A program made the position numbers and the translations under genes. A stretch of 64,000 nt of DNA from Streptomyces sp. NBC_01210. GTDB lineage: Bacteria > Actinomycetota > Actinomycetes > Streptomycetales > Streptomycetaceae. The notes beneath the pieces were generated by a model. The model saw only the letters and a list, made by a program, of their open reading frames with translations, did no database searches and was not told the DNA's origin. Below are positions 1-64,000 of the stretch, in pieces; positions within the stretch are counted from its first letter, which is position 1, and each line of letters opens with the position of its first letter. Where the stretch lies: the NCBI RefSeq assembly GCF_036010325.1, contig NZ_CP108549.1, positions 5,828,001 through 5,892,000 on the forward strand. The letters run 5' to 3'.

Positions 1-1065
1 GTGCTCGCGCTGGCCGTCGCCGTCGCACTCACCTCCGTGGTGCTGCTCGCCTCGGGCCGCAACCCGTTCGAGCCGTACAGCCTGATGATCGAGAACGCCA
101 GTTACGTCGACGTACAGGTCCTGATCATCAACCAGGCCGGTACGTACTACCTGGCGGCCCTCGCCGTCGCCATCGGCTTCCGGATGAACCTCTTCAACAT
201 CGGTGTCGACGGCCAGTACCGGCTCGCCGCGATGGCGGCCGCGCTGGTCGGCGCGCGCGTCGACCTGGCGGGCCCGCTGCAGATCGCGCTGATCGTGCTC
301 GTCGCGATGCTGACCGGCGCCTTCTGGGCCGGTATCGCGGGCATCCTCAAGACCACCCGCGGAGTGAGCGAGGTCGTCTCCACGATCATGCTCAACGCCA
401 TTGCCACCAGCCTGATCGCCTGGCTGATCCTGCCGGCCAACCTCGGTGTCCAGCCGGAAGGCTCCAACGACCTGACGACCGGCGAAATCCCGGAGTCCGG
501 CTGGTTCCCGGGCCTGACCATGGGTGACGGCGGAGAGATCTACGGCTTCACGTTCGTCGCCTTCGCGCTCGGCATCGTCTACTGGTTCGTCCTCAACCGC
601 ACCCGCTTCGGCTTCGATCTGCGCGCCACCGGCGCCAGTGAGAGCGCCGCCGCGGCCTCCGGTGTCGACGCCAAGAAGATGATCCTGACCGCGATGCTGA
701 TCTCGGGTGCCGTCGCGGGTCTGGCCGGTATGGCGACACTGCTGGGCGACACCCACACGTACAGCCTCAGCTTCCCGACGGGAATCGGCTTCACGGGCAT
801 CACCATCGCCCTGCTCGGCCGCAACAACCCGATCGGCATCTTCTTCAGCGCGCTGCTCATCGCCTTCCTGGACAAGGCGTCCGCGACGCTCGACCAGCAC
901 GGCTACGAGAGCGAGATCGCCACGATCATGCAGGGCCTGATCGTGATCGCGGTCGTCGTCAGCTACGAACTCGTCCGCCGCTACGGGATCCGCCGCCAGC
1001 AGCAGAAGGTGGGCGACGAGCTCGCCGCGGCAGCCCGCAAGAACCGTGAGGAGGTGGCGGCGTAA
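1..1065 (+). CDS. Nucleoside ABC transporter permease (BmpA-type system), 5' end outside window
   Basis: This is an inner-membrane permease of the BPD_transp_2 family that, with a BmpA-like lipoprotein and an ATPase expected just upstream of the window, imports nucleosides. The visible 354 residues contain about nine hydrophobic segments and the family signature around residues 60-70 (FRMNLFNIGVDGQ). Reading is open from base 1, and the visible N-terminus starts inside the first membrane helix, so the true start probably lies a few tens of bases upstream. The stop TAA shares its last base with the ATG of the next permease, which shows translational coupling. The sugar/nucleoside family is certain. 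Nucleoside specificity is inferred from the cytidine deaminase and thymidine phosphorylase that follow. Confidence 0.9.
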   Translation: MLALAVAVALTSVVLLASGRNPFEPYSLMIENASYVDVQVLIINQAGTYYLAALAVAIGFRMNLFNIGVDGQYRLAAMAAALVGARVDLAGPLQIALIVLVAMLTGAFWAGIAGILKTTRGVSEVVSTIMLNAIATSLIAWLILPANLGVQPEGSNDLTTGEIPESGWFPGLTMGDGGEIYGFTFVAFALGIVYWFVLNRTRFGFDLRATGASESAAAASGVDAKKMILTAMLISGAVAGLAGMATLLGDTHTYSLSFPTGIGFTGITIALLGRNNPIGIFFSALLIAFLDKASATLDQHGYESEIATIMQGLIVIAVVVSYELVRRYGIRRQQQKVGDELAAAARKNREEVAA

Positions 1066-2327
1066 TGAGCACCAGCACGGTCTCCGCAGTGAGCGCGGCA
1101 CCCAAGAAGAGCGCCCGCCGCAAACTGTCCACCCCGGTCGTCCTGCTGATCATCGCGGGTGCGCTCGCCCTGGTCTCGCTGGTACGCATCCTCAGCGGCG
1201 CCGAGGATCTCACCTCCGTCGGCCAGGTCTCCGGCGCGCTTCAGCTCGCCATCCCGATCGGTCTCGCCGGCCTCGGCGGCCTGTGGGCCGAGCGTTCGGG
1301 CGTGGTCAACATCGGTCTCGAGGGCATGATGATCCTCGGCACCTGGTTCGGCGCCTGGGCCGGCTACCAGTGGGGTCCGTGGACGGGTGTCGCGGTCGGC
1401 ATCCTCGGCGGCGCGCTCGGCGGTCTGCTGCACGCGATCATCACCGTCACCTTCGGTGTGAACCACATCGTCTCCGGTGTGGCCATCAACATCCTGGCCG
1501 TCGGCGTCACCCGCTATCTGTCCAACTTCACTTTCGCCGAGGCCCCGGGCGGCTCCTCCAAGCAGTCCCCGCGGATCGATCCGATCACCTCGATCACGAT
1601 TCCAGGGCTGTCGGACTGGATGAAGGATCTGCAGGGCAAACACTGGTTCTTCATCTCGGACCTCGCCGGTGTCATCGGCGGCCTGGTGACCAACCTGTCG
1701 CTGCTGACCGTCGTCGCGCTGCTGCTGATCCCGGCCACCACCTGGATCCTGTGGCACACCGCCTTCGGTCTGCGGCTGCGCTCCTGCGGTGAGAACCCGG
1801 TCGCCGCCGAGTCGCTCGGCGTCAACGTCTACAAGTACAAGTACATCGCCGTCGCCGTCTCCGGCGGTCTGGCCGGCCTCGCGGGCGCCTTCCTGGCGAT
1901 CGTGTCCACCGGCATCTACCAGGAGGGCCAGACCGGCGGCCGCGGCTATATCGGTCTCGCCGCGATGATCTTCGGTAACTGGATGCCGGGCGGCATGGCG
2001 CTGGGCGCCGGTCTCTTCGGCTTCACCGACAGCCTCAAGCTGCGCGGCGGTGCCGAGAACGTCCACGCGATGCTGCTGCTGCTGGCGATCCTGCTGGTGC
2101 TGGTCGTCATCTGGCAGCTGTACAAGAAGAAGTACGTGCCCGCGGTGATCTCGGCGGCCGCCTCGGCCCTGCTGTTCGCCTGGTACCTGCTGACCAACGA
2201 GGTGCCGAGCCAGTTCGTGGACGCCGCTCCGTACATCACCACGCTGCTGGTCCTGGCGCTGTCCGCACAACGGCTCCGGATGCCCAAGGCTGATGGCATG
2301 CCGTACCGGAAGGGCGAAGGCACGTGA
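1065..2327 (+). CDS. Nucleoside ABC transporter permease, second subunit
   Basis: A 420-aa BPD_transp_2 permease that should pair with the preceding permease as a heterodimeric channel. It has an N-terminal helix near residues 23-45, the conserved stretch GLWAERSGVVNIGLEG near residues 75-90, and two extra hydrophobic segments at the C-terminus (about 345-400). The C-terminal extension makes it longer than its partner, as is usual for the second permease in BmpA-type systems. Its start overlaps the previous stop by one base, and its stop overlaps the GTG of cdd in a GTGA tetranucleotide, so importer and deaminase are one operon. The substrate is inferred to be nucleosides. Confidence 0.92.
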   Translation: MSTSTVSAVSAAPKKSARRKLSTPVVLLIIAGALALVSLVRILSGAEDLTSVGQVSGALQLAIPIGLAGLGGLWAERSGVVNIGLEGMMILGTWFGAWAGYQWGPWTGVAVGILGGALGGLLHAIITVTFGVNHIVSGVAINILAVGVTRYLSNFTFAEAPGGSSKQSPRIDPITSITIPGLSDWMKDLQGKHWFFISDLAGVIGGLVTNLSLLTVVALLLIPATTWILWHTAFGLRLRSCGENPVAAESLGVNVYKYKYIAVAVSGGLAGLAGAFLAIVSTGIYQEGQTGGRGYIGLAAMIFGNWMPGGMALGAGLFGFTDSLKLRGGAENVHAMLLLLAILLVLVVIWQLYKKKYVPAVISAAASALLFAWYLLTNEVPSQFVDAAPYITTLLVLALSAQRLRMPKADGMPYRKGEGT

Positions 2328-2716
2328 CGGCGGCGGTCGACTGGGACGCTCTGCGCGAGCGGGCGCGTGAGGCCATGTCGCACGCGTACGCCCCCTACTC
2401 GGGCTACCCGGTCGGCGTGGCCGCTCTCGTCGACGACGGCCGCACGGTAGTCGGCTGCAACGTCGAGAACGCCTCGTACGGGCTCAGCCTGTGCGCCGAG
2501 TGCGGTCTGGTCTCCCAGCTCCAGGCGACGGGCGGCGGCCGGCTGACCCACTTCACCTGCGTGGACGGCCGGGGCGAGAGCCTGGTGCCGTGCGGCCGGT
2601 GCCGTCAGCTGCTGTACGAATTCGGCGGCCCCGAGCTGCTTCTGGAGACCCCGGACGGGGTTCTCCCGCTGTCCGAGATGCTGCCGCAGGCCTTCGGGTC
2701 GGGGCATCTGCGCTGA
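2324..2716 (+). CDS. cdd: Cytidine deaminase
   Basis: A 130-aa homotetrameric-type cytidine deaminase that converts cytidine and deoxycytidine to uridine and deoxyuridine in the cytosol. The zinc site is complete: LCAECG (about residues 52-57; Cys ligand plus the proton-shuttling Glu) and PCGRCRQLL (two Cys ligands). The NVENASYG substrate loop lies just before it. Length is normal for the family. The GTG start overlaps the permease stop by 4 bases, so it is the last gene of the import operon. A strong hairpin follows within 5 bases of the stop, separating it from deoA. Confidence 0.95.
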   Translation: MTAAVDWDALRERAREAMSHAYAPYSGYPVGVAALVDDGRTVVGCNVENASYGLSLCAECGLVSQLQATGGGRLTHFTCVDGRGESLVPCGRCRQLLYEFGGPELLLETPDGVLPLSEMLPQAFGSGHLR

Positions 2717-2720
2717 CACC

Positions 2721-2749
2721 GCGGCCCTCCCGCCCGCCGGGAGGGCCGC
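2721..2749 (+). terminator. Intrinsic terminator after cdd
   Basis: Two 12-base arms (GCGGCCCTCCCG and its complement) flank a 5-base loop, followed by a pyrimidine-rich stretch CTCCTCTTTC. It ends the transporter-cdd operon just before the deoA promoter region. Confidence 0.75.
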
Positions 2750-2778
2750 TCCTCTTTCGCATCCCTCTCTCCATCCCT

Positions 2779-2790
2779 CTATGCGCGTAG
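2779..2790. promoter_or_regulatory. Nucleoside-regulon palindrome upstream of deoA
   Basis: CTATGCGCGTAG, one base from the perfect palindrome CTACGCGCGTAG found before add, deoC and pnp. The flanks extend the symmetry to 16 bases (2777-2792). It lies 38 bases before the deoA ATG, between the cdd terminator and the Shine-Dalgarno, where a repressor would block the promoter. The binding protein is not identified. Confidence 0.7.
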
Positions 2791-2828
2791 AGTCGCGCGT
2801 ACGCACTTCATTTGCCGGAAGGAATCCC

Positions 2829-4106
2829 ATGGACGCCATCTCCGTCATCCGCACCAAGCGGGACCGAGGCGAGCTGAGCCCCGAGCAGATCGACTGGGTC
2901 ATCGACGCCTACACGCGCGGTGAGGTCGCCGACGAGCAGATGTCGGCGCTGGCGATGGCCATCCTGCTGAACGGCATGAACCGTGCGGAGATCACCCGCT
3001 GGACGGCCGCGATGATCGCCTCCGGCGAGCGGATGAACTTCGACGCGCTGTCCCGGCCGACCGCCGACAAGCACTCCACGGGCGGCGTCGGCGACAAGAT
3101 CACGCTGCCGCTCGCGCCGCTGGTCGCCGCATGCGGCGCGGCCGTCCCGCAGCTGAGCGGCCGCGGTCTCGGCCACACCGGCGGCACGCTCGACAAGCTC
3201 GAGTCCATCCCCGGCTGGCGGGCGCTGCTCTCCAACGAGGAGATGCTGCACGTCCTCGACACGACCGGCGCGGTGATCTGTGCCGCGGGCGACGGCCTGG
3301 CCCCCGCGGACAAGAAGCTGTACGCCCTGCGGGATGTCACCGGCACAGTCGAGGCCATTCCGCTCATCGCCTCCTCGATCATGTCCAAGAAGATCGCCGA
3401 GGGCACCGGCTCGCTGGTCCTCGACGTCAAGGTGGGCACCGGCGCCTTTATGAAGACCATCGAGGACGCCCGCGAACTGGCCTCCACCATGGTCGCGCTG
3501 GGCAGCGACAGCGGCGTCAAGACCGTTGCGCTCCTCACCGACATGTCGACCCCGCTCGGCCTGACCGCGGGCAATGCCCTCGAGGTCCGCGAGTCCGTCG
3601 AGGTCCTCGCGGGCGGCGGCCCGCAGGACGTCATCGACCTCACCGTGGCCCTCGCCCAGGAGATGCTCGTCGCTGCCGGTATCAAGGACGCCGACCCCGC
3701 GAAGGCACTCGCCGACGGCTCCGCGATGGACGTCTGGCGCCGCATGATCGCCGCGCAGGGCGGTGACCCGGATGCCGAGCTCCCGGTAGCCCGCGAGCAG
3801 CACGTGATCACCGCCCCGTCGTCGGGTGTCCTCACCCGCCTCGACGCGTACGACGTCGGCGTCGCCGCCTGGCGTCTCGGCGCGGGCCGGGCCCGTAAGG
3901 AGGACCCGGTCCAGGCGGGCGCGGGCATCGAGATCCACGCCAAGCCCGGCGAGCCGGTGACCGCGGGCCAGCGACTGCTGACCCTGCACACGGACACCCC
4001 GGAGAAGTTCGAGTACGCCCTGAAGCCCCTGGAGGGCGCGTTCGACATCGCCCCGTCGAACACGGAGTTCACCCAGAACCCGATCGTGCTCGACCGCATC
4101 GCCTGA
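2829..4106 (+). CDS. deoA: Thymidine phosphorylase
   Basis: A 425-aa pyrimidine nucleoside phosphorylase that splits thymidine/deoxyuridine with phosphate to give the base and deoxyribose-1-phosphate. The family signature SGRGLGHTGGTLDKLE (about residues 112-127) and the phosphate-binding KHSTGGVGDK (about 80-89) are intact. The C-terminal PYNP domain with PVQAGAGIEIHAK is present. I chose ATG 2829 because GGAAGGAAT lies 5 bases upstream. An in-frame ATG at 2781 would sit inside the operator palindrome. The gene has its own operator and is closed by a hairpin at 4117-4146, so it is monocistronic. Confidence 0.96.
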   Translation: MDAISVIRTKRDRGELSPEQIDWVIDAYTRGEVADEQMSALAMAILLNGMNRAEITRWTAAMIASGERMNFDALSRPTADKHSTGGVGDKITLPLAPLVAACGAAVPQLSGRGLGHTGGTLDKLESIPGWRALLSNEEMLHVLDTTGAVICAAGDGLAPADKKLYALRDVTGTVEAIPLIASSIMSKKIAEGTGSLVLDVKVGTGAFMKTIEDARELASTMVALGSDSGVKTVALLTDMSTPLGLTAGNALEVRESVEVLAGGGPQDVIDLTVALAQEMLVAAGIKDADPAKALADGSAMDVWRRMIAAQGGDPDAELPVAREQHVITAPSSGVLTRLDAYDVGVAAWRLGAGRARKEDPVQAGAGIEIHAKPGEPVTAGQRLLTLHTDTPEKFEYALKPLEGAFDIAPSNTEFTQNPIVLDRIA

Positions 4107-4116
4107 CCCCACTCGT

Positions 4117-4146
4117 TCGGCGGGCCGATGAGAATCGGCCCGCCGA
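4117..4146 (+). terminator. Intrinsic terminator after deoA
   Basis: Perfect 13-base arms (TCGGCGGGCCGAT and its complement) around a GAGA loop, 11 bases after the deoA stop. Confidence 0.75.
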
Positions 4147-4200
4147 GCGGTCCACAGAGCAGGGCATATCCGCCACTGCGACGGGACGGGGACATGGGCC

Positions 4201-4551
4201 ATGGGCCGACGACCGGGTACCACGATGAGTTCTGGACGCCGGGGCAGTCTCCTCCGTGTGGACGCCACACAACCGATCATCCTGCGCATCGCGGGGAGAG
4301 TGTCTCCGGCCGATGTGCCGCGCCTGTGCGCGGAGTTGAGCGCGCGGCTCAGGGGCGCCGACGTCGCCGCCGAGGTCACCGAGGTGATCTGTGACCTCGG
4401 CGGGCTCACCCATCCCGATCTGGCCGCCGTCGATGCTGTGGCCCGGTTGCAGCTCACCGCCCGCCGGCTCGGCGGTCGGATACGGCTGCGCGATACCGGG
4501 CCGGAGCTGCGGGCCCTGCTCGATCTGGTGGGCCTCGGCGAGGTCGTCTAG
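4201..4551 (+). CDS. STAS-domain protein
   Basis: A 116-aa cytoplasmic protein that is almost entirely one STAS domain (anti-sigma factor antagonist fold). The stretch from IILRIAGRVSPADVPRL through EVICDLGGLTHPDLAAVDAVARLQL follows the beta-alpha pattern of the fold. The usual phosphorylatable Ser/Thr of SpoIIAA-type antagonists falls in the loop after CDLGGLTHPD, where Thr is the only candidate. This protein may therefore act by interaction rather than classic phosphorylation. Starts at ATG 4201 or ATG 4225 are both possible. It stands alone between deoA and a convergent ECF sigma gene, so any partner is unknown. Confidence 0.7.
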   Translation: MGRRPGTTMSSGRRGSLLRVDATQPIILRIAGRVSPADVPRLCAELSARLRGADVAAEVTEVICDLGGLTHPDLAAVDAVARLQLTARRLGGRIRLRDTGPELRALLDLVGLGEVV

Positions 4552-4584
4552 ATCTTGCGCTCGGACCCCGCGCTCCCGTGACGG

Positions 4585-5565
4585 TTACGCCTCCAGCCGG
4601 TCCGGCAGCTCGAAGAGCGGAAACCAGCGCTTGGTGTCCAGGAAGAAGTCCATCCCGCCGACCATGCCGTCCCTGACCTCCAGGACGATCAGGGCCCACG
4701 GCTCGTACCCGTCGCCCGTCCGGCTCGGGTGGTAGTGCGCGAACGCCGGAGAGCCGTTGGCCACGGTCGGGACCAGCTTCGAGCCCCGGCAGACCTCGCC
4801 GACACCGAGCATCCAGCCCACGATGTCGTCGTGGCCGCGCAGCCACAGGTCGTAGGGCGGCATGGACATGGTCGCGTCCTCGTGGAGCAGCGCCGTGAGC
4901 GCCTTCATGTCGTACCCCTCGAAGGCCGCGACATAGCGGTCGAGGAGCTTCTTCTGCTCTTCGTCGAGTGGGTCCGCCGCGTCCGCCGCGGCCGGCTCCG
5001 ATTCGGCGAGCGTCGCCCGCGCCCGCTGCAGCGCGCTGTTGACCGAGGCCACCGTCGTACTCAACAGCTCGGCCACCTCGCTCGCCTTCCACGCCAGCAC
5101 CTCGCGCAGGATCAGCACCGCTCGCTGCTTGGGCGGCAGATGCTGCAGCGCGGCGACGAACGCGAGCCGGATGCTCTCCCGCTCCACCGCGGTCTCGGCA
5201 GGGTCCGCCACGGACGGCAGCACCCGCCCGTCCGGCACCGGCTCCAGCCAGGTGATCTCCGGACGGGCGTTGAGCTGCGCCTGGGCCACGGGCGTAGCAG
5301 ACGTGAGGTCCATCGGCCGGGCCCGGCGGTTGCCCGCATTCAGCATGTCGAGGCAGACGTTCGTCGCGATGCGGTAGAGCCATGAGCGCAGCGAGGACCG
5401 CCCTTCGAACTTCTCGAAGCTCCGCCAGGCGCGGACCATCGTGTCCTGTACCGCGTCCTCCGCCTCGAAAGCGGAGCCCAGCATGCGGTAGCAGTAGCCG
5501 GTCAGCTCCCTGCGGTGCTGCTCCAGCCTGGATTCCAGGTCCTGTGTCGTTGCCAGATCACTCAT
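4585..5565 (-). CDS. ECF RNA polymerase sigma factor with SnoaL-like C-terminal domain
   Basis: A 326-aa group-IV sigma factor. Region 2 is recognisable from about residue 20 (LTGYCYRMLGSAFEAEDAVQ) to SSLRSWLYRIATNVCLD. Region 4 (LPPKQRAVLILREVLAWKAS) follows after an about 50-residue linker. The last about 120 residues (LDRYVAAFEGYDMKALTALL onward) form a SnoaL-like/NTF2 domain, a build known from SigG- and SigJ-like ECF groups lacking a classical anti-sigma factor. The extra domain is thought to control activity in such proteins. No anti-sigma gene is adjacent. ATG 5565 follows a GGGGTG motif at good spacing; GTG 5574 is the alternative. The target regulon is unknown. Confidence 0.88.
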   Translation of the reverse strand: MSDLATTQDLESRLEQHRRELTGYCYRMLGSAFEAEDAVQDTMVRAWRSFEKFEGRSSLRSWLYRIATNVCLDMLNAGNRRARPMDLTSATPVAQAQLNARPEITWLEPVPDGRVLPSVADPAETAVERESIRLAFVAALQHLPPKQRAVLILREVLAWKASEVAELLSTTVASVNSALQRARATLAESEPAAADAADPLDEEQKKLLDRYVAAFEGYDMKALTALLHEDATMSMPPYDLWLRGHDDIVGWMLGVGEVCRGSKLVPTVANGSPAFAHYHPSRTGDGYEPWALIVLEVRDGMVGGMDFFLDTKRWFPLFELPDRLEA

Positions 5566-5633
5566 CGGGTCCACCCCTGTCGCCCATTGGCCCCAGCTCT
5601 TCGGAACCTACAGGAGGGCACTGACAATGGAGC

Positions 5634-6350
5634 TCACGTTCCGGGCTTGCGCCCGTAGACGTACACGTCGTCGCCGTTCTTCAGAAGATTCCAGTATGCC
5701 TTCGCATCCGCGGGGCGCATGTTGACGCAGCCCCCGGAGCCGGGCGGGTTGTACATCGACTTCGTCGTGGAGTGGAAGGCCTGTCCGCCGTCGAAGAACT
5801 GCGAGTACGGCATCCATACGTCGTAGAGCGTCGACCAGTGTCTGATGCTCCGCTGGTAGATCTTCTTCGAGCCGGTACGGGTCTCGGTGCCGTTCTTGCC
5901 CGTGCGCACCGGCACCGGGCCGTACTTCAGCTTCTTGCCGTCCTGGATCCAGGTCAGCTGGCGAGTGAGGTCCACGCAGGCGATACGGCCCTTGTTGGTC
6001 GGGCACCTGCCCGCCTTGTTCGGGGTCTTTCCGGCCGCCCGCTGCTGGAGGATCGTGTTCATGGTGCGCCAGGTGATCTCGCCCGCGTACCCGATGGTCG
6101 GCTTGATGCCGTGCCAGCCCTGGAAGGTCCGGATCGCCTTGCAGTCGGCCGCCGACTGCTTCCCGTCCACCGGGCGGCCCAGGAACTTCTCCACCTGCTT
6201 CTGGTACGGGCCCGTGGACGTCGTGCACGACGCCGCCTGCGCGGGCGCGCTGCCCAGTGCCATGGTCAGCGGAACCACCAGTCCGGTCAGACCGAGCACG
6301 ACGCCTGCTCGTCTGCGGTGTGTACCCCTCGTCATGCCCCTCACAGCCAC
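5634..6350 (-). CDS. Secreted L,D-transpeptidase with peptidoglycan-binding domain
   Basis: A 238-aa exported protein. An Arg-rich n-region, a hydrophobic core (VVLGLTGLVVPLTMALG) and an APAQAA-type cleavage region form a signal peptide. Residues after this give a PG_binding_1-like module (KFLGRPVDGKQSAADCKAIRT). The YkuD domain then carries the catalytic motif SGGCVNM and an upstream AFHSTTKSMYNPPG, so the active-site Cys and His are present. It should form 3-3 cross-links or anchor proteins in the wall. GTG 6350 has GGAGGGGAG 5 bases upstream; ATG 6335 is an alternative. A second, lipoprotein-type L,D-transpeptidase occurs at 47459. Confidence 0.88.
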   Translation of the reverse strand: MAVRGMTRGTHRRRAGVVLGLTGLVVPLTMALGSAPAQAASCTTSTGPYQKQVEKFLGRPVDGKQSAADCKAIRTFQGWHGIKPTIGYAGEITWRTMNTILQQRAAGKTPNKAGRCPTNKGRIACVDLTRQLTWIQDGKKLKYGPVPVRTGKNGTETRTGSKKIYQRSIRHWSTLYDVWMPYSQFFDGGQAFHSTTKSMYNPPGSGGCVNMRPADAKAYWNLLKNGDDVYVYGRKPGT

Positions 6351-6441
6351 CAACTCCCCTCCGTGCACAGCGCAGTTGCGATATGCCTGCCCGTTGGACG
6401 CACGCCGGGGAGTTGGAGTTGTGCGGATTTCTGTGTTTATT

Positions 6442-7725
6442 TCAGCGCTGGGCCGCAGCGAGCACCAGCCGGTGCTCGGCCCGCGCCACCCGGGTGCCGT
6501 ACAGCGTGATCGATACGACGCCGAGGACCGCGAGCAGCCCCAGCAGCACCGTGCCCGCCCAGCCGCCGGAGTGGAAGGCGACCGCGCCGAGCGTGCCGCC
6601 CGCGCTGCTGCCCAGGTAGTACGCGGACTGGTAGAGCGCCGATGCCTGAGCGCGGCCCGTCTTCGCCGTACGGCTCACCGAGGACGAGGCGACCGCGTGG
6701 CCCGCGAAGAAGCCCGCGGTGATCAGGACCAGGCCGAGCAGCACGGCGGGCAGCGAGTCCGCCAGCGAGAGCAGCAGCCCCGCGGTGGTGGTGGTGACCG
6801 CCAGGTAGAGCGCGCCACGGCGGCCGAGCCGGGCGACGAGCTTTCCGGCCGCGGCGGAGGAGACCGTACCGACCAGATAGACCAGGAAGATCGAACCGAT
6901 GACGCCCTGGGGGAGGTTGAAGGGCGCCTCGACCAGGCGGTAGCCGATCACCGTGTAGACCGCGCCGAAGACGGTCATGAACAGCGCGCCGATCGCGTAC
7001 AGCCGCAGCAGCAACGGGTCGGCCAGATGGCCGCGGACCGTCTTCGCCAGGGCGCGCGGGTTGAGCGAACCGGGCGTGAAATTACGGGCCTTGGGGAGCA
7101 TGGCGCGGAAGACCAGCGCGCACACCAACGCCAGCACGCCGACCGCGGCGAGCGCCGCACGCCAGCCCCACAGCTGTGCCACCCAGCCGGTGACGATCCG
7201 GCCGCTCATACCGCCGATGCTGTTGCCCGCCACGAACAGGCCGATCGCGGCGACCAGCGCCTTGGGCCGTACCTCCTCGGCGAGATACGCCATCGCCGAC
7301 GCCGGCAGACCGGCGAGCGCCGCACCCTGCACGGCGCGCAGCGCCACCAGCCACTCCAGGCTCGGCGCGAACGGCACGAGCAGCCCGACCACGACGGCGA
7401 CCGCGAGGGACGCGGTCATCACGGTGCGCCGCCCGAAGCGCTCCGAGAGGGCGCTCATCGGCAGTACGCACAGGGCCAGCGCGCCCGTCGCGGCGGAGAC
7501 CGTCCAGCTGGCTGCGCTCGCGCTCACGCGGAAGCCGGCGGAGACGGCGGGCAGCAGCGCCTGCGTGGAGTAGAGGAGGGCGAAGGTGGCCACACCGGCG
7601 GCGAAGAGCGCGAAGCTCATGCGGCGGTAGCCGGGACCGCCGGGGGCGAGGAGCGCGGGGGAGGGCGAAGGGGACGGCGAGGCGGCGCCCACGGTGGTGG
7701 GCGCCTTGGTACTGGCAGGAGGCAT
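6442..7725 (-). CDS. MFS transporter, YnfM-like
   Basis: A 427-aa major facilitator with about twelve hydrophobic segments. The motif-A stretch ALSERFGRRTVM lies in the loop after the second segment of the first half. The N-terminal 30 residues are a Ser/Pro-rich cytoplasmic tail. It resembles the YnfM/AraJ-type drug-efflux branch, but no substrate can be read from the sequence. It is transcribed divergently from a LysR regulator with only 62 bases between the start codons, so the LysR protein very likely controls it. No clear Shine-Dalgarno precedes the ATG, and the leader is probably very short. Confidence 0.88.
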   Translation of the reverse strand: MPPASTKAPTTVGAASPSPSPSPALLAPGGPGYRRMSFALFAAGVATFALLYSTQALLPAVSAGFRVSASAASWTVSAATGALALCVLPMSALSERFGRRTVMTASLAVAVVVGLLVPFAPSLEWLVALRAVQGAALAGLPASAMAYLAEEVRPKALVAAIGLFVAGNSIGGMSGRIVTGWVAQLWGWRAALAAVGVLALVCALVFRAMLPKARNFTPGSLNPRALAKTVRGHLADPLLLRLYAIGALFMTVFGAVYTVIGYRLVEAPFNLPQGVIGSIFLVYLVGTVSSAAAGKLVARLGRRGALYLAVTTTTAGLLLSLADSLPAVLLGLVLITAGFFAGHAVASSSVSRTAKTGRAQASALYQSAYYLGSSAGGTLGAVAFHSGGWAGTVLLGLLAVLGVVSITLYGTRVARAEHRLVLAAAQR

Positions 7726-7730
7726 GCGTC

Positions 7731-7750
7731 AAAAGTAGGCCGCCACTTTT
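7731..7750. promoter_or_regulatory. Inverted repeat in the MFS/LysR divergent promoter
   Basis: AAAAGT-N8-ACTTTT, an exact 6-base inverted repeat and the only AT-rich dyad in the 62-base gap. It is the likely LysR binding element for the divergent pair, although it does not have the textbook T-N11-A spacing. Confidence 0.45.
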
Positions 7751-7787
7751 CATGCGTCCAATGCATGGAATCGCAATAATCGTTCCC

Positions 7788-8750
7788 ATGGTGCATCAAC
7801 ACAGCTCACAGCCTCGGCTGTCACCAGGCAGTTACGAAGAATACGCACAGGACACAGCGCTGCTGCTCGCTCCGCGGCTCGCGTACTTCGCCGGGGTCGC
7901 CCGACACGAGCATGTGACGCGAGCCGCGCAGGAGATGGGTGTCCCGCAGTCCACGCTGTCGCGGGCGATCGTGCGTCTTGAACAGGACCTGGGGGTCACC
8001 TTGTTCACCCGCAAGGGCCGTACGGTGTCGCTGACCCCGGCCGGCCGTACCTTCCTCACCTCCGTGGAGCGGGCCCTGGCGGAGGTGGAACGGGCGGCGG
8101 AGTCGGTGCAGGCGGACGCGGATCCGAGCGCGGGCAGGGTCGCGTTCGGCTTTCTGCACACGATGGGCTCCGAGACGGTGCCGGGGCTGATCAGGGCCTT
8201 CCGCGCCGACCATCCGCGTATCCGCTTCACGCTCGTCCAGAACTACGGCGAGGCGATGATCGAGGGCCTGCGCGCGGGGGCCCTCGACCTGTGCCTGACC
8301 TCGCCGGTCCCGGACGCTCCGGACTTGGTCGCCCGCCGCCTGGACGAGCAGCGCCTGCGGCTCGTGGTCCCCGACGACCACCGCCTCGCGTCCCGCAAAC
8401 GCATCAGGCTGGCCGAGGCGGCGGACGAGACGTTCGTGACCCTTGAACCCGGCTACGGCCTGCGGCGCATCACGGACGACCTGTGCGCGGAGGCGGGCTT
8501 CACACCGCGGGTCGCCTTCGAGGGCGAGGAGGCGGAAACCCTGCGCGGCCTGGTCGCGGCGGGCCTGGGCGTGGCTCTGCTGCCACCCCCTGCGGTGGCG
8601 CGCCCGGGCGTGGTCGAACTGACGGTGACGGCACCACGGGCGGTACGGGAGATCGGCGTCGCCTGGCTGGACGGCCACCCGGACACGGCGCCGGTGGCGG
8701 AGTTCAAGAAGTTCCTGCTGTCCAGGCGGGGGCGCTTGCTGCCGGAGTGA
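7788..8750 (+). CDS. LysR-family transcriptional regulator
   Basis: A 320-aa LysR regulator with an about 30-residue N-terminal extension. The winged HTH runs over about residues 35-95 (HVTRAAQEMGVPQSTLSRAI, then RLEQDLGVTLFTRKGRTVSL). It is followed by the two-lobed effector domain, including the VAFGFLHTMGSETVPGLI start and the AAGLGVALLPPP hinge element near the end. ATG 7788 is chosen because upstream in-frame ATGs would place coding sequence over the shared promoter. It is divergent from the MFS gene and probably activates or represses it in response to the exported compound. The effector is unknown. Confidence 0.92.
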   Translation: MVHQHSSQPRLSPGSYEEYAQDTALLLAPRLAYFAGVARHEHVTRAAQEMGVPQSTLSRAIVRLEQDLGVTLFTRKGRTVSLTPAGRTFLTSVERALAEVERAAESVQADADPSAGRVAFGFLHTMGSETVPGLIRAFRADHPRIRFTLVQNYGEAMIEGLRAGALDLCLTSPVPDAPDLVARRLDEQRLRLVVPDDHRLASRKRIRLAEAADETFVTLEPGYGLRRITDDLCAEAGFTPRVAFEGEEAETLRGLVAAGLGVALLPPPAVARPGVVELTVTAPRAVREIGVAWLDGHPDTAPVAEFKKFLLSRRGRLLPE

Positions 8751-8936
8751 GGGTCACATCGGCTGAAGGGCACCATTCGGAAGGGCAGCCCGCCGGCGCT
8801 CGTCGTGACGGTGGTGTCCGGCTGCTACCAGGTCCCGGACGGCCGGACGGTCAAGCACTACTGAGTACGGGGGGCCGTACGTCCTGAGTACCGGCCCGGA
8901 TACGGCAGCGCGGCAGCCAGAGGTTGGATCAAGGCC

Positions 8937-9290
8937 ATGAACCCGACTCCGCCCCCACTCGTTGCGCAGCCCACCACGGCCACACCCCCCGACATCCGCA
9001 GATGGTCCCTGAACTCCGCCGTCCTGCTGATCCCGGCCGTGCTCATGGCCGGAATTCTCGCCCTGTCCACCGAGCACGGATCGAGGTGCCTGACCTACGG
9101 CGGTGACGGCTGCTCCCCCTGGCCCGCGGGCACCTTCTCGTGGACGCTGAGCGGCGTGGTCCTGGCCTTTGTGGTGACCATGGCCATTCCCGCACGTATG
9201 CGACGGGCCCACGAGCTGCGTACGGCCGCCTTCGCCGTGCAGGCCCTGCTGGAAGCCTTCGCGGTGATCGTGGCGCTCAGCTTCCCCTGA
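8937..9290 (+). CDS. Small integral membrane protein
   Basis: A 117-aa protein with three predicted membrane helices (about residues 28-45, 70-90 and 95-115) and two Cys (CLTYGGDGC) in the first extracytoplasmic loop that could form a disulfide. No family was recognised. The start follows GGATCAAGG at good spacing. It ends 8 bases before the convergent hydrolase stop. The function is unknown. Confidence 0.7.
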   Translation: MNPTPPPLVAQPTTATPPDIRRWSLNSAVLLIPAVLMAGILALSTEHGSRCLTYGGDGCSPWPAGTFSWTLSGVVLAFVVTMAIPARMRRAHELRTAAFAVQALLEAFAVIVALSFP

Positions 9291-9298
9291 CCCCGGGC

Positions 9299-10159
9299 TC
9301 ACGGTCGCAGCGAGCGGCCGAAGCCCGCCGCCAGGGGCATGCGCAGGCCCAGCGGCGGTGGGGCCGCCAGCGCGTCCGCCACCGGGCGGGCGTACCTCCT
9401 GGTGAAGAGCGCGCCCAGCACGAAGTCCGCCGCCAGCGCCCGGACTTCCTCGTAGTGCTGGCGCAGCGCGTGGCCGTCCGAGTGGACCTCGAAGCGGCAG
9501 ATGTCGCGGTTGGACTTCTTCGCGCGCTCGGCAAGGCGGTACGAGAGCTCCGGGTCCGTGCGCGCGTCATTCGTGCCGTGCACGATCAGCACCTGCTTGC
9601 CTGCCAGCTGATTCACCGGTTCCGGTGCCGCCGCCACATCGTCCTCCGGCAGCCAAGGGGCCAGCGCCAGCACGGAGTTGACGGCCGGGTGGCCCGCCGC
9701 GTGCAGGGCCGCGCGGCCGCCCATGCCGTGGCCGGTGAGGCACACCGGGACGTCGCCGTAGCGGCGTACCACCTCGTCCACCGCCCATGTCGCGTCCGCC
9801 GCGAGATGCGCGTCCGGGCCGTTCCAGCCGCGGCAGCGGTAGCGGACCCCGTGCACGACCAGCCCGTCCGCGCGGCCCGCCCGGGCCAGCGTGCGGCCCA
9901 GCGGCAGGGCCGCCGCATACGAGAGCCGGGAGGGTCTGCGCTCCGATTCCGGGTCGCCGTCCGGCAGCAGCAGCACCACCCCGCCGACCGCGGAGTCCTG
10001 CCCCAGGACGCGTCCGCCGCTCGCGCGGCCGAGGCGGGCGCGCGGCGGGGTACGGCTCCCTCGCGCTGCCCTTGCCACGGTCGTCTCACGGCGGGTGTCC
10101 GCTCCTTTGGCCTCATCGGCCGGACGCCCCCACCACAGGGGCAGTGCGTGGTGTGCCAT
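9299..10159 (-). CDS. Alpha/beta-hydrolase-fold protein with altered nucleophile elbow
   Basis: A 286-aa protein of dienelactone-hydrolase/prolyl-peptidase-like alpha/beta fold. Strand and oxyanion elements (GGVVLLLPDGD), the elbow CLTGHGMGGRAAL, the acid loop VLIVHGTNDARTDP and the histidine loop HSDGHALR are in the correct order. The elbow reads G-H-G-M-G where active members have G-x-S-x-G, so the nucleophile Ser is a Gly. The protein may be non-hydrolytic or use another residue. It is divergent from add with 115 bases between the genes. The N-terminal 55 residues are basic and poorly conserved, so the start could be internal. Confidence 0.78.
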   Translation of the reverse strand: MAHHALPLWWGRPADEAKGADTRRETTVARAARGSRTPPRARLGRASGGRVLGQDSAVGGVVLLLPDGDPESERRPSRLSYAAALPLGRTLARAGRADGLVVHGVRYRCRGWNGPDAHLAADATWAVDEVVRRYGDVPVCLTGHGMGGRAALHAAGHPAVNSVLALAPWLPEDDVAAAPEPVNQLAGKQVLIVHGTNDARTDPELSYRLAERAKKSNRDICRFEVHSDGHALRQHYEEVRALAADFVLGALFTRRYARPVADALAAPPPLGLRMPLAAGFGRSLRP

Positions 10160-10246
10160 GGCAGAACAGTCTCAGAAGGGCAGGTGTACTCCACCCGTCC
10201 GCATGGTCACTGTTATGTATCGACGGGCGAAGTTGAGGGGCGCTCT

Positions 10247-10258
10247 CTACGCGCGTAG
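10247..10258. promoter_or_regulatory. Nucleoside-regulon palindrome upstream of add
   Basis: A perfect copy of CTACGCGCGTAG, ending 16 bases before the add ATG. At this position it would overlap the transcription start or ribosome-binding region, consistent with repression by roadblock. Confidence 0.75.
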
Positions 10259-10274
10259 GGCGTAGAGTGCGCAG

Positions 10275-11429
10275 ATGACGAGCCAGACCCTCAATACGCC
10301 CTCCGCGGACCAGATCCGCCGCGCTCCGAAGGTGCTCCTCCACGACCACCTCGACGGCGGGCTGCGACCGGGCACGATCATCGAACTCGCCCGCGAGACG
10401 GGCTATGACGCGCTCCCCGAGACCGAGCCCGACAAGCTCGGCATCTGGTTCCACGAGGCGGCCGACTCCGGCTCGCTGGAGCGCTATCTGGAGACCTTCG
10501 CGCACACCTGCGCCGTCATGCAGACCCGCGAGGCGCTCTTCCGCGTCGCCGCCGAGTGCGCCGAGGACCTCGCCGAGGACGGAGTCGTCTACGCCGAGGT
10601 CAGGTATGCCCCCGAGCAGCACCTCGAAGCCGGCCTGAGCCTCGAAGAAGTCGTCGAGGCGGTCAACGCGGGCTTCCGGGAGGGGGAACGGCTGGCCCGC
10701 GAGAGCGGCCACCGTATCCGTGTCGGCGCCATGCTCACCGCGATGCGGCACGCCGCCCGCGCCCTGGAGATCGCCGAACTGGCGAATCGCTACCGCGACA
10801 TGGGCGTCGTCGGCTTCGACATCGCCGGCGCCGAAGCGGGCTTCCCGCCCACCCGCCACCTCGACGCCTTCGAGTATCTGAAGAGGGAGAACAACCACTT
10901 CACGATTCACGCGGGCGAAGCCTTCGGGCTGCCGTCGATCTGGCAGGCGCTCCAGTGGTGCGGCGCCGACCGGCTCGGGCACGGTGTGCGGATCATCGAC
11001 GACATCACGGTCGCCGATGACGGCAGCGTGAAGCTCGGGCGGCTCGCCGCGTACGTACGGGACAAGCGCATCCCGCTGGAGCTGTGCCCGACGTCCAACC
11101 TGCAGACCGGCGCGGCCGCTTCGTACGCCGAACACCCCATCGGCCTGCTGCGCAGGCTGCACTTCAGGGCCACGGTCAACACCGACAACCGCCTGATGAG
11201 CGGTACGAGCATGAGCCGCGAATTCGAGCTGCTGACCGAGACCTTCGGATACACCCTCGACGACATGCAGTGGTTCACCGTCAATGCGATGAAGTCGGCG
11301 TTCATTCCTTTCGATGAACGACTGGCGATGATCAGCGATGTGATCAAGCCCGGATACGCCGAGTTGAAATCCGAATGGCTGTTCCGGCAGACCGCCACGA
11401 CCAGCCATTCTTCCGTCGGTGAGAGCTGA
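10275..11429 (+). CDS. add: Adenosine deaminase
   Basis: A 384-aa metal-dependent adenosine deaminase that converts adenosine/deoxyadenosine to inosine/deoxyinosine for the purine nucleoside phosphorylase at 28022. The zinc His pair is in LLHDHLDGG (about residues 22-30). The third His and catalytic Glu are in HAGEAFG (about 214), the catalytic His in DRLGHG (about 238), and the zinc Asp region is VNTDNRLMS (about 315). All are intact and the length matches Streptomyces members. Only a weak Shine-Dalgarno precedes the ATG. The operator palindrome is immediately upstream and a hairpin terminator follows. Confidence 0.96.
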
Positions 11430-11445
11430 TCGCGACACCTATGTC

Positions 11446-11479
11446 GAAGCGGCCGGGAATGTCAATTTCCGGCCGCTTC
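11446..11479 (+). terminator. Intrinsic terminator after add
   Basis: Arms of 14 bases with one mismatch (core GAAGCGGCCGG paired with CCGGCCGCTTC) around a 6-base loop, 16 bases after the add stop. Confidence 0.7.
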
Positions 11480-11556
11480 ATGGCATTTGCGGCCTTGGGT
11501 GAGCGTGGCTAGCTTGCAGAGTCGCTCAGAATCCCCGTCCCAAGGACTCATCCCTG

Positions 11557-11952
11557 ATGAAGCAGTCTGCTGCCAAGACTCTTGGTGTCGCCGTCGTCGG
11601 CGCTGCCTTCGCCGCTGTCGCCGCCGGCACGGCCGTCGCCGCCCCCGCTTCCGTCCCCGACTCCGTCACCGGCGTCCTGCCGGTCCAGGACGCGCTCACC
11701 AAACTTCCGGCGGGCGCCCCCGAGTCGCTGGCCGCCGGCCGGACCGCGCTCGCGAACGGCGCGACCACGCTGCCCACCACCGCCCAGAAGTCCGCGAAGT
11801 CAGCGAAGAAGCTGCTGACCGCGGACAAGGCCGACGACCCGGTCGCCAAGCTGCTGGGCGGCCTCCCGCTCGTCGGAGGTCTGCCGACCGGCGGCGGTCT
11901 GCCGACCAGTGGTGGCCTGCCGACCAGTGGCGGTCTGCCCGGCATCGGCTGA
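11557..11952 (+). CDS. Small secreted protein with Gly-Leu-Pro repeats
   Basis: A 131-aa exported protein. A signal peptide (Lys near the start, then VAVVGAAFAAVAAGTAVAAP) ends near residue 28. The mature part has an Ala/Lys-rich helical stretch and closes with a C-terminal run of GGLPTSG-type repeats (about residues 100-131). The family is Streptomyces-specific as far as I recognise it, and its role is unknown. It has the same size and organisation as the secreted protein at 19832. AAGGA lies 10 bases before the ATG. Confidence 0.72.
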   Translation: MKQSAAKTLGVAVVGAAFAAVAAGTAVAAPASVPDSVTGVLPVQDALTKLPAGAPESLAAGRTALANGATTLPTTAQKSAKSAKKLLTADKADDPVAKLLGGLPLVGGLPTGGGLPTSGGLPTSGGLPGIG

Positions 11953-11975
11953 CGTACACCGGTTCCGTACACAAG

Positions 11976-12010
11976 AGTGGGCGTACACCCGAATCGGGTG
12001 TACGCCCACT
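11976..12010. terminator. 35-bp near-loopless palindrome between two exported-protein genes
   Basis: Two perfect 17-base arms (AGTGGGCGTACACCCGA and its complement) around a single base. It lies 23 bases after the secreted-protein stop and 23 bases before the lipoprotein ATG. The likeliest role is terminator/attenuator, but the perfect two-fold symmetry also fits an operator. Confidence 0.55.
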
Positions 12011-12033
12011 TCGCCTGTGCCAGGATCGCGGCC

Positions 12034-12792
12034 ATGCGCGTGAAGACCGCAGGGCTGACTGCCCTTGTCACCGTCCCCGTGCTCCTGCTCGCCACGGCCT
12101 GTACGAGTGGCGACGACGGGGGCCCCGCCAAGGACAGGGACACGCCTGCGTCCACGGGTGCCGATACGGGCAAAGGCGGTGGTGGAGGCGGTGGCAGCGA
12201 TGCGTCCGCGCCGCTCAACCGGCAGCAGTTGGAGCGGGCCGCACTGGCCACCGGCGATCTGGACGGGTTCCAGGTGTCCTCCGGAAAGAGTGCGCTCGCG
12301 CCCTCGGGCCAGCCCGCCGCCGACAAGTCGCAGTGCCAGCCGCTCGCCGACGCCATGGGTGACAGACCGAGCCCGCAGGCCACCCACACCGTCAACCGCG
12401 GTCTTGGCTCCCTCAAGAATCTCGGGCTCGCGGTGTCCGCCTCGCTCAGTTCGTACAGCGAGGCTGACGCCGGAAAGCTGATGGACGGACTCAAGTCGGC
12501 GGTGGCGGCGTGCGCCGGGGGCTTCGGCGCGACCCTCGAGGGCCGCAGTGGCGCCTACCGCGAGGTGAAGGCCGCGGCCTTCACCACTCGCGGCGCCGAC
12601 GAGACGATCAGCTGGACCACCGTCGGAACCAACGAGGGCGCCGTGGCCCCGATCCATCTGGTCGTGGTCCGTAAGGGAGCGACCGTGGCGCGTTTCATGG
12701 CGCTGGACCTCGCGCGGCGCACACCGCCGCGCGTCCCTCAGGAGGTCGCCGACAAACAGCTGGCGAAGGTCGTCCAGGTGCTTGCCGGCTGA
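12034..12792 (+). CDS. Putative lipoprotein
   Basis: A 252-aa lipoprotein: basic start, hydrophobic core, and lipobox LLATAC with Cys near residue 23. A Gly-rich linker (about residues 45-60) leads to one globular domain with two Cys (SQCQPLADAMG and AACAGG) that may pair. The domain resembles the sensor-type extracellular domains seen in actinobacterial lipoproteins and Ser/Thr kinases, but I cannot assign a ligand. It stands alone, downstream of the 35-bp palindrome and convergent with the PspC gene. Confidence 0.7.
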   Translation: MRVKTAGLTALVTVPVLLLATACTSGDDGGPAKDRDTPASTGADTGKGGGGGGGSDASAPLNRQQLERAALATGDLDGFQVSSGKSALAPSGQPAADKSQCQPLADAMGDRPSPQATHTVNRGLGSLKNLGLAVSASLSSYSEADAGKLMDGLKSAVAACAGGFGATLEGRSGAYREVKAAAFTTRGADETISWTTVGTNEGAVAPIHLVVVRKGATVARFMALDLARRTPPRVPQEVADKQLAKVVQVLAG

Positions 12793-12823
12793 CTGCGTAC
12801 GACCGGGCGCCGGTGTCGGCGTA

Positions 12824-13024
12824 CTACCAGGCCGTGCCGGCGGTCTTCTCGGACGGCAGCAGCACCCACAGCGCCAGATAGAGCAGGAACTGCGGGCCGG
12901 GCAGCAGACATGAGAGCAGGAAGATCACACGCATCGTGGTCGCGGAGGTGCCGAAGCGCCGTGCCAGCGCCGTGCACACTCCACCGATCATGCGTCCGTC
13001 TCGGGGGCGGACAAGTGCGGCCAT
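12824..13024 (-). CDS. PspC-domain small membrane protein
   Basis: A 66-aa protein made of a single PspC domain: LVRPRDGRMIGGVCTALARR followed by one hydrophobic hairpin (VIFLLSCLLPGPQFLLYLALWVLL is its core, about residues 33-56). PspC proteins are membrane-stress components, but many actinobacterial stand-alone copies are uncharacterised. The start is supported by AAGGAG 7 bases upstream. It lies downstream of the VanZ gene on the same strand with 92 bases between them. Confidence 0.82.
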   Translation of the reverse strand: MAALVRPRDGRMIGGVCTALARRFGTSATTMRVIFLLSCLLPGPQFLLYLALWVLLPSEKTAGTAW

Positions 13025-13116
13025 GGTGGGCTCCTTCGCGAGAACCTTCGGGGAGCATCTCTGTTGTGCTCCCGATGCATCCATCGTGGCTTCGCGAAGG
13101 GGGTCGAAGCGTCGCT

Positions 13117-13686
13117 CTACGGTGCGATCCCGACCCTTGGAATCGTCGGGGTCGGCCCCTGAGACGCCTCGTCCCGCAGCATGGCACCGTGCCGCTGCCG
13201 GGTGGAGCCGGTGGCCGACCGCCCCTGCCTGCGGCGGAGCCGGGCGCGGCCGGCGGGCACGAAGACCAGGTGGGCCAGCGCGACCCCGGCCGTGTTCAGC
13301 AGCAGGGAGTCCACATCGACGACCTGTCCGGGCACCCCGGTCTGGAGCAGTTCGATGCCGAGCGACAGCAGCGCGCCGGCCGCGACCGTACGGGCCAGCG
13401 ATGCCAGCGGAGAGACGGTGAGCCGGCCGCCCGCCATCGGCAGCAGTATGCCGAGCGGGGCCAGCAGCAGCAGGCCTTCGCCTATCCGGCGCGCGGCTTC
13501 CACAGCGCCCATCGCCAGATCCGCCTTGATCCCGGCGAGCGGCTCGAGATTCGCGGCCGTCACCCACACCACATCCAGTGGGCGCAGCGTCAGCCAGGAA
13601 ACGAGCAGCAGATGCGCGAGGAGGAGGATGACCCCCGCCGCGCGGAAGCGGATGGCGGCACTGCCGCCCGGACCTTGACGCTGCAC
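13117..13686 (-). CDS. VanZ-family membrane protein
   Basis: A 189-aa membrane protein with four to five hydrophobic segments. It has the VanZ features NLEPLAG..., the long helix GEGLLLLAPLGILLPM, and the GIELLQ...VDVDSLLLNTAG block, which is the best-conserved part of the family. VanZ-like proteins are linked to resistance to lipoglycopeptides, but most Streptomyces copies have no assigned role. GTG 13686 is chosen; the frame stays open to 13734. The C-terminal 45 residues are basic and cytoplasmic. Confidence 0.8.
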   Translation of the reverse strand: MQRQGPGGSAAIRFRAAGVILLLAHLLLVSWLTLRPLDVVWVTAANLEPLAGIKADLAMGAVEAARRIGEGLLLLAPLGILLPMAGGRLTVSPLASLARTVAAGALLSLGIELLQTGVPGQVVDVDSLLLNTAGVALAHLVFVPAGRARLRRRQGRSATGSTRQRHGAMLRDEASQGPTPTIPRVGIAP

Positions 13687-13776
13687 GCCCCCCAAGACGC
13701 ACGCTTCCCCGGGATCGGTTCCGCGAGCTTCCAAAGAGGAAGCGGAACCCGCTCCGGAACCGAATCGGAACGAGGC

Positions 13777-14412
13777 TCAGCGAGCGGCGGGTGACGACGG
13801 GAGCGCGCTGAGCGTCGGAACGGCCTCGTCCGGCCGCTCCTTGATCCCGGCGGAGCACTGGTACGCCCGGGGCGCGTACTCCCCGGGCCCGCCCAGCAGC
13901 ACCGAACCGCCCGTGGCGGCGGCCCTGCTCTCCGCGAAGGTGCAGACGATCTGGGCCAGCGCCGGCATCGGCAGATCCTCCGGCTGGCGGCTCAGACGCA
14001 GGGTGCCCGCGGGATCGCCCTCGCGCGCACCTGTCAGGGCCAGCGGCCCGCGTACGTACGTGGCGAAGCCGGCCTCATGCTCCGGGGACGAGGGCTCCTT
14101 CTCGAGTTCGTCGAGGAGCGCCTGCGCGATCTGTACGCGGCTGTCGACGGCCTTCTTCTCGGTGACCTGCGCCGTACGGTCCACGGACTCCAGCTGCGAG
14201 GCGCAGACCAGGTAGACGCGGACCTGGATGCCCTGCTGCTGCGCCTGGGGGGTGATGCTCTCCCCGCTCACCTCGCAGGGCACCCGCGAGGGCGCGGGCC
14301 CCGCGTCGACCGGTACCTGGGTGGTCCTGATCCCGCAGCCGCCGAGCACGACGACGCCCGCGAGTACGGCGAGTGAGGCTGCCGCCCGCCTGGTGCACCT
14401 CTTGGGCGTCAC
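13777..14412 (-). CDS. AfsQ-operon lipoprotein (AfsQ3-like)
   Basis: A 211-aa lipoprotein with a basic n-region and lipobox VVLGGC (Cys about residue 26). Its GTG overlaps the afsQ2 stop by 4 bases (GTGA), so it is translationally coupled to the sensor kinase. The mature part contains PCEV, VCASQ, IVCTFAE and AYQCSAG, four Cys that could form two disulfides. In S. coelicolor a lipoprotein gene occupies the same place after afsQ1-afsQ2. It may modulate the kinase sensor domain at the membrane surface; this is inference from the operon. Confidence 0.82.
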   Translation of the reverse strand: MTPKRCTRRAAASLAVLAGVVVLGGCGIRTTQVPVDAGPAPSRVPCEVSGESITPQAQQQGIQVRVYLVCASQLESVDRTAQVTEKKAVDSRVQIAQALLDELEKEPSSPEHEAGFATYVRGPLALTGAREGDPAGTLRLSRQPEDLPMPALAQIVCTFAESRAAATGGSVLLGGPGEYAPRAYQCSAGIKERPDEAVPTLSALPSSPAAR

Positions 14413-16001
14413 TGCGTGCCTTCCTCTCCGCGGCCGTCGGTGCGGCCCCGGTCCGCGTCTTCGACGTCGTCCGGGTCCGTGACGGCGTCCGGGTCCGTGC
14501 CGCCATGACCGTCGCCGTCCCTCAGCGACGAGGCGTCGCGCGGCAGCCGCAGTACGAACACCGCACCGTCCCCGTCAGCGGAGTTGGCCGCGGTGATGTC
14601 CCCGCCGTGGATATGGGCGTTCTCCATCGCGATCGACAACCCCAGCCCGCTGCCCTCGGAGCGCGGCCGGGAGGCGCTCGCCTTGTAGAAGCGGTCGAAG
14701 ACATGCGGCAGTACGTCCTCGGGGATACCGGGGCCGTGGTCCCGTACCTCGATCAACAGCTCGTGGTCGACCGGCCGCACCGACACCCGCACCGGCGAGC
14801 CGCCGTGCTTGAGCGCGTTGCCGATCAGATTGGCCAGGATCACATCGAGCCGGCGCGGATCGAGCAGCGCGATGATCCCGCGCTCGGCGTCCAGATCCAC
14901 CGCGTCCAGCCAGGCGCGCGCGTCGATGCACGCGGTGACCTGGTCGGCGACGTCCACCGTGTCCAGTACGAGTCTGGCCGTGCCCGCGTCGAAGCGGGTC
15001 ACCTCCATCAGGTTCTCCACCAGATCGCCCAGCCGCCGGGTCTCGCTCACCACCAGGTTCACGGCGGGCGCGATCATCGGGTCGAGGCTGTCGGCCTCGT
15101 CCTCGAGCACCTCGGTGACGGCGGTGAGCGCGGTCAGCGGGGTGCGCAGCTCGTGCGACATGTCGGCGACGAAGCGACGGCTGGACTCCTCCCGTGCGCT
15201 CATGTCCGCGACCTTCTTCTCCAGCGACTCCGCGGTCTTGTTGAACGTCCTTGCCAGCTCGGCCAGTTCGTCCGTGCCCGAGACCCGCAGCCGGGTGTCG
15301 AGCTTGCCCTCGCCGAGCCGCCGCGCGGCCTCACCCAGCCGGTGCACGGGCTTGAGCACGGTCGTGGCGGCGGCCTGCGCGAGCAGCGCCGAGCCGACGA
15401 GGGCGAGGCCGGTGGCGATCGCCAGGGACCAGGCGAGCGAGTTGAGGTCCTGACGTTCCTGGTCCAGCGACTTGAAGACATAGCCGGTCGGCCCGCCGCC
15501 GATGATCCTGGTGCCGCCGACGAGATACGGCATGCCGCGGCGCTCGGTGCGCTGCCAGTACAGGTGGTACGGGACGGAGTTGCCGGCCCCGACGTCCTGC
15601 CGCTGGGCCACCGCTTCCTGCAGCCTCGCCGGTACGTCGTCGAGCGTGAAGCTGTCAGGGTCGGACGTACCGACGATCGGCTTGCCCTTGGCGCGCTCGC
15701 CGATGAGCAGCACGCTGTAGCCGTCACCGCCGCCCGCCATCTGCTCGGCTGTCTTCTGCAGTTCGTTCTGCGTCGGGCGCAGCGGCAGCGCCGCCGCCCG
15801 GTTCTGCATCTCCTGCCGGAAGTCGCCGAGCGCCGCGTCCTGGGTACGGGTCAGCACCGCTTCGCGGTTGAGCCAGTACGCGATGCCCGAGGCGGACACG
15901 GCGGCAGTCAGCGCGACCAGCGCGAAGACGACGACAAGGCGGAGCCTCAGGCTCGTCCAGCGGAGTCCGGCGAGCATCGCGCGCTTGGCGGCACTGGTCA
16001 C
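14409..16001 (-). CDS. afsQ2: Sensor histidine kinase AfsQ2
   Basis: A 530-aa membrane histidine kinase. TM1 is at about residues 20-42, an extracytoplasmic sensor domain of about 150 residues follows, TM2 is at about 190-210, and then a HAMP domain. The H-box FVADMSHELRTPL carries the phosphoacceptor His. The N-box NLIGNALKHGG, G1 DHGPGIPE and G2 GSGLGLSIA are intact. An acidic Asp-rich tail ends the protein. It phosphorylates AfsQ1, whose gene is 40 bases upstream. In S. coelicolor AfsQ1/Q2 senses glutamate/nitrogen conditions and affects antibiotic production; identity here rests on order and sequence resemblance recalled from that system. Confidence 0.92.
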   Translation of the reverse strand: MTSAAKRAMLAGLRWTSLRLRLVVVFALVALTAAVSASGIAYWLNREAVLTRTQDAALGDFRQEMQNRAAALPLRPTQNELQKTAEQMAGGGDGYSVLLIGERAKGKPIVGTSDPDSFTLDDVPARLQEAVAQRQDVGAGNSVPYHLYWQRTERRGMPYLVGGTRIIGGGPTGYVFKSLDQERQDLNSLAWSLAIATGLALVGSALLAQAAATTVLKPVHRLGEAARRLGEGKLDTRLRVSGTDELAELARTFNKTAESLEKKVADMSAREESSRRFVADMSHELRTPLTALTAVTEVLEDEADSLDPMIAPAVNLVVSETRRLGDLVENLMEVTRFDAGTARLVLDTVDVADQVTACIDARAWLDAVDLDAERGIIALLDPRRLDVILANLIGNALKHGGSPVRVSVRPVDHELLIEVRDHGPGIPEDVLPHVFDRFYKASASRPRSEGSGLGLSIAMENAHIHGGDITAANSADGDGAVFVLRLPRDASSLRDGDGHGGTDPDAVTDPDDVEDADRGRTDGRGEEGTQ

Positions 16002-16041
16002 CTAGGTGTTCCGTTCGTGGGGGTCGCGGCGCGCAGACAGC

Positions 16042-16728
16042 TCACTGCGGGACGTCCAGCCGGTAGCCCACGCCACGCACCGTACGGATCAGGGTCGGCG
16101 AGGACGGCACGTCCTCGACCTTCGCCCGCAGCCGCTGCACACACGCGTCCACCAGCCGTGAGTCACCGAGGTAGTCGTGCTCCCAGACCAGCCGCAGCAG
16201 TTGCTGCCGCGACAGGGCCTGTCCGGGCCGTCGGCTGAGCTCGAGCAGCAGCCGCAGCTCGGTCGGCGTGAGCTGAAGATCCTCGCCGTTCTTGGTGACC
16301 GTCATCGCGGAGCGGTCGATCACCAGCGAGCCGAAGGTCGCCGAGTCGGTGGACTCGCGCTCACCGCGCCGCAGCACAGCGCGGATACGGGCGTCCAGCA
16401 CACGGCCCTGGACGGGCTTCACGACATAGTCGTCCGCGCCCGACTCAAGACCCACGACCACATCGATGTCGTCGCTGCGTGCGGTCAGCAGGATGATCGG
16501 CAGCTGGTCGGTGCGCCTGATCCGCCGGCACACCTCGAAACCGTCGATCCCGGGCAGCATCACATCCAGCACGATCAGGTCCGGCCGCTGCTCGCGGAGC
16601 AGCTTCAGGCCGTCCTCTCCCGTCGCCGCGGTGGCCACTCGGTGGCCCTGGCGTGACAGGGAAAGTTCGAGGGCCGTGCGGATGGCGTCGTCGTCCTCGA
16701 TCAGCAACAGGAAGGGCACGGAGGTCAT
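16042..16728 (-). CDS. afsQ1: Response regulator AfsQ1
   Basis: A 228-aa OmpR/PhoB-type response regulator. The receiver domain (residues 1-120) has the acidic pocket EDDD, the phosphoacceptor Asp in LIVLDVMLPG, the Thr in LLTARSDD and the Lys in DYVVKPV. The winged HTH occupies residues about 130-225 (LTPTELRLLLELSRRPGQAL). It is first in the afsQ1-afsQ2-lipoprotein operon and divergent from sigQ. A GTGAC-N6-GTGAC box in the 241-base gap is the expected AfsQ1 site, so it probably regulates both directions. Confidence 0.94.
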   Translation of the reverse strand: MTSVPFLLLIEDDDAIRTALELSLSRQGHRVATAATGEDGLKLLREQRPDLIVLDVMLPGIDGFEVCRRIRRTDQLPIILLTARSDDIDVVVGLESGADDYVVKPVQGRVLDARIRAVLRRGERESTDSATFGSLVIDRSAMTVTKNGEDLQLTPTELRLLLELSRRPGQALSRQQLLRLVWEHDYLGDSRLVDACVQRLRAKVEDVPSSPTLIRTVRGVGYRLDVPQ

Positions 16729-16868
16729 TCTGACCCATGGTGGAGCCGGAGTTCGACAGTTGGTGAGCTCTCACACGACTCCTCCCCTTGTGGCAGGCCG
16801 CGCAAGCCCTTTCGCAAACGATTTCCGACCGCCTTCCGACTGCCTCCGGGACCGCCCCGGCGGGGCTT

Positions 16869-16884
16869 GTGACGCGCCTGTGAC
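16869..16884. promoter_or_regulatory. AfsQ1-type binding box between afsQ1 and sigQ
   Basis: GTGAC-N6-GTGAC, an exact direct repeat that fits the GTnAC-n6-GTnAC consensus I recall for AfsQ1 in S. coelicolor. It lies 86 bases before the sigQ start and 141 bases before afsQ1. Confidence 0.7.
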
Positions 16885-16969
16885 AGTCGGCGGACACCGC
16901 CATGAAACTGCCTGGGCAAGCTTCTTGGCACACGGACGGAAACAGACTCCACTCGACGGGGGGCGCGAG

Positions 16970-17701
16970 ATGAACGCACTGCACAGCACCACCTCAAGCG
17001 CAGTTGTCACGCGTCTCCACGACGTCGTGCGGAGCACGGAGAAGTCCGGCGCGGTGAACGGGCGGGGGTGCGTTCGCAGCGTCGGGCGTCAGCACAAGCC
17101 GTCGTACATGACGGTGGTTGACGCACCTGTGGGGGGTGGCGGGGACGCGTACCGGGAGGCGGGGGAGCGGACGAACCTGTCGGAGGCGGAGTTCACCGCC
17201 TACGTACAGGAACGCCGCGCCTCCCTGTACGCGACCGCGTACCACCTGACCGGGGACCGGTTCGAGGCGGAGGATCTGCTGCAGAGCGCCCTCTTCTCGA
17301 CATACCGGGCCTGGGACAGGATCAGCGACAAGGCGGCGGTCGGGGGCTATCTGCGCCGCACCATGACCAACCTGCACATCAGCGCCTGGCGCCGGCGCAA
17401 GCTCAACGAGTACCCGACGGAGGAGCTGCCGGAGACGGCGAGCGACACCGACGCGATGCGGGGTACGGAACTGCGCGCGGTGCTCTGGCAGGCGCTGGCC
17501 AGGCTTCCCGAGCTCCAGCGGACGATGCTGGTCCTCCGTTACTACGAGGGCCGCACGGACCCGGAGATCGCGGAGATCCTGGACATAAGTGTCGGCACGG
17601 TGAAGTCGAGCATCTGGCGGTCGCTCCGCCGGCTGCGTGAGGACGAGGTCCTCAGCTTCGGCCGTGACGAGGAAGAGTCCTTCGGCGAGCTGGTGGCCTG
17701 A
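16970..17701 (+). CDS. sigQ: ECF sigma factor SigQ
   Basis: A 243-aa ECF sigma factor. Region 2 runs from FTAYVQERRASLYATAYHLT through FEAEDLLQSALFSTYRAW to MTNLHISAWRRRK, and region 4 covers LARLPELQRTMLVLRYYEGR to SVGTVKSSIWRSLRRLR. About 65 N-terminal residues before region 2 are not conserved in ECFs generally, but match the long leader recalled for SigQ. GTG/ATG choice: ATG 16970 has a GGGGGGCGCGAG lead; ATG 17108 would remove the extension. SigQ is an AfsQ1 target in S. coelicolor, and the AfsQ1 box upstream supports the same circuit here. A strong terminator follows. Confidence 0.9.
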   Translation: MNALHSTTSSAVVTRLHDVVRSTEKSGAVNGRGCVRSVGRQHKPSYMTVVDAPVGGGGDAYREAGERTNLSEAEFTAYVQERRASLYATAYHLTGDRFEAEDLLQSALFSTYRAWDRISDKAAVGGYLRRTMTNLHISAWRRRKLNEYPTEELPETASDTDAMRGTELRAVLWQALARLPELQRTMLVLRYYEGRTDPEIAEILDISVGTVKSSIWRSLRRLREDEVLSFGRDEEESFGELVA

Positions 17702-17804
17702 GGGTAACGGGGGGAACGGGGCCGCCGTTTCGGGGGAGACGGCGGGATCGGGGGATCCGCGGGGGTCACGGGGGTCACGGGGGACCGACCTGGGTCAACG
17801 GGGG

Positions 17805-17862
17805 AAACAGAGCGGGACCGGACAGGCCGGGGGGTCTTGTCCGGCCCCGCTTTTCTCTGTTT
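17805..17862 (+). terminator. Intrinsic terminator after sigQ
   Basis: A long hairpin: outer arms AAACAGAG/CTCTGTTT and inner arms GCGGGACCGGACA/TGTCCGGCCCCGC (one mismatch), with CTTTTCTCTGTTT on the downstream side. It lies about 100 bases after the sigQ stop; the stretch between has GGGGGTCAC short repeats and no gene. Confidence 0.8.
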
Positions 17863-17934
17863 GCGGTGACCCGGCAGCCGGCGGCACGAGCGGCCGCATG
17901 CAGAGCCCTCGACGGTGCGGTGCCGCCGGGCTCC

Positions 17935-18835
17935 CTCGCCGCCGACGCTCACCAGTCTGCTGCACGTGCGTCCGAGTCCCGTGCCGTGCTGGTCTTTTCG
18001 GCCGCGGGTAGGCCGCGGCGGGAATGGGCCGCGTGCCGCGGGAGCGTGGGGGCGTCAGGCTTGCTCGTCTCAGTCACCCGCAGGTGTGCCGTCGCGCGGA
18101 GCGGCCGTGCTGCGCCGGGGTGTGGTGTCCCGCGGCCCGTCGCCGTCGACGTTCGCCAGTCTGCTTGCACATCGCCGTGTGCGTCCGGGTCCCGTGCCGT
18201 GCTGGTCTTTTCGGCCGCGGGTAGGCCGCGGCGGGAATGGGCCGCGTGCCGCGGGAGCGTGGGGGCGTCAGGCTTGCTCGTCTCAGTCACCCGCAGGTGT
18301 GCCGTCGCGCGGAGCGGCCGTGCTGCGCCGGGGTGTGGTGTCCCGCGGCCCGTCGCCGTCGACGTTCGCCAGTCTGCTTGCACATCGCCGTGTGCGTCCG
18401 GGTCCCGTGCCGCGCTGGTCCTTTCGGCCGCGGGTAGGCCGCGGCGGGAATGGGCCGCGTGCCGCGGGAGCGTGGGGGCGTCAGGCTTGCTCGTCTCAGT
18501 CACCCGCAGGTGTGCCGTCGCGCGGAGCGGCCGTGCTGCGCCGGGGTGTGTGTCCCCGGCCCGTCGCCGTCGACGTTCGCCAGTCTGCTTGCACATCGCC
18601 GTGTGCGTCCGGGTCCCGTGCCGTGCTGGTCTTTTCGGCCGCGGGTAGGCCGCGGCGGGAATGGGCCGCGTGCCGCGGGAGCGTGGGGGCGTCAGGCTTG
18701 CTCGTCTCAGTCACCCGCAGGTGTGCCGTCGCGCGGAGCGGTCGTGGTGCGCCGGGGTGTGTGTCCCCGGCCCGTCGCCGTCGACGTTCGCCAGTCTGCT
18801 GCACGTGCGTCCGAGTCCCGTGCCTCGGCTGCAGG
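17935..18835. repeat. Tandem array of a 211-213 bp repeat
   Basis: Landmarks recur at fixed spacing: ATGGGCCGCGTGCC at 18024, 18237, 18450 and 18661, and GACGTTCGCCAG at 18148, 18361, 18572 and 18783. This gives periods of 213, 213 and 211. The inner copies are nearly identical. The first and last partial copies share a different junction (TGCTGCACGTGCGTCCGAG). Long ORFs cross the array on both strands only because 213 is divisible by 3. The 2-base losses in later copies break every frame, and third-position GC in the best frame is well below that of neighbouring genes. I read it as non-coding. Confidence 0.85.
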
Positions 18836-19010
18836 CGGGCCGCGGCGGGACCGGGCCGGGGGTGCCAGAGCCGCCGTCGCCGTCACTCGGGGGTGTGCCG
18901 CGGCGCGGAGTTGTCGCCTTCCGTCGATGGTGTGGTGCCACCAGGCCCCCAGGTCGCCGTCACCCACAGGCAGGCCGCGGCGCGAAGCTGCCGCCTGCCG
19001 CCGGGGGCGT
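18836..19010. repeat. Degenerate continuation of the 213-bp repeat
   Basis: Two further diverged stretches resemble the second half of the unit: GTCACTCGGGGGTGTGCCG near 18882 and GTCACCCACAGGCAGGCCG near 18959, each followed by a GCGCGGAG/GCGCGAAG block. They suggest an older, decaying edge of the array. No gene is seen here. Confidence 0.5.
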
Positions 19011-19029
19011 GGGGGTACTCCGTACCCCC
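19011..19029. terminator. Short perfect hairpin upstream of the uridine kinase 3' end
   Basis: GGGGGTAC-TCC-GTACCCCC, followed on the plus strand by ACTTTTC. It separates the repeat array from the minus-strand kinase gene and may act in both directions. Confidence 0.55.
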
Positions 19030-19070
19030 ACTTTTCATGGGCGGGTGGGTGGGGAAGAGCCCCCCGGCCG

Positions 19071-19706
19071 CTACGCCAACGTCCGCGCCGCAGGCGTCCG
19101 GCGGCCCGCCGCGGCCGCCGCGAGGCGGCCCAGCGCCTCCGCCTTGCCGCACGGGTGCGCGCCCAACTCCGTCTGGCGCGCCACGATGCCGCGTTCCGCG
19201 CGCATCAGGCGCCAGCCCCGCCGCAGCAGGAAACCCACCGACTTGCGGCCCTCGCGCAGATCCCGCGCCAGCCGGCGGCGGAACGTCGTCGACGGGCGGC
19301 CGCGCAGGCACAGCGCGTCCGCCAGTACGCCCAAGTCCTGGCACCGCCCGACGATGTCCGCCGCGAAAATGCCCTCCGCCACGAACAGCGGCGTGCGGTC
19401 GATGTCGAGCGACTCCCGGTCGATGCGGGAGCTCGTCGCGATGTCGTACACGGGGACCGTCGTACGTCCCGTACCGCACAGCTCCACGATCGCCGCCACC
19501 GCCGCGTCCGCGTCCCACGACAGCGGTGAGTCCCAGTCGATGTCCGTACTGCCCTCGACCAGCGGCAACGTCGGGTCGTCGCCCTCTTTGTAGAAGTCGT
19601 CCAGGCGCAGCACCGGCAGGCCGGTGCGGGCGGCGAGGGAGGACTTTCCGGAACCTGAGGGGCCCGTAAGCAGCACAACACGGGTGGGGATGGGGGAAGA
19701 GCTCAC
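19071..19706 (-). CDS. Uridine kinase-like P-loop protein
   Basis: A 211-aa cytosolic P-loop NTPase of the uridine kinase/phosphoribulokinase superfamily. The Walker A motif GPSGSGKSS is at about residues 15-23, and LRLDDFYKEGDDPTLP matches the substrate-binding Asp region of uridine kinases. It would phosphorylate uridine (and cytidine) to the monophosphate. The location among nucleoside genes supports this, but no nucleoside-regulon palindrome was seen before its start. The C-terminal 40 residues are basic and not typical of E. coli Udk. Panthothenate kinase-like activity is an alternative. Confidence 0.8.
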   Translation of the reverse strand: MSSSPIPTRVVLLTGPSGSGKSSLAARTGLPVLRLDDFYKEGDDPTLPLVEGSTDIDWDSPLSWDADAAVAAIVELCGTGRTTVPVYDIATSSRIDRESLDIDRTPLFVAEGIFAADIVGRCQDLGVLADALCLRGRPSTTFRRRLARDLREGRKSVGFLLRRGWRLMRAERGIVARQTELGAHPCGKAEALGRLAAAAAGRRTPAARTLA

Positions 19707-19831
19707 GGGACACCAGTGTGAGGCATTGCCCCTTGAAGGGGACCCCTCGGGGCTGAGGTTGGTATTGAGCGTCCCATCTCAACTACGCTACGTGCTCGTC
19801 CGATTACTCATTCAGCAAGGAATCGAAACCC

Positions 19832-20221
19832 ATGGCACGTCACACAGCTCCCCAGTCCCGGCGGATCGCCCTGCTTCGCGCAGGTATGACCGTCGCGGCG
19901 GTGGCCGCGGTCCTCGGTGCGGGCGGTGCCGCTCAAGCGGCGCCGATGGCGCCCGCGGGGCTCGACACGGTCGACAAGGGGCAGGGCCGGTCGCTTGCCG
20001 GCATGGTCACGAATTCAGTGACCGGAATCGGGCAGGTCAAGAGCCTTCGGCTCAACCCGCTGGCCAAGACCGGCGCCAACCCGCTGGACAACAATGTGTC
20101 CACCCAGGTCGCCGACTTCAACCCGGTCTCCACGGAAGCGGTCACCGGGCCCCTGGCGGACGGTGCCGCGCTCAAGGACCTGCCGGTGGCGAAGCGCGCC
20201 GCAGGGGCGCTGCCGTCCTGA
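19832..20221 (+). CDS. Small secreted protein
   Basis: A 129-aa exported protein. The basic n-region with a run of hydrophobic residues (AGMTVAAVAAVLGAGGAAQA is the core) ends with an Ala-rich cleavage site near residue 38. The mature about 90 residues contain no Cys and no recognised domain, and PLADGAALKDLPV lies near the end. Similar size, Ala/Leu/Pro composition and a single exported domain link it to the protein at 11557. AAGGAATCG sits before the ATG. The role is unknown. Confidence 0.72.
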   Translation: MARHTAPQSRRIALLRAGMTVAAVAAVLGAGGAAQAAPMAPAGLDTVDKGQGRSLAGMVTNSVTGIGQVKSLRLNPLAKTGANPLDNNVSTQVADFNPVSTEAVTGPLADGAALKDLPVAKRAAGALPS

Positions 20222-20235
20222 GTCGAGGCCGGCCG

Positions 20236-20310
20236 CCGGCGCATGCAGCGAGCGCGTGCAGCCAACGCATGCAGCCGAGGCATGAAAGCCAGGCATGAAA
20301 GCAGGCATGA
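20236..20310. repeat. Short GCATG repeats downstream of the secreted-protein gene
   Basis: GCATGCAG and GCATGAAAG-type octamers recur six times within about 75 bases just before the bidirectional terminator. Nothing else is seen here. Confidence 0.5.
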
Positions 20311-20312
20311 AG

Positions 20313-20348
20313 GAGCCCCCTGCCGCCGGACGGGACGGCAGGGGGCTC
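20313..20348. terminator. Bidirectional terminator between convergent genes
   Basis: Perfect 13-base arms (GAGCCCCCTGCCG and its complement) with a 10-base loop. It lies between the plus-strand secreted-protein gene and the 3' end of the minus-strand deoC operon. Confidence 0.85.
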
Positions 20349-20367
20349 GGCCATGGGAGGGGTCGGG

Positions 20368-21255
20368 TCAGTACGCCGAACCGGACGCGCCGAGCGAGCC
20401 CGTCGGGTGCCAGACCGTCTTCGTCTCCAGGAAGGCCGTCAGCCGGTGCGTGCCCGGATCGGCCGAGAAATCCACAGGCTGTGGACGGAGAACGCGCTTG
20501 AGGTTGTCCGCCGCCGCGATCTCCAGCTCCTTCGCGAGGACTTCACCGGCCCCGGTCAGGTCGATCGCGTTGACGTCCTGGTGCGCGGCGAGCGGGGTCG
20601 CGATCTCCTCGGTCCGCCCGGAGAGGACGTTGACCACGCCGCCCGGGAGGTCCGAAGTGGCCAGCACCTCGCCGAGCGAGAGCGCGGGGAGCGGGGCCTT
20701 CTCGCTCGCCACCACGATCGCGGTGTTGCCCGTCGCGATCACCGGGGCGACCACCGAGACCAGGCCCAGGAAGGACGACTCCTGCGGCGCGAGGATGGTC
20801 ACGACGCCCGTCGGCTCCGGCGTCGAGAGGTTGAAGAACGGGCCGGCGACCGGGTTCGCCCCGCCCACGATCTGGCCGATCTTGTCCGTCCAGCCCGCGT
20901 ACCAGACCCAGCGGTCGATCGCCGCGTCGACGACGGCCGCGGCCTTGGACTTGGACAGGCCCTCGGCGGCCGCGACCTCGGCGGTGAACTGCTCGCGCCG
21001 GCCCTCCAGCATCTCCGCGATGCGGTAGAGGATCTGGCCCCGGTTGTACGCGGTCGCGCCCGACCAGCCGCCGAACGCCTTGCGGGCCGCGACGACCGCG
21101 TCACGCGCGTCCTTGCGGGACGAGAGAGGCGCGTTGGCCAGCCACTTGCCCTTGGAGTCCGTCACCTCGTACACCCGGCCGCTCTCGCTCCGGGGGAACT
21201 TGCCCCCGACGTACAGCTTGTAGGTCTTGAAGACGCTCAGTCGCCCGTCAGACAT
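20368..21255 (-). CDS. Aldehyde-dehydrogenase-family protein lacking the catalytic region
   Basis: A 295-aa protein homologous to the N-terminal, NAD-binding part of aldehyde dehydrogenases (KLYVGGKFPRSESGR near residue 12; PEPTGVVTILAPQ; the nucleotide-binding VIATGNTAIVVASE). Full-length enzymes have about 480 residues. The catalytic Cys and the general-base Glu of LELGGK are both absent, and the usual FTGS loop reads LTGAGE. Its ATG overlaps the stop of the complete ALDH by 8 bases, so the two are co-translated. It may be a non-catalytic subunit. The order deoC-ALDH-short ALDH is, from memory, the same in other streptomycetes, which argues against recent decay. Confidence 0.85.
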   Translation of the reverse strand: MSDGRLSVFKTYKLYVGGKFPRSESGRVYEVTDSKGKWLANAPLSSRKDARDAVVAARKAFGGWSGATAYNRGQILYRIAEMLEGRREQFTAEVAAAEGLSKSKAAAVVDAAIDRWVWYAGWTDKIGQIVGGANPVAGPFFNLSTPEPTGVVTILAPQESSFLGLVSVVAPVIATGNTAIVVASEKAPLPALSLGEVLATSDLPGGVVNVLSGRTEEIATPLAAHQDVNAIDLTGAGEVLAKELEIAAADNLKRVLRPQPVDFSADPGTHRLTAFLETKTVWHPTGSLGASGSAY

Positions 21256-22693
21256 CGAGGTAGGCCTCCAGACCGTGACGGCCGCCCTCGCGGCCGAAGC
21301 CCGACTCCTTGTAACCGCCGAACGGCGAGGTCGGGTCGAACTTGTTGAAGGTGTTGGCCCACACCACACCCGCGCGGAGCTTGCTCGCCACCGCCAGGAT
21401 GCGGGAGCCCTTCTCCGTCCAGATGCCGGCCGACAGGCCGTACTGGCTGTTGTTGGCCTTGGCGACCGCCTCGTCCGGCGTACGGAACGACAGCACGGAC
21501 AGCACCGGGCCGAAGATCTCGTCGCGCGCGATCGTGTGCGCCTGTGTGACGCCGGTGAAGAGCGTCGGAGCGAACCAGTAGCCGGAGCTCGGCAGCTCGC
21601 AGGGCGCGGACCAGCGCTCGGCGCCCTCCGCCTCGCCCTTCTCGGTCAGCGCCGTGATCCGGGCCAGCTGCTCCGCGGAGTTGATCGCCCCGATGTCGGT
21701 GTTCTTGTCCAGCGGGTCGCCGAGGCGCAGCGTGGACAGTCGGCGCTTGAGGGAGTCGAGCAGCTCGTCCTGGATCGACTCCTGGACCAGCAGGCGCGAG
21801 CCCGCGCAGCAGACCTGGCCCTGGTTGAAGAAGATGCCGCCGACGATGCCCTCGACGGCCTGGTCGATCGGGGCGTCGTCGAAGACGATGTTCGCGCCCT
21901 TGCCGCCCAGCTCCAGCGTGACCTTCTTGTCGGTGCCGGCGATCTGGCGGGCGATCGCCTTGCCGACGGCGGTCGAGCCGGTGAAGGCGACCTTGTTGAC
22001 GTCGGGGTGCGCGACGAGCGCGGCGCCCGTCTCTCCGTAACCCGGAAGGATGTTGACGACACCCTTCGGCAGGCCCGCCTGGCGGCAGATGTCCGCGAAG
22101 AAGAGGGCGGAGAGAGGGGTCGTCTCGGCGGGCTTCAGGACGACCGTGTTGCCCGCCGCGAGCGCCGGGGCGATCTTCCACGCGAGCATGAGGAGCGGGA
22201 AGTTCCAGGGGATGACCTGGCCCGCGACGCCGAGCGGCTGCGGGTTCGCGCCGTAGCCGGCGTGGCCGAGTTTGTCCGCCCAGCCCGCGTAGTAGAAGAA
22301 GTGCGCGGCGACCAGCGGCAGGTCCGCGTCGCGGGTCTCCTTGATCGGCTTGCCGTTGTCGAGCGTCTCCAGGACGGCCAGCTCGCGCGAGCGCTCCTGG
22401 ATGATCCGCGCGATACGGAACAGGTACTTGGACCGCTCCGAGCCGGGCAGCGCCGACCACTTCTCGAACGCCTTGCGGGCCGCCTTCACGGCGCGGTCCA
22501 CGTCCTCGGCGCCGGCCCGGGCGACCTCGGCGAGCACCTCCTCGGTGCTCGGCGAGACGGTCTTGAAGACCTTGCCGTCCGCGGCGTCGGTGAACTCGCC
22601 GTCGATGAAGAGGCCGTACGACGGTGCGATGTCGACGATCGACCGCGACTCGGGCGCGGGGGCGTACTCAAAAATCTGCTTGTCCATGGTCAT
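21248..22693 (-). CDS. Aldehyde dehydrogenase (deoxyribose pathway)
   Basis: A 481-aa NAD(P)-dependent aldehyde dehydrogenase. PWNFPLLMLAWKIAPALAAG, the cofactor loop FTGSTAVGK, the Glu in TLELGGKGANIV and the catalytic Cys in FFNQGQVCCAGSR are all present. Directly downstream of deoC, it most likely oxidises the acetaldehyde released from deoxyribose-5-phosphate to acetate. That substrate is inferred from the operon. The start is ATG 22693 or 22687, 6 or more bases after the deoC stop, and the 3' end overlaps the next gene by 8 bases. Confidence 0.93.
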   Translation of the reverse strand: MTMDKQIFEYAPAPESRSIVDIAPSYGLFIDGEFTDAADGKVFKTVSPSTEEVLAEVARAGAEDVDRAVKAARKAFEKWSALPGSERSKYLFRIARIIQERSRELAVLETLDNGKPIKETRDADLPLVAAHFFYYAGWADKLGHAGYGANPQPLGVAGQVIPWNFPLLMLAWKIAPALAAGNTVVLKPAETTPLSALFFADICRQAGLPKGVVNILPGYGETGAALVAHPDVNKVAFTGSTAVGKAIARQIAGTDKKVTLELGGKGANIVFDDAPIDQAVEGIVGGIFFNQGQVCCAGSRLLVQESIQDELLDSLKRRLSTLRLGDPLDKNTDIGAINSAEQLARITALTEKGEAEGAERWSAPCELPSSGYWFAPTLFTGVTQAHTIARDEIFGPVLSVLSFRTPDEAVAKANNSQYGLSAGIWTEKGSRILAVASKLRAGVVWANTFNKFDPTSPFGGYKESGFGREGGRHGLEAYLDV

Positions 22694-22699
22694 GGGGTC

Positions 22700-23647
22700 T
22701 CAGTCCACCGTCACGTAGTCGGGGCCGGAGTAGCGGCCGGTGGCCAGCTTCTGACGCTGCATCAGCAGGTCGTTGAGCAGGCTCGAGGCGCCGAAGCGGA
22801 ACCAGTGGTTGTCCAGCCAGTCCGCACCGGCGGTCTCGTTGACCAGCACCAGGAACTTGATCGCGTCCTTGCTGGTACGGATGCCGCCCGCAGGCTTCAC
22901 GCCGACCTGTACCCCAGTCTGCTCCCGGAAGTCGCGCACGGCCTCCAGCATCAGCAGGGTGTTCGCCGGGGTGGCGTTCACCGCCACCTTGCCGGTCGAG
23001 GTCTTGATGAAGTCCGCGCCGGCGATCATGCCGAGCCAGGAGGCGCGGCGGATGTTGTCGTACGTGGAGAGCTCGCCGGTCTCGAAGATGACCTTCAGCC
23101 GGGCGGCGCCCGCGGCCTCCTTCACGGCGAGGATCTCCTCGTAGACCTTCAGATAGCGGCCGGAGAGGAAGGCTCCCCGGTCGATCACCATGTCGATCTC
23201 GTCGGCTCCGGCGGCGACGGCGTCACGGGTGTCCGCGAGCTTCACGTCGAGCGCGGCGCGGCCGGCCGGGAAGGCGGTGGCGACGGAGGCGACCTTGACG
23301 CCGGAGCCCCGCAGGGCCTCCTTGGCGATGGCTGCCATATCGGGATAGACGCAGACCGCGGCGGTCGTCGGGGTCGTACGGTCGGTGGGGTCGGGATGGA
23401 CGGCCTTGGCGGCGAGCGACCGGACCTTGCCCGGGGTGTCCGCACCCTCGAGCGTCGTCAGGTCGATCATCGAGATGGCCAGGTCAATGGCGAACGCCTT
23501 GGCCGTGGCCTTGATCGAACGCGTGCCGAGCCCTGCGGCGCGGGCCTCCAGGCCGACGGCGTCGACGCCGGGCAGGCCATGGAGGAAGCGGCGCAGTGTG
23601 CTGTCGGACGCGGTCACGTCAGCGAATGCGGGTGGGGTGGTGGGCAT
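22700..23647 (-). CDS. deoC: Deoxyribose-phosphate aldolase
   Basis: A 315-aa class I aldolase that cleaves deoxyribose-5-phosphate to acetaldehyde and glyceraldehyde-3-phosphate. The Schiff-base Lys is in ADFIKTSTGKV and the second active-site Lys in GVKPAGGIRT. An N-terminal extension of about 55 residues makes it longer than E. coli DeoC (259 aa). ATG 23647 is chosen because further upstream the frame would run through the operator palindrome 19 bases before this start. It leads the deoC-ALDH-ALDH operon and receives substrate from deoA, pnp and the mutase. Confidence 0.96.
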   Translation of the reverse strand: MPTTPPAFADVTASDSTLRRFLHGLPGVDAVGLEARAAGLGTRSIKATAKAFAIDLAISMIDLTTLEGADTPGKVRSLAAKAVHPDPTDRTTPTTAAVCVYPDMAAIAKEALRGSGVKVASVATAFPAGRAALDVKLADTRDAVAAGADEIDMVIDRGAFLSGRYLKVYEEILAVKEAAGAARLKVIFETGELSTYDNIRRASWLGMIAGADFIKTSTGKVAVNATPANTLLMLEAVRDFREQTGVQVGVKPAGGIRTSKDAIKFLVLVNETAGADWLDNHWFRFGASSLLNDLLMQRQKLATGRYSGPDYVTVD

Positions 23648-23666
23648 GGTCACCAGATGAGCATAT

Positions 23667-23678
23667 CTACGCGCGTAG
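23667..23678. promoter_or_regulatory. Nucleoside-regulon palindrome upstream of deoC
   Basis: A perfect copy of CTACGCGCGTAG, 19 bases upstream of the deoC ATG on the minus strand. Confidence 0.75.
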
Positions 23679-23805
23679 CGACCTGTACAGGGGGCCAGGT
23701 CAGCGGCCGCTCGACGGTGGCTTCGCGGCGGGCACGACCCGTACGGGAAGTGTGGCACGACCCGTACCGGAAGTGCCGCCGCAGGCGTACGGCAGAATCG
23801 GAGAC

Positions 23806-24441
23806 ATGAGCAGCCCGCAGCAGCCCGCCGAGCCCACGTACGCCGACCGGGTCTTCCGGTCGCCCGCCGGTATGGGGGGCGGGGTGTTGCTGCTCGCGCT
23901 CATCGCCTGGATCACCGTGGACGCGCTCATCCGCGGCGAGGGCCGGACGCCGTGGCTCGCGCTCGCCGGTGCGCTGCTGGCGGTGCCGCTCATCGTCGCG
24001 TTTACGCTGCGGCCCGCGGTCTTCGTCAACGAGGACCGGGTGCGCATCAGGAATCCGTTCCGGACGATCACCCTGCCGTGGGCGGCCGTCGCCGATGTGC
24101 GCGCCGGGTACTCCAGCGAGATCTTCACGCAGGAGGGTACGAAGTACCAGCTCTGGGCCATCCCCGTCTCGCTGCGCCAGCGCAAGCGGGTCTCGCGCCG
24201 GCAGATGCAGAACGCCCACGACGATCCGCACGGCCGGACCTCCGTGTCGGCCGACGTCAACGACTCCCAGGCGCGGTTGGCTCCCGCCGACCGGACGGTC
24301 GCGGATCTGCGCGAGCTGGCCGAGCGCAATGCGTCGCGGCCGGGTGCGCAGGGCGAGCCGCAGGTCCGCTGGGCGTACGAGGCGGTGGCGCCGGCCGTGG
24401 CCGGGGCCGTGCTGCTCGCGGTGCTGCTGGCCATCGGCTGA
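23806..24441 (+). CDS. Membrane protein with bacterial PH-like domain
   Basis: A 211-aa membrane protein with two adjacent hydrophobic segments (about residues 24-42 and 48-66) and a cytosolic bPH-type domain (VFVNEDRVRIRNPFRTITLP, then WAAVADVRAGYSSEIFTQ). One more C-terminal helix (VAGAVLLAVLLAIG) follows. Such proteins are common in actinobacteria and mostly uncharacterised. It is divergent from the deoC operon, but its ATG lies 128 bases from the deoC operator. It is followed by short tandem 8-mers. Confidence 0.8.
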   Translation: MSSPQQPAEPTYADRVFRSPAGMGGGVLLLALIAWITVDALIRGEGRTPWLALAGALLAVPLIVAFTLRPAVFVNEDRVRIRNPFRTITLPWAAVADVRAGYSSEIFTQEGTKYQLWAIPVSLRQRKRVSRRQMQNAHDDPHGRTSVSADVNDSQARLAPADRTVADLRELAERNASRPGAQGEPQVRWAYEAVAPAVAGAVLLAVLLAIG

Positions 24442-24530
24442 GCCCCTGAAGCCCTGAAGCCCTGAAGCCCCGGAGCCCCGGAGCCCCGGAGCCCCTGAGG
24501 CCTCGAGGCCTCGAGGCCTCGTGCCCTGGG
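24442..24530. repeat. Tandem 8-mer microrepeats
   Basis: Three successive families of octamer repeats: AGCCCTGA (2-3 copies), AGCCCCGG (3 copies) and AGGCCTCG (3 copies). They lie between the PH-domain gene and the convergent membrane glycosyltransferase. No hairpin terminator of normal form is apparent. Confidence 0.75.
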
Positions 24531-24594
24531 CCCCAAGGTCACCCGAGGCCGCGCAGCGCCTCCGAGGCATCTGACGCACGGGTGACCCCGACGA

Positions 24595-25791
24595 TCAGGG
24601 CGGGCCCTTCCACACCAGCAGCATGTACGCCCCCAGCCACGCCGACGACAGCGTCGACGTGCCCAGCACCACCGCCACCACCGCTGTCCGCCGTGCCCTG
24701 GCCAGTGCCAGCGCGATCGGCAGCAGCAGCGGGAAGCCCGGCAGCAGAAAGCGGGTGCGCGGGAAGTAGACCCCACCGCTGCCCAGGACGACCAGCAGCA
24801 GCACGCCCGTGAAGACGAGCAGCGCCGTCGGCTGCCGGTCGGCCAGACAGAGCAGATACAGCCCGACCGACACGATCAGCATCAACGACACGATCACCAG
24901 AAAGAGCTGAGGACGCGTCATGTACACCAGGTACTGCCGCAGCCGCAGCAGCGTCGTCGCGCCGCCGTCCCACTCGTTGCGCCACAGCTTCTGTACGGCG
25001 AAGTAGCCGTCGGGCCGCCCCACGCGGAACCCCACCCACGCGACATACGCCAGCCACCCCAGCGGCGCGGCCAACGCCCCCACGAGCGCCCGCCGGTTCC
25101 CGCGGCAGGACGGCAGCAGCGCCGCCACCGACACGGCCGCCGCGACCGCGATGCCCGTAGGCCGGGTCAGCCCGGCGAGCGAGGCGAGCGAAGCCGCCCA
25201 CAGCCAGCGCCCGGTGAGCACCGCGTACAGCGCCCACGCCGCGAGCGCCGTGAACATCGACTCCGTGTAGCCCATCCACTGGACGATCGCTACGGGCAGC
25301 ACGCCCCACAGCACGGTGAGCACGGTGCCCGTCCGGCGCCCGTACAGCCGGTCGCCCACCGCGAAGATGCCCCACCCTGCGACGAACGAGAACACGACGG
25401 CGAGGACGAGTGCGACGGTGGCGCGCGAGCCGGGTGTGACACCGGCGACGGCCTTGATCAGGACCGGATAGAGCGGGAAGAAGGCCAGGTTGTTGGCGTT
25501 GAACTGGGTGCCGAGGGCGTCGGCGTACCCATGGTCGGCGATGCCCAGGTACCAGCCGGAGTCCCAGGACGTGGCGAGCGTCGGCCAGACACCGTGGTGC
25601 TTGAGATGCACCCACCTGGCGAGGACCAGAAGACCGCACAGCCGCACCGCGAGATAGCCGAGCAGCGCGGGCGCGGCCCGCCGCAGTGCGCGCCGCAGCC
25701 GGTTCCGTAAGCCAGTCGCGTCACCGCCTCCCGGGGCCGGTGGCCGGCGGGAGGCGGGGACGGTGGGCCGAACGGTCGCGGCGGGGGACAC
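24595..25791 (-). CDS. GT-C mannosyltransferase-like membrane protein
   Basis: A 398-aa polytopic membrane protein with about ten hydrophobic segments. SWDSGWYLGIADHGY in the first extracytoplasmic loop matches the acidic DxD-like motif of PIG-M/PIG-V-type mannosyltransferases that use lipid-linked mannose. GYTESMFTALAAWALY and the loop RFLLPGFPLLL are also typical. It probably transfers a sugar to a lipid, glycan or protein outside the membrane; the acceptor is unknown. A 150-base leader with no other gene separates it from the mutase gene. Confidence 0.82.
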   Translation of the reverse strand: MSPAATVRPTVPASRRPPAPGGGDATGLRNRLRRALRRAAPALLGYLAVRLCGLLVLARWVHLKHHGVWPTLATSWDSGWYLGIADHGYADALGTQFNANNLAFFPLYPVLIKAVAGVTPGSRATVALVLAVVFSFVAGWGIFAVGDRLYGRRTGTVLTVLWGVLPVAIVQWMGYTESMFTALAAWALYAVLTGRWLWAASLASLAGLTRPTGIAVAAAVSVAALLPSCRGNRRALVGALAAPLGWLAYVAWVGFRVGRPDGYFAVQKLWRNEWDGGATTLLRLRQYLVYMTRPQLFLVIVSLMLIVSVGLYLLCLADRQPTALLVFTGVLLLVVLGSGGVYFPRTRFLLPGFPLLLPIALALARARRTAVVAVVLGTSTLSSAWLGAYMLLVWKGPP

Positions 25792-25959
25792 AGCGGCAGC
25801 TCCTGGAACTCGGTATGCGCTACCGGGTCACCATTTCCCGGAGGGTCCCAGGGAGCGGGTGCCACTGCCTCGACTCCGTACGAGATTCACCCGTGCGGAC
25901 GGTCGAGGGCGGGCGTGCCGACGGTCGTACGGGCGGTCGTGCGGGCAGCCGGCCGACGG

Positions 25960-27624
25960 TCAGATCCCCGCGGCCGCTGCGAGATCCCGCTTGATCCCGG
26001 CGAGGACCTCCGCGGCCCGCTCCCGCGCGGTGACGAGCTCCGACGCGTCCGCGACCGGCACCACGACCTCCAGGTAGCACTTGAGCTTGGGCTCGGTGCC
26101 GCTCGGGCGGACGATGACGCGGGCCGTGAACTCGCCGTCGAGGTAGTAGCGCAGCCCGTCCGTGGGCGGCAACTTGTCCGTACCGCGGTTCAGGTCCTCG
26201 GCGGTGACGACCCGCAGCCCGGCGACCACGGCCGGCGGCTTCTCGCGCAGCGTCCGCATCGCGTTCGCGATGATGCTCAGGTCCTCGACCCGCACCGACA
26301 GCTGGTCGGTGGCGTGCAGACCGTGCTCGACGGCGAGGTCGTCGAGCAGGTCGGTGAGCGTACGGTCCTGCTCCTTCAGCTCCGAGGCCAGCTCGGCGAC
26401 GAGCAGCGCGGCGGTGATGCCGTCCTTGTCGCGTACGCCTTCGGGGTCGACGCAGTAGCCGAGCGCCTCCTCGTAGCCGTACCGCAGACCGTCCACGCGG
26501 GCGATCCACTTGAAGCCGGTCAGCGTCTCCTCGTACGGCAGCCCCGCGGCCTCCGCGATCCGTCCCAGCAGGGACGAGGACACGATCGACTCGGCGAAGG
26601 CGCTGTCCTTGTCCCGCGGAGACACTCCCTTGTGGACGAGGTGCGCGCCGAGCAGCGCGCCGACCTCGTCGCCGCGGAGCATGCGCCAGCCGCCGGGCGC
26701 GGCGTCGTCGGGAACGGCGACGGCGCACCGGTCCGCGTCGGGGTCGTTGGCGATGACGATGTCCGGCCGGTCCCGGCGCGCGGTCTCGAAGGCGAGATCC
26801 ATCGCCCCCGGCTCCTCCGGATTGGGGAACGCGACGGTCGGGAAGGCCGGGTCGGGCTCGGCCTGCTCCTGTACGAGGGTGGGCGCGGGGAAGCCCGCGC
26901 GGTCGAAGGCGGCGGTCAGTACGTCCTTGCCGACGCCGTGCATGGCCGTGTAGACGACGCGGGCGGTGCGGGGGGAGCCGGCGGTGAAGATGGCGTCCGT
27001 ACGCGCCAGATAGGCGTCCAGGACCTCGTCGCCGAGGGTGTCCCAGCCGCTCTCGGCACGCGGCACGTCGTCGAGACTCGCCACGGCCGCGATCTCCGAG
27101 GCGATCTCCGCGTCGGCGGGCGGCACGATCTGGGAGCCGTCGCCGAGGTAGACCTTGTAGCCGTTGTCGCGCGGCGGGTTGTGGCTGGCGGTGACCTCGA
27201 CGCCGGCGACGGCGCCCAGCTGCCTTATGGCGAAGGCGAGTACGGGCGTCGGCAGCGGGCGCGGCAGCACGGCGGCGCGGAGACCGGCGCCGACCATGAC
27301 GGCGGCGGTGTCGCGCGCGAAGTCGGCGGACTTGTAACGGGCGTCGTATCCGATGACGACGAGCCCGTCACCCTGCCCCTTCGCTCTGAGATACGCGGCG
27401 AGCCCGGCGGCGGCCCGGATGACGACGGCCCGGTTCATCCGCATGGGCCCGGCCCCGAGCTCCCCGCGCAGCCCGGCCGTCCCGAACTGCAGCGTCCCGC
27501 TGAACCGCACGGCGAGCTCGTCGAGGTCCTGGGCCTCGATGAGCTTCCTGAGCTCGTCCCGGGTCTCACTGTCCGGGTCCTCCGCCAGCCACGCGCTGGC
27601 CCGCGCGATGAGGTCCTGCTGCAC
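25960..27624 (-). CDS. Phospho-sugar mutase (PGM2-like, probable phosphopentomutase)
   Basis: A 554-aa alpha-D-phosphohexomutase superfamily enzyme. The catalytic phosphoserine loop is TASHNPPRDNGYKVY (about residues 130-145), the metal-binding loop is DPDADRC, and the C-terminal phosphate-binding motif RPSGTEPK is present. The length and loop sequence match the PGM2-type subfamily, which includes phosphopentomutases. No deoB-type phosphopentomutase is visible here. The gene follows pnp on the same strand, so conversion of (deoxy)ribose-1-phosphate to the 5-phosphate is the likely role. Phosphomannomutase is the usual database name. GTG 27624 has GAGAGGCGG upstream. Confidence 0.88.
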   Translation of the reverse strand: MQQDLIARASAWLAEDPDSETRDELRKLIEAQDLDELAVRFSGTLQFGTAGLRGELGAGPMRMNRAVVIRAAAGLAAYLRAKGQGDGLVVIGYDARYKSADFARDTAAVMVGAGLRAAVLPRPLPTPVLAFAIRQLGAVAGVEVTASHNPPRDNGYKVYLGDGSQIVPPADAEIASEIAAVASLDDVPRAESGWDTLGDEVLDAYLARTDAIFTAGSPRTARVVYTAMHGVGKDVLTAAFDRAGFPAPTLVQEQAEPDPAFPTVAFPNPEEPGAMDLAFETARRDRPDIVIANDPDADRCAVAVPDDAAPGGWRMLRGDEVGALLGAHLVHKGVSPRDKDSAFAESIVSSSLLGRIAEAAGLPYEETLTGFKWIARVDGLRYGYEEALGYCVDPEGVRDKDGITAALLVAELASELKEQDRTLTDLLDDLAVEHGLHATDQLSVRVEDLSIIANAMRTLREKPPAVVAGLRVVTAEDLNRGTDKLPPTDGLRYYLDGEFTARVIVRPSGTEPKLKCYLEVVVPVADASELVTARERAAEVLAGIKRDLAAAAGI

Positions 27625-28021
27625 GGTTGGTCCGCCTCTCGTGTGTAATCCGTCGCCCCATTGTTTCGGGGGGCCGCCCCCGCCCCCTGCGGCGCCGCAG
27701 CGGCGTGGGGCTGTCCTGTACCCGCGATCCACGGCACCGAAGCGGCACGGTTCCCCCATGCGGGAGCACGGGAGCATCCGCGCGCGCCTGGGCGGGCCGG
27801 CCGGTTCGGGGGACGTGGGTTCCGGAGAACCCTGCCCTGCGGCCCGTAGCCGCCCTGCCGATGCCGTGGTCGTTGTCCGGCCCGCCGGCCACGATCCGCG
27901 CCTTGTCGCGTGAAGCAGCCCCCGCCGACACGCCGCGCGAAGCCGCCGGGGCGTCCGCGTCGTCCGGGGGCGTGGGAGTGTCCCGCCCACCCGCACATCA
28001 GGCGGGCAGGCGCCTCTCCGC
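27625..28021. other. 397-bp intergenic region, no gene seen
   Basis: GC-rich sequence between pnp and the mutase gene, both minus strand. Several open frames exist but all are arginine/proline-rich with poor third-position bias. No nucleoside palindrome or convincing terminator was found. It may be a long leader for the mutase gene. Confidence 0.5.
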
Positions 28022-28852
28022 TCAGATGCGGTCGAGCACCCGGGTCAGCAGCTCGCCCATCCGCGCCGCCGAGTCCCGGCCCGCCTGGAGTACTTCCTCG
28101 TGGTTCAGCGGCTCGCCCGTCAAGCCCGCCGCCAGGTTCGTGACCAGCGAGATGCCGAGCACCTCCGCGCCCGCCTCGCGCGCCGCGATCGCCTCGAGGA
28201 CCGTCGACATGCCGACCAGGTCACCGCCGAGCACGCGGACCATGTTGATCTCCGCCGGCGTCTCGTAGTGCGGGCCGGGGAACTGGACGTAGACGCCCTC
28301 CTCCAGGGAGGCGTCGACCTCCTTGCACAGCGCCCGCAGCCGCGGCGAGTACAGGTCCGTCAGGTCCACGAAGTTCGCGCCGATGATCGGCGACGTCGCC
28401 GTCAGGTTGATGTGGTCACTGATCAGCACCGGCTGGCCGGGGCGCATGCCCTCGCGCAGGCCGCCGCAGCCGTTCGTCAGGATGACCGTCTTGCAGCCCG
28501 CTGCCACCGCCGTACGCACTCCGTGCGCCACCGCCGCGACCCCGCGGCCCTCGTAGTAGTGGGTCCGGCCGAGGAAGACCAGCGCCCGCTTCTCGCCGAT
28601 CCTGTACGAACGGATCTTGCCGCCGTGGCCCTCGACCGCCGGCGGCGGGAAGCCGGGCAGTTCGGTGACCGGGAATTCGGCCTCGGGCGCGCCGAGGGCG
28701 TCAACGGCCGGCGCCCAGCCGGAGCCCATCACCAGGGCTACGTCGTGCGTCTCGGCGCCGGTCAGCTCGCGCAGCCGCGCGGCGGCTGCGTCGGCTGCGG
28801 CATGGGGGTCGGCGGTAGCGCCGTTGAGGTCCGGATTCACAGATGCGTTCAC
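28022..28852 (-). CDS. Purine nucleoside phosphorylase
   Basis: A 276-aa trimeric-type purine nucleoside phosphorylase, which splits inosine and guanosine (and deoxy forms) to base plus (deoxy)ribose-1-phosphate. The phosphate loop VMGSGWAP, the active-site His loop GRTHYYEG, the ribose/purine loop GPHYETPAE and the purine site [10 protein letters not shown] are all present. The GTG at 28852 lies 25 bases after the operator palindrome. Together with add it takes adenosine to hypoxanthine, and the sugar phosphate goes to the mutase encoded downstream. Confidence 0.95.
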
Positions 28853-28877
28853 GCCGACGAGGGTAGCCGGTCATTCC

Positions 28878-28889
28878 CTACGCGCGTAG
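28878..28889. promoter_or_regulatory. Nucleoside-regulon palindrome upstream of pnp
   Basis: A perfect copy of CTACGCGCGTAG, 25 bases before the GTG start on the minus strand. Confidence 0.75.
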
Positions 28890-28964
28890 ATGATGCAGCT
28901 CACGGTCTTCGGATCGTTGTCTTGTCGTTTCCGACAAATGAACGTGCGAACCATTGCCCACGCG

Positions 28965-29402
28965 CTAGCAGGGGCGCTTGCGCAGCTCCATCACATAGTC
29001 GTGCGGCGCCCCCGCCGAATCCGCCGCGTCCGCCAGCTCCCCCAGATACCGCGCCGACGGCAGCCCGCCCTCGTACCCGTTCAGCACATACACCCAGGCC
29101 GGCTCCTCGCCGTCCAGCGTGTCGACGCGGACCCGCATCCGCCGGTAGATGTCGAGCCCGACACCCTCCCAGCGGTCCATGGAGTCCTCGTCCATGGGTG
29201 CGATGTCGTACAGCGCGACGAAGACCTGCGAGCGCGGCGCCTCCACGATCGTGGCCAGCGCGCCCTCCCAGCCCATCTGCTCGCCGCCGAAGGTCAGCCG
29301 GTGGCCGTTGAGCCAGCCGGTTCCGCGCAGCGGGGAGTGCGGTGCGCGGCGGGACATCAGCCGCGCGTCGAGGTTGCCGGCGTACGCGGCGTAGAGCGAC
29401 AT
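28965..29402 (-). CDS. Gamma-glutamylcyclotransferase-like protein
   Basis: A 145-aa protein with the N-terminal signature YAAYAGNLDARLM, equivalent to the YGSNL glycine loop of GGCT/AIG2-fold proteins. The following GTGWLNGHRLTFGGEQMGWE and YEGGLPSARYL fit the small barrel fold. A Glu in GWEGALATI is a candidate for the catalytic acid. It may release 5-oxoproline from gamma-glutamyl compounds, but substrate is unproven for actinobacterial members. ATG 29402 is used; ATG 29441 is an alternative, and neither has a clear Shine-Dalgarno. It is divergent from the lpdA-like gene. Confidence 0.78.
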   Translation of the reverse strand: MSLYAAYAGNLDARLMSRRAPHSPLRGTGWLNGHRLTFGGEQMGWEGALATIVEAPRSQVFVALYDIAPMDEDSMDRWEGVGLDIYRRMRVRVDTLDGEEPAWVYVLNGYEGGLPSARYLGELADAADSAGAPHDYVMELRKRPC

Positions 29403-29613
29403 GGGATCGAGGGTACGGGAGGGGGCGGAGAGGCTGCTCATGCGGCGGAACCGCACACGGTTGCGGCCGTACGGAGACCCGGGGGCGAGGCCACTTGAAC
29501 CGTGCGGGACAATGGGGTACGTACTGCATTCCCCCGGGGCACCCCCCGGACCCCCGGACCCCCGGTCGGGCGGGCAGGCGGGCCGGGATTGACAATGCGA
29601 GGCGGACTTTTTC

Positions 29614-31053
29614 GTGACCCGGATCGTGATCATCGGTGGCGGACCCGGCGGTTATGAGGCTGCCCTGGTGGGCGCTCAGCTCGGCGCGGAGGTGACCGTC
29701 GTCGACTGCGACGGTCTGGGCGGAGCGTCGGTGCTGACCGACTGCGTACCGTCGAAGACTCTGATCGCGACGGCCGAGGTGATGACGACCTTCGACTCCT
29801 CCTACGAGGAGCTGGGCATCATCGTGGCCGACGACACACCGCACATCGAGCAGGCCGCCCGGGTCGTCGGCGTCGACCTCGGCAAGGTCAACCGACGGGT
29901 GAAGCGGCTCGCCCTCGCCCAGTCCCACGACATCACCGCCTCCGTCACCCGGGCCGGCGCGCGCGTGCTGCGCGGCCGCGGCCGGCTCTCCGGGCGCCAG
30001 GCCGTGGACGGCTCCCGCCAGGTGATCGTGCGCGCCGCGGACGGCAGCGAGGAGACGCTGACCGCCGACGCCGTACTGATCGCGACCGGCGGCCACCCGC
30101 GCGAGATCCCGGACGCCCTCCCCGACGGGGAGCGCATTCTCAACTGGACGCAGGTGTACGACCTCGACGAGCTCCCCGAGGAGCTCATCGTGGTCGGCTC
30201 CGGCGTCACCGGCGCCGAGTTTGCCGGCGCGTACCAGGCGCTCGGCTCCCGGGTCACCCTCGTCTCCTCCCGCGACCGCGTGCTGCCGGGCGAGGACCCG
30301 GACGCCGCCGCCGTCCTCGAGGACGTCTTCCGCCGCCGCGGCATGAACGTCATGGCCCGCTCCCGCGCCGAGGCCGCCAAGCGCGTCGGCGACCGCGTCG
30401 AGGTCACCCTCTCCGACGGCCGCGTCATCTCCGGTACGCACTGTCTGATGGCGGTCGGCGCGATCCCCAACTCCGTCGGCATGGGCCTGGAGGAGGCCGG
30501 CGTACGGCTCAGGGACTCGGGCCACATCTGGACCGACAAGGTCTCCCGTACCAGCGCTCCCGGCGTGTACGCGGCCGGTGACGTCACCGGCGTCTTCGCG
30601 CTCGCCTCGGTCGCGGCCATGCAGGGCCGGATCGCGATGTACCACTTCCTGGGCGACGCGGTGACGCCGCTGAACCTGAAGACCGTCTCGTCGAACGTCT
30701 TCACCGACCCGGAGATCGCGACGGTCGGCTACAGCCAGGCCGACGTGGACGCCGGCAAGATCGACGCCCGGGTCGTCAAGCTGCCGCTGCTGCGCAACCC
30801 GCGCGCGAAGATGCAGGGCATCCGGGACGGCTTCGTCAAGATCTTCTGCCGTCCGGGTACCGGAATCGTGGTCGGCGGTGTGGTCGTCTCACCGCGCGCG
30901 AGCGAGCTGATCCATCCCATCTCGATCGCGGTCGACAACAACCTGACGGTGGAACAGATCGCAAACGCCTTCACTGTGTACCCCTCTCTGTCGGGGTCGA
31001 TCGCCGAGGTGGCACGGCAGTTGCACACCCGCAAGGTGACCGGCGAGGCGTGA
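29614..31053 (+). CDS. NAD(P)H-quinone dehydrogenase, LpdA-like flavoprotein
   Basis: A 479-aa pyridine nucleotide-disulfide oxidoreductase-family protein. The FAD site is VIIGGGPGGYEAAL at the N-terminus, the NAD(P) site is VVGSGVTGAEFAGAY near residue 195, and the second FAD motif is YAAGDVTG. The redox pair region reads GGASVLTDCVPSK, so only one of the two cysteines of true lipoamide dehydrogenases is present. This is the pattern of M. tuberculosis LpdA (Rv3303c), a quinone reductase. The His-Glu dyad of lipoamide dehydrogenases is also absent at the C-terminus (VYPSLSGSIAE). The GTG start is at 29614. Confidence 0.9.
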   Translation: MTRIVIIGGGPGGYEAALVGAQLGAEVTVVDCDGLGGASVLTDCVPSKTLIATAEVMTTFDSSYEELGIIVADDTPHIEQAARVVGVDLGKVNRRVKRLALAQSHDITASVTRAGARVLRGRGRLSGRQAVDGSRQVIVRAADGSEETLTADAVLIATGGHPREIPDALPDGERILNWTQVYDLDELPEELIVVGSGVTGAEFAGAYQALGSRVTLVSSRDRVLPGEDPDAAAVLEDVFRRRGMNVMARSRAEAAKRVGDRVEVTLSDGRVISGTHCLMAVGAIPNSVGMGLEEAGVRLRDSGHIWTDKVSRTSAPGVYAAGDVTGVFALASVAAMQGRIAMYHFLGDAVTPLNLKTVSSNVFTDPEIATVGYSQADVDAGKIDARVVKLPLLRNPRAKMQGIRDGFVKIFCRPGTGIVVGGVVVSPRASELIHPISIAVDNNLTVEQIANAFTVYPSLSGSIAEVARQLHTRKVTGEA

Positions 31054-31123
31054 TGCGGGCGTAAAGAGGCGCGATCCGGGCGTAAATCCCAAGAACCCCG
31101 GCCCTCCACGCACCGACCGATCA

Positions 31124-31154
31124 ACTTGGCGGCCGCCAATACCACTTGGCGGCC
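31124..31154. promoter_or_regulatory. Palindrome plus phased direct repeat before the DeoR-type gene
   Basis: TTGGCGGCCGCCAA (31126-31139) is a perfect 14-base palindrome. Its left half, extended to ACTTGGCGGCC, recurs exactly 20 bases downstream (31144-31154), two helical turns away. This is a likely operator for the regulator that starts at 31229. Confidence 0.55.
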
Positions 31155-31228
31155 ACATGTGTGCGCAACTTCTGTTATTCGGCGCATAGTGCTGAAAACT
31201 ATCGGCCGGTCAGGTTACTGTCAGTTTC

Positions 31229-32185
31229 GTGTTCGCTGCAGAACGTCGCCAATTGATCCTCGAAATGGTGCGCGCCAACGGGGCCGTGTCGCTCCGTGAG
31301 CTCGCCCGTGTTGTCCAGACCTCCGAAGTGACCGTACGGCGGGACGTGCGGGCACTGGAGGCAGAAGGACTCCTCGACCGCCGGCACGGCGGTGCGGTAC
31401 TGCCGGGTGGCCTCACGCGGGAGTCCGGCTTTCCGCAGAAATCCCTGTCCGCTACCGCGGAGAAGACGGCCATCGCCGATCTTGCCGCGGGCCTCGTCGA
31501 AGAGGGCGAGGCGGTTGTGGTCGGCGCGGGGACGACGACGCAGGAGCTGGCCCGCCGGCTCGCGCGCGTCCCCGGACTGACCGTCGTCACGAACTCCCTG
31601 CTGGTCGCCCAGGCGCTGGCGCATGCCAACCGGGTCGAAGTCGTCATGACCGGCGGGACGCTGCGCGGCTCGAACTATGCGCTGGTGGGCAGCGGGGCGG
31701 AGCAGTCCCTGCAGGGGCTGCGGGTCTCCCGGGCCTTCCTCTCCGGCAGCGGTCTCACCGCCGAGCGGGGGCTCTCCACGTCCAACATGCTGTCGGCGAG
31801 CGTCGACCGGGCGCTGGTGCAGGCCGCGGCGGAGGTGGTGGTCCTCGCGGACCACACCAAACTCGGCACCGACACGATGTTCCAGACGGTGCCGACGGAT
31901 GTGATCACGCGGCTGGTCACCGACGAGCCGCCGACGCATGACGACCGTGCGGCGACCGAGCTGCAGGCGCTGGCGGACCAAGGGGTCCAGATCGCGGTGG
32001 CCGGCGCGGGAGCCGGCTCCGGCGGTGACGGCGTCCCGACGGGGCGGCAGCCTCGCCGGGACGTCCCGCTTCCGGGCCAGCGGCGTACGCGTGGCGGGCC
32101 GGGGCCGCAGCTGCGCAGCGCGGCGCTGGCGGCGGAGCCGCCGGGCGAACGGGCAGCAAGGGTGGCGGACCTCCGCCGCCGCTGA
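31229..32185 (+). CDS. DeoR/GlpR-family transcriptional regulator
   Basis: A 318-aa regulator. The N-terminal DeoR HTH is complete (VSLRELARVVQTSEVTVRRD, followed by LEAEGLLDRRHGGAV). The sugar-phosphate-sensing DeoRC domain has VVGAGTTTQELARRL, TNSLLVAQAL and ALVGSGAEQSLQGLRV. A Gly/Arg-rich, non-conserved tail of about 60 residues extends past the usual 255 aa. GTG 31229 is preceded by a possible short leader. It is a candidate, on proximity only, for sensing a (deoxy)ribose phosphate, but its upstream palindrome differs from the nucleoside-regulon sequence. Confidence 0.88.
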   Translation: MFAAERRQLILEMVRANGAVSLRELARVVQTSEVTVRRDVRALEAEGLLDRRHGGAVLPGGLTRESGFPQKSLSATAEKTAIADLAAGLVEEGEAVVVGAGTTTQELARRLARVPGLTVVTNSLLVAQALAHANRVEVVMTGGTLRGSNYALVGSGAEQSLQGLRVSRAFLSGSGLTAERGLSTSNMLSASVDRALVQAAAEVVVLADHTKLGTDTMFQTVPTDVITRLVTDEPPTHDDRAATELQALADQGVQIAVAGAGAGSGGDGVPTGRQPRRDVPLPGQRRTRGGPGPQLRSAALAAEPPGERAARVADLRRR

Positions 32186-32410
32186 GGGGGCTTTGCGGGG
32201 TGCGGGCGGGGGTCCGGTGCGGGTTCTCCCGCGCCCCGTGGTACTTGTCCAGCCCGATCACTCGGCTCCGCAGGATGCGGGGGCCATCGCGCCGCGCAGT
32301 CGGCGACCTGGGGCCGGGGCTTGCCCGGGCTCGGGAAGGGCGGGTATTCGGGAAGGGCGGGTAGGGGAGAGGCCCCCCCCCGCGCGGCGGCCCCCCACTG
32401 CGGCCCCAGC

Positions 32411-33046
32411 TCAGGTCGTGTCCGGCTTCAGGCCCCGCAGCGTCAGCATCAGCAGCCGGTCCGCCAACTCCGGGTCGCCCGGATCCTGTTCCGCCGCCAG
32501 GGCGATCGCGTTCGTCAGCTGCATCAGGTCGCCGATCGATACGTCCGCCCGCACCGCACCGCTCTGCTGCGCCCGCACCAGCAGCCGTTCCCCCGCGTCG
32601 CGCATCGGCACGCTGCACTCCGACAGCGCCGAACTCTCGTCGTGCGAGGCCGACAACAGCGCCCGAGCCAGACCGCGGTACTCACCCGCATGAGTGATGA
32701 TGGCGCGCAGCCACTCCACCAGTGCTCCGCACGGCTGTTCGGCCGAAGCCAGTTCGCGTGAGCGCTGCAGCAGCGACGCCAGCGCCTCCTGGAAGACCGC
32801 GCTCATCATCGCGTGGCGATTGGGGAAGTGCCGGTACAGCGTGCCGATACCCACGCCCGAGCGGCGTGCGATCTCCTCGAGGGAGGCGTCGGTGCCGTGC
32901 TCCGCGAAGGCGGTACGGGCTTCGGTCAGCAGTCGTTCGTAGTTGCGGCGCGCGTCGGCTCGCATCGGTCGCGGTGCCCCCGCCGCCGTGCCAGTCGTAC
33001 CAGGCGTGCCAGTCGCACCGGCCGTGCCCGTCGTACTTGTCGCCAT
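32411..33046 (-). CDS. TetR-family repressor
   Basis: A 211-aa TetR regulator. A 27-residue low-complexity start rich in Thr/Gly/Ala precedes the HTH (NYERLLTEARTAFAEHGTDA, SLEEIARRSGVGIGTLYRHF). The ligand domain follows and ends in LTLRGLKPD. The ATG at 33046 is supported by GGGAGGA 8 bases upstream, although ATG 32965 (MRADARRNYERLL) would give the standard family N-terminus. It is divergent from a DHA2-type MFS exporter, with two phased palindromes in between, so it should repress that exporter and probably itself. Confidence 0.9.
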   Translation of the reverse strand: MATSTTGTAGATGTPGTTGTAAGAPRPMRADARRNYERLLTEARTAFAEHGTDASLEEIARRSGVGIGTLYRHFPNRHAMMSAVFQEALASLLQRSRELASAEQPCGALVEWLRAIITHAGEYRGLARALLSASHDESSALSECSVPMRDAGERLLVRAQQSGAVRADVSIGDLMQLTNAIALAAEQDPGDPELADRLLMLTLRGLKPDTT

Positions 33047-33097
33047 CGCGCCGTCCTCCCTGAGTCCGCCCCGATGTCCAGGATGCCATTGCGAAAT

Positions 33098-33136
33098 CGG
33101 AGGCACCCTCCGTATCTTAATCGGAGGAACCCTCCG
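33098..33136. promoter_or_regulatory. Two TetR-type operators between the regulator and exporter
   Basis: CGGAGG-N3-CCTCCG occurs twice (33098-33112 and 33122-33136) with starts 24 bases apart, each inside a longer conserved 20-base block ending in TAT. Both are in the 121-base divergent promoter. Confidence 0.8.
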
Positions 33137-33167
33137 TATATTGTCGTCCCCTGGAGGCACTGCCGCC

Positions 33168-34622
33168 ATGTCCAAAGCCGGGCCCACCACCAGCAACGCA
33201 AGCGCCAGCCCCAGCACACGTCCCGACGCAGGCCCCCACCCCGGCCGTCATCGGCCCGCCCTCGCCCTCACGCTCATCCTCAGCTGCCAGATGATGCTGA
33301 TGCTCGACGCGACCGTCGTGAACATCGCCCTGCCCGACATCGGCGAAGAACTCGGCTTCAGCTCCGCCGGACTGTCCTGGGTGCTCAATGCCTACACCCT
33401 CGCCTTCGGCGGACTGCTCCTCATCGGCGGCCGGATCGGCGACCTCATCGGCCGCCGCCGCGCCCTCACCGCCGGCGTACTCGCCTTCACCGCCGCCTCA
33501 CTCCTCGGCGGCCTCGTCGACAGCGGTGGCTGGCTGCTCTTCGCCCGTGCCGCGCAGGGCGCCGCCGCCGCGCTCACCGCGCCCTCCACGCTCGCCCTGG
33601 TCGCCACCACCTTCGGCGAAGGACGGGAACGCGAGCGCGCGCTCAGCCTGTTCACCGGAATGGCCGCCGCCGGCTCCGCGATCGGCATGATCCTCGGCGG
33701 CATCCTCACCCAGGCCGGCTCCTGGCGCTGGACACTCTTCATCAACGTGCCCGTCGGCCTCACCGTCGCCGCGCTCATCCCGCTCGGTATCGCCGAGACC
33801 GAACGCCGCCGCGCCCGCTTCGACTTCGCCGGCGCGCTCACCGGCACCGCCGGTGTGACCGCCCTCGTCTACGCCTTCATCCGCGCCGCCGACCACGGCT
33901 GGCGCGACGCCCAGGTCAGCTGGGCGTTCGTCGTCGCCGCCGTACTGCTGTCGGCCTTTCTGCTCGTGGAGCGCCGGGTGCGGCAGCCCGTCGTGCCCCT
34001 TGAGCTCTTCGCCGCACGCCACCGGGTCATCGCCTACGCCGCCATGCTGCTGGTGCCCGCCGCCATGTTCGGTGTCTTCTACTTCGACACCCAGTACTTC
34101 CAGTTCGTCCGCGACTACAGTCCGCTGCGCGCCGGGCTCGCCTTCCTGCCGCTCGCTGTGGGCATCTTCGCCGCGTCCACGTCCGCCGGAAAGCTGCTCG
34201 CCCGCCACGGCCTGAAGAAGGTCGCGGGGACCGGGCTCGCCCTCGCGGTCGCCGGTGTGCTGTGGCAGTCCATGCTCTCCACCGGCGGCGGCTACTGGAC
34301 GACGCTCTTCGTTCCGCTCGTGGTCAACGGCTTCGGCGTCGGCCTGGTCTTCATGCCGCTCAGCGTCCTCATCCTCACCGGCATCCGTCCCGATCAGGCG
34401 GGCGCTGCCTCCGGTCTGATGCAGACCATGCAGCAGGTCGGCGGCGCGCTCGGTCTCTCCGCGCTGGTCACGGTGTACGGAGGCGCGGCACGCGGCGCGG
34501 GCGGCTCAGGGCCGGACGCGATGGTGGAGGGCTTCTCCGCCGGCCTGCTGGCGGCAGCGGCCTTCATGGCGGTCGCGTTCGTCCTGATCCTGGTGTCGCG
34601 GACAGCCGCCGACAGCACCTGA
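33168..34622 (+). CDS. DHA2-family MFS multidrug exporter
   Basis: A 484-aa transporter with about fourteen hydrophobic segments. MLMLDATVVNIALPDIGEEL in TM1 and GGRIGDLIGRRRAL (motif A) are hallmarks of the EmrB/QacA drug:H+ antiporter family. Motif C-like GMILGGILTQAGSWRWTLFI lies in the fifth segment region. It exports an unknown toxic compound. ATG 33168 has GGAGG at 33153-33157. The divergent TetR gene and operators indicate substrate-induced expression. A strong hairpin follows. Confidence 0.93.
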   Translation: MSKAGPTTSNASASPSTRPDAGPHPGRHRPALALTLILSCQMMLMLDATVVNIALPDIGEELGFSSAGLSWVLNAYTLAFGGLLLIGGRIGDLIGRRRALTAGVLAFTAASLLGGLVDSGGWLLFARAAQGAAAALTAPSTLALVATTFGEGRERERALSLFTGMAAAGSAIGMILGGILTQAGSWRWTLFINVPVGLTVAALIPLGIAETERRRARFDFAGALTGTAGVTALVYAFIRAADHGWRDAQVSWAFVVAAVLLSAFLLVERRVRQPVVPLELFAARHRVIAYAAMLLVPAAMFGVFYFDTQYFQFVRDYSPLRAGLAFLPLAVGIFAASTSAGKLLARHGLKKVAGTGLALAVAGVLWQSMLSTGGGYWTTLFVPLVVNGFGVGLVFMPLSVLILTGIRPDQAGAASGLMQTMQQVGGALGLSALVTVYGGAARGAGGSGPDAMVEGFSAGLLAAAAFMAVAFVLILVSRTAADST

Positions 34623-34628
34623 ACACAC

Positions 34629-34668
34629 GTGTGGGGCCTGCCGTTGACACTCGGGCAGGCCCCACACG
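34629..34668. terminator. Bidirectional terminator between MFS and accA2
   Basis: Perfect 15-base arms (CGTGTGGGGCCTGCC and its complement) with a 10-base loop, 6 bases after the exporter stop and 18 bases from the accA2 3' end. Confidence 0.88.
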
Positions 34669-34686
34669 TACACATACGGCCGGACG

Positions 34687-36438
34687 TCAGTTCTTGATCT
34701 CGCAGATCATCGCGCCGGAGGTCAGCGAGGCGCCGACCACGGCCGAGAGGCCCTTGATGGTGCCGGAGCGGTGCGCGTTCAGCGGCTGCTCCATCTTCAT
34801 CGCCTCGAGTACGACCACGAGGTCGCCCTCCGTGACCTCCTGGCCCTCCTCGACCGCGACCTTGACGATCGTGCCCTGCATCGGGGAGGAGAGAGTGTCG
34901 CCGGAGGCCGCCGGGCCCGACTTCTTCGCGGCGCGCCGCTTGGGCTTGGCGCCCGCGGCGAGACCGGTCCTGGCCAGCGTCATGCCCAGCGAGGACGGCA
35001 GCGAGACCTCGAGACGCTTGCCGCCGACCTCGACGACGATCGTCTCGCGACCGGCCTCGTCCTCGTCCGCGTCCGAAGGCACGGCGAAGGGCTTGATGTC
35101 ATTCGCGAATTCGGTCTCGATCCAGCGGGTGTGGACCGTGAACGGGTCGGCGGTGAAGGCCGGGTCGGTGACGACCGCGCGGTGGAACGGGATGGCGGTG
35201 GCCATGCCCTCGACGGTGAACTCCTCCAGGGCGCGCGCGGCGCGCTGCAGGGCCTGTTCGCGAGTGGCGCCGGTGATGATGAGCTTGGCGAGCAGGGAGT
35301 CCCAGGCCGGGCCGATGACGCTGCCGGACTCGACACCCGCGTCCAGACGGACACCGGGGCCGGTCGGCGGCGCGAACGTCGTGACCGTGCCCGGGGCGGG
35401 GAGGAAGCCGCGGCCCGGGTCCTCGCCGTTGATGCGGAACTCGAAGGAGTGGCCGCGCACGGCCGGGTCGCCGTAGCCGAGCTCCTCGCCGTCCGCGATG
35501 CGGAACATCTCGCGGACCAGGTCGATACCGGTGACCTCTTCGGTGACCGGGTGCTCCACCTGCAGACGCGTGTTGACCTCGAGGAAGGAGATGGTGCCGT
35601 CGGTGCCGACGAGGAACTCGACGGTGCCGGCGCCGACGTAGCCGGCCTCCTTGAGGATGGCCTTGGACGCGGCGTACAGCTCCGCGTTCTGCTCCTTGGT
35701 CAGGAACGGCGCCGGGGCCTCCTCCACCAGCTTCTGGTGGCGGCGCTGCAGCGAGCAGTCACGCGTGGAGACGACGACAACATTGCCGTGGCTGTCGGCC
35801 AGGCACTGGGTCTCCACATGCCGCGGCTTGTCCAGGTACCGCTCGACGAAGCACTCGCCACGGCCGAACGCGGCAACGGCCTCGCGCACCGCCGAGTCGT
35901 ACAGCTCCGGAACCTCCTCCAGAGTGCGGGCGACCTTCAGACCACGCCCGCCACCGCCGAACGCGGCCTTGATCGCGATCGGCAGCCCGTGCTCCTCGGC
36001 GAACGCGACGACCTCGTCGGCACCGCTCACCGGGTCGGGCGTACCGGCGACCAGCGGCGCACCGGCACGCTGGGCAATGTGCCGGGCGGCGACCTTGTCA
36101 CCCAGATCACGGATCGCCTGCGGCGGCGGCCCGATCCAGGTCAGACCCGCATCCAGCACGGCCTGGGCGAACTCGGCATTCTCCGAGAGGAAGCCGTACC
36201 CGGGGTGGATGGCATCCGCCTCCGCATCCTTCGCGGCCTGCAGCACCTTGGCCATGTCCAGATAACTGGCGGCCGGGGTGTCACCGCCCAGGGCGAACGC
36301 TTCGTCGGCCGCGCGGACATGCAGAGCGTCCCGGTCCGGATCGGCGTAGACGGCTACGCTCGCGATCCCGGCGTCCCGGCAGGCCCGGGCAACGCGGACA
36401 GCGATTTCGCCACGGTTGGCGATGAGCACCTTGCGCAC
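34687..36438 (-). CDS. accA2: Acyl-CoA carboxylase alpha subunit (biotin carboxylase + biotin carrier)
   Basis: A 583-aa biotinylated subunit of acetyl/propionyl-CoA carboxylase. The biotin carboxylase domain (1-450) has the N-terminal [19 protein letters not shown], the ATP-grasp glycine loop [11 protein letters not shown] and the catalytic [16 protein letters not shown]. The C-terminal carrier domain has the biotinylation motif EAMKMEQ. It should work with PccB and the epsilon peptide encoded downstream at 38384-40192, supplying methylmalonyl- and malonyl-CoA for polyketide and fatty acid synthesis. GTG 36438 has AAGGAGGGAG upstream. It matches S. coelicolor AccA2 in size and position. Confidence 0.95.
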
Positions 36439-36794
36439 GATGGCTCCCTCCTTGAAACAAGCTGAGTTTAGGGACTACCGACACGGCCTTTCGACCCATC
36501 CCCAATGGTGAGCTTGCCCACACGGAGCGTGATTCGAGGCTCGCGCAAGTCGCGAAATCCCTTGTCGCACCACGGTACGACGGGTTCCTCCCTCGCACAG
36601 TAGCCCTGTGGTGTGGCACAGGTCTCTGTTCGAGCGGTCAGCGCCGTATGGCGTTTCTTTGTTGAGTCCCTACGAATGGCCGAATGATTCTTTGCTGTGA
36701 GACCCAGCGTGCCGAGACCCTTGTCCCACGGTTTACCCGTTAGTAGCGTTCGCGATGTCGTACGTACTTCCGGTAACTGAGGGTTGGGGGCGCC
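36439..36794. other. 356-bp divergent intergenic region
   Basis: Lies between accA2 and a divergent membrane-protein gene. It is somewhat less GC-rich than its flanks. A small hairpin AGCGCC-GTAT-GGCGTT with a T-rich tail lies near 36637. No credible gene was found; it probably holds the two divergent promoters. Confidence 0.5.
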
Positions 36795-37259
36795 GTGGCG
36801 CGCAGACCGGTGGCTGTCGTGGCCGCGATTGTTCTGCTGGTGGAGGCCGTCGGCATCGTGCTGATCAACGGCATCCTTGCCACCTTCGTCGACAAGCAGG
36901 ACATGTCGCTCGCCGACCTCGACCCGGATGCGATGGTCACCGGGACCTGGGTGATGGGCGGCGTCTTCGGTCTGTTCCTGGCGGCGTGCGGTGTCGTCCT
37001 GCTGCTCACCGGTCTGCGGAACCGGGCACCAGGGCGCTTCGGCCGGATCCTGCTGATCAGCTGCGCGATCATGCACGGGGTGCTGGGCGCGCTGACGGTG
37101 GGCCTGGTGGGCTGGGACGCGTTCGCGTTCATGATGGTCGTGCTGGGGCTGATCGTGCTGACACTGGTGGCGTACGGCAAGCGGGAGCAGGCGCCGGTGG
37201 AGGACACCCCGGCGCCGACGAACGGCGCGGCGCCCACGAACGGTCCTGCGCCGGCCTGA
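36795..37259 (+). CDS. Four-helix integral membrane protein
   Basis: A 154-aa membrane protein with hydrophobic segments at about residues 5-28, 52-75, 85-105 and 107-128. A charged C-terminus with two near-identical APTNGAAP-type repeats follows. The GTG at 36795 starts just before the first helix. No family with known function was recognised. It is conserved in position next to accA2 and maf in streptomycetes as far as I recall. Confidence 0.78.
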   Translation: MARRPVAVVAAIVLLVEAVGIVLINGILATFVDKQDMSLADLDPDAMVTGTWVMGGVFGLFLAACGVVLLLTGLRNRAPGRFGRILLISCAIMHGVLGALTVGLVGWDAFAFMMVVLGLIVLTLVAYGKREQAPVEDTPAPTNGAAPTNGPAPA

Positions 37260-37343
37260 GGGCGATGCCGTCCTGGCCCGGGTCGTGTCCTCGCTCGCCA
37301 ACGCCGTGCCGGCCAGGGCCGGTTCAGCGGAAGTGACCGAGTC

Positions 37344-37955
37344 TCATGTCCACAGGTCGGTGATGGAGTGGCCGAGCTCGCCCAGCAGCTTCCGCAGCAG
37401 CGGCAGCGAAAGTCCGATGACATTGCCGTGGTCGCCGTCGATGCCCTCGATGAAGGGCGCCGAGCGGCCGTCCAGGGTGAAGGCACCCGCCACGCGGAGC
37501 GGTTCGCCGCTGGCGACGTAGCTGGCGATCTCGGCGTCGGTCGGGCGGCCGAAGCGCACGACGGTGGACGCCGTCCCCGAGGCGTGGTGGCCGGTGGCGG
37601 TGTCGTAGACGCAGTGCCCGGTCTGCAGGGTGCCCACGCGGCCGCGCATCGACTTCCAGCGGGTGATGGCCTCCTCCGCGTCGGCGGGCTTGCCGAACGC
37701 CTGGCCGTCGAGATCGAGTACGGAGTCGCAGCCGATGACGAGCGCCCTGCTTCTGACCACATCGGCCTGGGCCGCCACGACGGATGCCTTGGCCTCCGCG
37801 AGTGCCAGCGCGAGCTCGGCCGGGGTGGGCGCGGATACGGCGTCCTCGTTGACACAGCTGACGATCACCTCGGGGGCGAGTCCGGCCTGGCGCAGCAGAT
37901 TGAGGCGGGCAGGGGAGGCGGAGGCGAGGACGAGACGGCGACGCTGATCGGTCAT
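37344..37955 (-). CDS. Maf-family nucleoside triphosphate pyrophosphatase
   Basis: A 203-aa Maf/HAM1-like pyrophosphatase that hydrolyses non-canonical or modified (d)NTPs, or dTTP/UTP, to monophosphates. The signature [18 protein letters not shown] at residue 7 and the catalytic Asp region [18 protein letters not shown] are intact. [19 protein letters not shown] near the C-terminus is also typical. The N-terminal motif reads SASPAR instead of the common SxSPRR. It is the last gene of the pccB-accE-small membrane protein-maf group, starting 20 bases after the preceding stop. Confidence 0.92.
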
Positions 37956-37975
37956 GGGGTCATCGTAGGCGGCGA

Positions 37976-38104
37976 TCAGTGGAGACCGACCACGAACATC
38001 GCAAGCACCATGGCCAGTGCCAGCACAAAGCCCACGCGGCGCATCATGGCCTGCATCTCGCGCAGTTCTTCGGGGGGTTCGTTCTCCGGGTCGGACCACA
38101 GCAT
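37976..38104 (-). CDS. 42-aa single-helix membrane protein
   Basis: A very small protein: an acidic amphipathic N-terminus ([18 protein letters not shown]) and one C-terminal hydrophobic helix ([17 protein letters not shown]). ATG 38104 has GGGAGCAGGA upstream; the frame is open to GTG 38161. It lies between the epsilon subunit and maf on the same strand. Conservation of this tiny gene next to pccB in streptomycetes (recalled) suggests a real product, perhaps a membrane-associated modulator. The function is unknown. Confidence 0.7.
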
Positions 38105-38383
38105 GCAATCGATCCTGCTCCCGGGGCCCCGGGCGGCGCCTGAGTACGAGTACTCATCCACCGGGGTGACAACGGGCTAATTCCAGGTGCCGACCCCCGG
38201 CCCGGTCCCGGTAAACGGGCCTGCTGTTCCATGAGGCCGGTGCGGCCAACGGCGCGTCCGTCGAGCAGGGCTCCGTGCGCCACGGCCGAGGGGCTCGGGT
38301 CCTGTGACTGGACCCGAGCCCCCGGAACAAGCCTCGCCGGCGACTGAGGCGCGGCGCCCGGGGCGGCGCCCCAGGTGCTCTGC

Positions 38384-38590
38384 CTACACCGGCCAGTAAG
38401 TGCGCGCCCAGGCCCGCGGCCCCGGCTGCGGCCTCCGGCTCCGCCCGATGCGTGCCGGGTCCGACCACTGCTCCGGCAGCAGCGGTGCCCCGTCCGCGGC
38501 GGAGACCGTCGCCGCGGCGCGCGCCTGAACCACCGCCAGTGCGGCGGCCAGCTCCTCCGGGGTCGGGTTTCCTCGTACGACCTTGATCAT
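38384..38590 (-). CDS. accE: Acyl-CoA carboxylase epsilon subunit
   Basis: A 68-aa epsilon subunit typical of actinobacterial acyl-CoA carboxylases. The N-terminal helix VVRGNPTPEELAAALAVVQA is the family signature, and the Trp-ended tail (ARTYWPV-type) is also typical. It stabilises the alpha-beta complex and raises activity. It begins 21 bases after the pccB stop. ATG 38590 is preferred to the in-frame TTG 38596 because GGAAGGGA is then properly spaced. Confidence 0.88.
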   Translation of the reverse strand: MIKVVRGNPTPEELAAALAVVQARAAATVSAADGAPLLPEQWSDPARIGRSRRPQPGPRAWARTYWPV

Positions 38591-38611
38591 CGTCAAGTCC
38601 CTTCCTGGGGG

Positions 38612-40192
38612 CTAGAGGGGGATGTTGCCGTGCTTCTTCGGAGGCAGGTTTTCCCGCTTCGTACGCAGCTGACGCAGGCCCTTCACGACCTGCGCCCGCG
38701 TCTCCGACGGCATGATCACCGCGTCGATGTAGCCGCGCTCGGCCGCCGTGTACGGGTTGAGCAGCGTGTCCTCGTAGTCCTGGATCAGCTGCGCCCGGGT
38801 CGCCTCCTGGTCATCGGCGGCCGCGATGGTGCGGCGGTGCAGGATGTTCACCGCGCCCTGCGCGCCCATCACCGCGATCTGCGAGGTCGGCCACGCCACA
38901 TTCAGATCGGCGCCCAGGTGCTTGGAGCCCATGACGTCGTACGCGCCGCCGAAGGCCTTCCGCGTGATCACCGTGATCAGCGGGACCGTCGCCTCCGCGT
39001 AGGCGTAGATCAGCTTCGCGCCGCGCCGGATGATGCCGCCGTACTCCTGGTCCACGCCGGGCAGGAAGCCGGGCACGTCCACGAACGTGATCACCGGGAC
39101 GTTGAAGGCGTCACAGGTGCGGACGAAGCGCGCGGCCTTCTCGGAGGCATTGATGTCGAGGCAGCCGGCGAACTGCATCGGCTGGTTGGCGACTATGCCG
39201 ACCGGGAGGCCCTCCACCCGTCCGAAGCCGGTGATGATGTTGGGCGCGAACATCGCCTGCGTCTCCAGGAACTCCCCGTCGTCCAGCACATGCTCGATGA
39301 CCGTGTGCATGTCGTACGGCTGGTTCGCGGAGTCCGGGATGAGGGTGTCGAGCTCGCGGTCCTCGTCGTTCGTCTCCAGGTCGGCCTCGTCGGGGAAGGC
39401 CGGCGGCTCGGAGAGGTTGTTGGACGGCAGGTACGACAGCAGCGACTTGACGTACTCGATGGCGTCCTTCTCGTCACCCGCCATGTGGTGCGCGACGCCC
39501 GAGGTGGTGTTGTGCGTACGGGCTCCGCCCAGCTCCTCGAAGCCGACGTCCTCACCGGTGACCGTCTTGATGACATCGGGTCCGGTGATGAACATGTGGG
39601 AGGTCTGGTCGACCATCACCGTGAAGTCGGTGATGGCCGGGGAGTAGACGGCTCCGCCCGCGCACGGTCCGACGACCAGCGAGATCTGCGGGATCACGCC
39701 GGAGGCGTGGGTGTTGCGGCGGAAGATCTCGCCGTACATGCCCAGTGCGCTGACGCCCTCCTGGATACGGGCGCCGCCGGAGTCGTTGATGCCGATGACC
39801 GGGCAGCCGGTCTTCAGAGCGAAGTCCATGACCTTGATGATCTTCTGGCCGTAGACCTCGCCGAGCGCGCCGCCGAAGACCGTGAAGTCCTGCGAGAAGA
39901 CGGCGACCGGACGGCCGTCGACCGTGCCGTAGCCGGTGACCACGCCGTCGCCGTACGGGCGGGTCTGCTCAAGGCCGAAGTTCGTGGAGCGGTGCCGGGC
40001 GAACTCGTCGAGCTCTACGAACGATCCCTCGTCCAGCAGCAGATCAACCCGCTCACGGGCTGTCAACTTGCCCTTCGCGTGCTGCTTTTCCACCGCCCGC
40101 GCGGAGCCCGCATGCGTCGCCTCGTCTATGCGGCGCTGCAGATCCGCGAGCTTTCCCGCGGTGGTGTGGATGTCAATCTCGGACTCCGACAT
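38612..40192 (-). CDS. pccB: Propionyl-CoA carboxylase beta subunit
   Basis: A 526-aa carboxyltransferase subunit. [20 protein letters not shown] at the start, the acyl-CoA oxyanion loop [10 protein letters not shown], the biotin-side loop GFLPGVDQE and the C-terminal KKHGNIPL match S. coelicolor PccB closely. The residue that sets acyl specificity (Asp422 in PccB, Ile in AccB) is Asp here, in [10 protein letters not shown], so propionyl-CoA is the preferred substrate. The product methylmalonyl-CoA feeds polyketide extender supply. It is divergent from birA, which biotinylates its partner. Confidence 0.95.
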
Positions 40193-40306
40193 CGGGATGC
40201 GGCTCCCTGTCCTGGTCAACGTCAACCGGAATGGCTACTGACACGTAGCGTATCGGCGCGCATGGCGCTCGGCAGTGCGGCGTTTGCCACACCTAACCTG
40301 GCTTGC

Positions 40307-41164
40307 ATGACGCCTCAGAATGCGCCCGAGAGCCGCTGGTCCGACCTCGACCGGCCCCCGCTGAACGTCCCCGCGCTGCGCCGCGCCCTACTGGTGCCGG
40401 GCGGGCTGTGGACCTCGCTCGACATCGTGCCCGAGACCGGCTCCACCAATTCCGACCTGGCGGCACGGGCCGCGTCCCTGGAGGAGGGGGCGGTGCTGGT
40501 CGCCGAGGAGCAGACGGCGGGCCGCGGGCGGCTCGACCGGTCCTGGACGTCGCCGGCCCGCTCCGGGCTGTTCCTGTCCGTACTGCTGCGGCCCGGACCG
40601 GAGGTGCCTGTGGAGCGCTGGGGCTGGCTGCCGCTGCTCGCCGGAGTCGCCTCGGCGACCGGCCTCGCCCGGGCCGCCGGAGTCGACATGTCGCTCAAAT
40701 GGCCTAACGACCTGTTGGTAAAGGTCGGCGGCGAGGAGCGCAAGACCGGCGGGATCCTCGCGGAGCGTGCGGGCGACGACGCGGTGGTGGTCGGCATCGG
40801 CCTCAATGTGACGCTGCGCGCGGACGAGCTCCCGGTGCCGACGGCGGGGTCGCTCGCCCTGGCGGACGCGATCTCCACCGACCGCGACCCGCTGCTGCGG
40901 GCTCTGCTGCGCTCGCTGGAGCAGTGGTACGGCGACTGGCGCGCGGCGGGTGGCGATCCGGCCCGCTCCGGGCTCCAGGCGGCGTACGCGGAGGGCTGCG
41001 CGACGCTGGGGCGCACCGTACGGGCCGAGCTGCCGGGCGACCGGTCGGTCACCGGCGAGGCGGTCGCGCTCGACGGTGACGGCCGGCTGGTGCTGACCAC
41101 GGAGGGTGGCGGGCGGCAGTCGATCAGTGCGGGTGACATCGTGCACCTGCGGGCGGCCGACTGA
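40307..41164 (+). CDS. birA: Biotin-[acetyl-CoA-carboxylase] ligase
   Basis: A 285-aa monofunctional biotin protein ligase without the DNA-binding domain of E. coli BirA. The biotinyl-AMP loop EEQTAGRGRLDRSW, the catalytic KWPNDLLV and GIGLNVTLR follow in order, and the C-terminal cap domain is present. It biotinylates the Lys in EAMKMEQ of AccA2. It is divergent from pccB with 114 bases between. No Shine-Dalgarno precedes ATG 40307, and a TAACCT element 10 bases before the start suggests a leaderless or very short-leader transcript. Confidence 0.95.
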   Translation: MTPQNAPESRWSDLDRPPLNVPALRRALLVPGGLWTSLDIVPETGSTNSDLAARAASLEEGAVLVAEEQTAGRGRLDRSWTSPARSGLFLSVLLRPGPEVPVERWGWLPLLAGVASATGLARAAGVDMSLKWPNDLLVKVGGEERKTGGILAERAGDDAVVVGIGLNVTLRADELPVPTAGSLALADAISTDRDPLLRALLRSLEQWYGDWRAAGGDPARSGLQAAYAEGCATLGRTVRAELPGDRSVTGEAVALDGDGRLVLTTEGGGRQSISAGDIVHLRAAD

Positions 41165-41294
41165 TCCGGGGTGAACCCGGGTGAGTCCCGATCGCGGACC
41201 GGGACGTGAGCTAGGGCACACCTGTCGTATCGTTGAGGCGATCGAGCGACAGATCGGCAGGGCAGTGCCGCAGGGAACGGGCAGGAGGCGGCTG

Positions 41295-42611
41295 GTGACA
41301 GTCGACGACACCACTTCCGGCGCGGGCGCGCAGCCCCCGTCGGACTCCTCGTCCGGCGGGTCCGGTTCGTCCGGTTCTCCGTCCGGCTCCTCGCCCGGTT
41401 CTCCCTCCGGTTCTTCGTCCGCGGAGTCGTCCAACGGATCGGCCGGGCCCTCTGAGCCTGCCGACCCTTCCGGCCCTTCCGGGTCTTCAGGGCCGGCCGC
41501 TTCGTCCTCCTCGGTGCATCCGACCCCGCACCACGAGGTCGATCACACCGCGGAGCCGACGGACGACCCTCTCGCCATCCGTCTGGAGCAGCTGATCCTC
41601 GGCGCCGAGCGGCGCTACACGCCCTTCCAGGCTGCTCGTACCGCAGGCGTCTCGATGGAGCTCGCCTCCCGCTTCTGGCGGGCCATGGGCTTCGCCGACA
41701 TCGGGCAGGCGAAGGCGCTGACCGAGGCGGACGTACTGGCCCTGCGGCGGCTCGCCGGTCTGGTCGAGGCGGGCCTGCTGAGCGAGCCGATGGCGGTCCA
41801 GGTGGCCCGCTCGACCGGCCAGACCACCGCCCGGCTGGCGGAATGGCAGATCGATTCTTTCCTGGAGGGCCTCACCGAGCCGCCCGAGCCGGGCATGACC
41901 CGTACTGAGGTCACATATCCGCTGGTCGAGCTGCTGCTGCCCGAGCTGGAGGAATTCCTGGTGTACGTGTGGCGGCGGCAGCTCGCCGCGGCCACCGGGC
42001 GCGTGGTCCAGGCCGCGGACGACGAGGAGATGGTCGACCGCCGGCTGGCGGTCGGCTTCGCGGACCTGGTCGGCTTCACCCGGCTGACGCGGCGGCTGGA
42101 GGAAGAGGAACTGGGTGAGCTGGTCGAGGCGTTCGAAACCACCTCGGCCGACCTGGTCGCCGCGCACGGCGGCCGGCTGATCAAGACCCTCGGCGACGAG
42201 GTGCTCTATGCGGCGGACGACGCGGGTACGGCGGCGGAGATCGCGCTGCGCCTCATCGAAACGATGACGCACGACGAGACGATGCCGGCGCTGCGCGTCG
42301 GCATCGCTTTTGGCACGGTCACCACGCGGATGGGCGATGTGTTCGGCACGACGGTGAACCTGGCCAGCCGGCTGACCTCGATAGCGCCGAAGGACGCGGT
42401 GCTGGTGGACGGGGCGTTCGCGGAGGGGCTGGTACGCACCGGAGACGCGCCGGCCTCCGAGGCGGAGGCGGCGGAGGAGGCGGCAGCGGCGGAAAAGGAG
42501 GGCGAGGAACCCCCCTTGTACCGCTTCGCCCTCCAGCCCATGTGGCAACGCCCGGTGCGAGGCCTGGGCGTGGTGGAGCCGTGGCTGCTGTCACGGCGGA
42601 CGAACTCCTGA
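41295..42611 (+). CDS. cya: Class III adenylate cyclase
   Basis: A 438-aa cytosolic cyclase. Residues about 10-85 are a Ser/Gly/Pro low-complexity tail. The middle domain (about 90-250) is HTH-like (TPFQAARTAGVSMELASRFW) and resembles the autoinhibitory pH-sensing domain of M. tuberculosis Rv1264. The catalytic domain has metal Asp residues in FADLVGFT and in TLGDEVLY, and the transition-state Asn/Arg in VNLASRLTS. GTG 41295 has AGGAGGCGG upstream. It matches the position and type of S. coelicolor Cya, which makes cAMP needed for germination and development. Confidence 0.93.
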   Translation: MTVDDTTSGAGAQPPSDSSSGGSGSSGSPSGSSPGSPSGSSSAESSNGSAGPSEPADPSGPSGSSGPAASSSSVHPTPHHEVDHTAEPTDDPLAIRLEQLILGAERRYTPFQAARTAGVSMELASRFWRAMGFADIGQAKALTEADVLALRRLAGLVEAGLLSEPMAVQVARSTGQTTARLAEWQIDSFLEGLTEPPEPGMTRTEVTYPLVELLLPELEEFLVYVWRRQLAAATGRVVQAADDEEMVDRRLAVGFADLVGFTRLTRRLEEEELGELVEAFETTSADLVAAHGGRLIKTLGDEVLYAADDAGTAAEIALRLIETMTHDETMPALRVGIAFGTVTTRMGDVFGTTVNLASRLTSIAPKDAVLVDGAFAEGLVRTGDAPASEAEAAEEAAAAEKEGEEPPLYRFALQPMWQRPVRGLGVVEPWLLSRRTNS

Positions 42612-42729
42612 GTCGTGGGGCCGGGGGCGCCCCCACCCCCCGTTCATGGGGATCGCCCGGTGGGGGAGACCCCCGACGCGGTGCGCGCCTATGATCCGGT
42701 GAACCGTCGTTAACCGGGAGGGTGCCGCC

Positions 42730-43530
42730 ATGTCCGAGTCCGAGCAGCGGTTCGGGGAATTCGTCGTCGTGCGCAGGCACGAGCAAGCACACGTCGCGGA
42801 GCTCGTGCTCGATCGGCCCAAGGCCATGAACGCCGTCTCCAGCGAGATGGCCCGGTCCATCGCCGCCGCCTGTGACGCCCTCGCCACCGAGGCGGACGTA
42901 CGCGTCACCGTTCTCACCTCCACCCACGAGCGCGCCTTCTGCGTCGGCGCCGATCTCAAGGAGCGGAACTCCTCCTCCGACGCCGAGTTGGTGCGGCAGC
43001 GGCCCACCTCCCGGGCCGCGTACACCGGGATTCTCGAGCTGCCGATGCCCACCGTCGCCGCCGTGCACGGCTTCGCCCTCGGTGGCGGGTACGAGCTGGC
43101 GCTCGCCTGCGATGTGATCGTTGCCGACGCCACCGCAGTGGTCGGGCTGCCGGAGGTGTCCGTCGGCGTCATCCCCGGCGGCGGCGGGACCCAGCTCCTG
43201 CCGCGCCGCGTCGGTGCCGCGCGCGCCGCCGAGCTGGTGTTCACCGCGCGGCGCGTGGAGGCGGCCGAGGCGCGGGAGTTGGGGCTCGTCGACCAGCTGG
43301 CGGACGATGCCAGGACCGAGGCGCTCGCGCTCGCGGGGCGGATCGCCGCGAACTCTCCCGTCGGGCTGCGCGCCGCAAAGCGCGCGATGCGGCTCGGGCA
43401 TGGGCTCGATCTGCGGGCCGGCCTGGAGGTGGAGGACGCGGCCTGGCGGTCCGTGGCCTTCTCCGGGGACCGGGCGGAGGGCGTCGCGGCCTTCAACGAC
43501 AAGCGGAAGCCGCAGTGGCCCGGCGAGTGA
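42730..43530 (+). CDS. Enoyl-CoA hydratase/isomerase family protein
   Basis: A 266-aa crotonase-fold protein. The oxyanion-hole residues are in FCVGADLKERN and in HGFALGGGYELALACD, and the family stretch LPEVSVGVIPGGGGTQLLPR carries the catalytic Glu region. It probably hydrates enoyl-CoA in fatty or amino acid breakdown. The substrate cannot be read. AGGGTGCCGCC precedes the ATG. It stands 118 bases after cya in the same direction; the gap is rich in G/C inverted repeats. Confidence 0.9.
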   Translation: MSESEQRFGEFVVVRRHEQAHVAELVLDRPKAMNAVSSEMARSIAAACDALATEADVRVTVLTSTHERAFCVGADLKERNSSSDAELVRQRPTSRAAYTGILELPMPTVAAVHGFALGGGYELALACDVIVADATAVVGLPEVSVGVIPGGGGTQLLPRRVGAARAAELVFTARRVEAAEARELGLVDQLADDARTEALALAGRIAANSPVGLRAAKRAMRLGHGLDLRAGLEVEDAAWRSVAFSGDRAEGVAAFNDKRKPQWPGE

Positions 43531-43589
43531 CTGTTCCGGCAACGGCCCACTCCGACTGATCAAACCGTCTCGAACCTCCCTAAGCTGGG

Positions 43590-44789
43590 ATGATGGGTGA
43601 GGATCGACGGTTGCGGGCCGTGGTGGCGCTGGCGCAGGCAATGGCGGCCGCGCACACACCGCGCGAGTTCTGGCGCGCGGCCGCGCTCGGCGCGTGTCAG
43701 GCGCTGGCCGGCTCCTTCGCCGCCCTGTCGGTGTGGGAGCGCGAGCTCGGCCGGCTCAAGGTGCTCGTGAACGCCGGCGAACGGGCCGCAGGGGAGGAGG
43801 AGTTCCCCGAATCCGAGACGTACCCCGTCAATCGCTTCCCGGAGATCACCGAGTTTCTGCACGAGCAGTGGGCGGGCGGCGGTGAGCCCGACGCCTGGGT
43901 GGCGACGGCGGAAGGACCATCGTCGGCCGCGAACGGCTACTGCCATCAGGGGGCACCTCCGGCGGACGAAGTCCTGTGGGGGAGGGTCGCGTCCCTGCGG
44001 CGGCGCGGCCGCGGCTGCTGTGTTGTCGCGCCGATCGTGCTGCACGGCCGGGCCTGGGGCGAACTGTATGTGGCCAGGCCGCCGGGCGCGCCGGTGTTCG
44101 CCCGCGACGACGCGGACTTCGCGACCGTCGTCGCCTCCGTCGTGGCCTCGGGCATCGCTCAGAACGAGCGGCTCGAGGAGGTCCGCAGGCTCGCCTTCAC
44201 GGACCCGCTGACCGGTCTCGCCAACCGCCGCGCCGTCGACATAAGGCTCGACGAGGCGGTCGAACGACACCGCACGGACGGCTCGGTCGTCAGCCTGGTG
44301 GTCTGCGACCTCAACGGCCTCAAGCGCGTGAACGACACCCATGGCCACGCCGTCGGCGACCGGCTGCTCGAGCGTTTCGGCTCGGTCCTCTCGCTCTGCG
44401 GGGCGATGCTGCCGGGCGCGCTGGCGGCACGGCTCGGCGGTGACGAGTTCTGTCTGGTCGCGGTCGGTCCGGCGGCGGACGAGGTGGTCCGGGTGGCTGA
44501 CGAACTCTGCGTACGGGCAGGGGAGTTGGAGCTCGGTGAGGGTGTGGCCTGCGGTGTGGCCTCGACCGGTGACCCGATCGGCCAGGTCCGCTCGGGCCGC
44601 CGGCTGTTCCGGCTGGCGGACGCGGCCCAGTACCGCGCGAAGGCGGCCCTCTCCCCGAAGCCGGTGGTCGCCGGCCGCGACGGCACCGTGATGCGCCTGG
44701 CGGACGCCCCGCCGCGTTCGCCGCACGAGCGCCGCCGCTTCCGTGGCGTACGACCCGAGGATGCGACGGAACCCTGGAGCGAGCCCTGA
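43590..44789 (+). CDS. GAF-GGDEF diguanylate cyclase
   Basis: A 399-aa cytosolic protein. A GAF domain covers about residues 10-190 (VVALAQAMAAAHTPREFW through GRAWGELYVARPP). A GGDEF domain covers about 205-365, with FTDPLTGLANRRAVD at its start and an intact RLGGDEFCLV active site. No RxxD inhibitory site precedes GGDEF, so product inhibition at the I-site is not expected. It should make c-di-GMP, which in streptomycetes controls development through BldD. The position corresponds to SCO4931, which I believe is one of the Cdg proteins; the letter is not certain. Confidence 0.9.
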   Translation: MMGEDRRLRAVVALAQAMAAAHTPREFWRAAALGACQALAGSFAALSVWERELGRLKVLVNAGERAAGEEEFPESETYPVNRFPEITEFLHEQWAGGGEPDAWVATAEGPSSAANGYCHQGAPPADEVLWGRVASLRRRGRGCCVVAPIVLHGRAWGELYVARPPGAPVFARDDADFATVVASVVASGIAQNERLEEVRRLAFTDPLTGLANRRAVDIRLDEAVERHRTDGSVVSLVVCDLNGLKRVNDTHGHAVGDRLLERFGSVLSLCGAMLPGALAARLGGDEFCLVAVGPAADEVVRVADELCVRAGELELGEGVACGVASTGDPIGQVRSGRRLFRLADAAQYRAKAALSPKPVVAGRDGTVMRLADAPPRSPHERRRFRGVRPEDATEPWSEP

Positions 44790-44871
44790 CAACCGGGTGT
44801 CGGATTGCAGTAAGGGGTCATCCGGCCCGCCCCTAGTGACAGGTTGCGATTCAGTCCGTACGCTCCTGAAT

Positions 44872-46419
44872 ATGGATATGCAAACAGTCGTGGTGGGGAC
44901 GTCCGGTACCACCGCCGAAGACGTCATCGCCGTGGCCCGCGAGGGCGCCCGCATCGAGCTCTCCGCGGAGGCCGTCGCCGCCCTCGCCGCCGCCCGCGGG
45001 ATCGTGGACGCGCTGGCCGCCAAGCCCGAGCCGGTCTACGGGGTCTCCACCGGGTTCGGCGCGCTCGCCAGCCGGCACATCAGCCCCGAGCTCCGCGCCC
45101 AGCTGCAGCGCAACATCGTCCGCTCGCACGCCGCAGGCATGGGCCCGCGCGTCGAGCGCGAGGTCGTCCGCGCTCTGATGTTCCTCCGTCTGAAGACCGT
45201 GGCCTCCGGCTACACCGGCGTACGCCCCGAGGTCGCCCAGACCATGGTGGACGTACTGAACGCCGGCATCACGCCCGTCGTCCACGAGTACGGATCGCTC
45301 GGCTGCTCCGGCGACCTCGCCCCCCTCTCGCACTGCGCGCTGACGCTGATGGGCGAGGGCGACGCCGAGGGCCCCGACGGCCAGGTGCGGCCCGCCGGCG
45401 AGCTGCTCGCCGAGCACGGCATCATGCCCGTCGAGCTCCGCGAGAAGGAGGGTCTGGCCCTCCTGAACGGCACCGACGGCATGCTCGGCATGCTGGTCAT
45501 GGCCCTCGCCGACCTCCAGCGCCTCTACACCACCGCCGACATCACCGCCGCCCTCAGCCTCGAGGCGCTGCTCGGCACGGACAAGGTGCTCGCCCCCGAG
45601 CTGCACGCCATCCGCCCGCACCCGGGCCAGGGCGTCTCCGCCGCCAATATGAGCGCCGTGCTCAAGGACTCCGGGCTCACCGGGCACTTCCAGGAGGAGG
45701 AAGCGCCCCGAGTCCAGGACGCGTACTCCGTGCGCTGCGCGCCGCAGGTCGCCGGCGCCGGGCGGGACACCCTCGCGCACGCCCGTCTGGTCGCCGACCG
45801 CGAGCTCGCCTCGGCCGTCGACAACCCGATCGTGCTGCCCGACGGCCGGGTGGAGTCCAACGGCAACTTCCACGGTGCCCCGGTCGCGTATGTCCTCGAC
45901 TTCCTCGCCATCGTCGCCGCCGACCTCGGCTCCATCGCCGAGCGCCGCACCGACCGGCTCCTGGACAAGAACCGCTCGCACGGTCTGCCGCCGTTCCTCG
46001 CCGACGACGCCGGCGTGGACTCGGGCCTGATGATCGCCCAGTACACGCAGGCCGCCCTGGTCAGCGAGATGAAGCGGCTCGCCGTCCCGGCATCCGCCGA
46101 CTCCATCCCGTCATCGGCGATGCAGGAGGACCACGTCTCCATGGGCTGGTCGGCCGCGCGCAAGCTGCGCACCACCGTCGGCAATCTGAGCCGGATCCTC
46201 GCCGTCGAGCTCTACGCCGCGACCCGCGCCATCGAGCTGCGGCGCGGGCTGACCCCCGCGCCCGCCTCGCAGGCCGCCATCGCGGCACTGCGCGCGGCAG
46301 GTGTCGAGGGCCCCGGTCCCGACCGCTTCCTCGCGCCCGACCTGGAGGCCGCCGACGCGTTCGTACGGGACGGAAAGCTCGTCGCGGCCGTGGAGCCGGT
46401 GACGGGTCCGCTGGCCTAG
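44872..46419 (+). CDS. hutH: Histidine ammonia-lyase
   Basis: A 515-aa MIO-dependent lyase that converts histidine to urocanate, the first step of histidine use. VYGVSTGFGALASR and the MIO region YGSLGCSGDLAPLSH are present. The MIO-forming triad is Cys-Ser-Gly instead of the more common Ala-Ser-Gly, which the family pattern allows and S. griseus HutH is recalled to share. The C-terminal domain has SSAMQEDHVSMG. Starts ATG 44872 and 44878 are both possible. No other hut gene is adjacent. A terminator follows. Confidence 0.95.
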   Translation: MDMQTVVVGTSGTTAEDVIAVAREGARIELSAEAVAALAAARGIVDALAAKPEPVYGVSTGFGALASRHISPELRAQLQRNIVRSHAAGMGPRVEREVVRALMFLRLKTVASGYTGVRPEVAQTMVDVLNAGITPVVHEYGSLGCSGDLAPLSHCALTLMGEGDAEGPDGQVRPAGELLAEHGIMPVELREKEGLALLNGTDGMLGMLVMALADLQRLYTTADITAALSLEALLGTDKVLAPELHAIRPHPGQGVSAANMSAVLKDSGLTGHFQEEEAPRVQDAYSVRCAPQVAGAGRDTLAHARLVADRELASAVDNPIVLPDGRVESNGNFHGAPVAYVLDFLAIVAADLGSIAERRTDRLLDKNRSHGLPPFLADDAGVDSGLMIAQYTQAALVSEMKRLAVPASADSIPSSAMQEDHVSMGWSAARKLRTTVGNLSRILAVELYAATRAIELRRGLTPAPASQAAIAALRAAGVEGPGPDRFLAPDLEAADAFVRDGKLVAAVEPVTGPLA

Positions 46420-46420
46420 C

Positions 46421-46448
46421 AGCTCAGCAGCTCAGCAGCTCAGCAGCA
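46421..46448. repeat. CAGCTCAG tandem repeat after hutH
   Basis: Three and a half copies of the 9-mer CAGCAGCTC directly after the hutH stop. Confidence 0.7.
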
Positions 46449-46452
46449 CGCA

Positions 46453-46491
46453 GGGACGGGCCGCTCCGCACACCGCGGGACGGCCCGTCCC
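46453..46491. terminator. Bidirectional terminator after hutH
   Basis: Perfect 11-base arms (GGGACGGGCCG and its complement) with a 17-base loop between the hutH 3' end and the 3' end of the convergent wall-anchored protein gene. Confidence 0.75.
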
Positions 46492-46492
46492 G

Positions 46493-46765
46493 TCACATGT
46501 ACAGGGCCCCGCGCCGGCGCACGGAGTACGTCACCAAGCCCGCGCCGATGCCCAGGAAGGCAGCGCCGCCGACGAGATACGGGGTGGTGTCCACGGTGCC
46601 CGTGGCGGCCAGGGTCAGCTCCTGTGACGACGCACTCGCGCCGGTCTGGTGTCTCTGCACCGCTTCCCGATCGACAGTGGCATTCGCCGAGGGAACGAAC
46701 CACAGCGCACACAGCAGAGTCCCTGCGGCAGTGGTGGTAAGAAGCGGTCGACGTGCGACGGACAC
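46493..46765 (-). CDS. Small LAXTG cell-wall-anchored protein
   Basis: A 90-aa surface protein. The signal peptide spans about residues 1-30 (RRPLLTTTAAGTLLCALWFV then PSANA). A short mature part of about 20 residues leads to a sorting signal: LAATG at about 51-55, a hydrophobic helix (YLVGGAAFLGIGAGLVTY) and a basic tail SVRRRG. LAXTG is the motif of class E sortases in streptomycetes, as in the long chaplins. The anchored peptide would be only about 25 residues. GTG 46765 has AAGGGGG upstream. The function is unknown. Confidence 0.82.
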   Translation of the reverse strand: MSVARRPLLTTTAAGTLLCALWFVPSANATVDREAVQRHQTGASASSQELTLAATGTVDTTPYLVGGAAFLGIGAGLVTYSVRRRGALYM

Positions 46766-46873
46766 GGACTCGATCCCCCTTGAGGCATCCTCGAATTGGC
46801 CGGGTGCGCTGATGCTAGTGAAAGCAGCGGGTCGTGGGAAAGCCGCGAGGGCGGGAGCTCTACGCTCCGTCGT

Positions 46874-47236
46874 ATGACCACTTCTGAGACATCACGGTAT
46901 GTGCGGCTGCGGGTGGAATTGGTGCTGGAGATCGAGGACTCCGCGGCGCTGACCGGCGGCGCCCTCGAACGAATCGCGGCGGACACGTTTATGCCGGACG
47001 AGGAGCGCGCACACGCCAAGTCGGCGGTACGCGAGGACGAGGCCGAGGCCATCGCCTACCTCGTGGACCCCTTCGATCTGGTCAGCGATGTGCCAGGCGT
47101 GGAACTCGCCCAGGCTTCGTGGAGCAGTGAGCAGATCGAGTACGACCCCGATGCGGAGGACTGGGACCCGGACGAGGAAGATGGAGAGTACGACGACGAT
47201 GACGAGTCGGACGACGGTGACACCGGGCGGCCGTAG
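46874..47236 (+). CDS. Acidic conserved hypothetical protein
   Basis: A 120-aa cytosolic protein. Residues 5-75 form an apparent alpha/beta domain (RYVRLRVELVLEIEDSAAL), and the last 40 residues are strongly acidic (Asp/Glu in about 70%). No characterised family was recognised. It lies in the gap between the wall-anchored protein and the L,D-transpeptidase. The acidic tail could bind cations or basic partners. Confidence 0.7.
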   Translation: MTTSETSRYVRLRVELVLEIEDSAALTGGALERIAADTFMPDEERAHAKSAVREDEAEAIAYLVDPFDLVSDVPGVELAQASWSSEQIEYDPDAEDWDPDEEDGEYDDDDESDDGDTGRP

Positions 47237-47458
47237 CGCGGGTGTATGGGACGGGCTCCGGGCCCCGGGGTGCCGCGACGGTGAACCGCGGCCCGGCCGT
47301 TTTCGTGTCGCAGTGCAACCGCCGGAGCTGTGGGCGCGTCGATGAATATCTGTGAGTGGTGTTCCCCACATCCTCTTCGGATGTGGAACCGGGCAGCCCG
47401 AAATGGGTGTTGTCCAAGTTGTGGGTCAGGGGAATCGGCGACGATGGAGAAGCGTGTG

Positions 47459-48709
47459 ATGACGGACAGCAAGCGGCGCAAAGGCCTTATAGCCGCGTCC
47501 GCAGTGCTCGGCGGCGTGCTGGTGCTGTCGGCCTGCAGCGGCGACGGGGACAAGGGCGGCAGTGCCGACGGCTCGAAGAAATCGCAGGCCCAGGTCGACG
47601 AGGCGGCAGCCAAGGAAGCGTCGAAGGCCCGAATAGCCATCTCGCCGAAGAACGGCGCGACCAACGCGGGCATCAACAATGACGCCAAGGTCACCGTCAG
47701 CGACGGCACCCTCACTGAGGTCACCATGGCCACGGCGGACGGTGCGAGCGTCAAGGGCACCCTCGCCGCCGACGGCAAGAGCTGGAAGCCGGACGCGCAG
47801 CTCGAGCGCTCCACCACGTACAAGATCTCGGCCACGGCGAAGGACTCCAAGGGCCAGGAGGCCCACGAGAACTCCTCCTTCACCACCGTCTCGCCCGCCA
47901 ACAGCTTCATCGGCAACTTCACGCCCGAGGACGGTTCCACCGTCGGCGTCGGTATGCCGGTCTCGATCAACTTCAACAAGGCGATCACGGACAAGAAGGC
48001 CGTCCAGTCCGGGATCACCGTGACGTCGAGCAGCGGCCAGGAGGTCGTCGGCCACTGGTTCAACGGGCAGCGGCTGGACTTCCGCCCCGACCAGTACTGG
48101 CAGGAAGGCTCGACCGTCACCCTGAAGCTGAACCTCGACGGGGTCCAGGGCGCTCAGGGAGTCTTCGGCGTCCAGCAGAAGACGATCACCTTCAAGATCG
48201 GCCGTAACCAGGTCTCGACCGTCGACGCGTCGGCCCACACGATGACGGTCACCCAGGACGGCAAGACGATCAAGACCATCCCGATCTCGGCCGGTGGCCC
48301 GGACAACCCGACCTACAACGGTCAGATGGTGATCTCCGAGAAGTTCAAGGAGACCCGGATGGACGGCTCGACGGTCGGCTTCAAGAAGAAGGACGGCAAG
48401 GGCGAGTACGACATCAAGGACGTCCCGCACGCGATGCGGCTGTCCACGTCGGGCACGTTCATCCACGGCAACTACTGGGGTGCCGACTCGATCTTCGGCA
48501 GCTCCAACACCAGCCACGGCTGTGTCGGTCTGAACGACGTCAAGGGTGCCGGTGACCCGAACCAGCCCGCCGCCTGGCTGTTCGACAACACGATCGTCGG
48601 CGACGTCGTGATCGTGAAGAACTCCAAGGACCGGACCATCCAGCCGGACAACGGCCTGAACGGCTGGAACCTGAGCTGGAACGACTGGAAGGCCGGCTCG
48701 GCCGCCTGA
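47459..48709 (+). CDS. L,D-transpeptidase lipoprotein
   Basis: A 416-aa lipoprotein L,D-transpeptidase of the LdtMt2-like type. The basic n-region DSKRRK, a hydrophobic core and lipobox VLSAC are followed by two Ig-like domains (about residues 45-270, for example [20 protein letters not shown]). The YkuD domain has HGNYWG and the catalytic motif SHGCVGL. It makes 3-3 peptidoglycan cross-links. ATG 47459 has GGAGAAG at ideal spacing; ATG 47444 (MEKRVM) is an alternative. A 24-base-arm terminator follows. Confidence 0.92.
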
Positions 48710-48722
48710 GCCACCGCCTCGT

Positions 48723-48772
48723 ACGCATGAGGGCGGCGGCACCCCCGGGGGGGTGCCGCCGCCCTCATGCGT
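48723..48772. terminator. Very strong bidirectional terminator
   Basis: Two perfect 24-base arms (beginning ACGCATGAGGGCGGCGGC) with a 2-base loop between convergent genes for the L,D-transpeptidase and the XRE regulator. Confidence 0.9.
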
Positions 48773-48797
48773 AGCCGCGGGCCACGCTGTTACGGCG

Positions 48798-49658
48798 TTA
48801 CCGCGCGTCGGCGTCCGCCACCTCGTCCACGCCCCAGCCGGCCAGCAGCCGCAGCGACTCCGCCGCGCGTGTGCCGGGCTCCGCGTGGTAGGTGACCAGC
48901 GACAGATCGTGGTCGTCGGGCAGCCTCAGCGTCTCGTACGACAGGGTCATCTCGCCCACCAGCGGATGGTGCAGCCGCTTGGTGCCGTGACCCTTGTCCT
49001 GGACCGTGTGCGCGGCCCAGAGCTTGCGGAACTCCTCGCTCTTGACCGACAGATCGCCGATCAGCGCGGGCAGCTGCGGGTCATCGGCCGAGCAGCCCGC
49101 GTACATCCGCAGGAAGCTCACCACCTCGGTCGCCTTGCACTCCCAGTCGACATACAGATCAGGCGCGTTGGGGTCGAGGAAGACGAGCCGGGCCATGTTC
49201 CGCTCCTGCGGCGGCAGTGCGGCGAAGTCGCCGAGCAGTGCGCGGGCCATGCGGTTCCAGCCGAGGATGTCCAGCCGGCGCCCGAGTACGTACGCGGGCA
49301 CCCCGTCCATCGCGTCCATCAGCTGCTGCACCGCAGGCCGCAGCTGCTGCGGCCGGCCCATGCGCCGGTGCTTCTTCTGCTTCGGCTTGGCGAGGTGGCT
49401 GAGATGGTCCCGCTCGACGTCGGACAGGCGCAGGGCCCGCGCGATCGCGTCGAGCACCTCGGTGGACACATTGCGTCCGTTGCCCTGCTCGAGACGCGTG
49501 TAGTACGCGACGGACACCCCGGCGAGCTGCGCCAGCTCCTCGCGGCGCAGCCCGGGGACACGGCGGTGGCGGCCCAGCTGTGGCAGGCCGACGTCCTCCG
49601 GCTGCAGCCGGGCACGGCGGGAGCGGAGGAATTCGCTGAGTTCGGCGCGCTGGTCCAT
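48798..49658 (-). CDS. XRE regulator with MmyB-like ligand domain
   Basis: A 286-aa regulator. The N-terminal HTH ([40 protein letters not shown]) is followed by a C-terminal MmyB-like domain ([37 protein letters not shown]), a fold known to bind fatty-acid-like ligands in MmyB. Regulators of this group usually sit divergently from the oxidoreductase they control. Here the neighbour is a zinc alcohol dehydrogenase 120 bases away. Conserved regulation of that gene is inferred. Confidence 0.9.
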
Positions 49659-49778
49659 GCAGCCAAGTATTACCGGCCGGGGAGCCTGTCGATCCTGACC
49701 CTGCCAGTAGTACGCACACTGGTCGTAGGCACAACAGAGGGCTGGGTAAGTGCCGCGCCCGGCGGCAGGCTCGTAGTC

Positions 49779-50822
49779 ATGACCACCACCGTTTCCGCAT
49801 ACGCCGCTCCCGCCGCCAAGGCGCCGCTGGAGCGGACCACCGTCCCGCGCCGCCCGGTCGGCGAGCACGACGTGCTCATCGAGATCAAGTACGCGGGCAT
49901 CTGCCACTCCGACATCCACCAGGCCCGCGACGGCTGGGGCGAAGGCATCTACCCGATGGTGCCGGGCCACGAGATCGCCGGCGTCGTCACCGAGGTCGGC
50001 CCCGGTGTCACGAAGTTCGGCGTCGGCGACCGGGTGGGCGTCGGCTGCATGGTCGACTCGTGCCGCGAGTGCGACAACTGCAAGGCCGGTCTTGAGCAGT
50101 ACTGCTCCGGCGGCAACGTCGGCACGTACAACGCCCTCGACAAGAGCGGCGAGCCGACCTACGGCGGCTACTCCACCCACATCGTCGTCGACGAGGCCTT
50201 CACGCTGCGCATCCCCGACGGCCTGTCGCTGGACGTCGCGGCCCCGCTGCTGTGCGCCGGCATCACCCTCTACTCGCCGCTCGCCCACTGGAACGCGGGC
50301 CCCGGCAAGAAGGTCGCCATCGTCGGCCTGGGCGGTCTCGGCCACATGGGCGTCAAGATCGCCCATGCGCTGGGTGCCGAGGTGACCGTGCTCAGCCAGT
50401 CGCTGCGCAAGAAGGACGACGGGCTGAAGCTGGGCGCCGACCACTACTACGCGACGAGCGACGAGGCCACCTTCGAGGAGCTGGCCGGCAGCTTCGACCT
50501 GATCGTCTCGACGGTGTCCGCGCCGCTGCCGCTGGACGCGTATCTGCGTCTGCTGAAGACGGACGGCGCCTTTGTGAACGTGGGTGCTCCCGAGGAGCCC
50601 GTCTCGCTCAACCTGTTCTCCGTCATCGGCGGCCGCAAGAGCCTTGCGGGCTCGGGGATCGGCGGTATCCGGGAGACCCAGGAGATGCTCGACTTCTGTG
50701 CCGAGCACGGCCTGGGTGCGGAGATCGAGCTGATTCGCGCGGACCAGATCAACGACGCGTACGAGCGGGTGCTGGCGAGCGATGTCCGCTACCGCTTCGT
50801 GATCGACACGGCGACGATCTGA
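49779..50822 (+). CDS. Zinc-dependent NAD(P) alcohol dehydrogenase
   Basis: A 347-aa medium-chain dehydrogenase of the cinnamyl alcohol dehydrogenase/YahK type. The catalytic zinc residues lie in [15 protein letters not shown] and GHEIAG. The structural zinc Cys cluster is [17 protein letters not shown]. The cofactor site is [14 protein letters not shown]. It reduces aldehydes or oxidises primary alcohols, and the physiological substrate is unknown. It is divergent from an MmyB-type XRE regulator that probably controls it, and a long hairpin follows. Confidence 0.93.
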
Positions 50823-50860
50823 GTCTCACCGGCTGACGATCTCTCACGGTCTCAACTGCG

Positions 50861-50909
50861 GCCCCGGCCGCACCGGATCAGCTTCGCGCGGATCCGGTGC
50901 GGCCGGGGC
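50861..50909 (+). terminator. Intrinsic terminator after alcohol dehydrogenase
   Basis: Perfect 19-base arms (GCCCCGGCCGCACCGGATC and its complement) with an 11-base loop, 38 bases after the stop. Confidence 0.88.
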
Positions 50910-51094
50910 ATCAGTATGTCCACCCTGCGACGGCCGGACGGGGACCGGGCTTTGAGAGCGCCCGGCCGGGGCCGACCGGTGCGGTGCACTTACCTCGCGG
51001 GTAATCGACGGTCTCCCGGTATCGCGGCACGATCGAAGACATCCGAACGAGCCGCGAACGGCCGTGTACGAGCCCCGCACCAGGAGGACTCCCA

Positions 51095-51666
51095 ATGATG
51101 TTGTCAAGCGAGGCTGGTGACGCATCGTGAGTGAGTCATGCCGCTGCGGCATCCTGTCCGGGTGGGCTGATCTCGAAGGTCCGGTTGTCGCGTATGAGGG
51201 CCCACAGCACGTTGAGACGGCGGCGCACGAGGGCCAGGACGGCCTGCTTGTGGTTCTTTCCCTCGGCTCGCTTCCGTTGGTAGAACGCCTTCGAGACAGG
51301 GCAGTGGTAGGCCGCGACCTGGGCGGCGAGGTAGCACATACGCAGGAGCCGCCGACTGTAGCGGCGCGGGCGGCGAAGGTTCCCCTTGACGCGTCCACCC
51401 TCGACCCCTTCGGTGGCCGTTTCCTCGTCCACGGCGCGACCGTCGAACTCCGCGAGGGCGAGTGGCCGGGCGCGCTCGTCATCATCGGCTTCGCCGGCAT
51501 GGCGGAGGCGCGCCGGTGGTACGACTCCGAGGCCTACCAGGAGCTTCTGCCGCTGCGCACCCGGCATATGGCGGGCGATGTGATCCTGGTCGAGGGCGTC
51601 GCCCCCGGCTATGACGCCGCGGTCACCGCCGCCCGGCTCCGGGAGGCCCAGGCCATGGCGCCATGA
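51095..51666 (+). pseudogene. DUF1330 gene interrupted by an IS110 fragment
   Basis: CAGGAGGACTCCCAATG (51081-51097) is an excellent start site whose frame stops after 11 codons. The downstream end (about 51400-51666) encodes the C-terminal two thirds of a DUF1330 domain: FGGRFLVHGATVELREGEWP, GFAGMAEARRWYDSEAYQEL and DVILVEGVAPGYDA. Between them lies an antisense IS110 transposase fragment, and about 25-30 N-terminal DUF1330 residues are missing. An open frame from 51127 runs antisense through the IS into the DUF1330 tail and could be mis-called as an intact 179-aa gene. Confidence 0.75.
51136..51396 (-). mobile_element. IS110-family transposase C-terminal remnant
   Basis: The last about 85 residues of an IS110/IS116/IS902 transposase are recognisable: KGNLRRPRRYSRRLLRMCYL, then FYQRKRAEGKNHKQAVLALV and RRRLNVLWALIRDNRTFEI, ending in a stop at 51136. 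The N-terminal DEDD domain (about 300 residues) is absent, so the element is dead. The frame continues upstream only as the antisense of DUF1330. The IS end should lie near 51098-51135, next to the DUF1330 start codon. Confidence 0.8.
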
Positions 51667-51705
51667 CCGTCATGGCCGTCATGGCCGTCATGACGACGAT
51701 CTGCC
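51667..51705. repeat. CATGGCCGT 9-mer repeat
   Basis: Four imperfect copies of CATGGCCGT follow the DUF1330 stop. No other feature was seen before the VOC gene. Confidence 0.5.
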
Positions 51706-51769
51706 CAAAGGCGGATGCCGCGCAGGCAGCCCGTCGCGATCCGCGCCGGGGCGACGTCTGTCCCCGGTC

Positions 51770-52138
51770 TCACTCCGGCGTATGGCAGGTCGCCTCCACG
51801 TTGTTGCCGTCCAGATCCCTGACGAACGCGCCGTAGTACGCGGCGTGGTACTCGGGCCGTACCCGTGGCTCGTGCAGTACCTCCGCCCCCGCCTCGACGG
51901 CAGCCGCGTGGAACGCCCGTACCTGTGCGCGGTCGGCCGCGACGAAGGCGATATGCACCTCGCGCGCCTGCCCCTCCGTCGTCACCGGGCCAATCCAGAA
52001 GGTCGGCTGCGTCGTGCCGTAACCGATCACCGGACCGAAGTCGAGCAGCCGTTTGCCGCCGAGCGGGGCCAGCACACGGTCGTAGAAGGCGGCGCTGGCC
52101 GCCGGGTCCGCCACTTGTACCGAGATGTGGTCAATCAT
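51770..52138 (-). CDS. VOC-family (glyoxalase-like) protein
   Basis: A 122-aa single-domain vicinal oxygen chelate protein. The domain opens with IDHISVQVADPAASAAFYDR and closes with YYGAFVRDLDGNNVEATCH, giving the paired beta-alpha-beta-beta-beta modules. Candidate metal ligands are His in DHISV, His in REVHIAF and Glu in VEATCH. It may be a lyase, dioxygenase or binding protein; the substrate is unknown. It stands alone, 103 bases from the broken DUF1330 gene. Confidence 0.85.
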   Translation of the reverse strand: MIDHISVQVADPAASAAFYDRVLAPLGGKRLLDFGPVIGYGTTQPTFWIGPVTTEGQAREVHIAFVAADRAQVRAFHAAAVEAGAEVLHEPRVRPEYHAAYYGAFVRDLDGNNVEATCHTPE

Positions 52139-52206
52139 GCGTCGAGCGTGGCACACGCCACTGACAATCGGCCCTCAGCGCCGGCCGCCGGCCGCGGCCT
52201 GAGCCT

Positions 52207-53802
52207 TCAGCAGCCCGAGCCGCTCGAACGCGACAGACGGTAGGGCGAGTCCAGCCGGTACTCGCCCGCCCGCGGCACGGTCAGCCGCGTCCACTCGCCC
52301 TCCTGCCGCAGACACGCCCCCTCCGCCCGCAGCCACGGCGAGTACGCGACCCGTACCGTCACCGATCCCGCCGCCGGCATCCGTACGACCAGCTCCGCGT
52401 CGTCGCCGCGGACCACCGTCGCCGGTGTGGCGGCCAGCGGAACCGCGTCCCGCACCCGGTAGACCGTCCACCCGCCGTCCTGCCACACCCGCTCCAGCCA
52501 GCCCGGCCCGCTCCTGACGATTGCCGCCTCGTCCTCGGCGGGCCCGTCAGGACGCCCGTGGTGCAGCACCACGAAGCCCACCGCCCAGCGGTCCAGCCAC
52601 TGCCGGTACGTCGCCGGGGTCAGCGACCCGTCGTAGAAGAGCCGCCCGCGCTCCACATCCAGCTGCCGGTTCCAGCCGCGCGCCATATTGATGTGCGGGG
52701 CGAGGACGGTCGCCTCGCGGTGGTTGCGGGCGGGGACGACCTCGACGCGCGTGCGGTCGGCGCCCAGCCGCTGCAACTCCCGTACGACACCGTCGGTGTG
52801 CGCGGCCCACGCGGGCACCTCGCTGGAGACGACCAGATCGTCGTCGGTTTTGTCGATCAGCCAGTACGTGTTCACGGCCAGCCCGATCGCGAGCACGGCC
52901 CGCAGAAGTCTGCCGAGCCCTCCCGCCAGCACCGCCGCGAGCAGCACAGGCGGTCCGACGAGAGCCAGCAGACGCTCGACGTTCGTGCCGATGGGCGAGG
53001 CGATGAGATAGGTGAGGACGACGCCGGCGCCGTACACCCCGGCCCCGAACCGCACGACCCGCCAGTCGCGCGGCGCCGCGATCGCCACGGCGGCGGAGAC
53101 GGCCAGCGGCATCCACAGTTGCCCGGCCGCAATGGGCTGTTCGCCGTGGAAGGGGAAGAGCAGCGTCACCGCGCCCACCACGGCGAACGGCGGCAGCACG
53201 AGCGCGGCGCCCTTCCGCCACTGCCGGTCCAGCAGATACGCGGCCCCCGCCACCACCAGAAAGAGCCCGGCCACCGGACTGGCCATGGCAGCGAGCGCCG
53301 CGCAGACCGCGGCGACGCCGGTCCTGCGTACGTACAGGACGGCGAGCAGCCCGATCGCGACGCCCAGTGCGAAGGTCGTACGACCGCAGGCGACATTGGA
53401 CCAGAGGGCCAGTGCCCCGAGCGCGGCGGGCCAGCCGGGCCGCCGCATTCCGCTGCGTACGAAGAGGCAGGCCAGCAGCCACGTTCCGGCCAGACCCGCG
53501 GCGACGGACACCGCGCGCACGCCGAAGACGGCCATGAGCGGGGGAGACAGCAGGCTGTAGTTGGCGGTGTGGGTGCCGCCGTACCAGGAGAGGTTGTACG
53601 CCGACATGGGGTGCCGTTCCATGAACCCCGCCCAGGCGAGCTGAGCCGCCAGGTCGCCGCCGCCGGTCGCGAGCCAGGCGGCCCACAGGACGTACAGCGG
53701 CACGACGACGGCCGTCGCGACGAGCGGGACGCGCCACCAGGGTGGTGCGTCCCGCTCGCCTGCGTCAGTTCGTACAGTCTCTGCCCGCTCGGTGATCCCC
53801 AC
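52207..53802 (-). CDS. Large polytopic membrane protein, GT-C-like
   Basis: A 531-aa membrane protein with about eleven hydrophobic segments up to residue about 330 and a C-terminal extracytoplasmic domain of about 190 residues. The first loop (NLSWYGGTHTANYSLLSPPL) occupies the place of the catalytic loop in GT-C glycosyltransferases but lacks a clear DxD motif. The soluble tail includes VVPARNHREATVLAPHIN and HGRPDGPAEDEAAIV. Automatic annotation often calls such proteins MFS, which the topology does not support. The GTG start is at 53802. The function is unknown. Confidence 0.75.
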   Translation of the reverse strand: MGITERAETVRTDAGERDAPPWWRVPLVATAVVVPLYVLWAAWLATGGGDLAAQLAWAGFMERHPMSAYNLSWYGGTHTANYSLLSPPLMAVFGVRAVSVAAGLAGTWLLACLFVRSGMRRPGWPAALGALALWSNVACGRTTFALGVAIGLLAVLYVRRTGVAAVCAALAAMASPVAGLFLVVAGAAYLLDRQWRKGAALVLPPFAVVGAVTLLFPFHGEQPIAAGQLWMPLAVSAAVAIAAPRDWRVVRFGAGVYGAGVVLTYLIASPIGTNVERLLALVGPPVLLAAVLAGGLGRLLRAVLAIGLAVNTYWLIDKTDDDLVVSSEVPAWAAHTDGVVRELQRLGADRTRVEVVPARNHREATVLAPHINMARGWNRQLDVERGRLFYDGSLTPATYRQWLDRWAVGFVVLHHGRPDGPAEDEAAIVRSGPGWLERVWQDGGWTVYRVRDAVPLAATPATVVRGDDAELVVRMPAAGSVTVRVAYSPWLRAEGACLRQEGEWTRLTVPRAGEYRLDSPYRLSRSSGSGC

Positions 53803-53812
53803 GCCGCAAACC

Positions 53813-54058
53813 CTAGTGGTGCCTCACGGCCGGACCGTAGGCAAGTTCGTCGGCGCGAGGCCAGGTGGCGAATGGTTCCTCCTCCAGGGAGTAGATCTCG
53901 AGCAGGGAGAGGTAGCCGTCCGCCACGAAGAGCAGTACGCCGCCGAGGCGGCCGTCGGTGGTGGAGACGTCCGCTTCGGCGACGGGATTCGCCGCGGCGG
54001 CTGCCGGCTCCACACCGTCGCGGGTGACCTCCAGCCGCGCACAGTGGATTCGGTAGCA
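53813..54058 (-). pseudogene. 5'-truncated hypothetical gene
   Basis: About 75 C-terminal residues look like genuine coding sequence: NPVAEADVSTTDGRLGGVLL, FVADGYLSLLEIYSLEEEPF and WPRADELAYGP. This resembles the end of a small Streptomyces family that normally starts with a Cys-rich segment. Upstream the frame runs into basic non-coding sequence and then the IS5 fragment. The original start is missing, so the gene is taken as a remnant. It ends 10 bases before the membrane-protein GTG. Confidence 0.55.
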
Positions 54059-54277
54059 GCGCCTCAGCGAGGACGAGCCGCCAATAGCACCAGGACCGGC
54101 CAAGGGTCCGTCACATCGCGCGGCGATGGTGGCGCACGCGATGCGGCCAACCCGCCGTCTGCGCAGGGGAGTTGCGGTTGGAGGTCGACGGCCTCCGCGA
54201 CTTTGGGCAGCCGCCACGGGGCGAGCCTCCAAGAGCAGAGGGCCGATCGGCCGGAAACGGCCCTGTGACCATGTCCG

Positions 54278-54412
54278 TCTGGTGCGGGGCCGCCCACGGC
54301 GGCGGGGAACGCGGAGACGTGCCATCACATCGGTGAACGCGGTTCCACCGCCGGCCTGCCCTGCGGTGAGATGGAAGGCCGGGGGCCGACGGCGGCCGTC
54401 GGCTGCGAGGTG
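54278..54412 (-). mobile_element. IS5-family transposase fragment
   Basis: About 45 codons match the middle of Streptomyces IS5-group transposases: HLAADGRRRPPAFHLTAGQA followed by FTDVMARLRVPRRRGRPRTR, which in intact copies precedes the DKAYSS catalytic region. The sequence stops resembling a transposase right after RPRTR. Neither the DDE residues nor terminal repeats are present. The remnant abuts the small gene at 54414. Confidence 0.7.
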
Positions 54413-54413
54413 G

Positions 54414-54671
54414 TCAGGCGTCTTCGGGATCAAGCTCGAAGGTGAAATAGATGCTCAGGCAGTATGGCTCGTCCTCGTCTTGGAAGAAATCCCACGACAC
54501 GTCTGACAGGCGGATTCCTTGTTCCCGTACCCACTCATGGGCTTTCCTGAAGGCGTCCGCGGCAGTTGTGGCGGGGAACAACTTCCTGGCGATGGGATGC
54601 ACCCCGGTCTCAGCATCCGAGTCGTCGAAGTCCTTCGGAACGTCCAGGCAGAAGTTGGGATCCAGCACCAT
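54414..54671 (-). CDS. Small acidic hypothetical protein
   Basis: An 85-aa soluble acidic protein (FCLDVPKDFDDSDAETGVHP, then AADAFRKAHEWVREQGIRLS and FDPEDA-like end). Its base composition is clearly lower in GC than neighbouring genes. ATG 54671 has GGAAAGGG 9 bases upstream, and codon use at other positions supports coding. No known family was recognised. Size, acidity and its place beside IS remnants are like those of immunity proteins, but no toxin gene is next to it. Acquisition by transfer is likely. Confidence 0.65.
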   Translation of the reverse strand: MVLDPNFCLDVPKDFDDSDAETGVHPIARKLFPATTAADAFRKAHEWVREQGIRLSDVSWDFFQDEDEPYCLSIYFTFELDPEDA

Positions 54672-54947
54672 GGAGTGAGCCCTTTCCAGTCGGTTGCCGG
54701 TATGAGTCGGCAGAGGCTGATCCTCTGAGCGCGACCCCCGAGTAAGACCGCCGCACACCCGGCGGGGTTGCTTCTGCCGACCGCGCGGCGGTGTCGCAAC
54801 CGATGTCGCGGGCCCGCGGTGATCCAGACAAAGACCGCGCGCCAATTTTGCGGACTCGGCACGGAGTTGCCCCAAGGAGGAAACGGGTGGCTCGTCCCGT
54901 TCGCACGCCACGGCAATGCGGATTAGCTATCCAGTTAGACTTCTCCC

Positions 54948-55517
54948 ATGACGACCGCCCCCCTGCGCAAGGATGCCGCCCGCAACTGGGAACGGATCGT
55001 CGCCGTGGCCCGCGATCTCGTAGACGAAGGCACACCACTGCAGCTCAACGACGTCGCACGCCGCGCCCAACTGGGCGTCGGCACCGTCTACCGCCACTTC
55101 CCCACCGCCGAGGCGCTCCTGGAGACCGTCGCCACCCCCTGCCTGGAGGCACTCGCCGCCCACGGCGAGCAGGCGCTGGCCGATGACAACCCCGGGCGCG
55201 CCCTCGCCGGCTTCCTGACCCGAACCATCGAAGCGCAGGTCACCGACACTTCCCTGTCCGCGGTCACCGCCGCGCCCACGGACGCCCTGCCGCGCACCAC
55301 CGAACTGAAGGGGATCCTGCGGTCGGTCGGCGGACAGCTGCTCCAGCGGGCCCGCGACGCCGGGGTCGTGCGTCCCGACCTGACCTCAAACGACCTGGTC
55401 CCGCTCATGTGCGGTATCGCCTATGCCGCGAACGTCCACAGCGCCCCCACCGCCCGCATCGAGACCGCCCGTCGCTATCTGACCGCGCTACTGGAAGGCG
55501 TGTGCATCCACTACTAG
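54948..55517 (+). CDS. TetR-family transcriptional regulator
   Basis: A 189-aa TetR regulator. The HTH covers residues 8-60 (NWERIVAVARDLVDEGTPLQ, LNDVARRAQLGVGTVYRHFP). A ligand domain of the SACE_7040/TetR_C type follows. ATG 54948 lies 8 bases after TAGACT, which looks like a -10 element, so the mRNA may be leaderless. A partial dyad GGATTAGCTATCC just upstream may be its operator. Its target is not obvious because the divergent gene is the small orphan 276 bases away; that gap has no other gene. Confidence 0.88.
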   Translation: MTTAPLRKDAARNWERIVAVARDLVDEGTPLQLNDVARRAQLGVGTVYRHFPTAEALLETVATPCLEALAAHGEQALADDNPGRALAGFLTRTIEAQVTDTSLSAVTAAPTDALPRTTELKGILRSVGGQLLQRARDAGVVRPDLTSNDLVPLMCGIAYAANVHSAPTARIETARRYLTALLEGVCIHY

Positions 55518-55766
55518 CTGGAAGGCTGACTTCCCTGAGGCGAGCAGACCGGCGCCGGCTGCGGGCCGTTCGCGTCCGTCGACCAGGGAGCAGCGGCTCG
55601 ACGCACGTCCACCTCTTGGCCCGCAAACCGGGGACGTCGTAGCGCCGCGCCTGTCGCAGCGCGCACTGATGCTCCCTCTCCGGGCATCGGCGGCGGGTCA
55701 TGCGATTTCGCAGGGGGCGGAACTCTGTTGCCACCCAGCCGACCGCAACGCTCCTACCCTGAGGAG

Positions 55767-56210
55767 GTGAGCAGCCACGCGCCGAACCAAGTCCGCGTCA
55801 TTCCCCTGCGCCCGGCCACAGCGGCGCCGACCCCCGCGACCAAAGAACCCCTGTGGCGGGACGTAGTTGGTGACGTCCTGCGCCGTCAGCGTCTCGCCCA
55901 GGAACGCACGCTCCAGGACGTGGCCGACGCCGCTCGGATCTCGATGCCGTATCTCTCCGAGCTCGAGCGCGGCCGCAAGGAGGCTTCGTCCGAAGTTCTC
56001 GCGGCCGCCGCCCGTGCCCTGGGTCTCGGACTGGCCGATCTTCTCGCGCTGGCCCACGGTGAGCTTGCCCGCCCGGCTCGGGCGAGGCCGGCCCGGAGCG
56101 GCACCGCCCCCACCTCCGTCACCTCGGCCGCCTCGGTCTCCTCGAGGCGCGACCGCAACTCCGGGCGCGCGGCGACCTCGCGGCACGGCGGAATGTGCCT
56201 CGCCGCCTGA
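55767..56210 (+). CDS. popR: XRE activator PopR of the clpP3-clpP4 operon
   Basis: A 147-aa XRE-family regulator close to ClgR. The HTH (VLRRQRLAQERTLQDVADAA, RISMPYLSELERGRKEASSE) recognises DNA, and a flexible Ser/Arg-rich tail follows. The protein ends in CLAA. In S. lividans, PopR activates clpP3-clpP4 and is degraded by ClpP1P2 through C-terminal alanines, so the Leu-Ala-Ala end fits this role. It converges on clpP4, with 57 bases between the stops. GTG 55767 directly adjoins GAGGAG, an unusually short spacing, so a different start within this frame is possible. Confidence 0.82.
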   Translation: MSSHAPNQVRVIPLRPATAAPTPATKEPLWRDVVGDVLRRQRLAQERTLQDVADAARISMPYLSELERGRKEASSEVLAAAARALGLGLADLLALAHGELARPARARPARSGTAPTSVTSAASVSSRRDRNSGRAATSRHGGMCLAA

Positions 56211-56267
56211 CGGACGGCCGTGCCCCCGCCGGGGCGACGGCCGCCGGGCGCCGCGCACTTCAGCGCG

Positions 56268-56870
56268 TCAGGCAGGTGCGATCCGCCGGCTGAGTACCTC
56301 GTCGGCGAGCCCGTACGCGACTGCCTCCTGCGCGGTGAAGACCTTGTCGCGGTCCATGTCCGCGCGCAGGGTCGCGACGTCATGGTGCGTGTGCCTGGAC
56401 AGGACCTCCTCGACCTGGGAGCGGACCCGGAGCATCTCCTTGGCCTGGAGGCTGAGGTCCGAGACCGTACCCTGCCGGCCGCCGCTCGCAGGCTGCCCCA
56501 ACAGCACCCGGGCGTGCTCGAGAACGAACCGGCGCCCCGGGTCTCCGCCGGCCATGAGCACCGCCGCGGTCGAGGCCGCCTGCCCGACGCAGAACGTGGA
56601 GATCGGCGCGCCGACGAACGACATCGTGTCGTAGATCGCCATGAGTGAAGTGAAGGAGCCACCCGGTGAGTTGATGTAGATCGCGATCTCACGGTCCGGG
56701 CTGGACGACTCGAGGTGGAGCAGCTGGGCGATGACGACGTTCGCGACGCCGTCGTCGATCTCAGTGCCGAGGAAGATGATCCGCTCGGACAGCAGCCGGC
56801 TGAAGACGTCGTACGACCGCTCCCCCTGCGGGGTGCGCTCGACGACGTTCGGGATCGTGTACTGGCCCAT
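56268..56870 (-). CDS. clpP4: ATP-dependent Clp protease proteolytic subunit ClpP4
   Basis: A 200-aa ClpP-family subunit, cotranscribed with clpP3 (TGA-C-ATG junction). The nucleophile Ser is present in [10 protein letters not shown] and the Asp region in [11 protein letters not shown]. At the catalytic His position, where other ClpPs read IHQP, this one reads LLGQP, so the His is a Gly (codon GGG). It probably cannot hydrolyse peptides alone and may act as a structural partner in a ClpP3-ClpP4 ring. The rest of the fold ([16 protein letters not shown]) is normal. Confidence 0.9.
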
Positions 56871-56871
56871 G

Positions 56872-57525
56872 TCAGAGCCCCACCCGTCGCCGCGGTCCGG
56901 CAGGGCGGACGTCGTCGAGAGACTCGACGACGCGATCGACCATGCCGTACTCCTTCGCCTGCTCGGCGGTGAACCACCGGTCGCGGTCCCCGTCCTGGGA
57001 GATCGTCTCCTCGGTCTGGCCGGTGTGCTCCGCGGTGATCCGCTCGACTGCCTTCTTCGTGAACTCGAGGTTCTCGGCCTGGATCGCGATGTCGGCGGCG
57101 GTCCCGCCGATGCCGGCGGACGGCTGGTGCATCATGATCCGCGCGTTCGGCAGCGCAAAGCGTTTCCCCGCCGACCCGACGGTGAGGAGGAACTGCCCCA
57201 TGCTCGCGGCAAAGCCCATGGCGAGTGTCGAGACATCGTTGGGGATCAGCCGCATCGTGTCGTAGATCGCCAGCCCCGCCGTCACCGACCCGCCCGGGCT
57301 GTTGATGTAGAGGCTGATGTCGGTCCTCGGGTCCTCCGCCGACAGAAGAAGCATCTGCGCGCACACCCGGTTCGCGGAGACCTCGTCCACCTGGGTGCCG
57401 AGGAAGACGATCCGCTGCGCGAGGAGTTGTGCGGCCAAGTGGTCGTCGAACCGCGTCGGAGGTGTGTCGCCCTCGGCGGCTCGTGGGTTCATGGCCGGGT
57501 CCCAGCCGGTGATGAGTGGGGACAT
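56872..57525 (-). CDS. clpP3: ATP-dependent Clp protease proteolytic subunit ClpP3
   Basis: A 217-aa ClpP with a complete triad: Ser in [10 protein letters not shown], His in IMMHQPSAG and Asp in [10 protein letters not shown]. It starts with about 30 residues of propeptide-like sequence. AAGGAGG lies 6 bases before ATG 57525. It is first in the clpP3-clpP4 operon. In S. lividans this operon is silent unless clpP1 is lost, when PopR accumulates and activates it. The presence of popR next door supports the same back-up role. Confidence 0.93.
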
Positions 57526-57594
57526 CGGTCCTCCTTGTCGTGGCGCGGCTCGGGTCAGCCGCGGTCCCACCACTCTTCGCCCGCGGTCGCCGCT

Positions 57595-57632
57595 CCGTCA
57601 GCTTTCTTGGCCGGGAGCAGATTTGCTGACGG
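57595..57632. promoter_or_regulatory. Inverted repeat upstream of clpP3
   Basis: CCGTCAGC-N22-GCTGACGG, an exact 8-base inverted repeat 70 bases before the clpP3 start, with TCTGCC and TCTGCT elements on the minus strand. It is a candidate PopR site, judged by position only. Confidence 0.4.
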
Positions 57633-57719
57633 CAGAGGGGGCGGGTGTCCCGGCCGTTGCCGAGCCCGGCGGGGGCACTAGGCTGCGTCGGCTGACAACA
57701 CGGAATACGGGGGGCGGGG

Positions 57720-58193
57720 ATGGAACAAATAGGTCCGAGACGGGTGCTGGTCACGCTGGTGGCGCTGGGCGCGGGGGTCTTCCTTCTGGGCACCGGTCTG
57801 ATGCGGTTGGAGACACGGCTGACGGGGGTGGCCGGACAATTCCGCGCCGAGCGCTGCGAGATCTCGAAGTCCCGGCACGGCGACGACGGTCTGCTGTGCT
57901 CCGGATCCTTCGAGGCTGAAGACGGGGCCTTCCGGATTGCGCAGATCGAGGTCGAGACCGCGTTCGACGAGAAGCCGACCGAGCCGGTGACCGCCACGGT
58001 CGACGGCCCCTCGGCCACGGTGGCAGTCGAGCACCGCCTCGGAGCATGGCTGGCTCCAGGAGCCACCGGCCTGTTCTGCCTGCTCGTCGCCGCGTGGAAC
58101 GTCAGGTCGGCCCTGCGTCGCAGGCGAGGCGCCGGCTCACCCACGGCGAGCGACACCGCGGAGGCGGGGCGGTCTCAGCAGTCCCCGGCCTGA
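57720..58193 (+). CDS. Two-helix membrane protein
   Basis: A 157-aa protein with one N-terminal helix (VLVTLVALGAGVFLLGTGLM), an extracytoplasmic domain of about 75 residues with two Cys (ERCEIS, LLCSGS), and a second helix near residue 120 (GATGLFCLLVAAWNV) with a basic tail. GGGGGGCGGGG precedes the ATG. No family was recognised. It is divergent from clpP3 with 194 bases between them, and the function is unknown. Confidence 0.72.
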   Translation: MEQIGPRRVLVTLVALGAGVFLLGTGLMRLETRLTGVAGQFRAERCEISKSRHGDDGLLCSGSFEAEDGAFRIAQIEVETAFDEKPTEPVTATVDGPSATVAVEHRLGAWLAPGATGLFCLLVAAWNVRSALRRRRGAGSPTASDTAEAGRSQQSPA

Positions 58194-58429
58194 GCGGGAC
58201 GCGGGTGAAGCGGCCCCGGTCGGCGGCGATCGCGATCGGGGGGCCGCTTCCGCTCTGTGTGGAGCGGCCGACTTCATCGGGATCTCTGGCGACCCTCGCC
58301 AGTTGGACGACCAGTTCGAAGCGCACGAGGCGGAAGAAGTCAGGTGCCGACGCCGCGCGTTCGACGGATCAGGCGGAGCGAATCCGGGCAGGCGCGGCCT
58401 TTCAACCATCCTCGAGAGTCCCAGCACCG

Positions 58430-58738
58430 TCACCGATGCCCCTCGTCCTCGAAGTAGCGGAAGAACAGCACATTGACCGGCACTTGATAGCCGGATGCCC
58501 AGATGGGTGACGATCCGCTCAGTCGCGGCGTCGATCTCGCCCGCGATGATGGTCAGCGTATGGGTGCCGTTCAGTGCTGCCGGCGGACTGCCTCCGAATC
58601 GCAGCGCGAACGCCTCGTCCAGCTCCTCCATGGATCGGCCTCAATGAGCTCCTCCAGCCTCGACTCCAGAGGCACCGGCCGCGTAGTGACCCGTACCGGC
58701 TTGTCGTCTGCTCGCCACAGCCCGAATTCAAGTGGCAT
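58430..58738 (-). pseudogene. Internally deleted DUF91/NucS-like gene
   Basis: The N-terminal 36 codons (MPLEFGLWRADDKPVRVTTR, then PLESRLEELIEADP) and a C-terminal part (ELDEAFALRFGGSPPAALNG, IIAGEIDAATERIVTHL) belong to one DUF91/endonuclease NucS-like family. They are joined out of frame at 58631. The about 70-100 residue nuclease core with its ELKRDR motif is gone. A further frame change is seen after THLG, where the other frame reads YQVPVNVLFFRYFEDEGHR. Two lesions plus a deletion make it a dead gene. Confidence 0.7.
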
Positions 58739-58942
58739 CTCATGCTCCCCCTGACGGTCCGATCCACCGGTCCGATCCACTCGACGAGTCGAAGACGACG
58801 ACGCTTCAGGTGCATGGCCGCCGCCTCATGCGCAGGCCCGACGACGTGGAATGAAACAGATACATGAGAATCGAAGCCCAACCATCGGCGCCTGATCCAG
58901 GGCGACGAGGCGGTATTGAGGCCACGAGGCGGAGGAGACGGG

Positions 58943-59944
58943 ATGCTGACCGAGACCGAGTTCCGGACCGAAGATCTGGCTGGTGCGGACCGGTTCGACT
59001 TCTGGCGCGAGCGCATCGGCCGAACCCATGCGCCGCTGGACCTTCACAGCGAATACGCGGCGGATTACCGGGCGCATCAGCGAGTACTGGAGCTCGGCGC
59101 GGTTCACGTCTGGCCGACGACCCACCAGGCCCTTCGATTTCGCCGGACCCCCAAGCTCATCCGCCAGTCCGATCCCGAGCAGTACCACATCGGGATCCCT
59201 CTGCACGGGACCAACCGAATCACTTGGGACGACCAGAAAGCCGTGTACGGGCCTTACGAGATACAGGTCTTCGACAGCTCAAGGGCTTTCGAAGTCAACT
59301 CTGCCAACGGACCCGATCTGTTCTCGGGGATCGGGATCGAGATCCCCAAGGCGTTACTGCACCTGCCGCAGAACAGGATGGACCGACTGTTCGCCCATGG
59401 AATGTCCGGACGGGAAGGGATTGGCACCCTGCTCGTACAGTTCGTCACTCAGCTGACGGCGGACACCAGCCCCTACCTGCCATCCGACGGACCACGTCTG
59501 GGAACGGTCGTGGTCGATCTGCTGTCCGCACTGTTCGCTCACACTCTGGACGCCGACCGCTCCCTTCCGCCGGAAACCCGTAGCCGGACTCTGGTGCTGC
59601 GTATTCGGGCCTACGTCCAACGGAACCTGCACGACCCGCGGTTGACCCCGCGTGCGATCGCCGCCGCGCACAACATCTCCACCAGCTATCTGCACCGCCT
59701 CTTCCAGACCGAGCACGAGACCATCGCGGCCTGGATCCGCCACCAGCGCCTGGAACATGCTCGCCGCGACCTCGCCGATCCCGCGATGTGCTCCACGCTC
59801 ATCCACGTCATCGCCGCCCGCTGGGGCTTCACCCGCGCCGCCGACTTCACGCGCGCCTTCCGCACTGCCTACGGCATGCCACCCAAGGACTACCGACACC
59901 AGGCCCTCCACAGCCCTCAGTCGACCGCGTGGACTCATTGCTGA
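58943..59944 (+). CDS. AraC-family regulator with a TTA codon
   Basis: A 333-aa AraC/XylS-type regulator. The N-terminal AraC_binding_2-like domain covers about residues 15-190 (DRFDFWRERIGRTHAPLDLH). The two C-terminal HTHs are LTPRAIAAAHNISTSYLHRL and HVIAARWGFTRAADFTRAFR, with the typical YGMPPKDYR ending. GGAGGAGACGGG precedes ATG 58943. Codon 138 is TTA (59354-59356), the codon read by the developmental bldA tRNA, so synthesis probably depends on bldA. The regulated genes are unknown. Confidence 0.9.
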   Translation: MLTETEFRTEDLAGADRFDFWRERIGRTHAPLDLHSEYAADYRAHQRVLELGAVHVWPTTHQALRFRRTPKLIRQSDPEQYHIGIPLHGTNRITWDDQKAVYGPYEIQVFDSSRAFEVNSANGPDLFSGIGIEIPKALLHLPQNRMDRLFAHGMSGREGIGTLLVQFVTQLTADTSPYLPSDGPRLGTVVVDLLSALFAHTLDADRSLPPETRSRTLVLRIRAYVQRNLHDPRLTPRAIAAAHNISTSYLHRLFQTEHETIAAWIRHQRLEHARRDLADPAMCSTLIHVIAARWGFTRAADFTRAFRTAYGMPPKDYRHQALHSPQSTAWTHC

Positions 59945-60007
59945 GAACTGTGGACGCCGTGCAAACGACTTCTGGCTGGGACGGCCGGGCTGATGGTCTT
60001 CATCGAC

Positions 60008-60032
60008 TCGCCGATGGCGATGGCGATGGCGA
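60008..60032. repeat. GATGGC hexamer repeat
   Basis: Four tandem GATGGC units between the AraC gene and a convergent hydrolase gene. The rest of this 238-base gap shows no gene. Confidence 0.6.
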
Positions 60033-60182
60033 TGGCCTGGTCCGGCAGCATGCATGGGGTTCGGCGGGAGCCTCCCCGCGATGTTCTGCAATGCCATGTC
60101 CCGTTACGGCCCACGGCGGGAACGCGAGGACTGCGGCCGTGATTCCGGGCTCTTCGCTGGTCGGCAGCGAATGAGCAGGTCC

Positions 60183-61010
60183 CTACCGCAGGAATGCTGC
60201 AGTGGTCGCCACGAACCGGTCGGCGTCGTCGAGCCATGGGTAGTGGCCTGCCCCCGACTGCACAACGAGCGAGGCATCAGGGAACAGGCCGGCAAGCTCG
60301 GCCACCGCCGGAGGGGGGCTGTTCACGTCGAACTCCCCGGCGAGCAGCAGCACGGGGCCCTCATGGGAGGCGAGCGCCGCACGAGTGGTCTCCGTGTCGA
60401 AGGCGCCTTCGGCTGCGAAGAGAGCGACAGCTTCCTTGTTGCTCGGCGGGCGGGCCGCAGGGTGATTCTGTGCGGCGGCATCCCACCGGCCCCAGAAGAA
60501 GGGGGCGATGGCCTCCCGGTCGCCGCCCCTGCCCTCGGTGATCGCCTCCAAGGCGGCGAACGCCGCCGGGAACCACGGTTCGCCCTTCCTGAGCTGCGCA
60601 AGCTCGCGCCGCATCGCTCCGGTGATCGTGATGCCGACGGCTGCGGAGCTGGGGGTGATCAGGGTCAACTTGCCGATGTTCTTCGGGTATCGGGCCGCGT
60701 ACTGCACCGCGATGTTCGTGCCGGCGGAGTGGCCGAGCAAGTCCATCCGGGTGAGTCCGAGGTGTTCGCGCAGGGCCTCGACATCGTCGACCAGACGATC
60801 GCAGCGGTAAGAGGCGGTGTCTTCGGGCATCGCGGACCGGCCGGTGCCGCGGAGGTCCAGAAGGATCAGCCGGCGGTGCGCGGACAGGCCGCCGAGGTCG
60901 CCGAGGTAGATGGCGTCCGTGGGACCTCCCGGGATGCAGACGAGCGGGTCGCCGGCCCCGTGTGCGCGGTAGGCGAGCTGGGTGCCGTCAGGTGCGGAGA
61001 AGGTGGGCAT
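60183..61010 (-). CDS. Alpha/beta hydrolase (proline iminopeptidase-like)
   Basis: A 275-aa alpha/beta hydrolase. CIPGGPTDAIYLGDLGGLSA resembles the HGGPG oxyanion region of proline iminopeptidases. The nucleophile is the Ser of LLGHSAGTN, the acid is Asp in LAGEFDVN and the base is His in GAGHYPWLD, so the triad is complete. The substrate is unknown. It is divergent from a small HTH gene with a 26-bp palindrome in the 73-base gap, so that regulator probably controls it. Confidence 0.88.
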   Translation of the reverse strand: MPTFSAPDGTQLAYRAHGAGDPLVCIPGGPTDAIYLGDLGGLSAHRRLILLDLRGTGRSAMPEDTASYRCDRLVDDVEALREHLGLTRMDLLGHSAGTNIAVQYAARYPKNIGKLTLITPSSAAVGITITGAMRRELAQLRKGEPWFPAAFAALEAITEGRGGDREAIAPFFWGRWDAAAQNHPAARPPSNKEAVALFAAEGAFDTETTRAALASHEGPVLLLAGEFDVNSPPPAVAELAGLFPDASLVVQSGAGHYPWLDDADRFVATTAAFLR

Positions 61011-61029
61011 GGTGTGGAGCCTGTCACTT

Positions 61030-61055
61030 ATAACCGGGTTGTACAACCTGGTTAT
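61030..61055. promoter_or_regulatory. 26-bp palindromic operator between hydrolase and HTH gene
   Basis: A near-perfect 26-base dyad (one mismatched pair) centred on GGTTGTACAACC, with ATAACC/GGTTAT ends. An additional half site TATAACC (61072-61078) overlaps the likely -10 of the HTH gene. Confidence 0.75.
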
Positions 61056-61083
61056 GGTGGCGGGTTCAGGCTATAACCGAGCT

Positions 61084-61686
61084 ATGGCAGGCGAAGAGGG
61101 CACGCGTCAGGACCCCGAGACGCTGACGGAGGAACAGGCCGAGCGGATGCTCACCGACATGAACGACGTCATCCGCGCAGGGGAGGAGATGCGGAAGCTT
61201 CGCGCCGAAATGATCAAGCTGTTCGCCGGCTTCGGCTGGACCCAGGACAGAATTGCCCGGCTCACCGGCATGAGTCAGCCCGCCGTGTCCAAGCAGGTGG
61301 CGAAGTGCGGGATTGGCGAGCCACTGCCGCCGATGGGGCTCTCCCTCGACCAGTACGACACCCCATGGCTCGAAGGTCGCCTGTGGGGCCTCGCCGAGGA
61401 AATCTCCGAGACCTTCGACGACACGGCCCGCTGCACCCGCTACGTCAACGCCATCGCCCGGGGGAAGAAGCGCTTCACGCCCCAGAACGTTGACGAGCTG
61501 CGACGCCTCGTCGAAGAGGACCTGAGACTGCACCGGGCAGGGATGCCTCGCAGCTACCAGGACGCGTACGACAAGATCAGCCGTGGTCTCGATGTCCCCT
61601 CGAAGGTCACCACCACCGCATCGGCCTCCGTGCGGCGCGCCCTCGCTTACCAGATCCAGCGTGACCGGCTCCGGGGTGATTCCTGA
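61084..61686 (+). CDS. HTH DNA-binding protein, leaderless
   Basis: A 200-aa protein. Residues about 15-75 are helical and contain an HTH of sigma-like/MarR-like form (FGWTQDRIARLTGMSQPAVS). The remaining 120 residues are charged and helical (EEISETFDDTARCTRYVNAI). Streptomyces homologues are usually annotated only as DNA-binding proteins. TATAAC ends 7 bases before ATG 61084 and there is no Shine-Dalgarno, so the mRNA is probably leaderless. The palindrome at 61030-61055 covers its -35 region, suggesting autoregulation and control of the divergent hydrolase. Confidence 0.75.
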   Translation: MAGEEGTRQDPETLTEEQAERMLTDMNDVIRAGEEMRKLRAEMIKLFAGFGWTQDRIARLTGMSQPAVSKQVAKCGIGEPLPPMGLSLDQYDTPWLEGRLWGLAEEISETFDDTARCTRYVNAIARGKKRFTPQNVDELRRLVEEDLRLHRAGMPRSYQDAYDKISRGLDVPSKVTTTASASVRRALAYQIQRDRLRGDS

Positions 61687-61725
61687 GCGCTTCCTGGAGC
61701 AACCGGGACCGGCCCTACCTGGGCT

Positions 61726-61930
61726 GACGCCCTCTGGGGTCAGCCCTTCACGGGTGCGACGCCGATCGGATTCGGCGACATCAGCCCGCGCGGCGAGTCG
61801 GCCCGGCTGCCGGCCACGGGACAGATGACGGCCAGTCTCCTGCTGAGCGGTGCGGCCGCCCGATCTTGTGGACGCGATCGAAGAGGGCCTGCGAATGCAG
61901 GGCCGGCGAATGCAGGGCCGGGCTCGCTAA
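61726..61930 (+). pseudogene. Ion-channel pore remnant
   Basis: Bases 61726-61850 translate to DALWGQPFTGATPIGFGDIS and PRGESARLPATGQM, like the pore loop (GFGD selectivity filter) and following helix of two-helix potassium channels. A frameshift occurs near 61855: the next frame gives DLVDAIEEGLRMQGRRMQGR to a stop at 61930, which suits the cytoplasmic end of such channels. The first helix and any start codon are missing. A 14-base duplication (GAATGCAGGGCCGG) lies in the tail. Confidence 0.5.
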
Positions 61931-61967
61931 CCAGCCTGCCGGTCGCGCCAAGCGGTCCGCGGGTCCG

Positions 61968-63398
61968 TCAGCCGGCCGGGATTTCCTCCGCGGGCAGCCT
62001 TCCCGCCCGCACCGCGTCGACCAGTGCCTGATGGTCGCGCTCGTTCTGGTCGGCGTACGCCTCTGCGAAGGCCGCGAGGGCCCGGTCGAAGGAGTCGCCG
62101 CTGCCCAGATAGGACGCTATCGCGATCCGGTCGCCGGACCGCGCATGCGCGCGGGCCAGGGTGATGCCGCAGACGCCACCGAACGTCTCCAGCTGCCTGG
62201 GCGACATCGTCTCCGGCATCGCGATGCCCTTCCAGTCGCGCAGTTGGCGGACATAGAAGTCGCGGCGCTTGCCGTCGATCCCGTCCACTCGTTCCCAGCC
62301 GAGGAAGATGTCGCTCGCCGCCTGCATCAACCGCTGTCCCGAGACCACCCGCTCGCCCTGGTTACGGTAATGGCTCGCCCCGACGTGCTCGGCGAGCACG
62401 GAGGTGTCGGCCTCCTTGGCCTGCAAGAACAACGGGTCTCCGCCGTCCCGTCCGACGAGCAGGAAGATCCAGCACCGGGTGCCGACGCTGCCGACACCGA
62501 CCACCTTGCGGGCGACGTCCGCCAGCTGGTAGTCCCCCAGGAGGGCGCGCCGGTCGGACGGCAGTGTGCCCCCGTACCGCTCGATGAGGCCCCGGAACTG
62601 ACGCTCCAGTGTGGTGCGCTCGACGTCCGGCAGCAGGTCGGCAAGCGGTACCAGCAACGGGGGATCCGCGGCGATCATCGGCCGGCCGTCGACCACTTGC
62701 GTGAGCTTGCCGAAAACCTGCAAGGTGTCGCGCGAGCGGGCCTTCGCCATGGCGCGGGCCAGTTTCTGCTGTCCGCCCTTGTGGAGCTGTCCCGTGGTCA
62801 GGGCCGTGAGACGGTCGGCGTCGATCTTCGCGTACCAGACATCGAGGTTACGCATGCCTGCGAAGCGGATCATCGACTCGCGGTACGAACGCACTGTGCT
62901 GCTCACGATACGGGCGCGCTCGGCGTCGTCGAAGCCGTTCGCCCGGCCGGCGATGACGAAACTTGCCGACAGTCGCTTGACGTCCCACTCCCAGGGGCCC
63001 GGCAAGGTCTCGTCGAAGTCGTTGATGTCGAACATCAGCTCCCGCTCCGGCGAGGCCAGCAGCCGGAAGTTCAGCAGGTGAGCATCACCGCACAGTTGGG
63101 TGGTGATCCCCGAGTCGGGACTGCCGGCCAGGTCGGACGCCATGATCGCCGCGGCGCCCCGGTAGAAGCGGAACGGGGACTCGCTCATCCGGCTGTAGCG
63201 GATCGGCACCAGCTCCGGCACCCGGGTCGCGGACTGCCCCTCCAGGATCGCCAGCGGGTCCGGCCTGCGCGGAGAGGGCTTGTACACGGCGTGTCCCGAC
63301 CGCGGGGAGCGGCGCCGGGCCTCCTTGCCGAGTGCCACGCGTTCCTTGGGCGTGGCGTGGTGGGACGCGCGCATGGTCGTGGTCTCTTGCTGGGGCAT
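61968..63398 (-). CDS. DUF2252-family protein
   Basis: A 476-aa DUF2252 protein with a protein-kinase-like fold. FRFYRGAAAIMASDLAGSPD, the catalytic-loop-like CGDAHLLNFRLLASPE and the metal-loop-like FDINDFDETLPGPWEWD are all conserved. It may be a small-molecule phosphotransferase, but no activity is established for the family as far as I know. ATG 63398 has AGGAGGG 8 bases upstream. It follows the broken carboxymuconolactone decarboxylase gene by 104 bases on the same strand. Confidence 0.88.
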   Translation of the reverse strand: MPQQETTTMRASHHATPKERVALGKEARRRSPRSGHAVYKPSPRRPDPLAILEGQSATRVPELVPIRYSRMSESPFRFYRGAAAIMASDLAGSPDSGITTQLCGDAHLLNFRLLASPERELMFDINDFDETLPGPWEWDVKRLSASFVIAGRANGFDDAERARIVSSTVRSYRESMIRFAGMRNLDVWYAKIDADRLTALTTGQLHKGGQQKLARAMAKARSRDTLQVFGKLTQVVDGRPMIAADPPLLVPLADLLPDVERTTLERQFRGLIERYGGTLPSDRRALLGDYQLADVARKVVGVGSVGTRCWIFLLVGRDGGDPLFLQAKEADTSVLAEHVGASHYRNQGERVVSGQRLMQAASDIFLGWERVDGIDGKRRDFYVRQLRDWKGIAMPETMSPRQLETFGGVCGITLARAHARSGDRIAIASYLGSGDSFDRALAAFAEAYADQNERDHQALVDAVRAGRLPAEEIPAG

Positions 63399-63502
63399 CG
63401 AAGGCCCTCCTGCCTGGCCCTGCGGCCGTCGGGTCGCCCGGGGGCACGGCGCCGGAGCGGTGCCGTGCCGTGGTCTCCTTCGACGTCGGCCGTGCCGGTC
63501 AT

Positions 63503-63820
63503 CTATGCCGGATGGGAGCCTGCTCTCAGCCCTGGTCCCCGTATCTCGGCGTCGGTGTCGGCGACAGCGATGCCGAGTGCCGCGATGACGTTGCACGCTG
63601 CCGTCATGTCGCGGGCGGGGCCCACGATGGGGGCAATGGCGACCAAGACGTCCTGCAGCTGGTCGCCGGTCACGCCTGTCCTGAGGGCGGGGTCGAAATG
63701 GGCAACTTAGGAGATCGGCGGAGCGTCCGAGGCGGCGAGGGCCGCGATACGCGTGAGGATAAGCATGTCCGGGGTGGCGGCGAGGGTGTCCAGGACTGGG
63801 GTTTCTGATGCAGTGGACAC
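63503..63820 (-). pseudogene. Carboxymuconolactone decarboxylase-family gene with one in-frame stop
   Basis: The frame of 106 codons begins at GTG 63820 with GGGAGGG correctly spaced upstream. It reads ETPVLDTLAATPDMLILTRI and AALAASDAPPIS, then a TAA at 63707-63709, then VAHFDPALRTGVTGDQLQDV and LVAIAPIVGPARDMTAACNV in the same frame. Intact homologues have Tyr where the TAA is, so a single base change (TAC/TAT to TAA) explains the break. No other lesion is visible, so inactivation is recent or the stop is a sequence error. Confidence 0.75.
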
Positions 63821-64000
63821 GTAATGGGCCCTCCCGTGTGCTTCCGAAGCCGGGTGGGGAACATGGCGGAGCATCGGGTGCCCGAGAGCGCCGGGCTTGC
63901 CCTCAACCCTAGATCCCTCCTGGGCACCCCGCATGGCGACGCAGGTCTCCCCAGCGCCCCGGAGCAAGCGATGAGGAACCGGACCTGTACGACATGGATC
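63821..64000. other. Window-end sequence, no gene supported
   Basis: The 180 bases upstream of the broken decarboxylase gene contain no convincing coding frame. An ATG at 63971 opens a frame to the window end, but ten codons are not enough to judge. Confidence 0.4.

Follow-up and report, generated by a model that had tools for sequence, protein, structure and literature searches.

The window (the whole stretch of DNA analysed here, 64,000 nucleotides from the 9.2-Mb genome of Streptomyces sp. NBC_01210) carries nucleoside genes on both strands, some of which are preceded by copies of one palindrome. The features are given below; 13/14 denotes agreement with the 14-bp palindrome described further on.

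1..1065, + strand: ABC permease of the bmp operon, whose own predicted operator lies at genome position 5826271
1065..2327, + strand: second ABC permease of the bmp operon, role assigned from position and relatives
2324..2716, + strand: cdd, cytidine deaminase (NF004064)
2778..2791, + strand: predicted operator TCTATGCGCGTAGA, 13/14, before deoA
2829..4106, + strand: deoA, thymidine phosphorylase (NF004490)
10246..10259, + strand: predicted operator TCTACGCGCGTAGG, 13/14, before add; its core ends 16 nt ahead of the ATG at 10275
10275..11429, + strand: add, adenosine deaminase (NF006847)
21248..22693, - strand: aldehyde dehydrogenase, directly 3' of deoC
22700..23653, - strand: deoC, deoxyribose-phosphate aldolase (TIGR00126), start GTG at 23653
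23666..23679, read on the - strand: predicted operator GCTACGCGCGTAGA, 13/14, before deoC
28022..28852, - strand: pnp, purine nucleoside phosphorylase (TIGR01698)
28877..28890, read on the - strand: predicted operator TCTACGCGCGTAGG, 13/14, before pnp
31229..32185, + strand: candidate DeoR-family regulator, own promoter without an operator copy

The aldehyde dehydrogenase gene probably shares the deoC transcript. A TATGCT box precedes the GTG start of deoC by 6 nt; if the longest open frame were used instead, this gene would overrun the deoC operator. In many other families a permease-like gene is located ahead of cdd-deoA.

A scan of the window confirmed the initial annotation, which had reported perfect copies of a 12-bp palindrome before add, deoC and pnp (positions 10247, 23667 and 28878) and a one-mismatch copy, CTATGCGCGTAG, before deoA (position 2779). 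No other copy had been seen, and indeed none exists at up to one mismatch; the only further match at up to two mismatches lies at 5286, with two. The spacing of 16-38 bases between site and start codon holds for add (16 nt), pnp (25 nt) and deoA (38 nt) but not for deoC, where the gap is 13 nt, provided that the conserved GTG is the start. With a Markov model built on the window, 0.002-0.003 exact copies are expected per 64 kb, and the probability of at least three is ~1e-9 to 6e-9.

In the whole genome, four exact 12-mers were identified, all inside 30.6 kb and all at nucleoside genes, and the reversed control pattern gave no exact copy. The fourth was found where the initial annotation had suggested looking, at the bmpA-type operon upstream of the window: it lies 1.7 kb upstream, at genome position 5826271 in the bmp/ABC-transporter operon, flanked by the genes for a Bmp lipoprotein and an ABC ATPase. 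Equal frequency inside coding sequence, which according to the initial annotation would speak against an operator, was not observed for the exact copies, as 0/4 lie within genes, given the conserved deoC start. Copies with up to one mismatch were rarer than the reversed control (23 vs 38 per strand). Because such copies are no commoner than the control, they are uninformative without their flanking bases and were rejected as evidence.

The flanking bases extend the 12-mer to a 14-bp palindrome, TCTACGCGCGTAGA. Perfect copies of it are absent from the genome, and nine 13/14 copies are present vs 0.6-1.3 expected. Nineteen 12-mers in the genome have one mismatch and only five of these have T..A flanks; all five are intergenic and precede deoA, a pyrimidine-degradation operon, gntR-add3 and a uridine-type transporter gene, an NCS2 permease gene and purS. 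Together with the four exact copies, at bmp-ABC, add, deoC and pnp, they form nine coherent 13/14 sites, of which 9/9 precede nucleoside or nucleobase genes and all keep a pyrimidine-purine step at the centre. Across the genome, the motif is concentrated at promoters of genes with related functions, and the flanks point to a putative operator of 14 bp, longer than the 12-mer first noticed. A predicted regulon that reaches past the window is supported, with pyrimidine-base degradation, the NCS2 permease, purS and an extra adenosine deaminase that is accompanied by the GntR gene and the uridine-type transporter.

The first enzyme of the pyrimidine operon had N-carbamoylputrescine amidase as its best match, below the cut-off, and was assigned as beta-ureidopropionase because its neighbours are dihydropyrimidinase, an aminotransferase and an NCS1 permease. 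For the transporter at the gntR-add3 site, the best curated match was UriT (295 bits vs a cut-off of 600). Genes without a Pfam or NCBIfam match were called by a GC-at-third-position script. When 1.2 Mb of a second genome, G019, were scanned, only two 13/14 sites were identified, at purS and the NCS2 permease gene, both genes being located by homology. The same two sites had been admitted in the source genome on their flanking bases and were then re-found in G019; the first 0.4 Mb of G019 contains neither gene and the next stretches contain both. An origin by chance, or by common descent of DNA without function, would agree with one-mismatch 12-mers alone being no commoner than the control. 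Its probability is nevertheless regarded as vanishingly small, as 9/9 of the 13/14 sites lie at functionally related promoters vs about one expected, the sites are conserved amid diverging flanks, and two were re-found by gene position in the second genome.

The 12-mer was present in 37/37 genomes of the same genus with 3-6 copies each, in line with the conservation at related promoters on which the initial annotation had made its proposal depend, and in 120/121 family genomes, among which one same-genus genome has 2 copies. The family genome without an exact copy, G354, has variants at its deoC and pnp. Some genomes have exact 12-mers that precede or fall within unrelated genes. The operator is kept in related genomes while the flanking DNA diverges, with the exception of deoA, where it was found in 2/4 Streptomyces examined: G089 has the same variant as the source genome, and the operator is absent from the deoA promoters of G107 and G013.

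Comparison of core and flanks across genomes showed a trade-off: both flanks are right in 0/41 distinct perfect-core contexts vs 20/28 one-mismatch cores. This count leaves out 16 distinct contexts at a lysozyme gene and three at add2, the latter with perfect core and G..A flanks, and its gntR and MFS rows are partly the same sites; since orthologous sites are not independent, no probability is attached to it. At add the core is perfect, the left base T and the right base other than A in 15/15 distinct site-bearing contexts, and the same pattern was observed at pnp in 19/19 readable named Streptomyces loci. For deoC the left base is non-T in 71/71 readable loci of other Streptomyces, searched with a pattern of fixed core and right side and a free left base (80 of 120 loci examined). 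Eight deoC contexts from other genera reach only 12/14, and 2/8 bmp contexts have neither flank right. Loci without a site at up to one core mismatch were 9/26 for add, 3/15 for bmp, 1/27 for pnp, 8/14 for gntR, 2/7 for MFS, 6/29 for GH25, 1/3 for deoA and 1/2 for pydB, counts that include paralogues and cut-off loci and in which loci fetched twice recur. A 12/14 form is conserved ahead of the lysozyme gene, which is not known to act on nucleosides. Of the 16 distinct one-mismatch contexts at this gene, 14 are T..C, one T..A and one T..G, so the trade-off is not followed there.

The perfect palindrome is absent from all sites seen, and a search for perfect TCTACGCGCGTAGA across 296 genomes of the class, including 28 of the genus, gave 0 matches. 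Each site of the source genome departs from it at one position, and this single departure per site suggests that operator affinity may be tuned and kept below its maximum.

At add, deoC and pnp the 12-mer lies within the core promoter, with 4, 1 and 12 nt, respectively, between the operator and the presumed -10 box (boxes read from the sequence). This location would also suit a part of a promoter for a special sigma factor instead of an operator; such an element is judged very unlikely, as the 12-mer is palindromic and its distance of 1-12 nt to the presumed -10 box is unlike a fixed-register sigma element. Given the core-promoter location at variable distance, a repressor operator is most likely. 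It is considered highly probable that TCTACGCGCGTAGA is the operator of one dimeric regulator of nucleoside and base uptake and catabolism in the Streptomyces family, most likely a repressor, and the nine gene units are probably switched together by one protein. This regulator would control how purine and pyrimidine nucleosides and bases are taken up, deaminated, phosphorolysed and degraded. We infer both repression and an inducer: the protein would sit on or between the -35 and -10 boxes and block RNA polymerase, a nucleoside or breakdown product (base or pentose phosphate) would release it, and the nine scattered units would open together when nucleic-acid material is available.

Expression data are available for three members in S. 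lividans. In RNA-seq of a strain under protein-overproduction stress, joint increases with log2 changes of 3.70, 3.24 and 2.16 were reported for SCO4917 (pnp), SCO4914 (deoC) and SCO4901 (add), respectively (PMC6302529). This published co-expression and the two motif-found members confirmed in the second genome further back the shared operator for nucleoside-catabolism units that had been proposed from the window, and which the genome scan and the conservation amid diverging flanks support.

The regulator had been described as not obvious, and after a search for a regulator gene carrying the site we agree. Its gene would lie elsewhere, or would not be autoregulated via TCTACGCGCGTAGA. Among the fetched loci of related genomes that have an exact 12-mer away from the cluster, no regulator gene had the site in its promoter, and no repressor gene was recognised behind any of 17 further TACGYRCGTA sites of the source genome. 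At one of these, L200, a gene for a response regulator starts ~80 bp downstream, and no gene was called close to three of them. Around deoA in other families of the class, no regulator recurred consistently as a neighbour at the 26 loci obtained for 40 matching non-Streptomyces genomes. A MarR gene at the GH25/MarR intergenic site, a one-mismatch site of the source genome, was rejected: its promoter is conserved without the site, which tracks the lysozyme gene.

For the protein itself, whose identity we likewise infer, three families were weighed. The GntR gene at genome position 7549541 shares a divergent promoter with the 13/14 site at 7550410, forms an operon with an adenosine deaminase gene and has the UriT-like transporter across the promoter. 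It was found in just 8/37 same-genus genomes vs 37/37 for the operator and therefore cannot be the general regulator; at its eight loci (L099-L106) the site is present in 5/8, once with two core mismatches, and three retain GntR without a site. This distribution largely refutes a general role, which is considered most improbable.

The DeoR-family protein encoded at 31229, with a pentose phosphate (deoxyribose-5-phosphate, for example) as its signal, is a doubtful candidate. Its gene is located 2.3 kb from the pnp operator, which is weak evidence in a syntenic genus, and its C-terminal sensor domain is clear. The orthologue co-occurs with the operator: a close one was identified in 36/37 same-genus genomes (the one lacking it is 79% complete) and 121/121 family genomes, and among 15 order relatives outside the family ten have only a protein of 38-41% identity and five none at threshold, which parallels the motif. 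However, its promoter is conserved across genera without the operator (autoregulation being common, not obligatory), the curated families that it matches best are reached only below cut-off and are nearer to AgaR/GlpR than to DeoR, and base permease, pyrimidine-base degradation and purS yield no pentose phosphate.

LacI-family operators are commonly palindromic with a central CpG or pyrimidine-purine step, and their half-sites usually start with TG. An unlinked LacI-family protein is a tentative possibility, to which the 14-bp palindrome with central CpG and the pyrimidine-purine centre of all nine source-genome sites would correspond; the half-site CTACG is unlike the usual one. The LacI-type look noticed earlier, now with a length of 14 bp besides the central CpG, stays a resemblance. 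None of the 13 LacI-type genes found in the source genome is linked to or bears the operator: 12 loci have no match at up to two mismatches, and the match in the remaining 3-kb locus is inside a neighbouring gene. LacI-type regulators of nucleoside use do exist, UriR, AdeR and HpxR among them (PMC4052901).

UriR of Corynebacterium, a LacI-family protein, is described as a local uridine regulator (PMC4052901). The present system is likewise actinobacterial and includes the transporter best matching UriT; unlike UriR as described there, it comprises nine purine and pyrimidine units, and no LacI gene was seen next to any of them. The E. coli DeoR and CytR regulons similarly place scattered deoC, deoA, cdd and nucleoside-transport units under common control via promoter-near operators. 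DeoR of E. coli binds a 16-bp palindrome, which by eye looks different from TCTACGCGCGTAGA, and CytR works with CRP; unlike in these regulons, the operator here also covers adenosine deaminase, pyrimidine-base degradation, the NCS2 permease and purS. In PurR regulons a common operator governs purine genes together with purine permeases, whereas the members here are mostly catabolic or salvage genes and the purS unit has the only de novo purine genes found. In the literature searched, with RegPrecise and subscription journals outside its scope, no paper on a regulator or operator of Streptomyces nucleoside catabolism was found.

Once the flanks of the core motif are scored, a 12-mer scan that tells nothing by itself yields a clean regulon. 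The nine units provide an assay-ready operator for fishing out the protein, with a sharp target list, and the natural graded operator series could be used to measure affinity tuning. Streptomyces feeds on nucleic acids in soil and reuses material from its own hyphae after they lyse. The chances lean slightly towards a single, so far unrecognised master regulator in the Streptomyces family that would use one 14-bp operator, never in its perfect form, and hold repression submaximal family-wide. It would couple the scavenging of purines and pyrimidines with the degradation of nucleosides and bases and with one purine-synthesis step. Every promoter would retain a deviation from perfect TCTACGCGCGTAGA that is characteristic of it, and a restored flank would offset the decay of the pnp core in other genera.

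Scanning of the window placed exact copies of the 12-mer CTACGCGCGTAG at 10247, 23667 and 28878 and a one-mismatch copy at 2779, and curated profiles identified the downstream genes as add, deoC, pnp and deoA, respectively, which confirmed the positions and gene identities of the initial annotation. Window Markov models of order 1-3 predict 0.002-0.003 exact copies per 64 kb and 0.3-0.5 per genome. The genome of Streptomyces sp. NBC_01210 (G000) contains four, all within 30.6 kb of its 9.2 Mb: the window holds three, and the fourth is located 1.7 kb upstream, where a copy at the bmp-type operon had been suspected. This fourth copy is flanked by genes for a Bmp-type lipoprotein and an ABC transporter ATPase, and the permease genes of this Bmp-linked transporter open the window. 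In the genome-wide scan proposed by the initial annotation, exact copies were in excess (4 vs 0.3-0.5 expected), but one-mismatch copies, when flanks were ignored, did not exceed the reversed control.

The bases flanking the core are non-random. After identical contexts were collapsed to one, and rows from a lysozyme gene and from a second adenosine deaminase paralogue (add2) were excluded, the 41 distinct contexts with a perfect core comprised 30 with left T alone (T..n), 9 with right A alone (n..A), 2 with neither and 0 with both, and the 28 with a one-mismatch core comprised 20 with both flanks and 8, all deoC of other genera, with A alone; these counts include orthologues and are hence non-independent. 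The three add2 contexts obeyed this rule (perfect core, G..A) and the 16 lysozyme contexts broke it (one-mismatch core, T..C in 14). Among named Streptomyces records (80 of 120 fetched loci examined), pnp carried left T and right non-A in 19/19 readable loci, and the left base of deoC was non-T in 71/71 loci, retrieved with a pattern that fixed the right side and left this base free. At pnp of two other genera (loci g119 and g122) the decayed core reads CTACGCGCATAG and is flanked by T..A, which looks like compensation. In all loci fetched, a set biased by the way of fetching, 228 distinct sites matched 13 of the 14 positions of TCTACGCGCGTAGA, the core plus one flanking base per side, and none matched all 14. 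The natural reading of these sequences is that TCTACGCGCGTAGA is a palindromic operator used in submaximal forms.

When the flank rule was applied to the complete genome scan, exactly five of the 19 one-mismatch cores in G000 had T..A flanks. The remaining 14 had T..A in none, and 10 of these 14 lie inside called genes.

Sites of G000 with a one-mismatch core and T..A flanks, each 13/14 to TCTACGCGCGTAGA
Before deoA
Before an operon for pyrimidine-base degradation (amidase, aminotransferase, dihydropyrimidinase, NCS1 permease)
Between a GntR-adenosine deaminase operon and a UriT-like transporter
Before an NCS2 xanthine/uracil-type permease
Before purS

With the four exact cores included, the 13/14 sites of G000 number nine, where 0.6-1.3 would be expected; each departs at one position, and all nine are located at purine/pyrimidine genes. 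The best curated match of the transporter across the GntR promoter is the uridine transporter UriT, below cut-off. The pyrimidine-operon site recurred in 4/4 other Streptomyces loci read (L083, L085, L087 and L089), all of them retrieved through the motif. An independent check of the purS and NCS2 sites, without use of the motif, covered 1.2 Mb of the related genome G019, with genes located by homology. Both genes were preceded by a 13/14 site, the only two in this 1.2 Mb, and at purS the two genomes depart at the identical position, G000 with T and G019 with C on the purS strand.

Conservation of the palindrome at these promoters in related species was borne out. CTACGCGCGTAG occurs in 3-6 copies per genome in 37/37 same-genus genomes (one sample, G000 and 36 relatives) and in 1-6 copies in 120/121 family genomes from 17 genera; the family genome without it (G354) shows the variants CTACGCGAGTAG (deoC) and CTACGCGCGTTA (pnp). 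In other families of the order a single copy was found in 3/15 genomes, two of the three inside a guaB-like open frame by eye, and it was absent from 9/9 other genomes of the class. In 13 loci of seven other family genera, located independently of the motif via the neighbouring DeoR gene, a core with one mismatch or none was present at pnp in 12/13, and at deoC in 10/10 and add in 3/3 with readable promoter. The deoC promoter with its site gave at least 120 matching stretches, and all 80 titles among the matches listed were Streptomyces or Streptomyces-like, which indicates that the genus is Streptomyces and the family Streptomycetaceae. Several observations count against a shared operator: the deoA site is present in two and missing in two of four Streptomyces examined, deoC sites of other genera are mostly 12/14, extra exact 12-mers lie at unrelated genes in some genomes, and a 12/14 form is conserved before the lysozyme gene, 23/29 loci showing no more than one core mismatch. 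Overall, it is concluded from sequence that the palindrome is real, conserved and larger in scope than first reported, marking a regulon of nine nucleoside/nucleobase units with a predicted operator of 14 bp.

The lysozyme-linked form, TCTACGTGCGTAGC (12/14; G000:C1:6302791, L018 and L146; relatives L142-L170), is found conserved upstream of a gene for a secreted GH25 lysozyme that is transcribed divergently from a MarR gene. Its distribution seems to track the lysozyme gene, and no nucleoside link was seen for this site. Further occurrences were observed at individual loci. In L059 (G011:C19:45649) two 13/14 operators lie 23 bp apart before a secreted protein without clear Pfam family, possibly an additional member of the regulon in that genome. 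L062 (G024:C12:190543) has a 13/14 site before the gene for a HAD/Cof-type phosphatase, whose neighbours also flank the pyrimidine-degradation operon in G000. The add2 gene of L055, L060 and L061 (G007, G026, G033) carries a 13/14 operator over its codons 3-7. An accessory nucleoside island (L075:5391-8966; G000:C1:7548391-7551966) encodes a GntR regulator, a third adenosine deaminase and a UriT-like transporter.

Promoter anatomy was determined for three of the nine promoters, with putative -10 boxes. The site is followed by 1 nt, TATGCT, 6 nt and GTG at deoC (consensus over 71 loci), by 4 nt, TAGAGT, 6 nt and ATG at add, and by 12 nt, TACCCT, 7 nt and GTG at pnp (consensus over 19 loci). These transcripts look leaderless, with the operator within the core promoter. 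The variable register to the -10 box means that the palindrome is no sigma-factor element. The simplest mode of action would be that a regulator bound to the operator occludes RNA polymerase and so causes repression. In the main text of an RNA-seq study on an S. lividans secreted-enzyme overproducer, SCO4917 (pnp), SCO4914 (deoC) and SCO4901 (add) were up by 3.70, 3.24 and 2.16 log2, respectively, with genes given by S. coelicolor numbers and S. lividans compared by expression only; DNA-repair genes were also induced in that strain, and the transporter and deoA numbers (4888, 4890) and 6415 are absent from this main text (PMC6302529). Passages of a ChIP study place the SCO4914 promoter among the WblC-repressed ones (PMC7157823). 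WblC would be an additional input at this promoter.

The regulator had not been obvious to the initial annotation, and none of the DeoR, GntR, MarR and LacI candidates examined could be established. Two leading candidates are predicted with about equal odds. The first, the DeoR-family protein encoded at 31229, lies 2.3 kb from the pnp site and has a close orthologue in 36/37 same-genus and 121/121 family genomes, but its own promoter, conserved over genera, lacks the site. Among 15 order relatives outside the family, 10 have 38-41% identical DeoR relatives and five have none at threshold. Other elements of this promoter (window 31000-31229) are strongly conserved over genera, e.g. AACTTC...GCTGAAA and GTTAC.GTC, and probably represent a different operator. 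Its S. coelicolor counterpart is presumably SCO4920. In the sections considered, SCO4920, named a DeoR-family regulator, stands at the centre of a module predicted to include bldN (PMC3224704) and is tabulated among glucose-responsive regulators (PMC4848846), and neither source, in these sections, links it to nucleosides. The second candidate would be an unlinked LacI-type protein, but examination of the 13 LacI genes of G000 revealed nothing. The regulator may also belong to another family. The GntR protein beside one site was rejected as the general regulator, its gene being present in just 8/37 same-genus genomes; of its promoters in eight loci (L099-L106), five have the site, one with two core mismatches, and those of L104-L106 lack it. 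A MarR candidate was dropped since its promoter is conserved without the site.

In titles, abstracts and some passages of the open-access literature, neither the operator nor a Streptomyces regulator of nucleoside catabolism is described, and 12-mer strings occurred only in papers with unrelated titles; an earlier prediction in RegPrecise or a subscription journal is possible. A nine-unit regulon is familiar as a kind. Its scope, its graded and never perfect operators and its missing regulator make this regulon deserving of an experiment.
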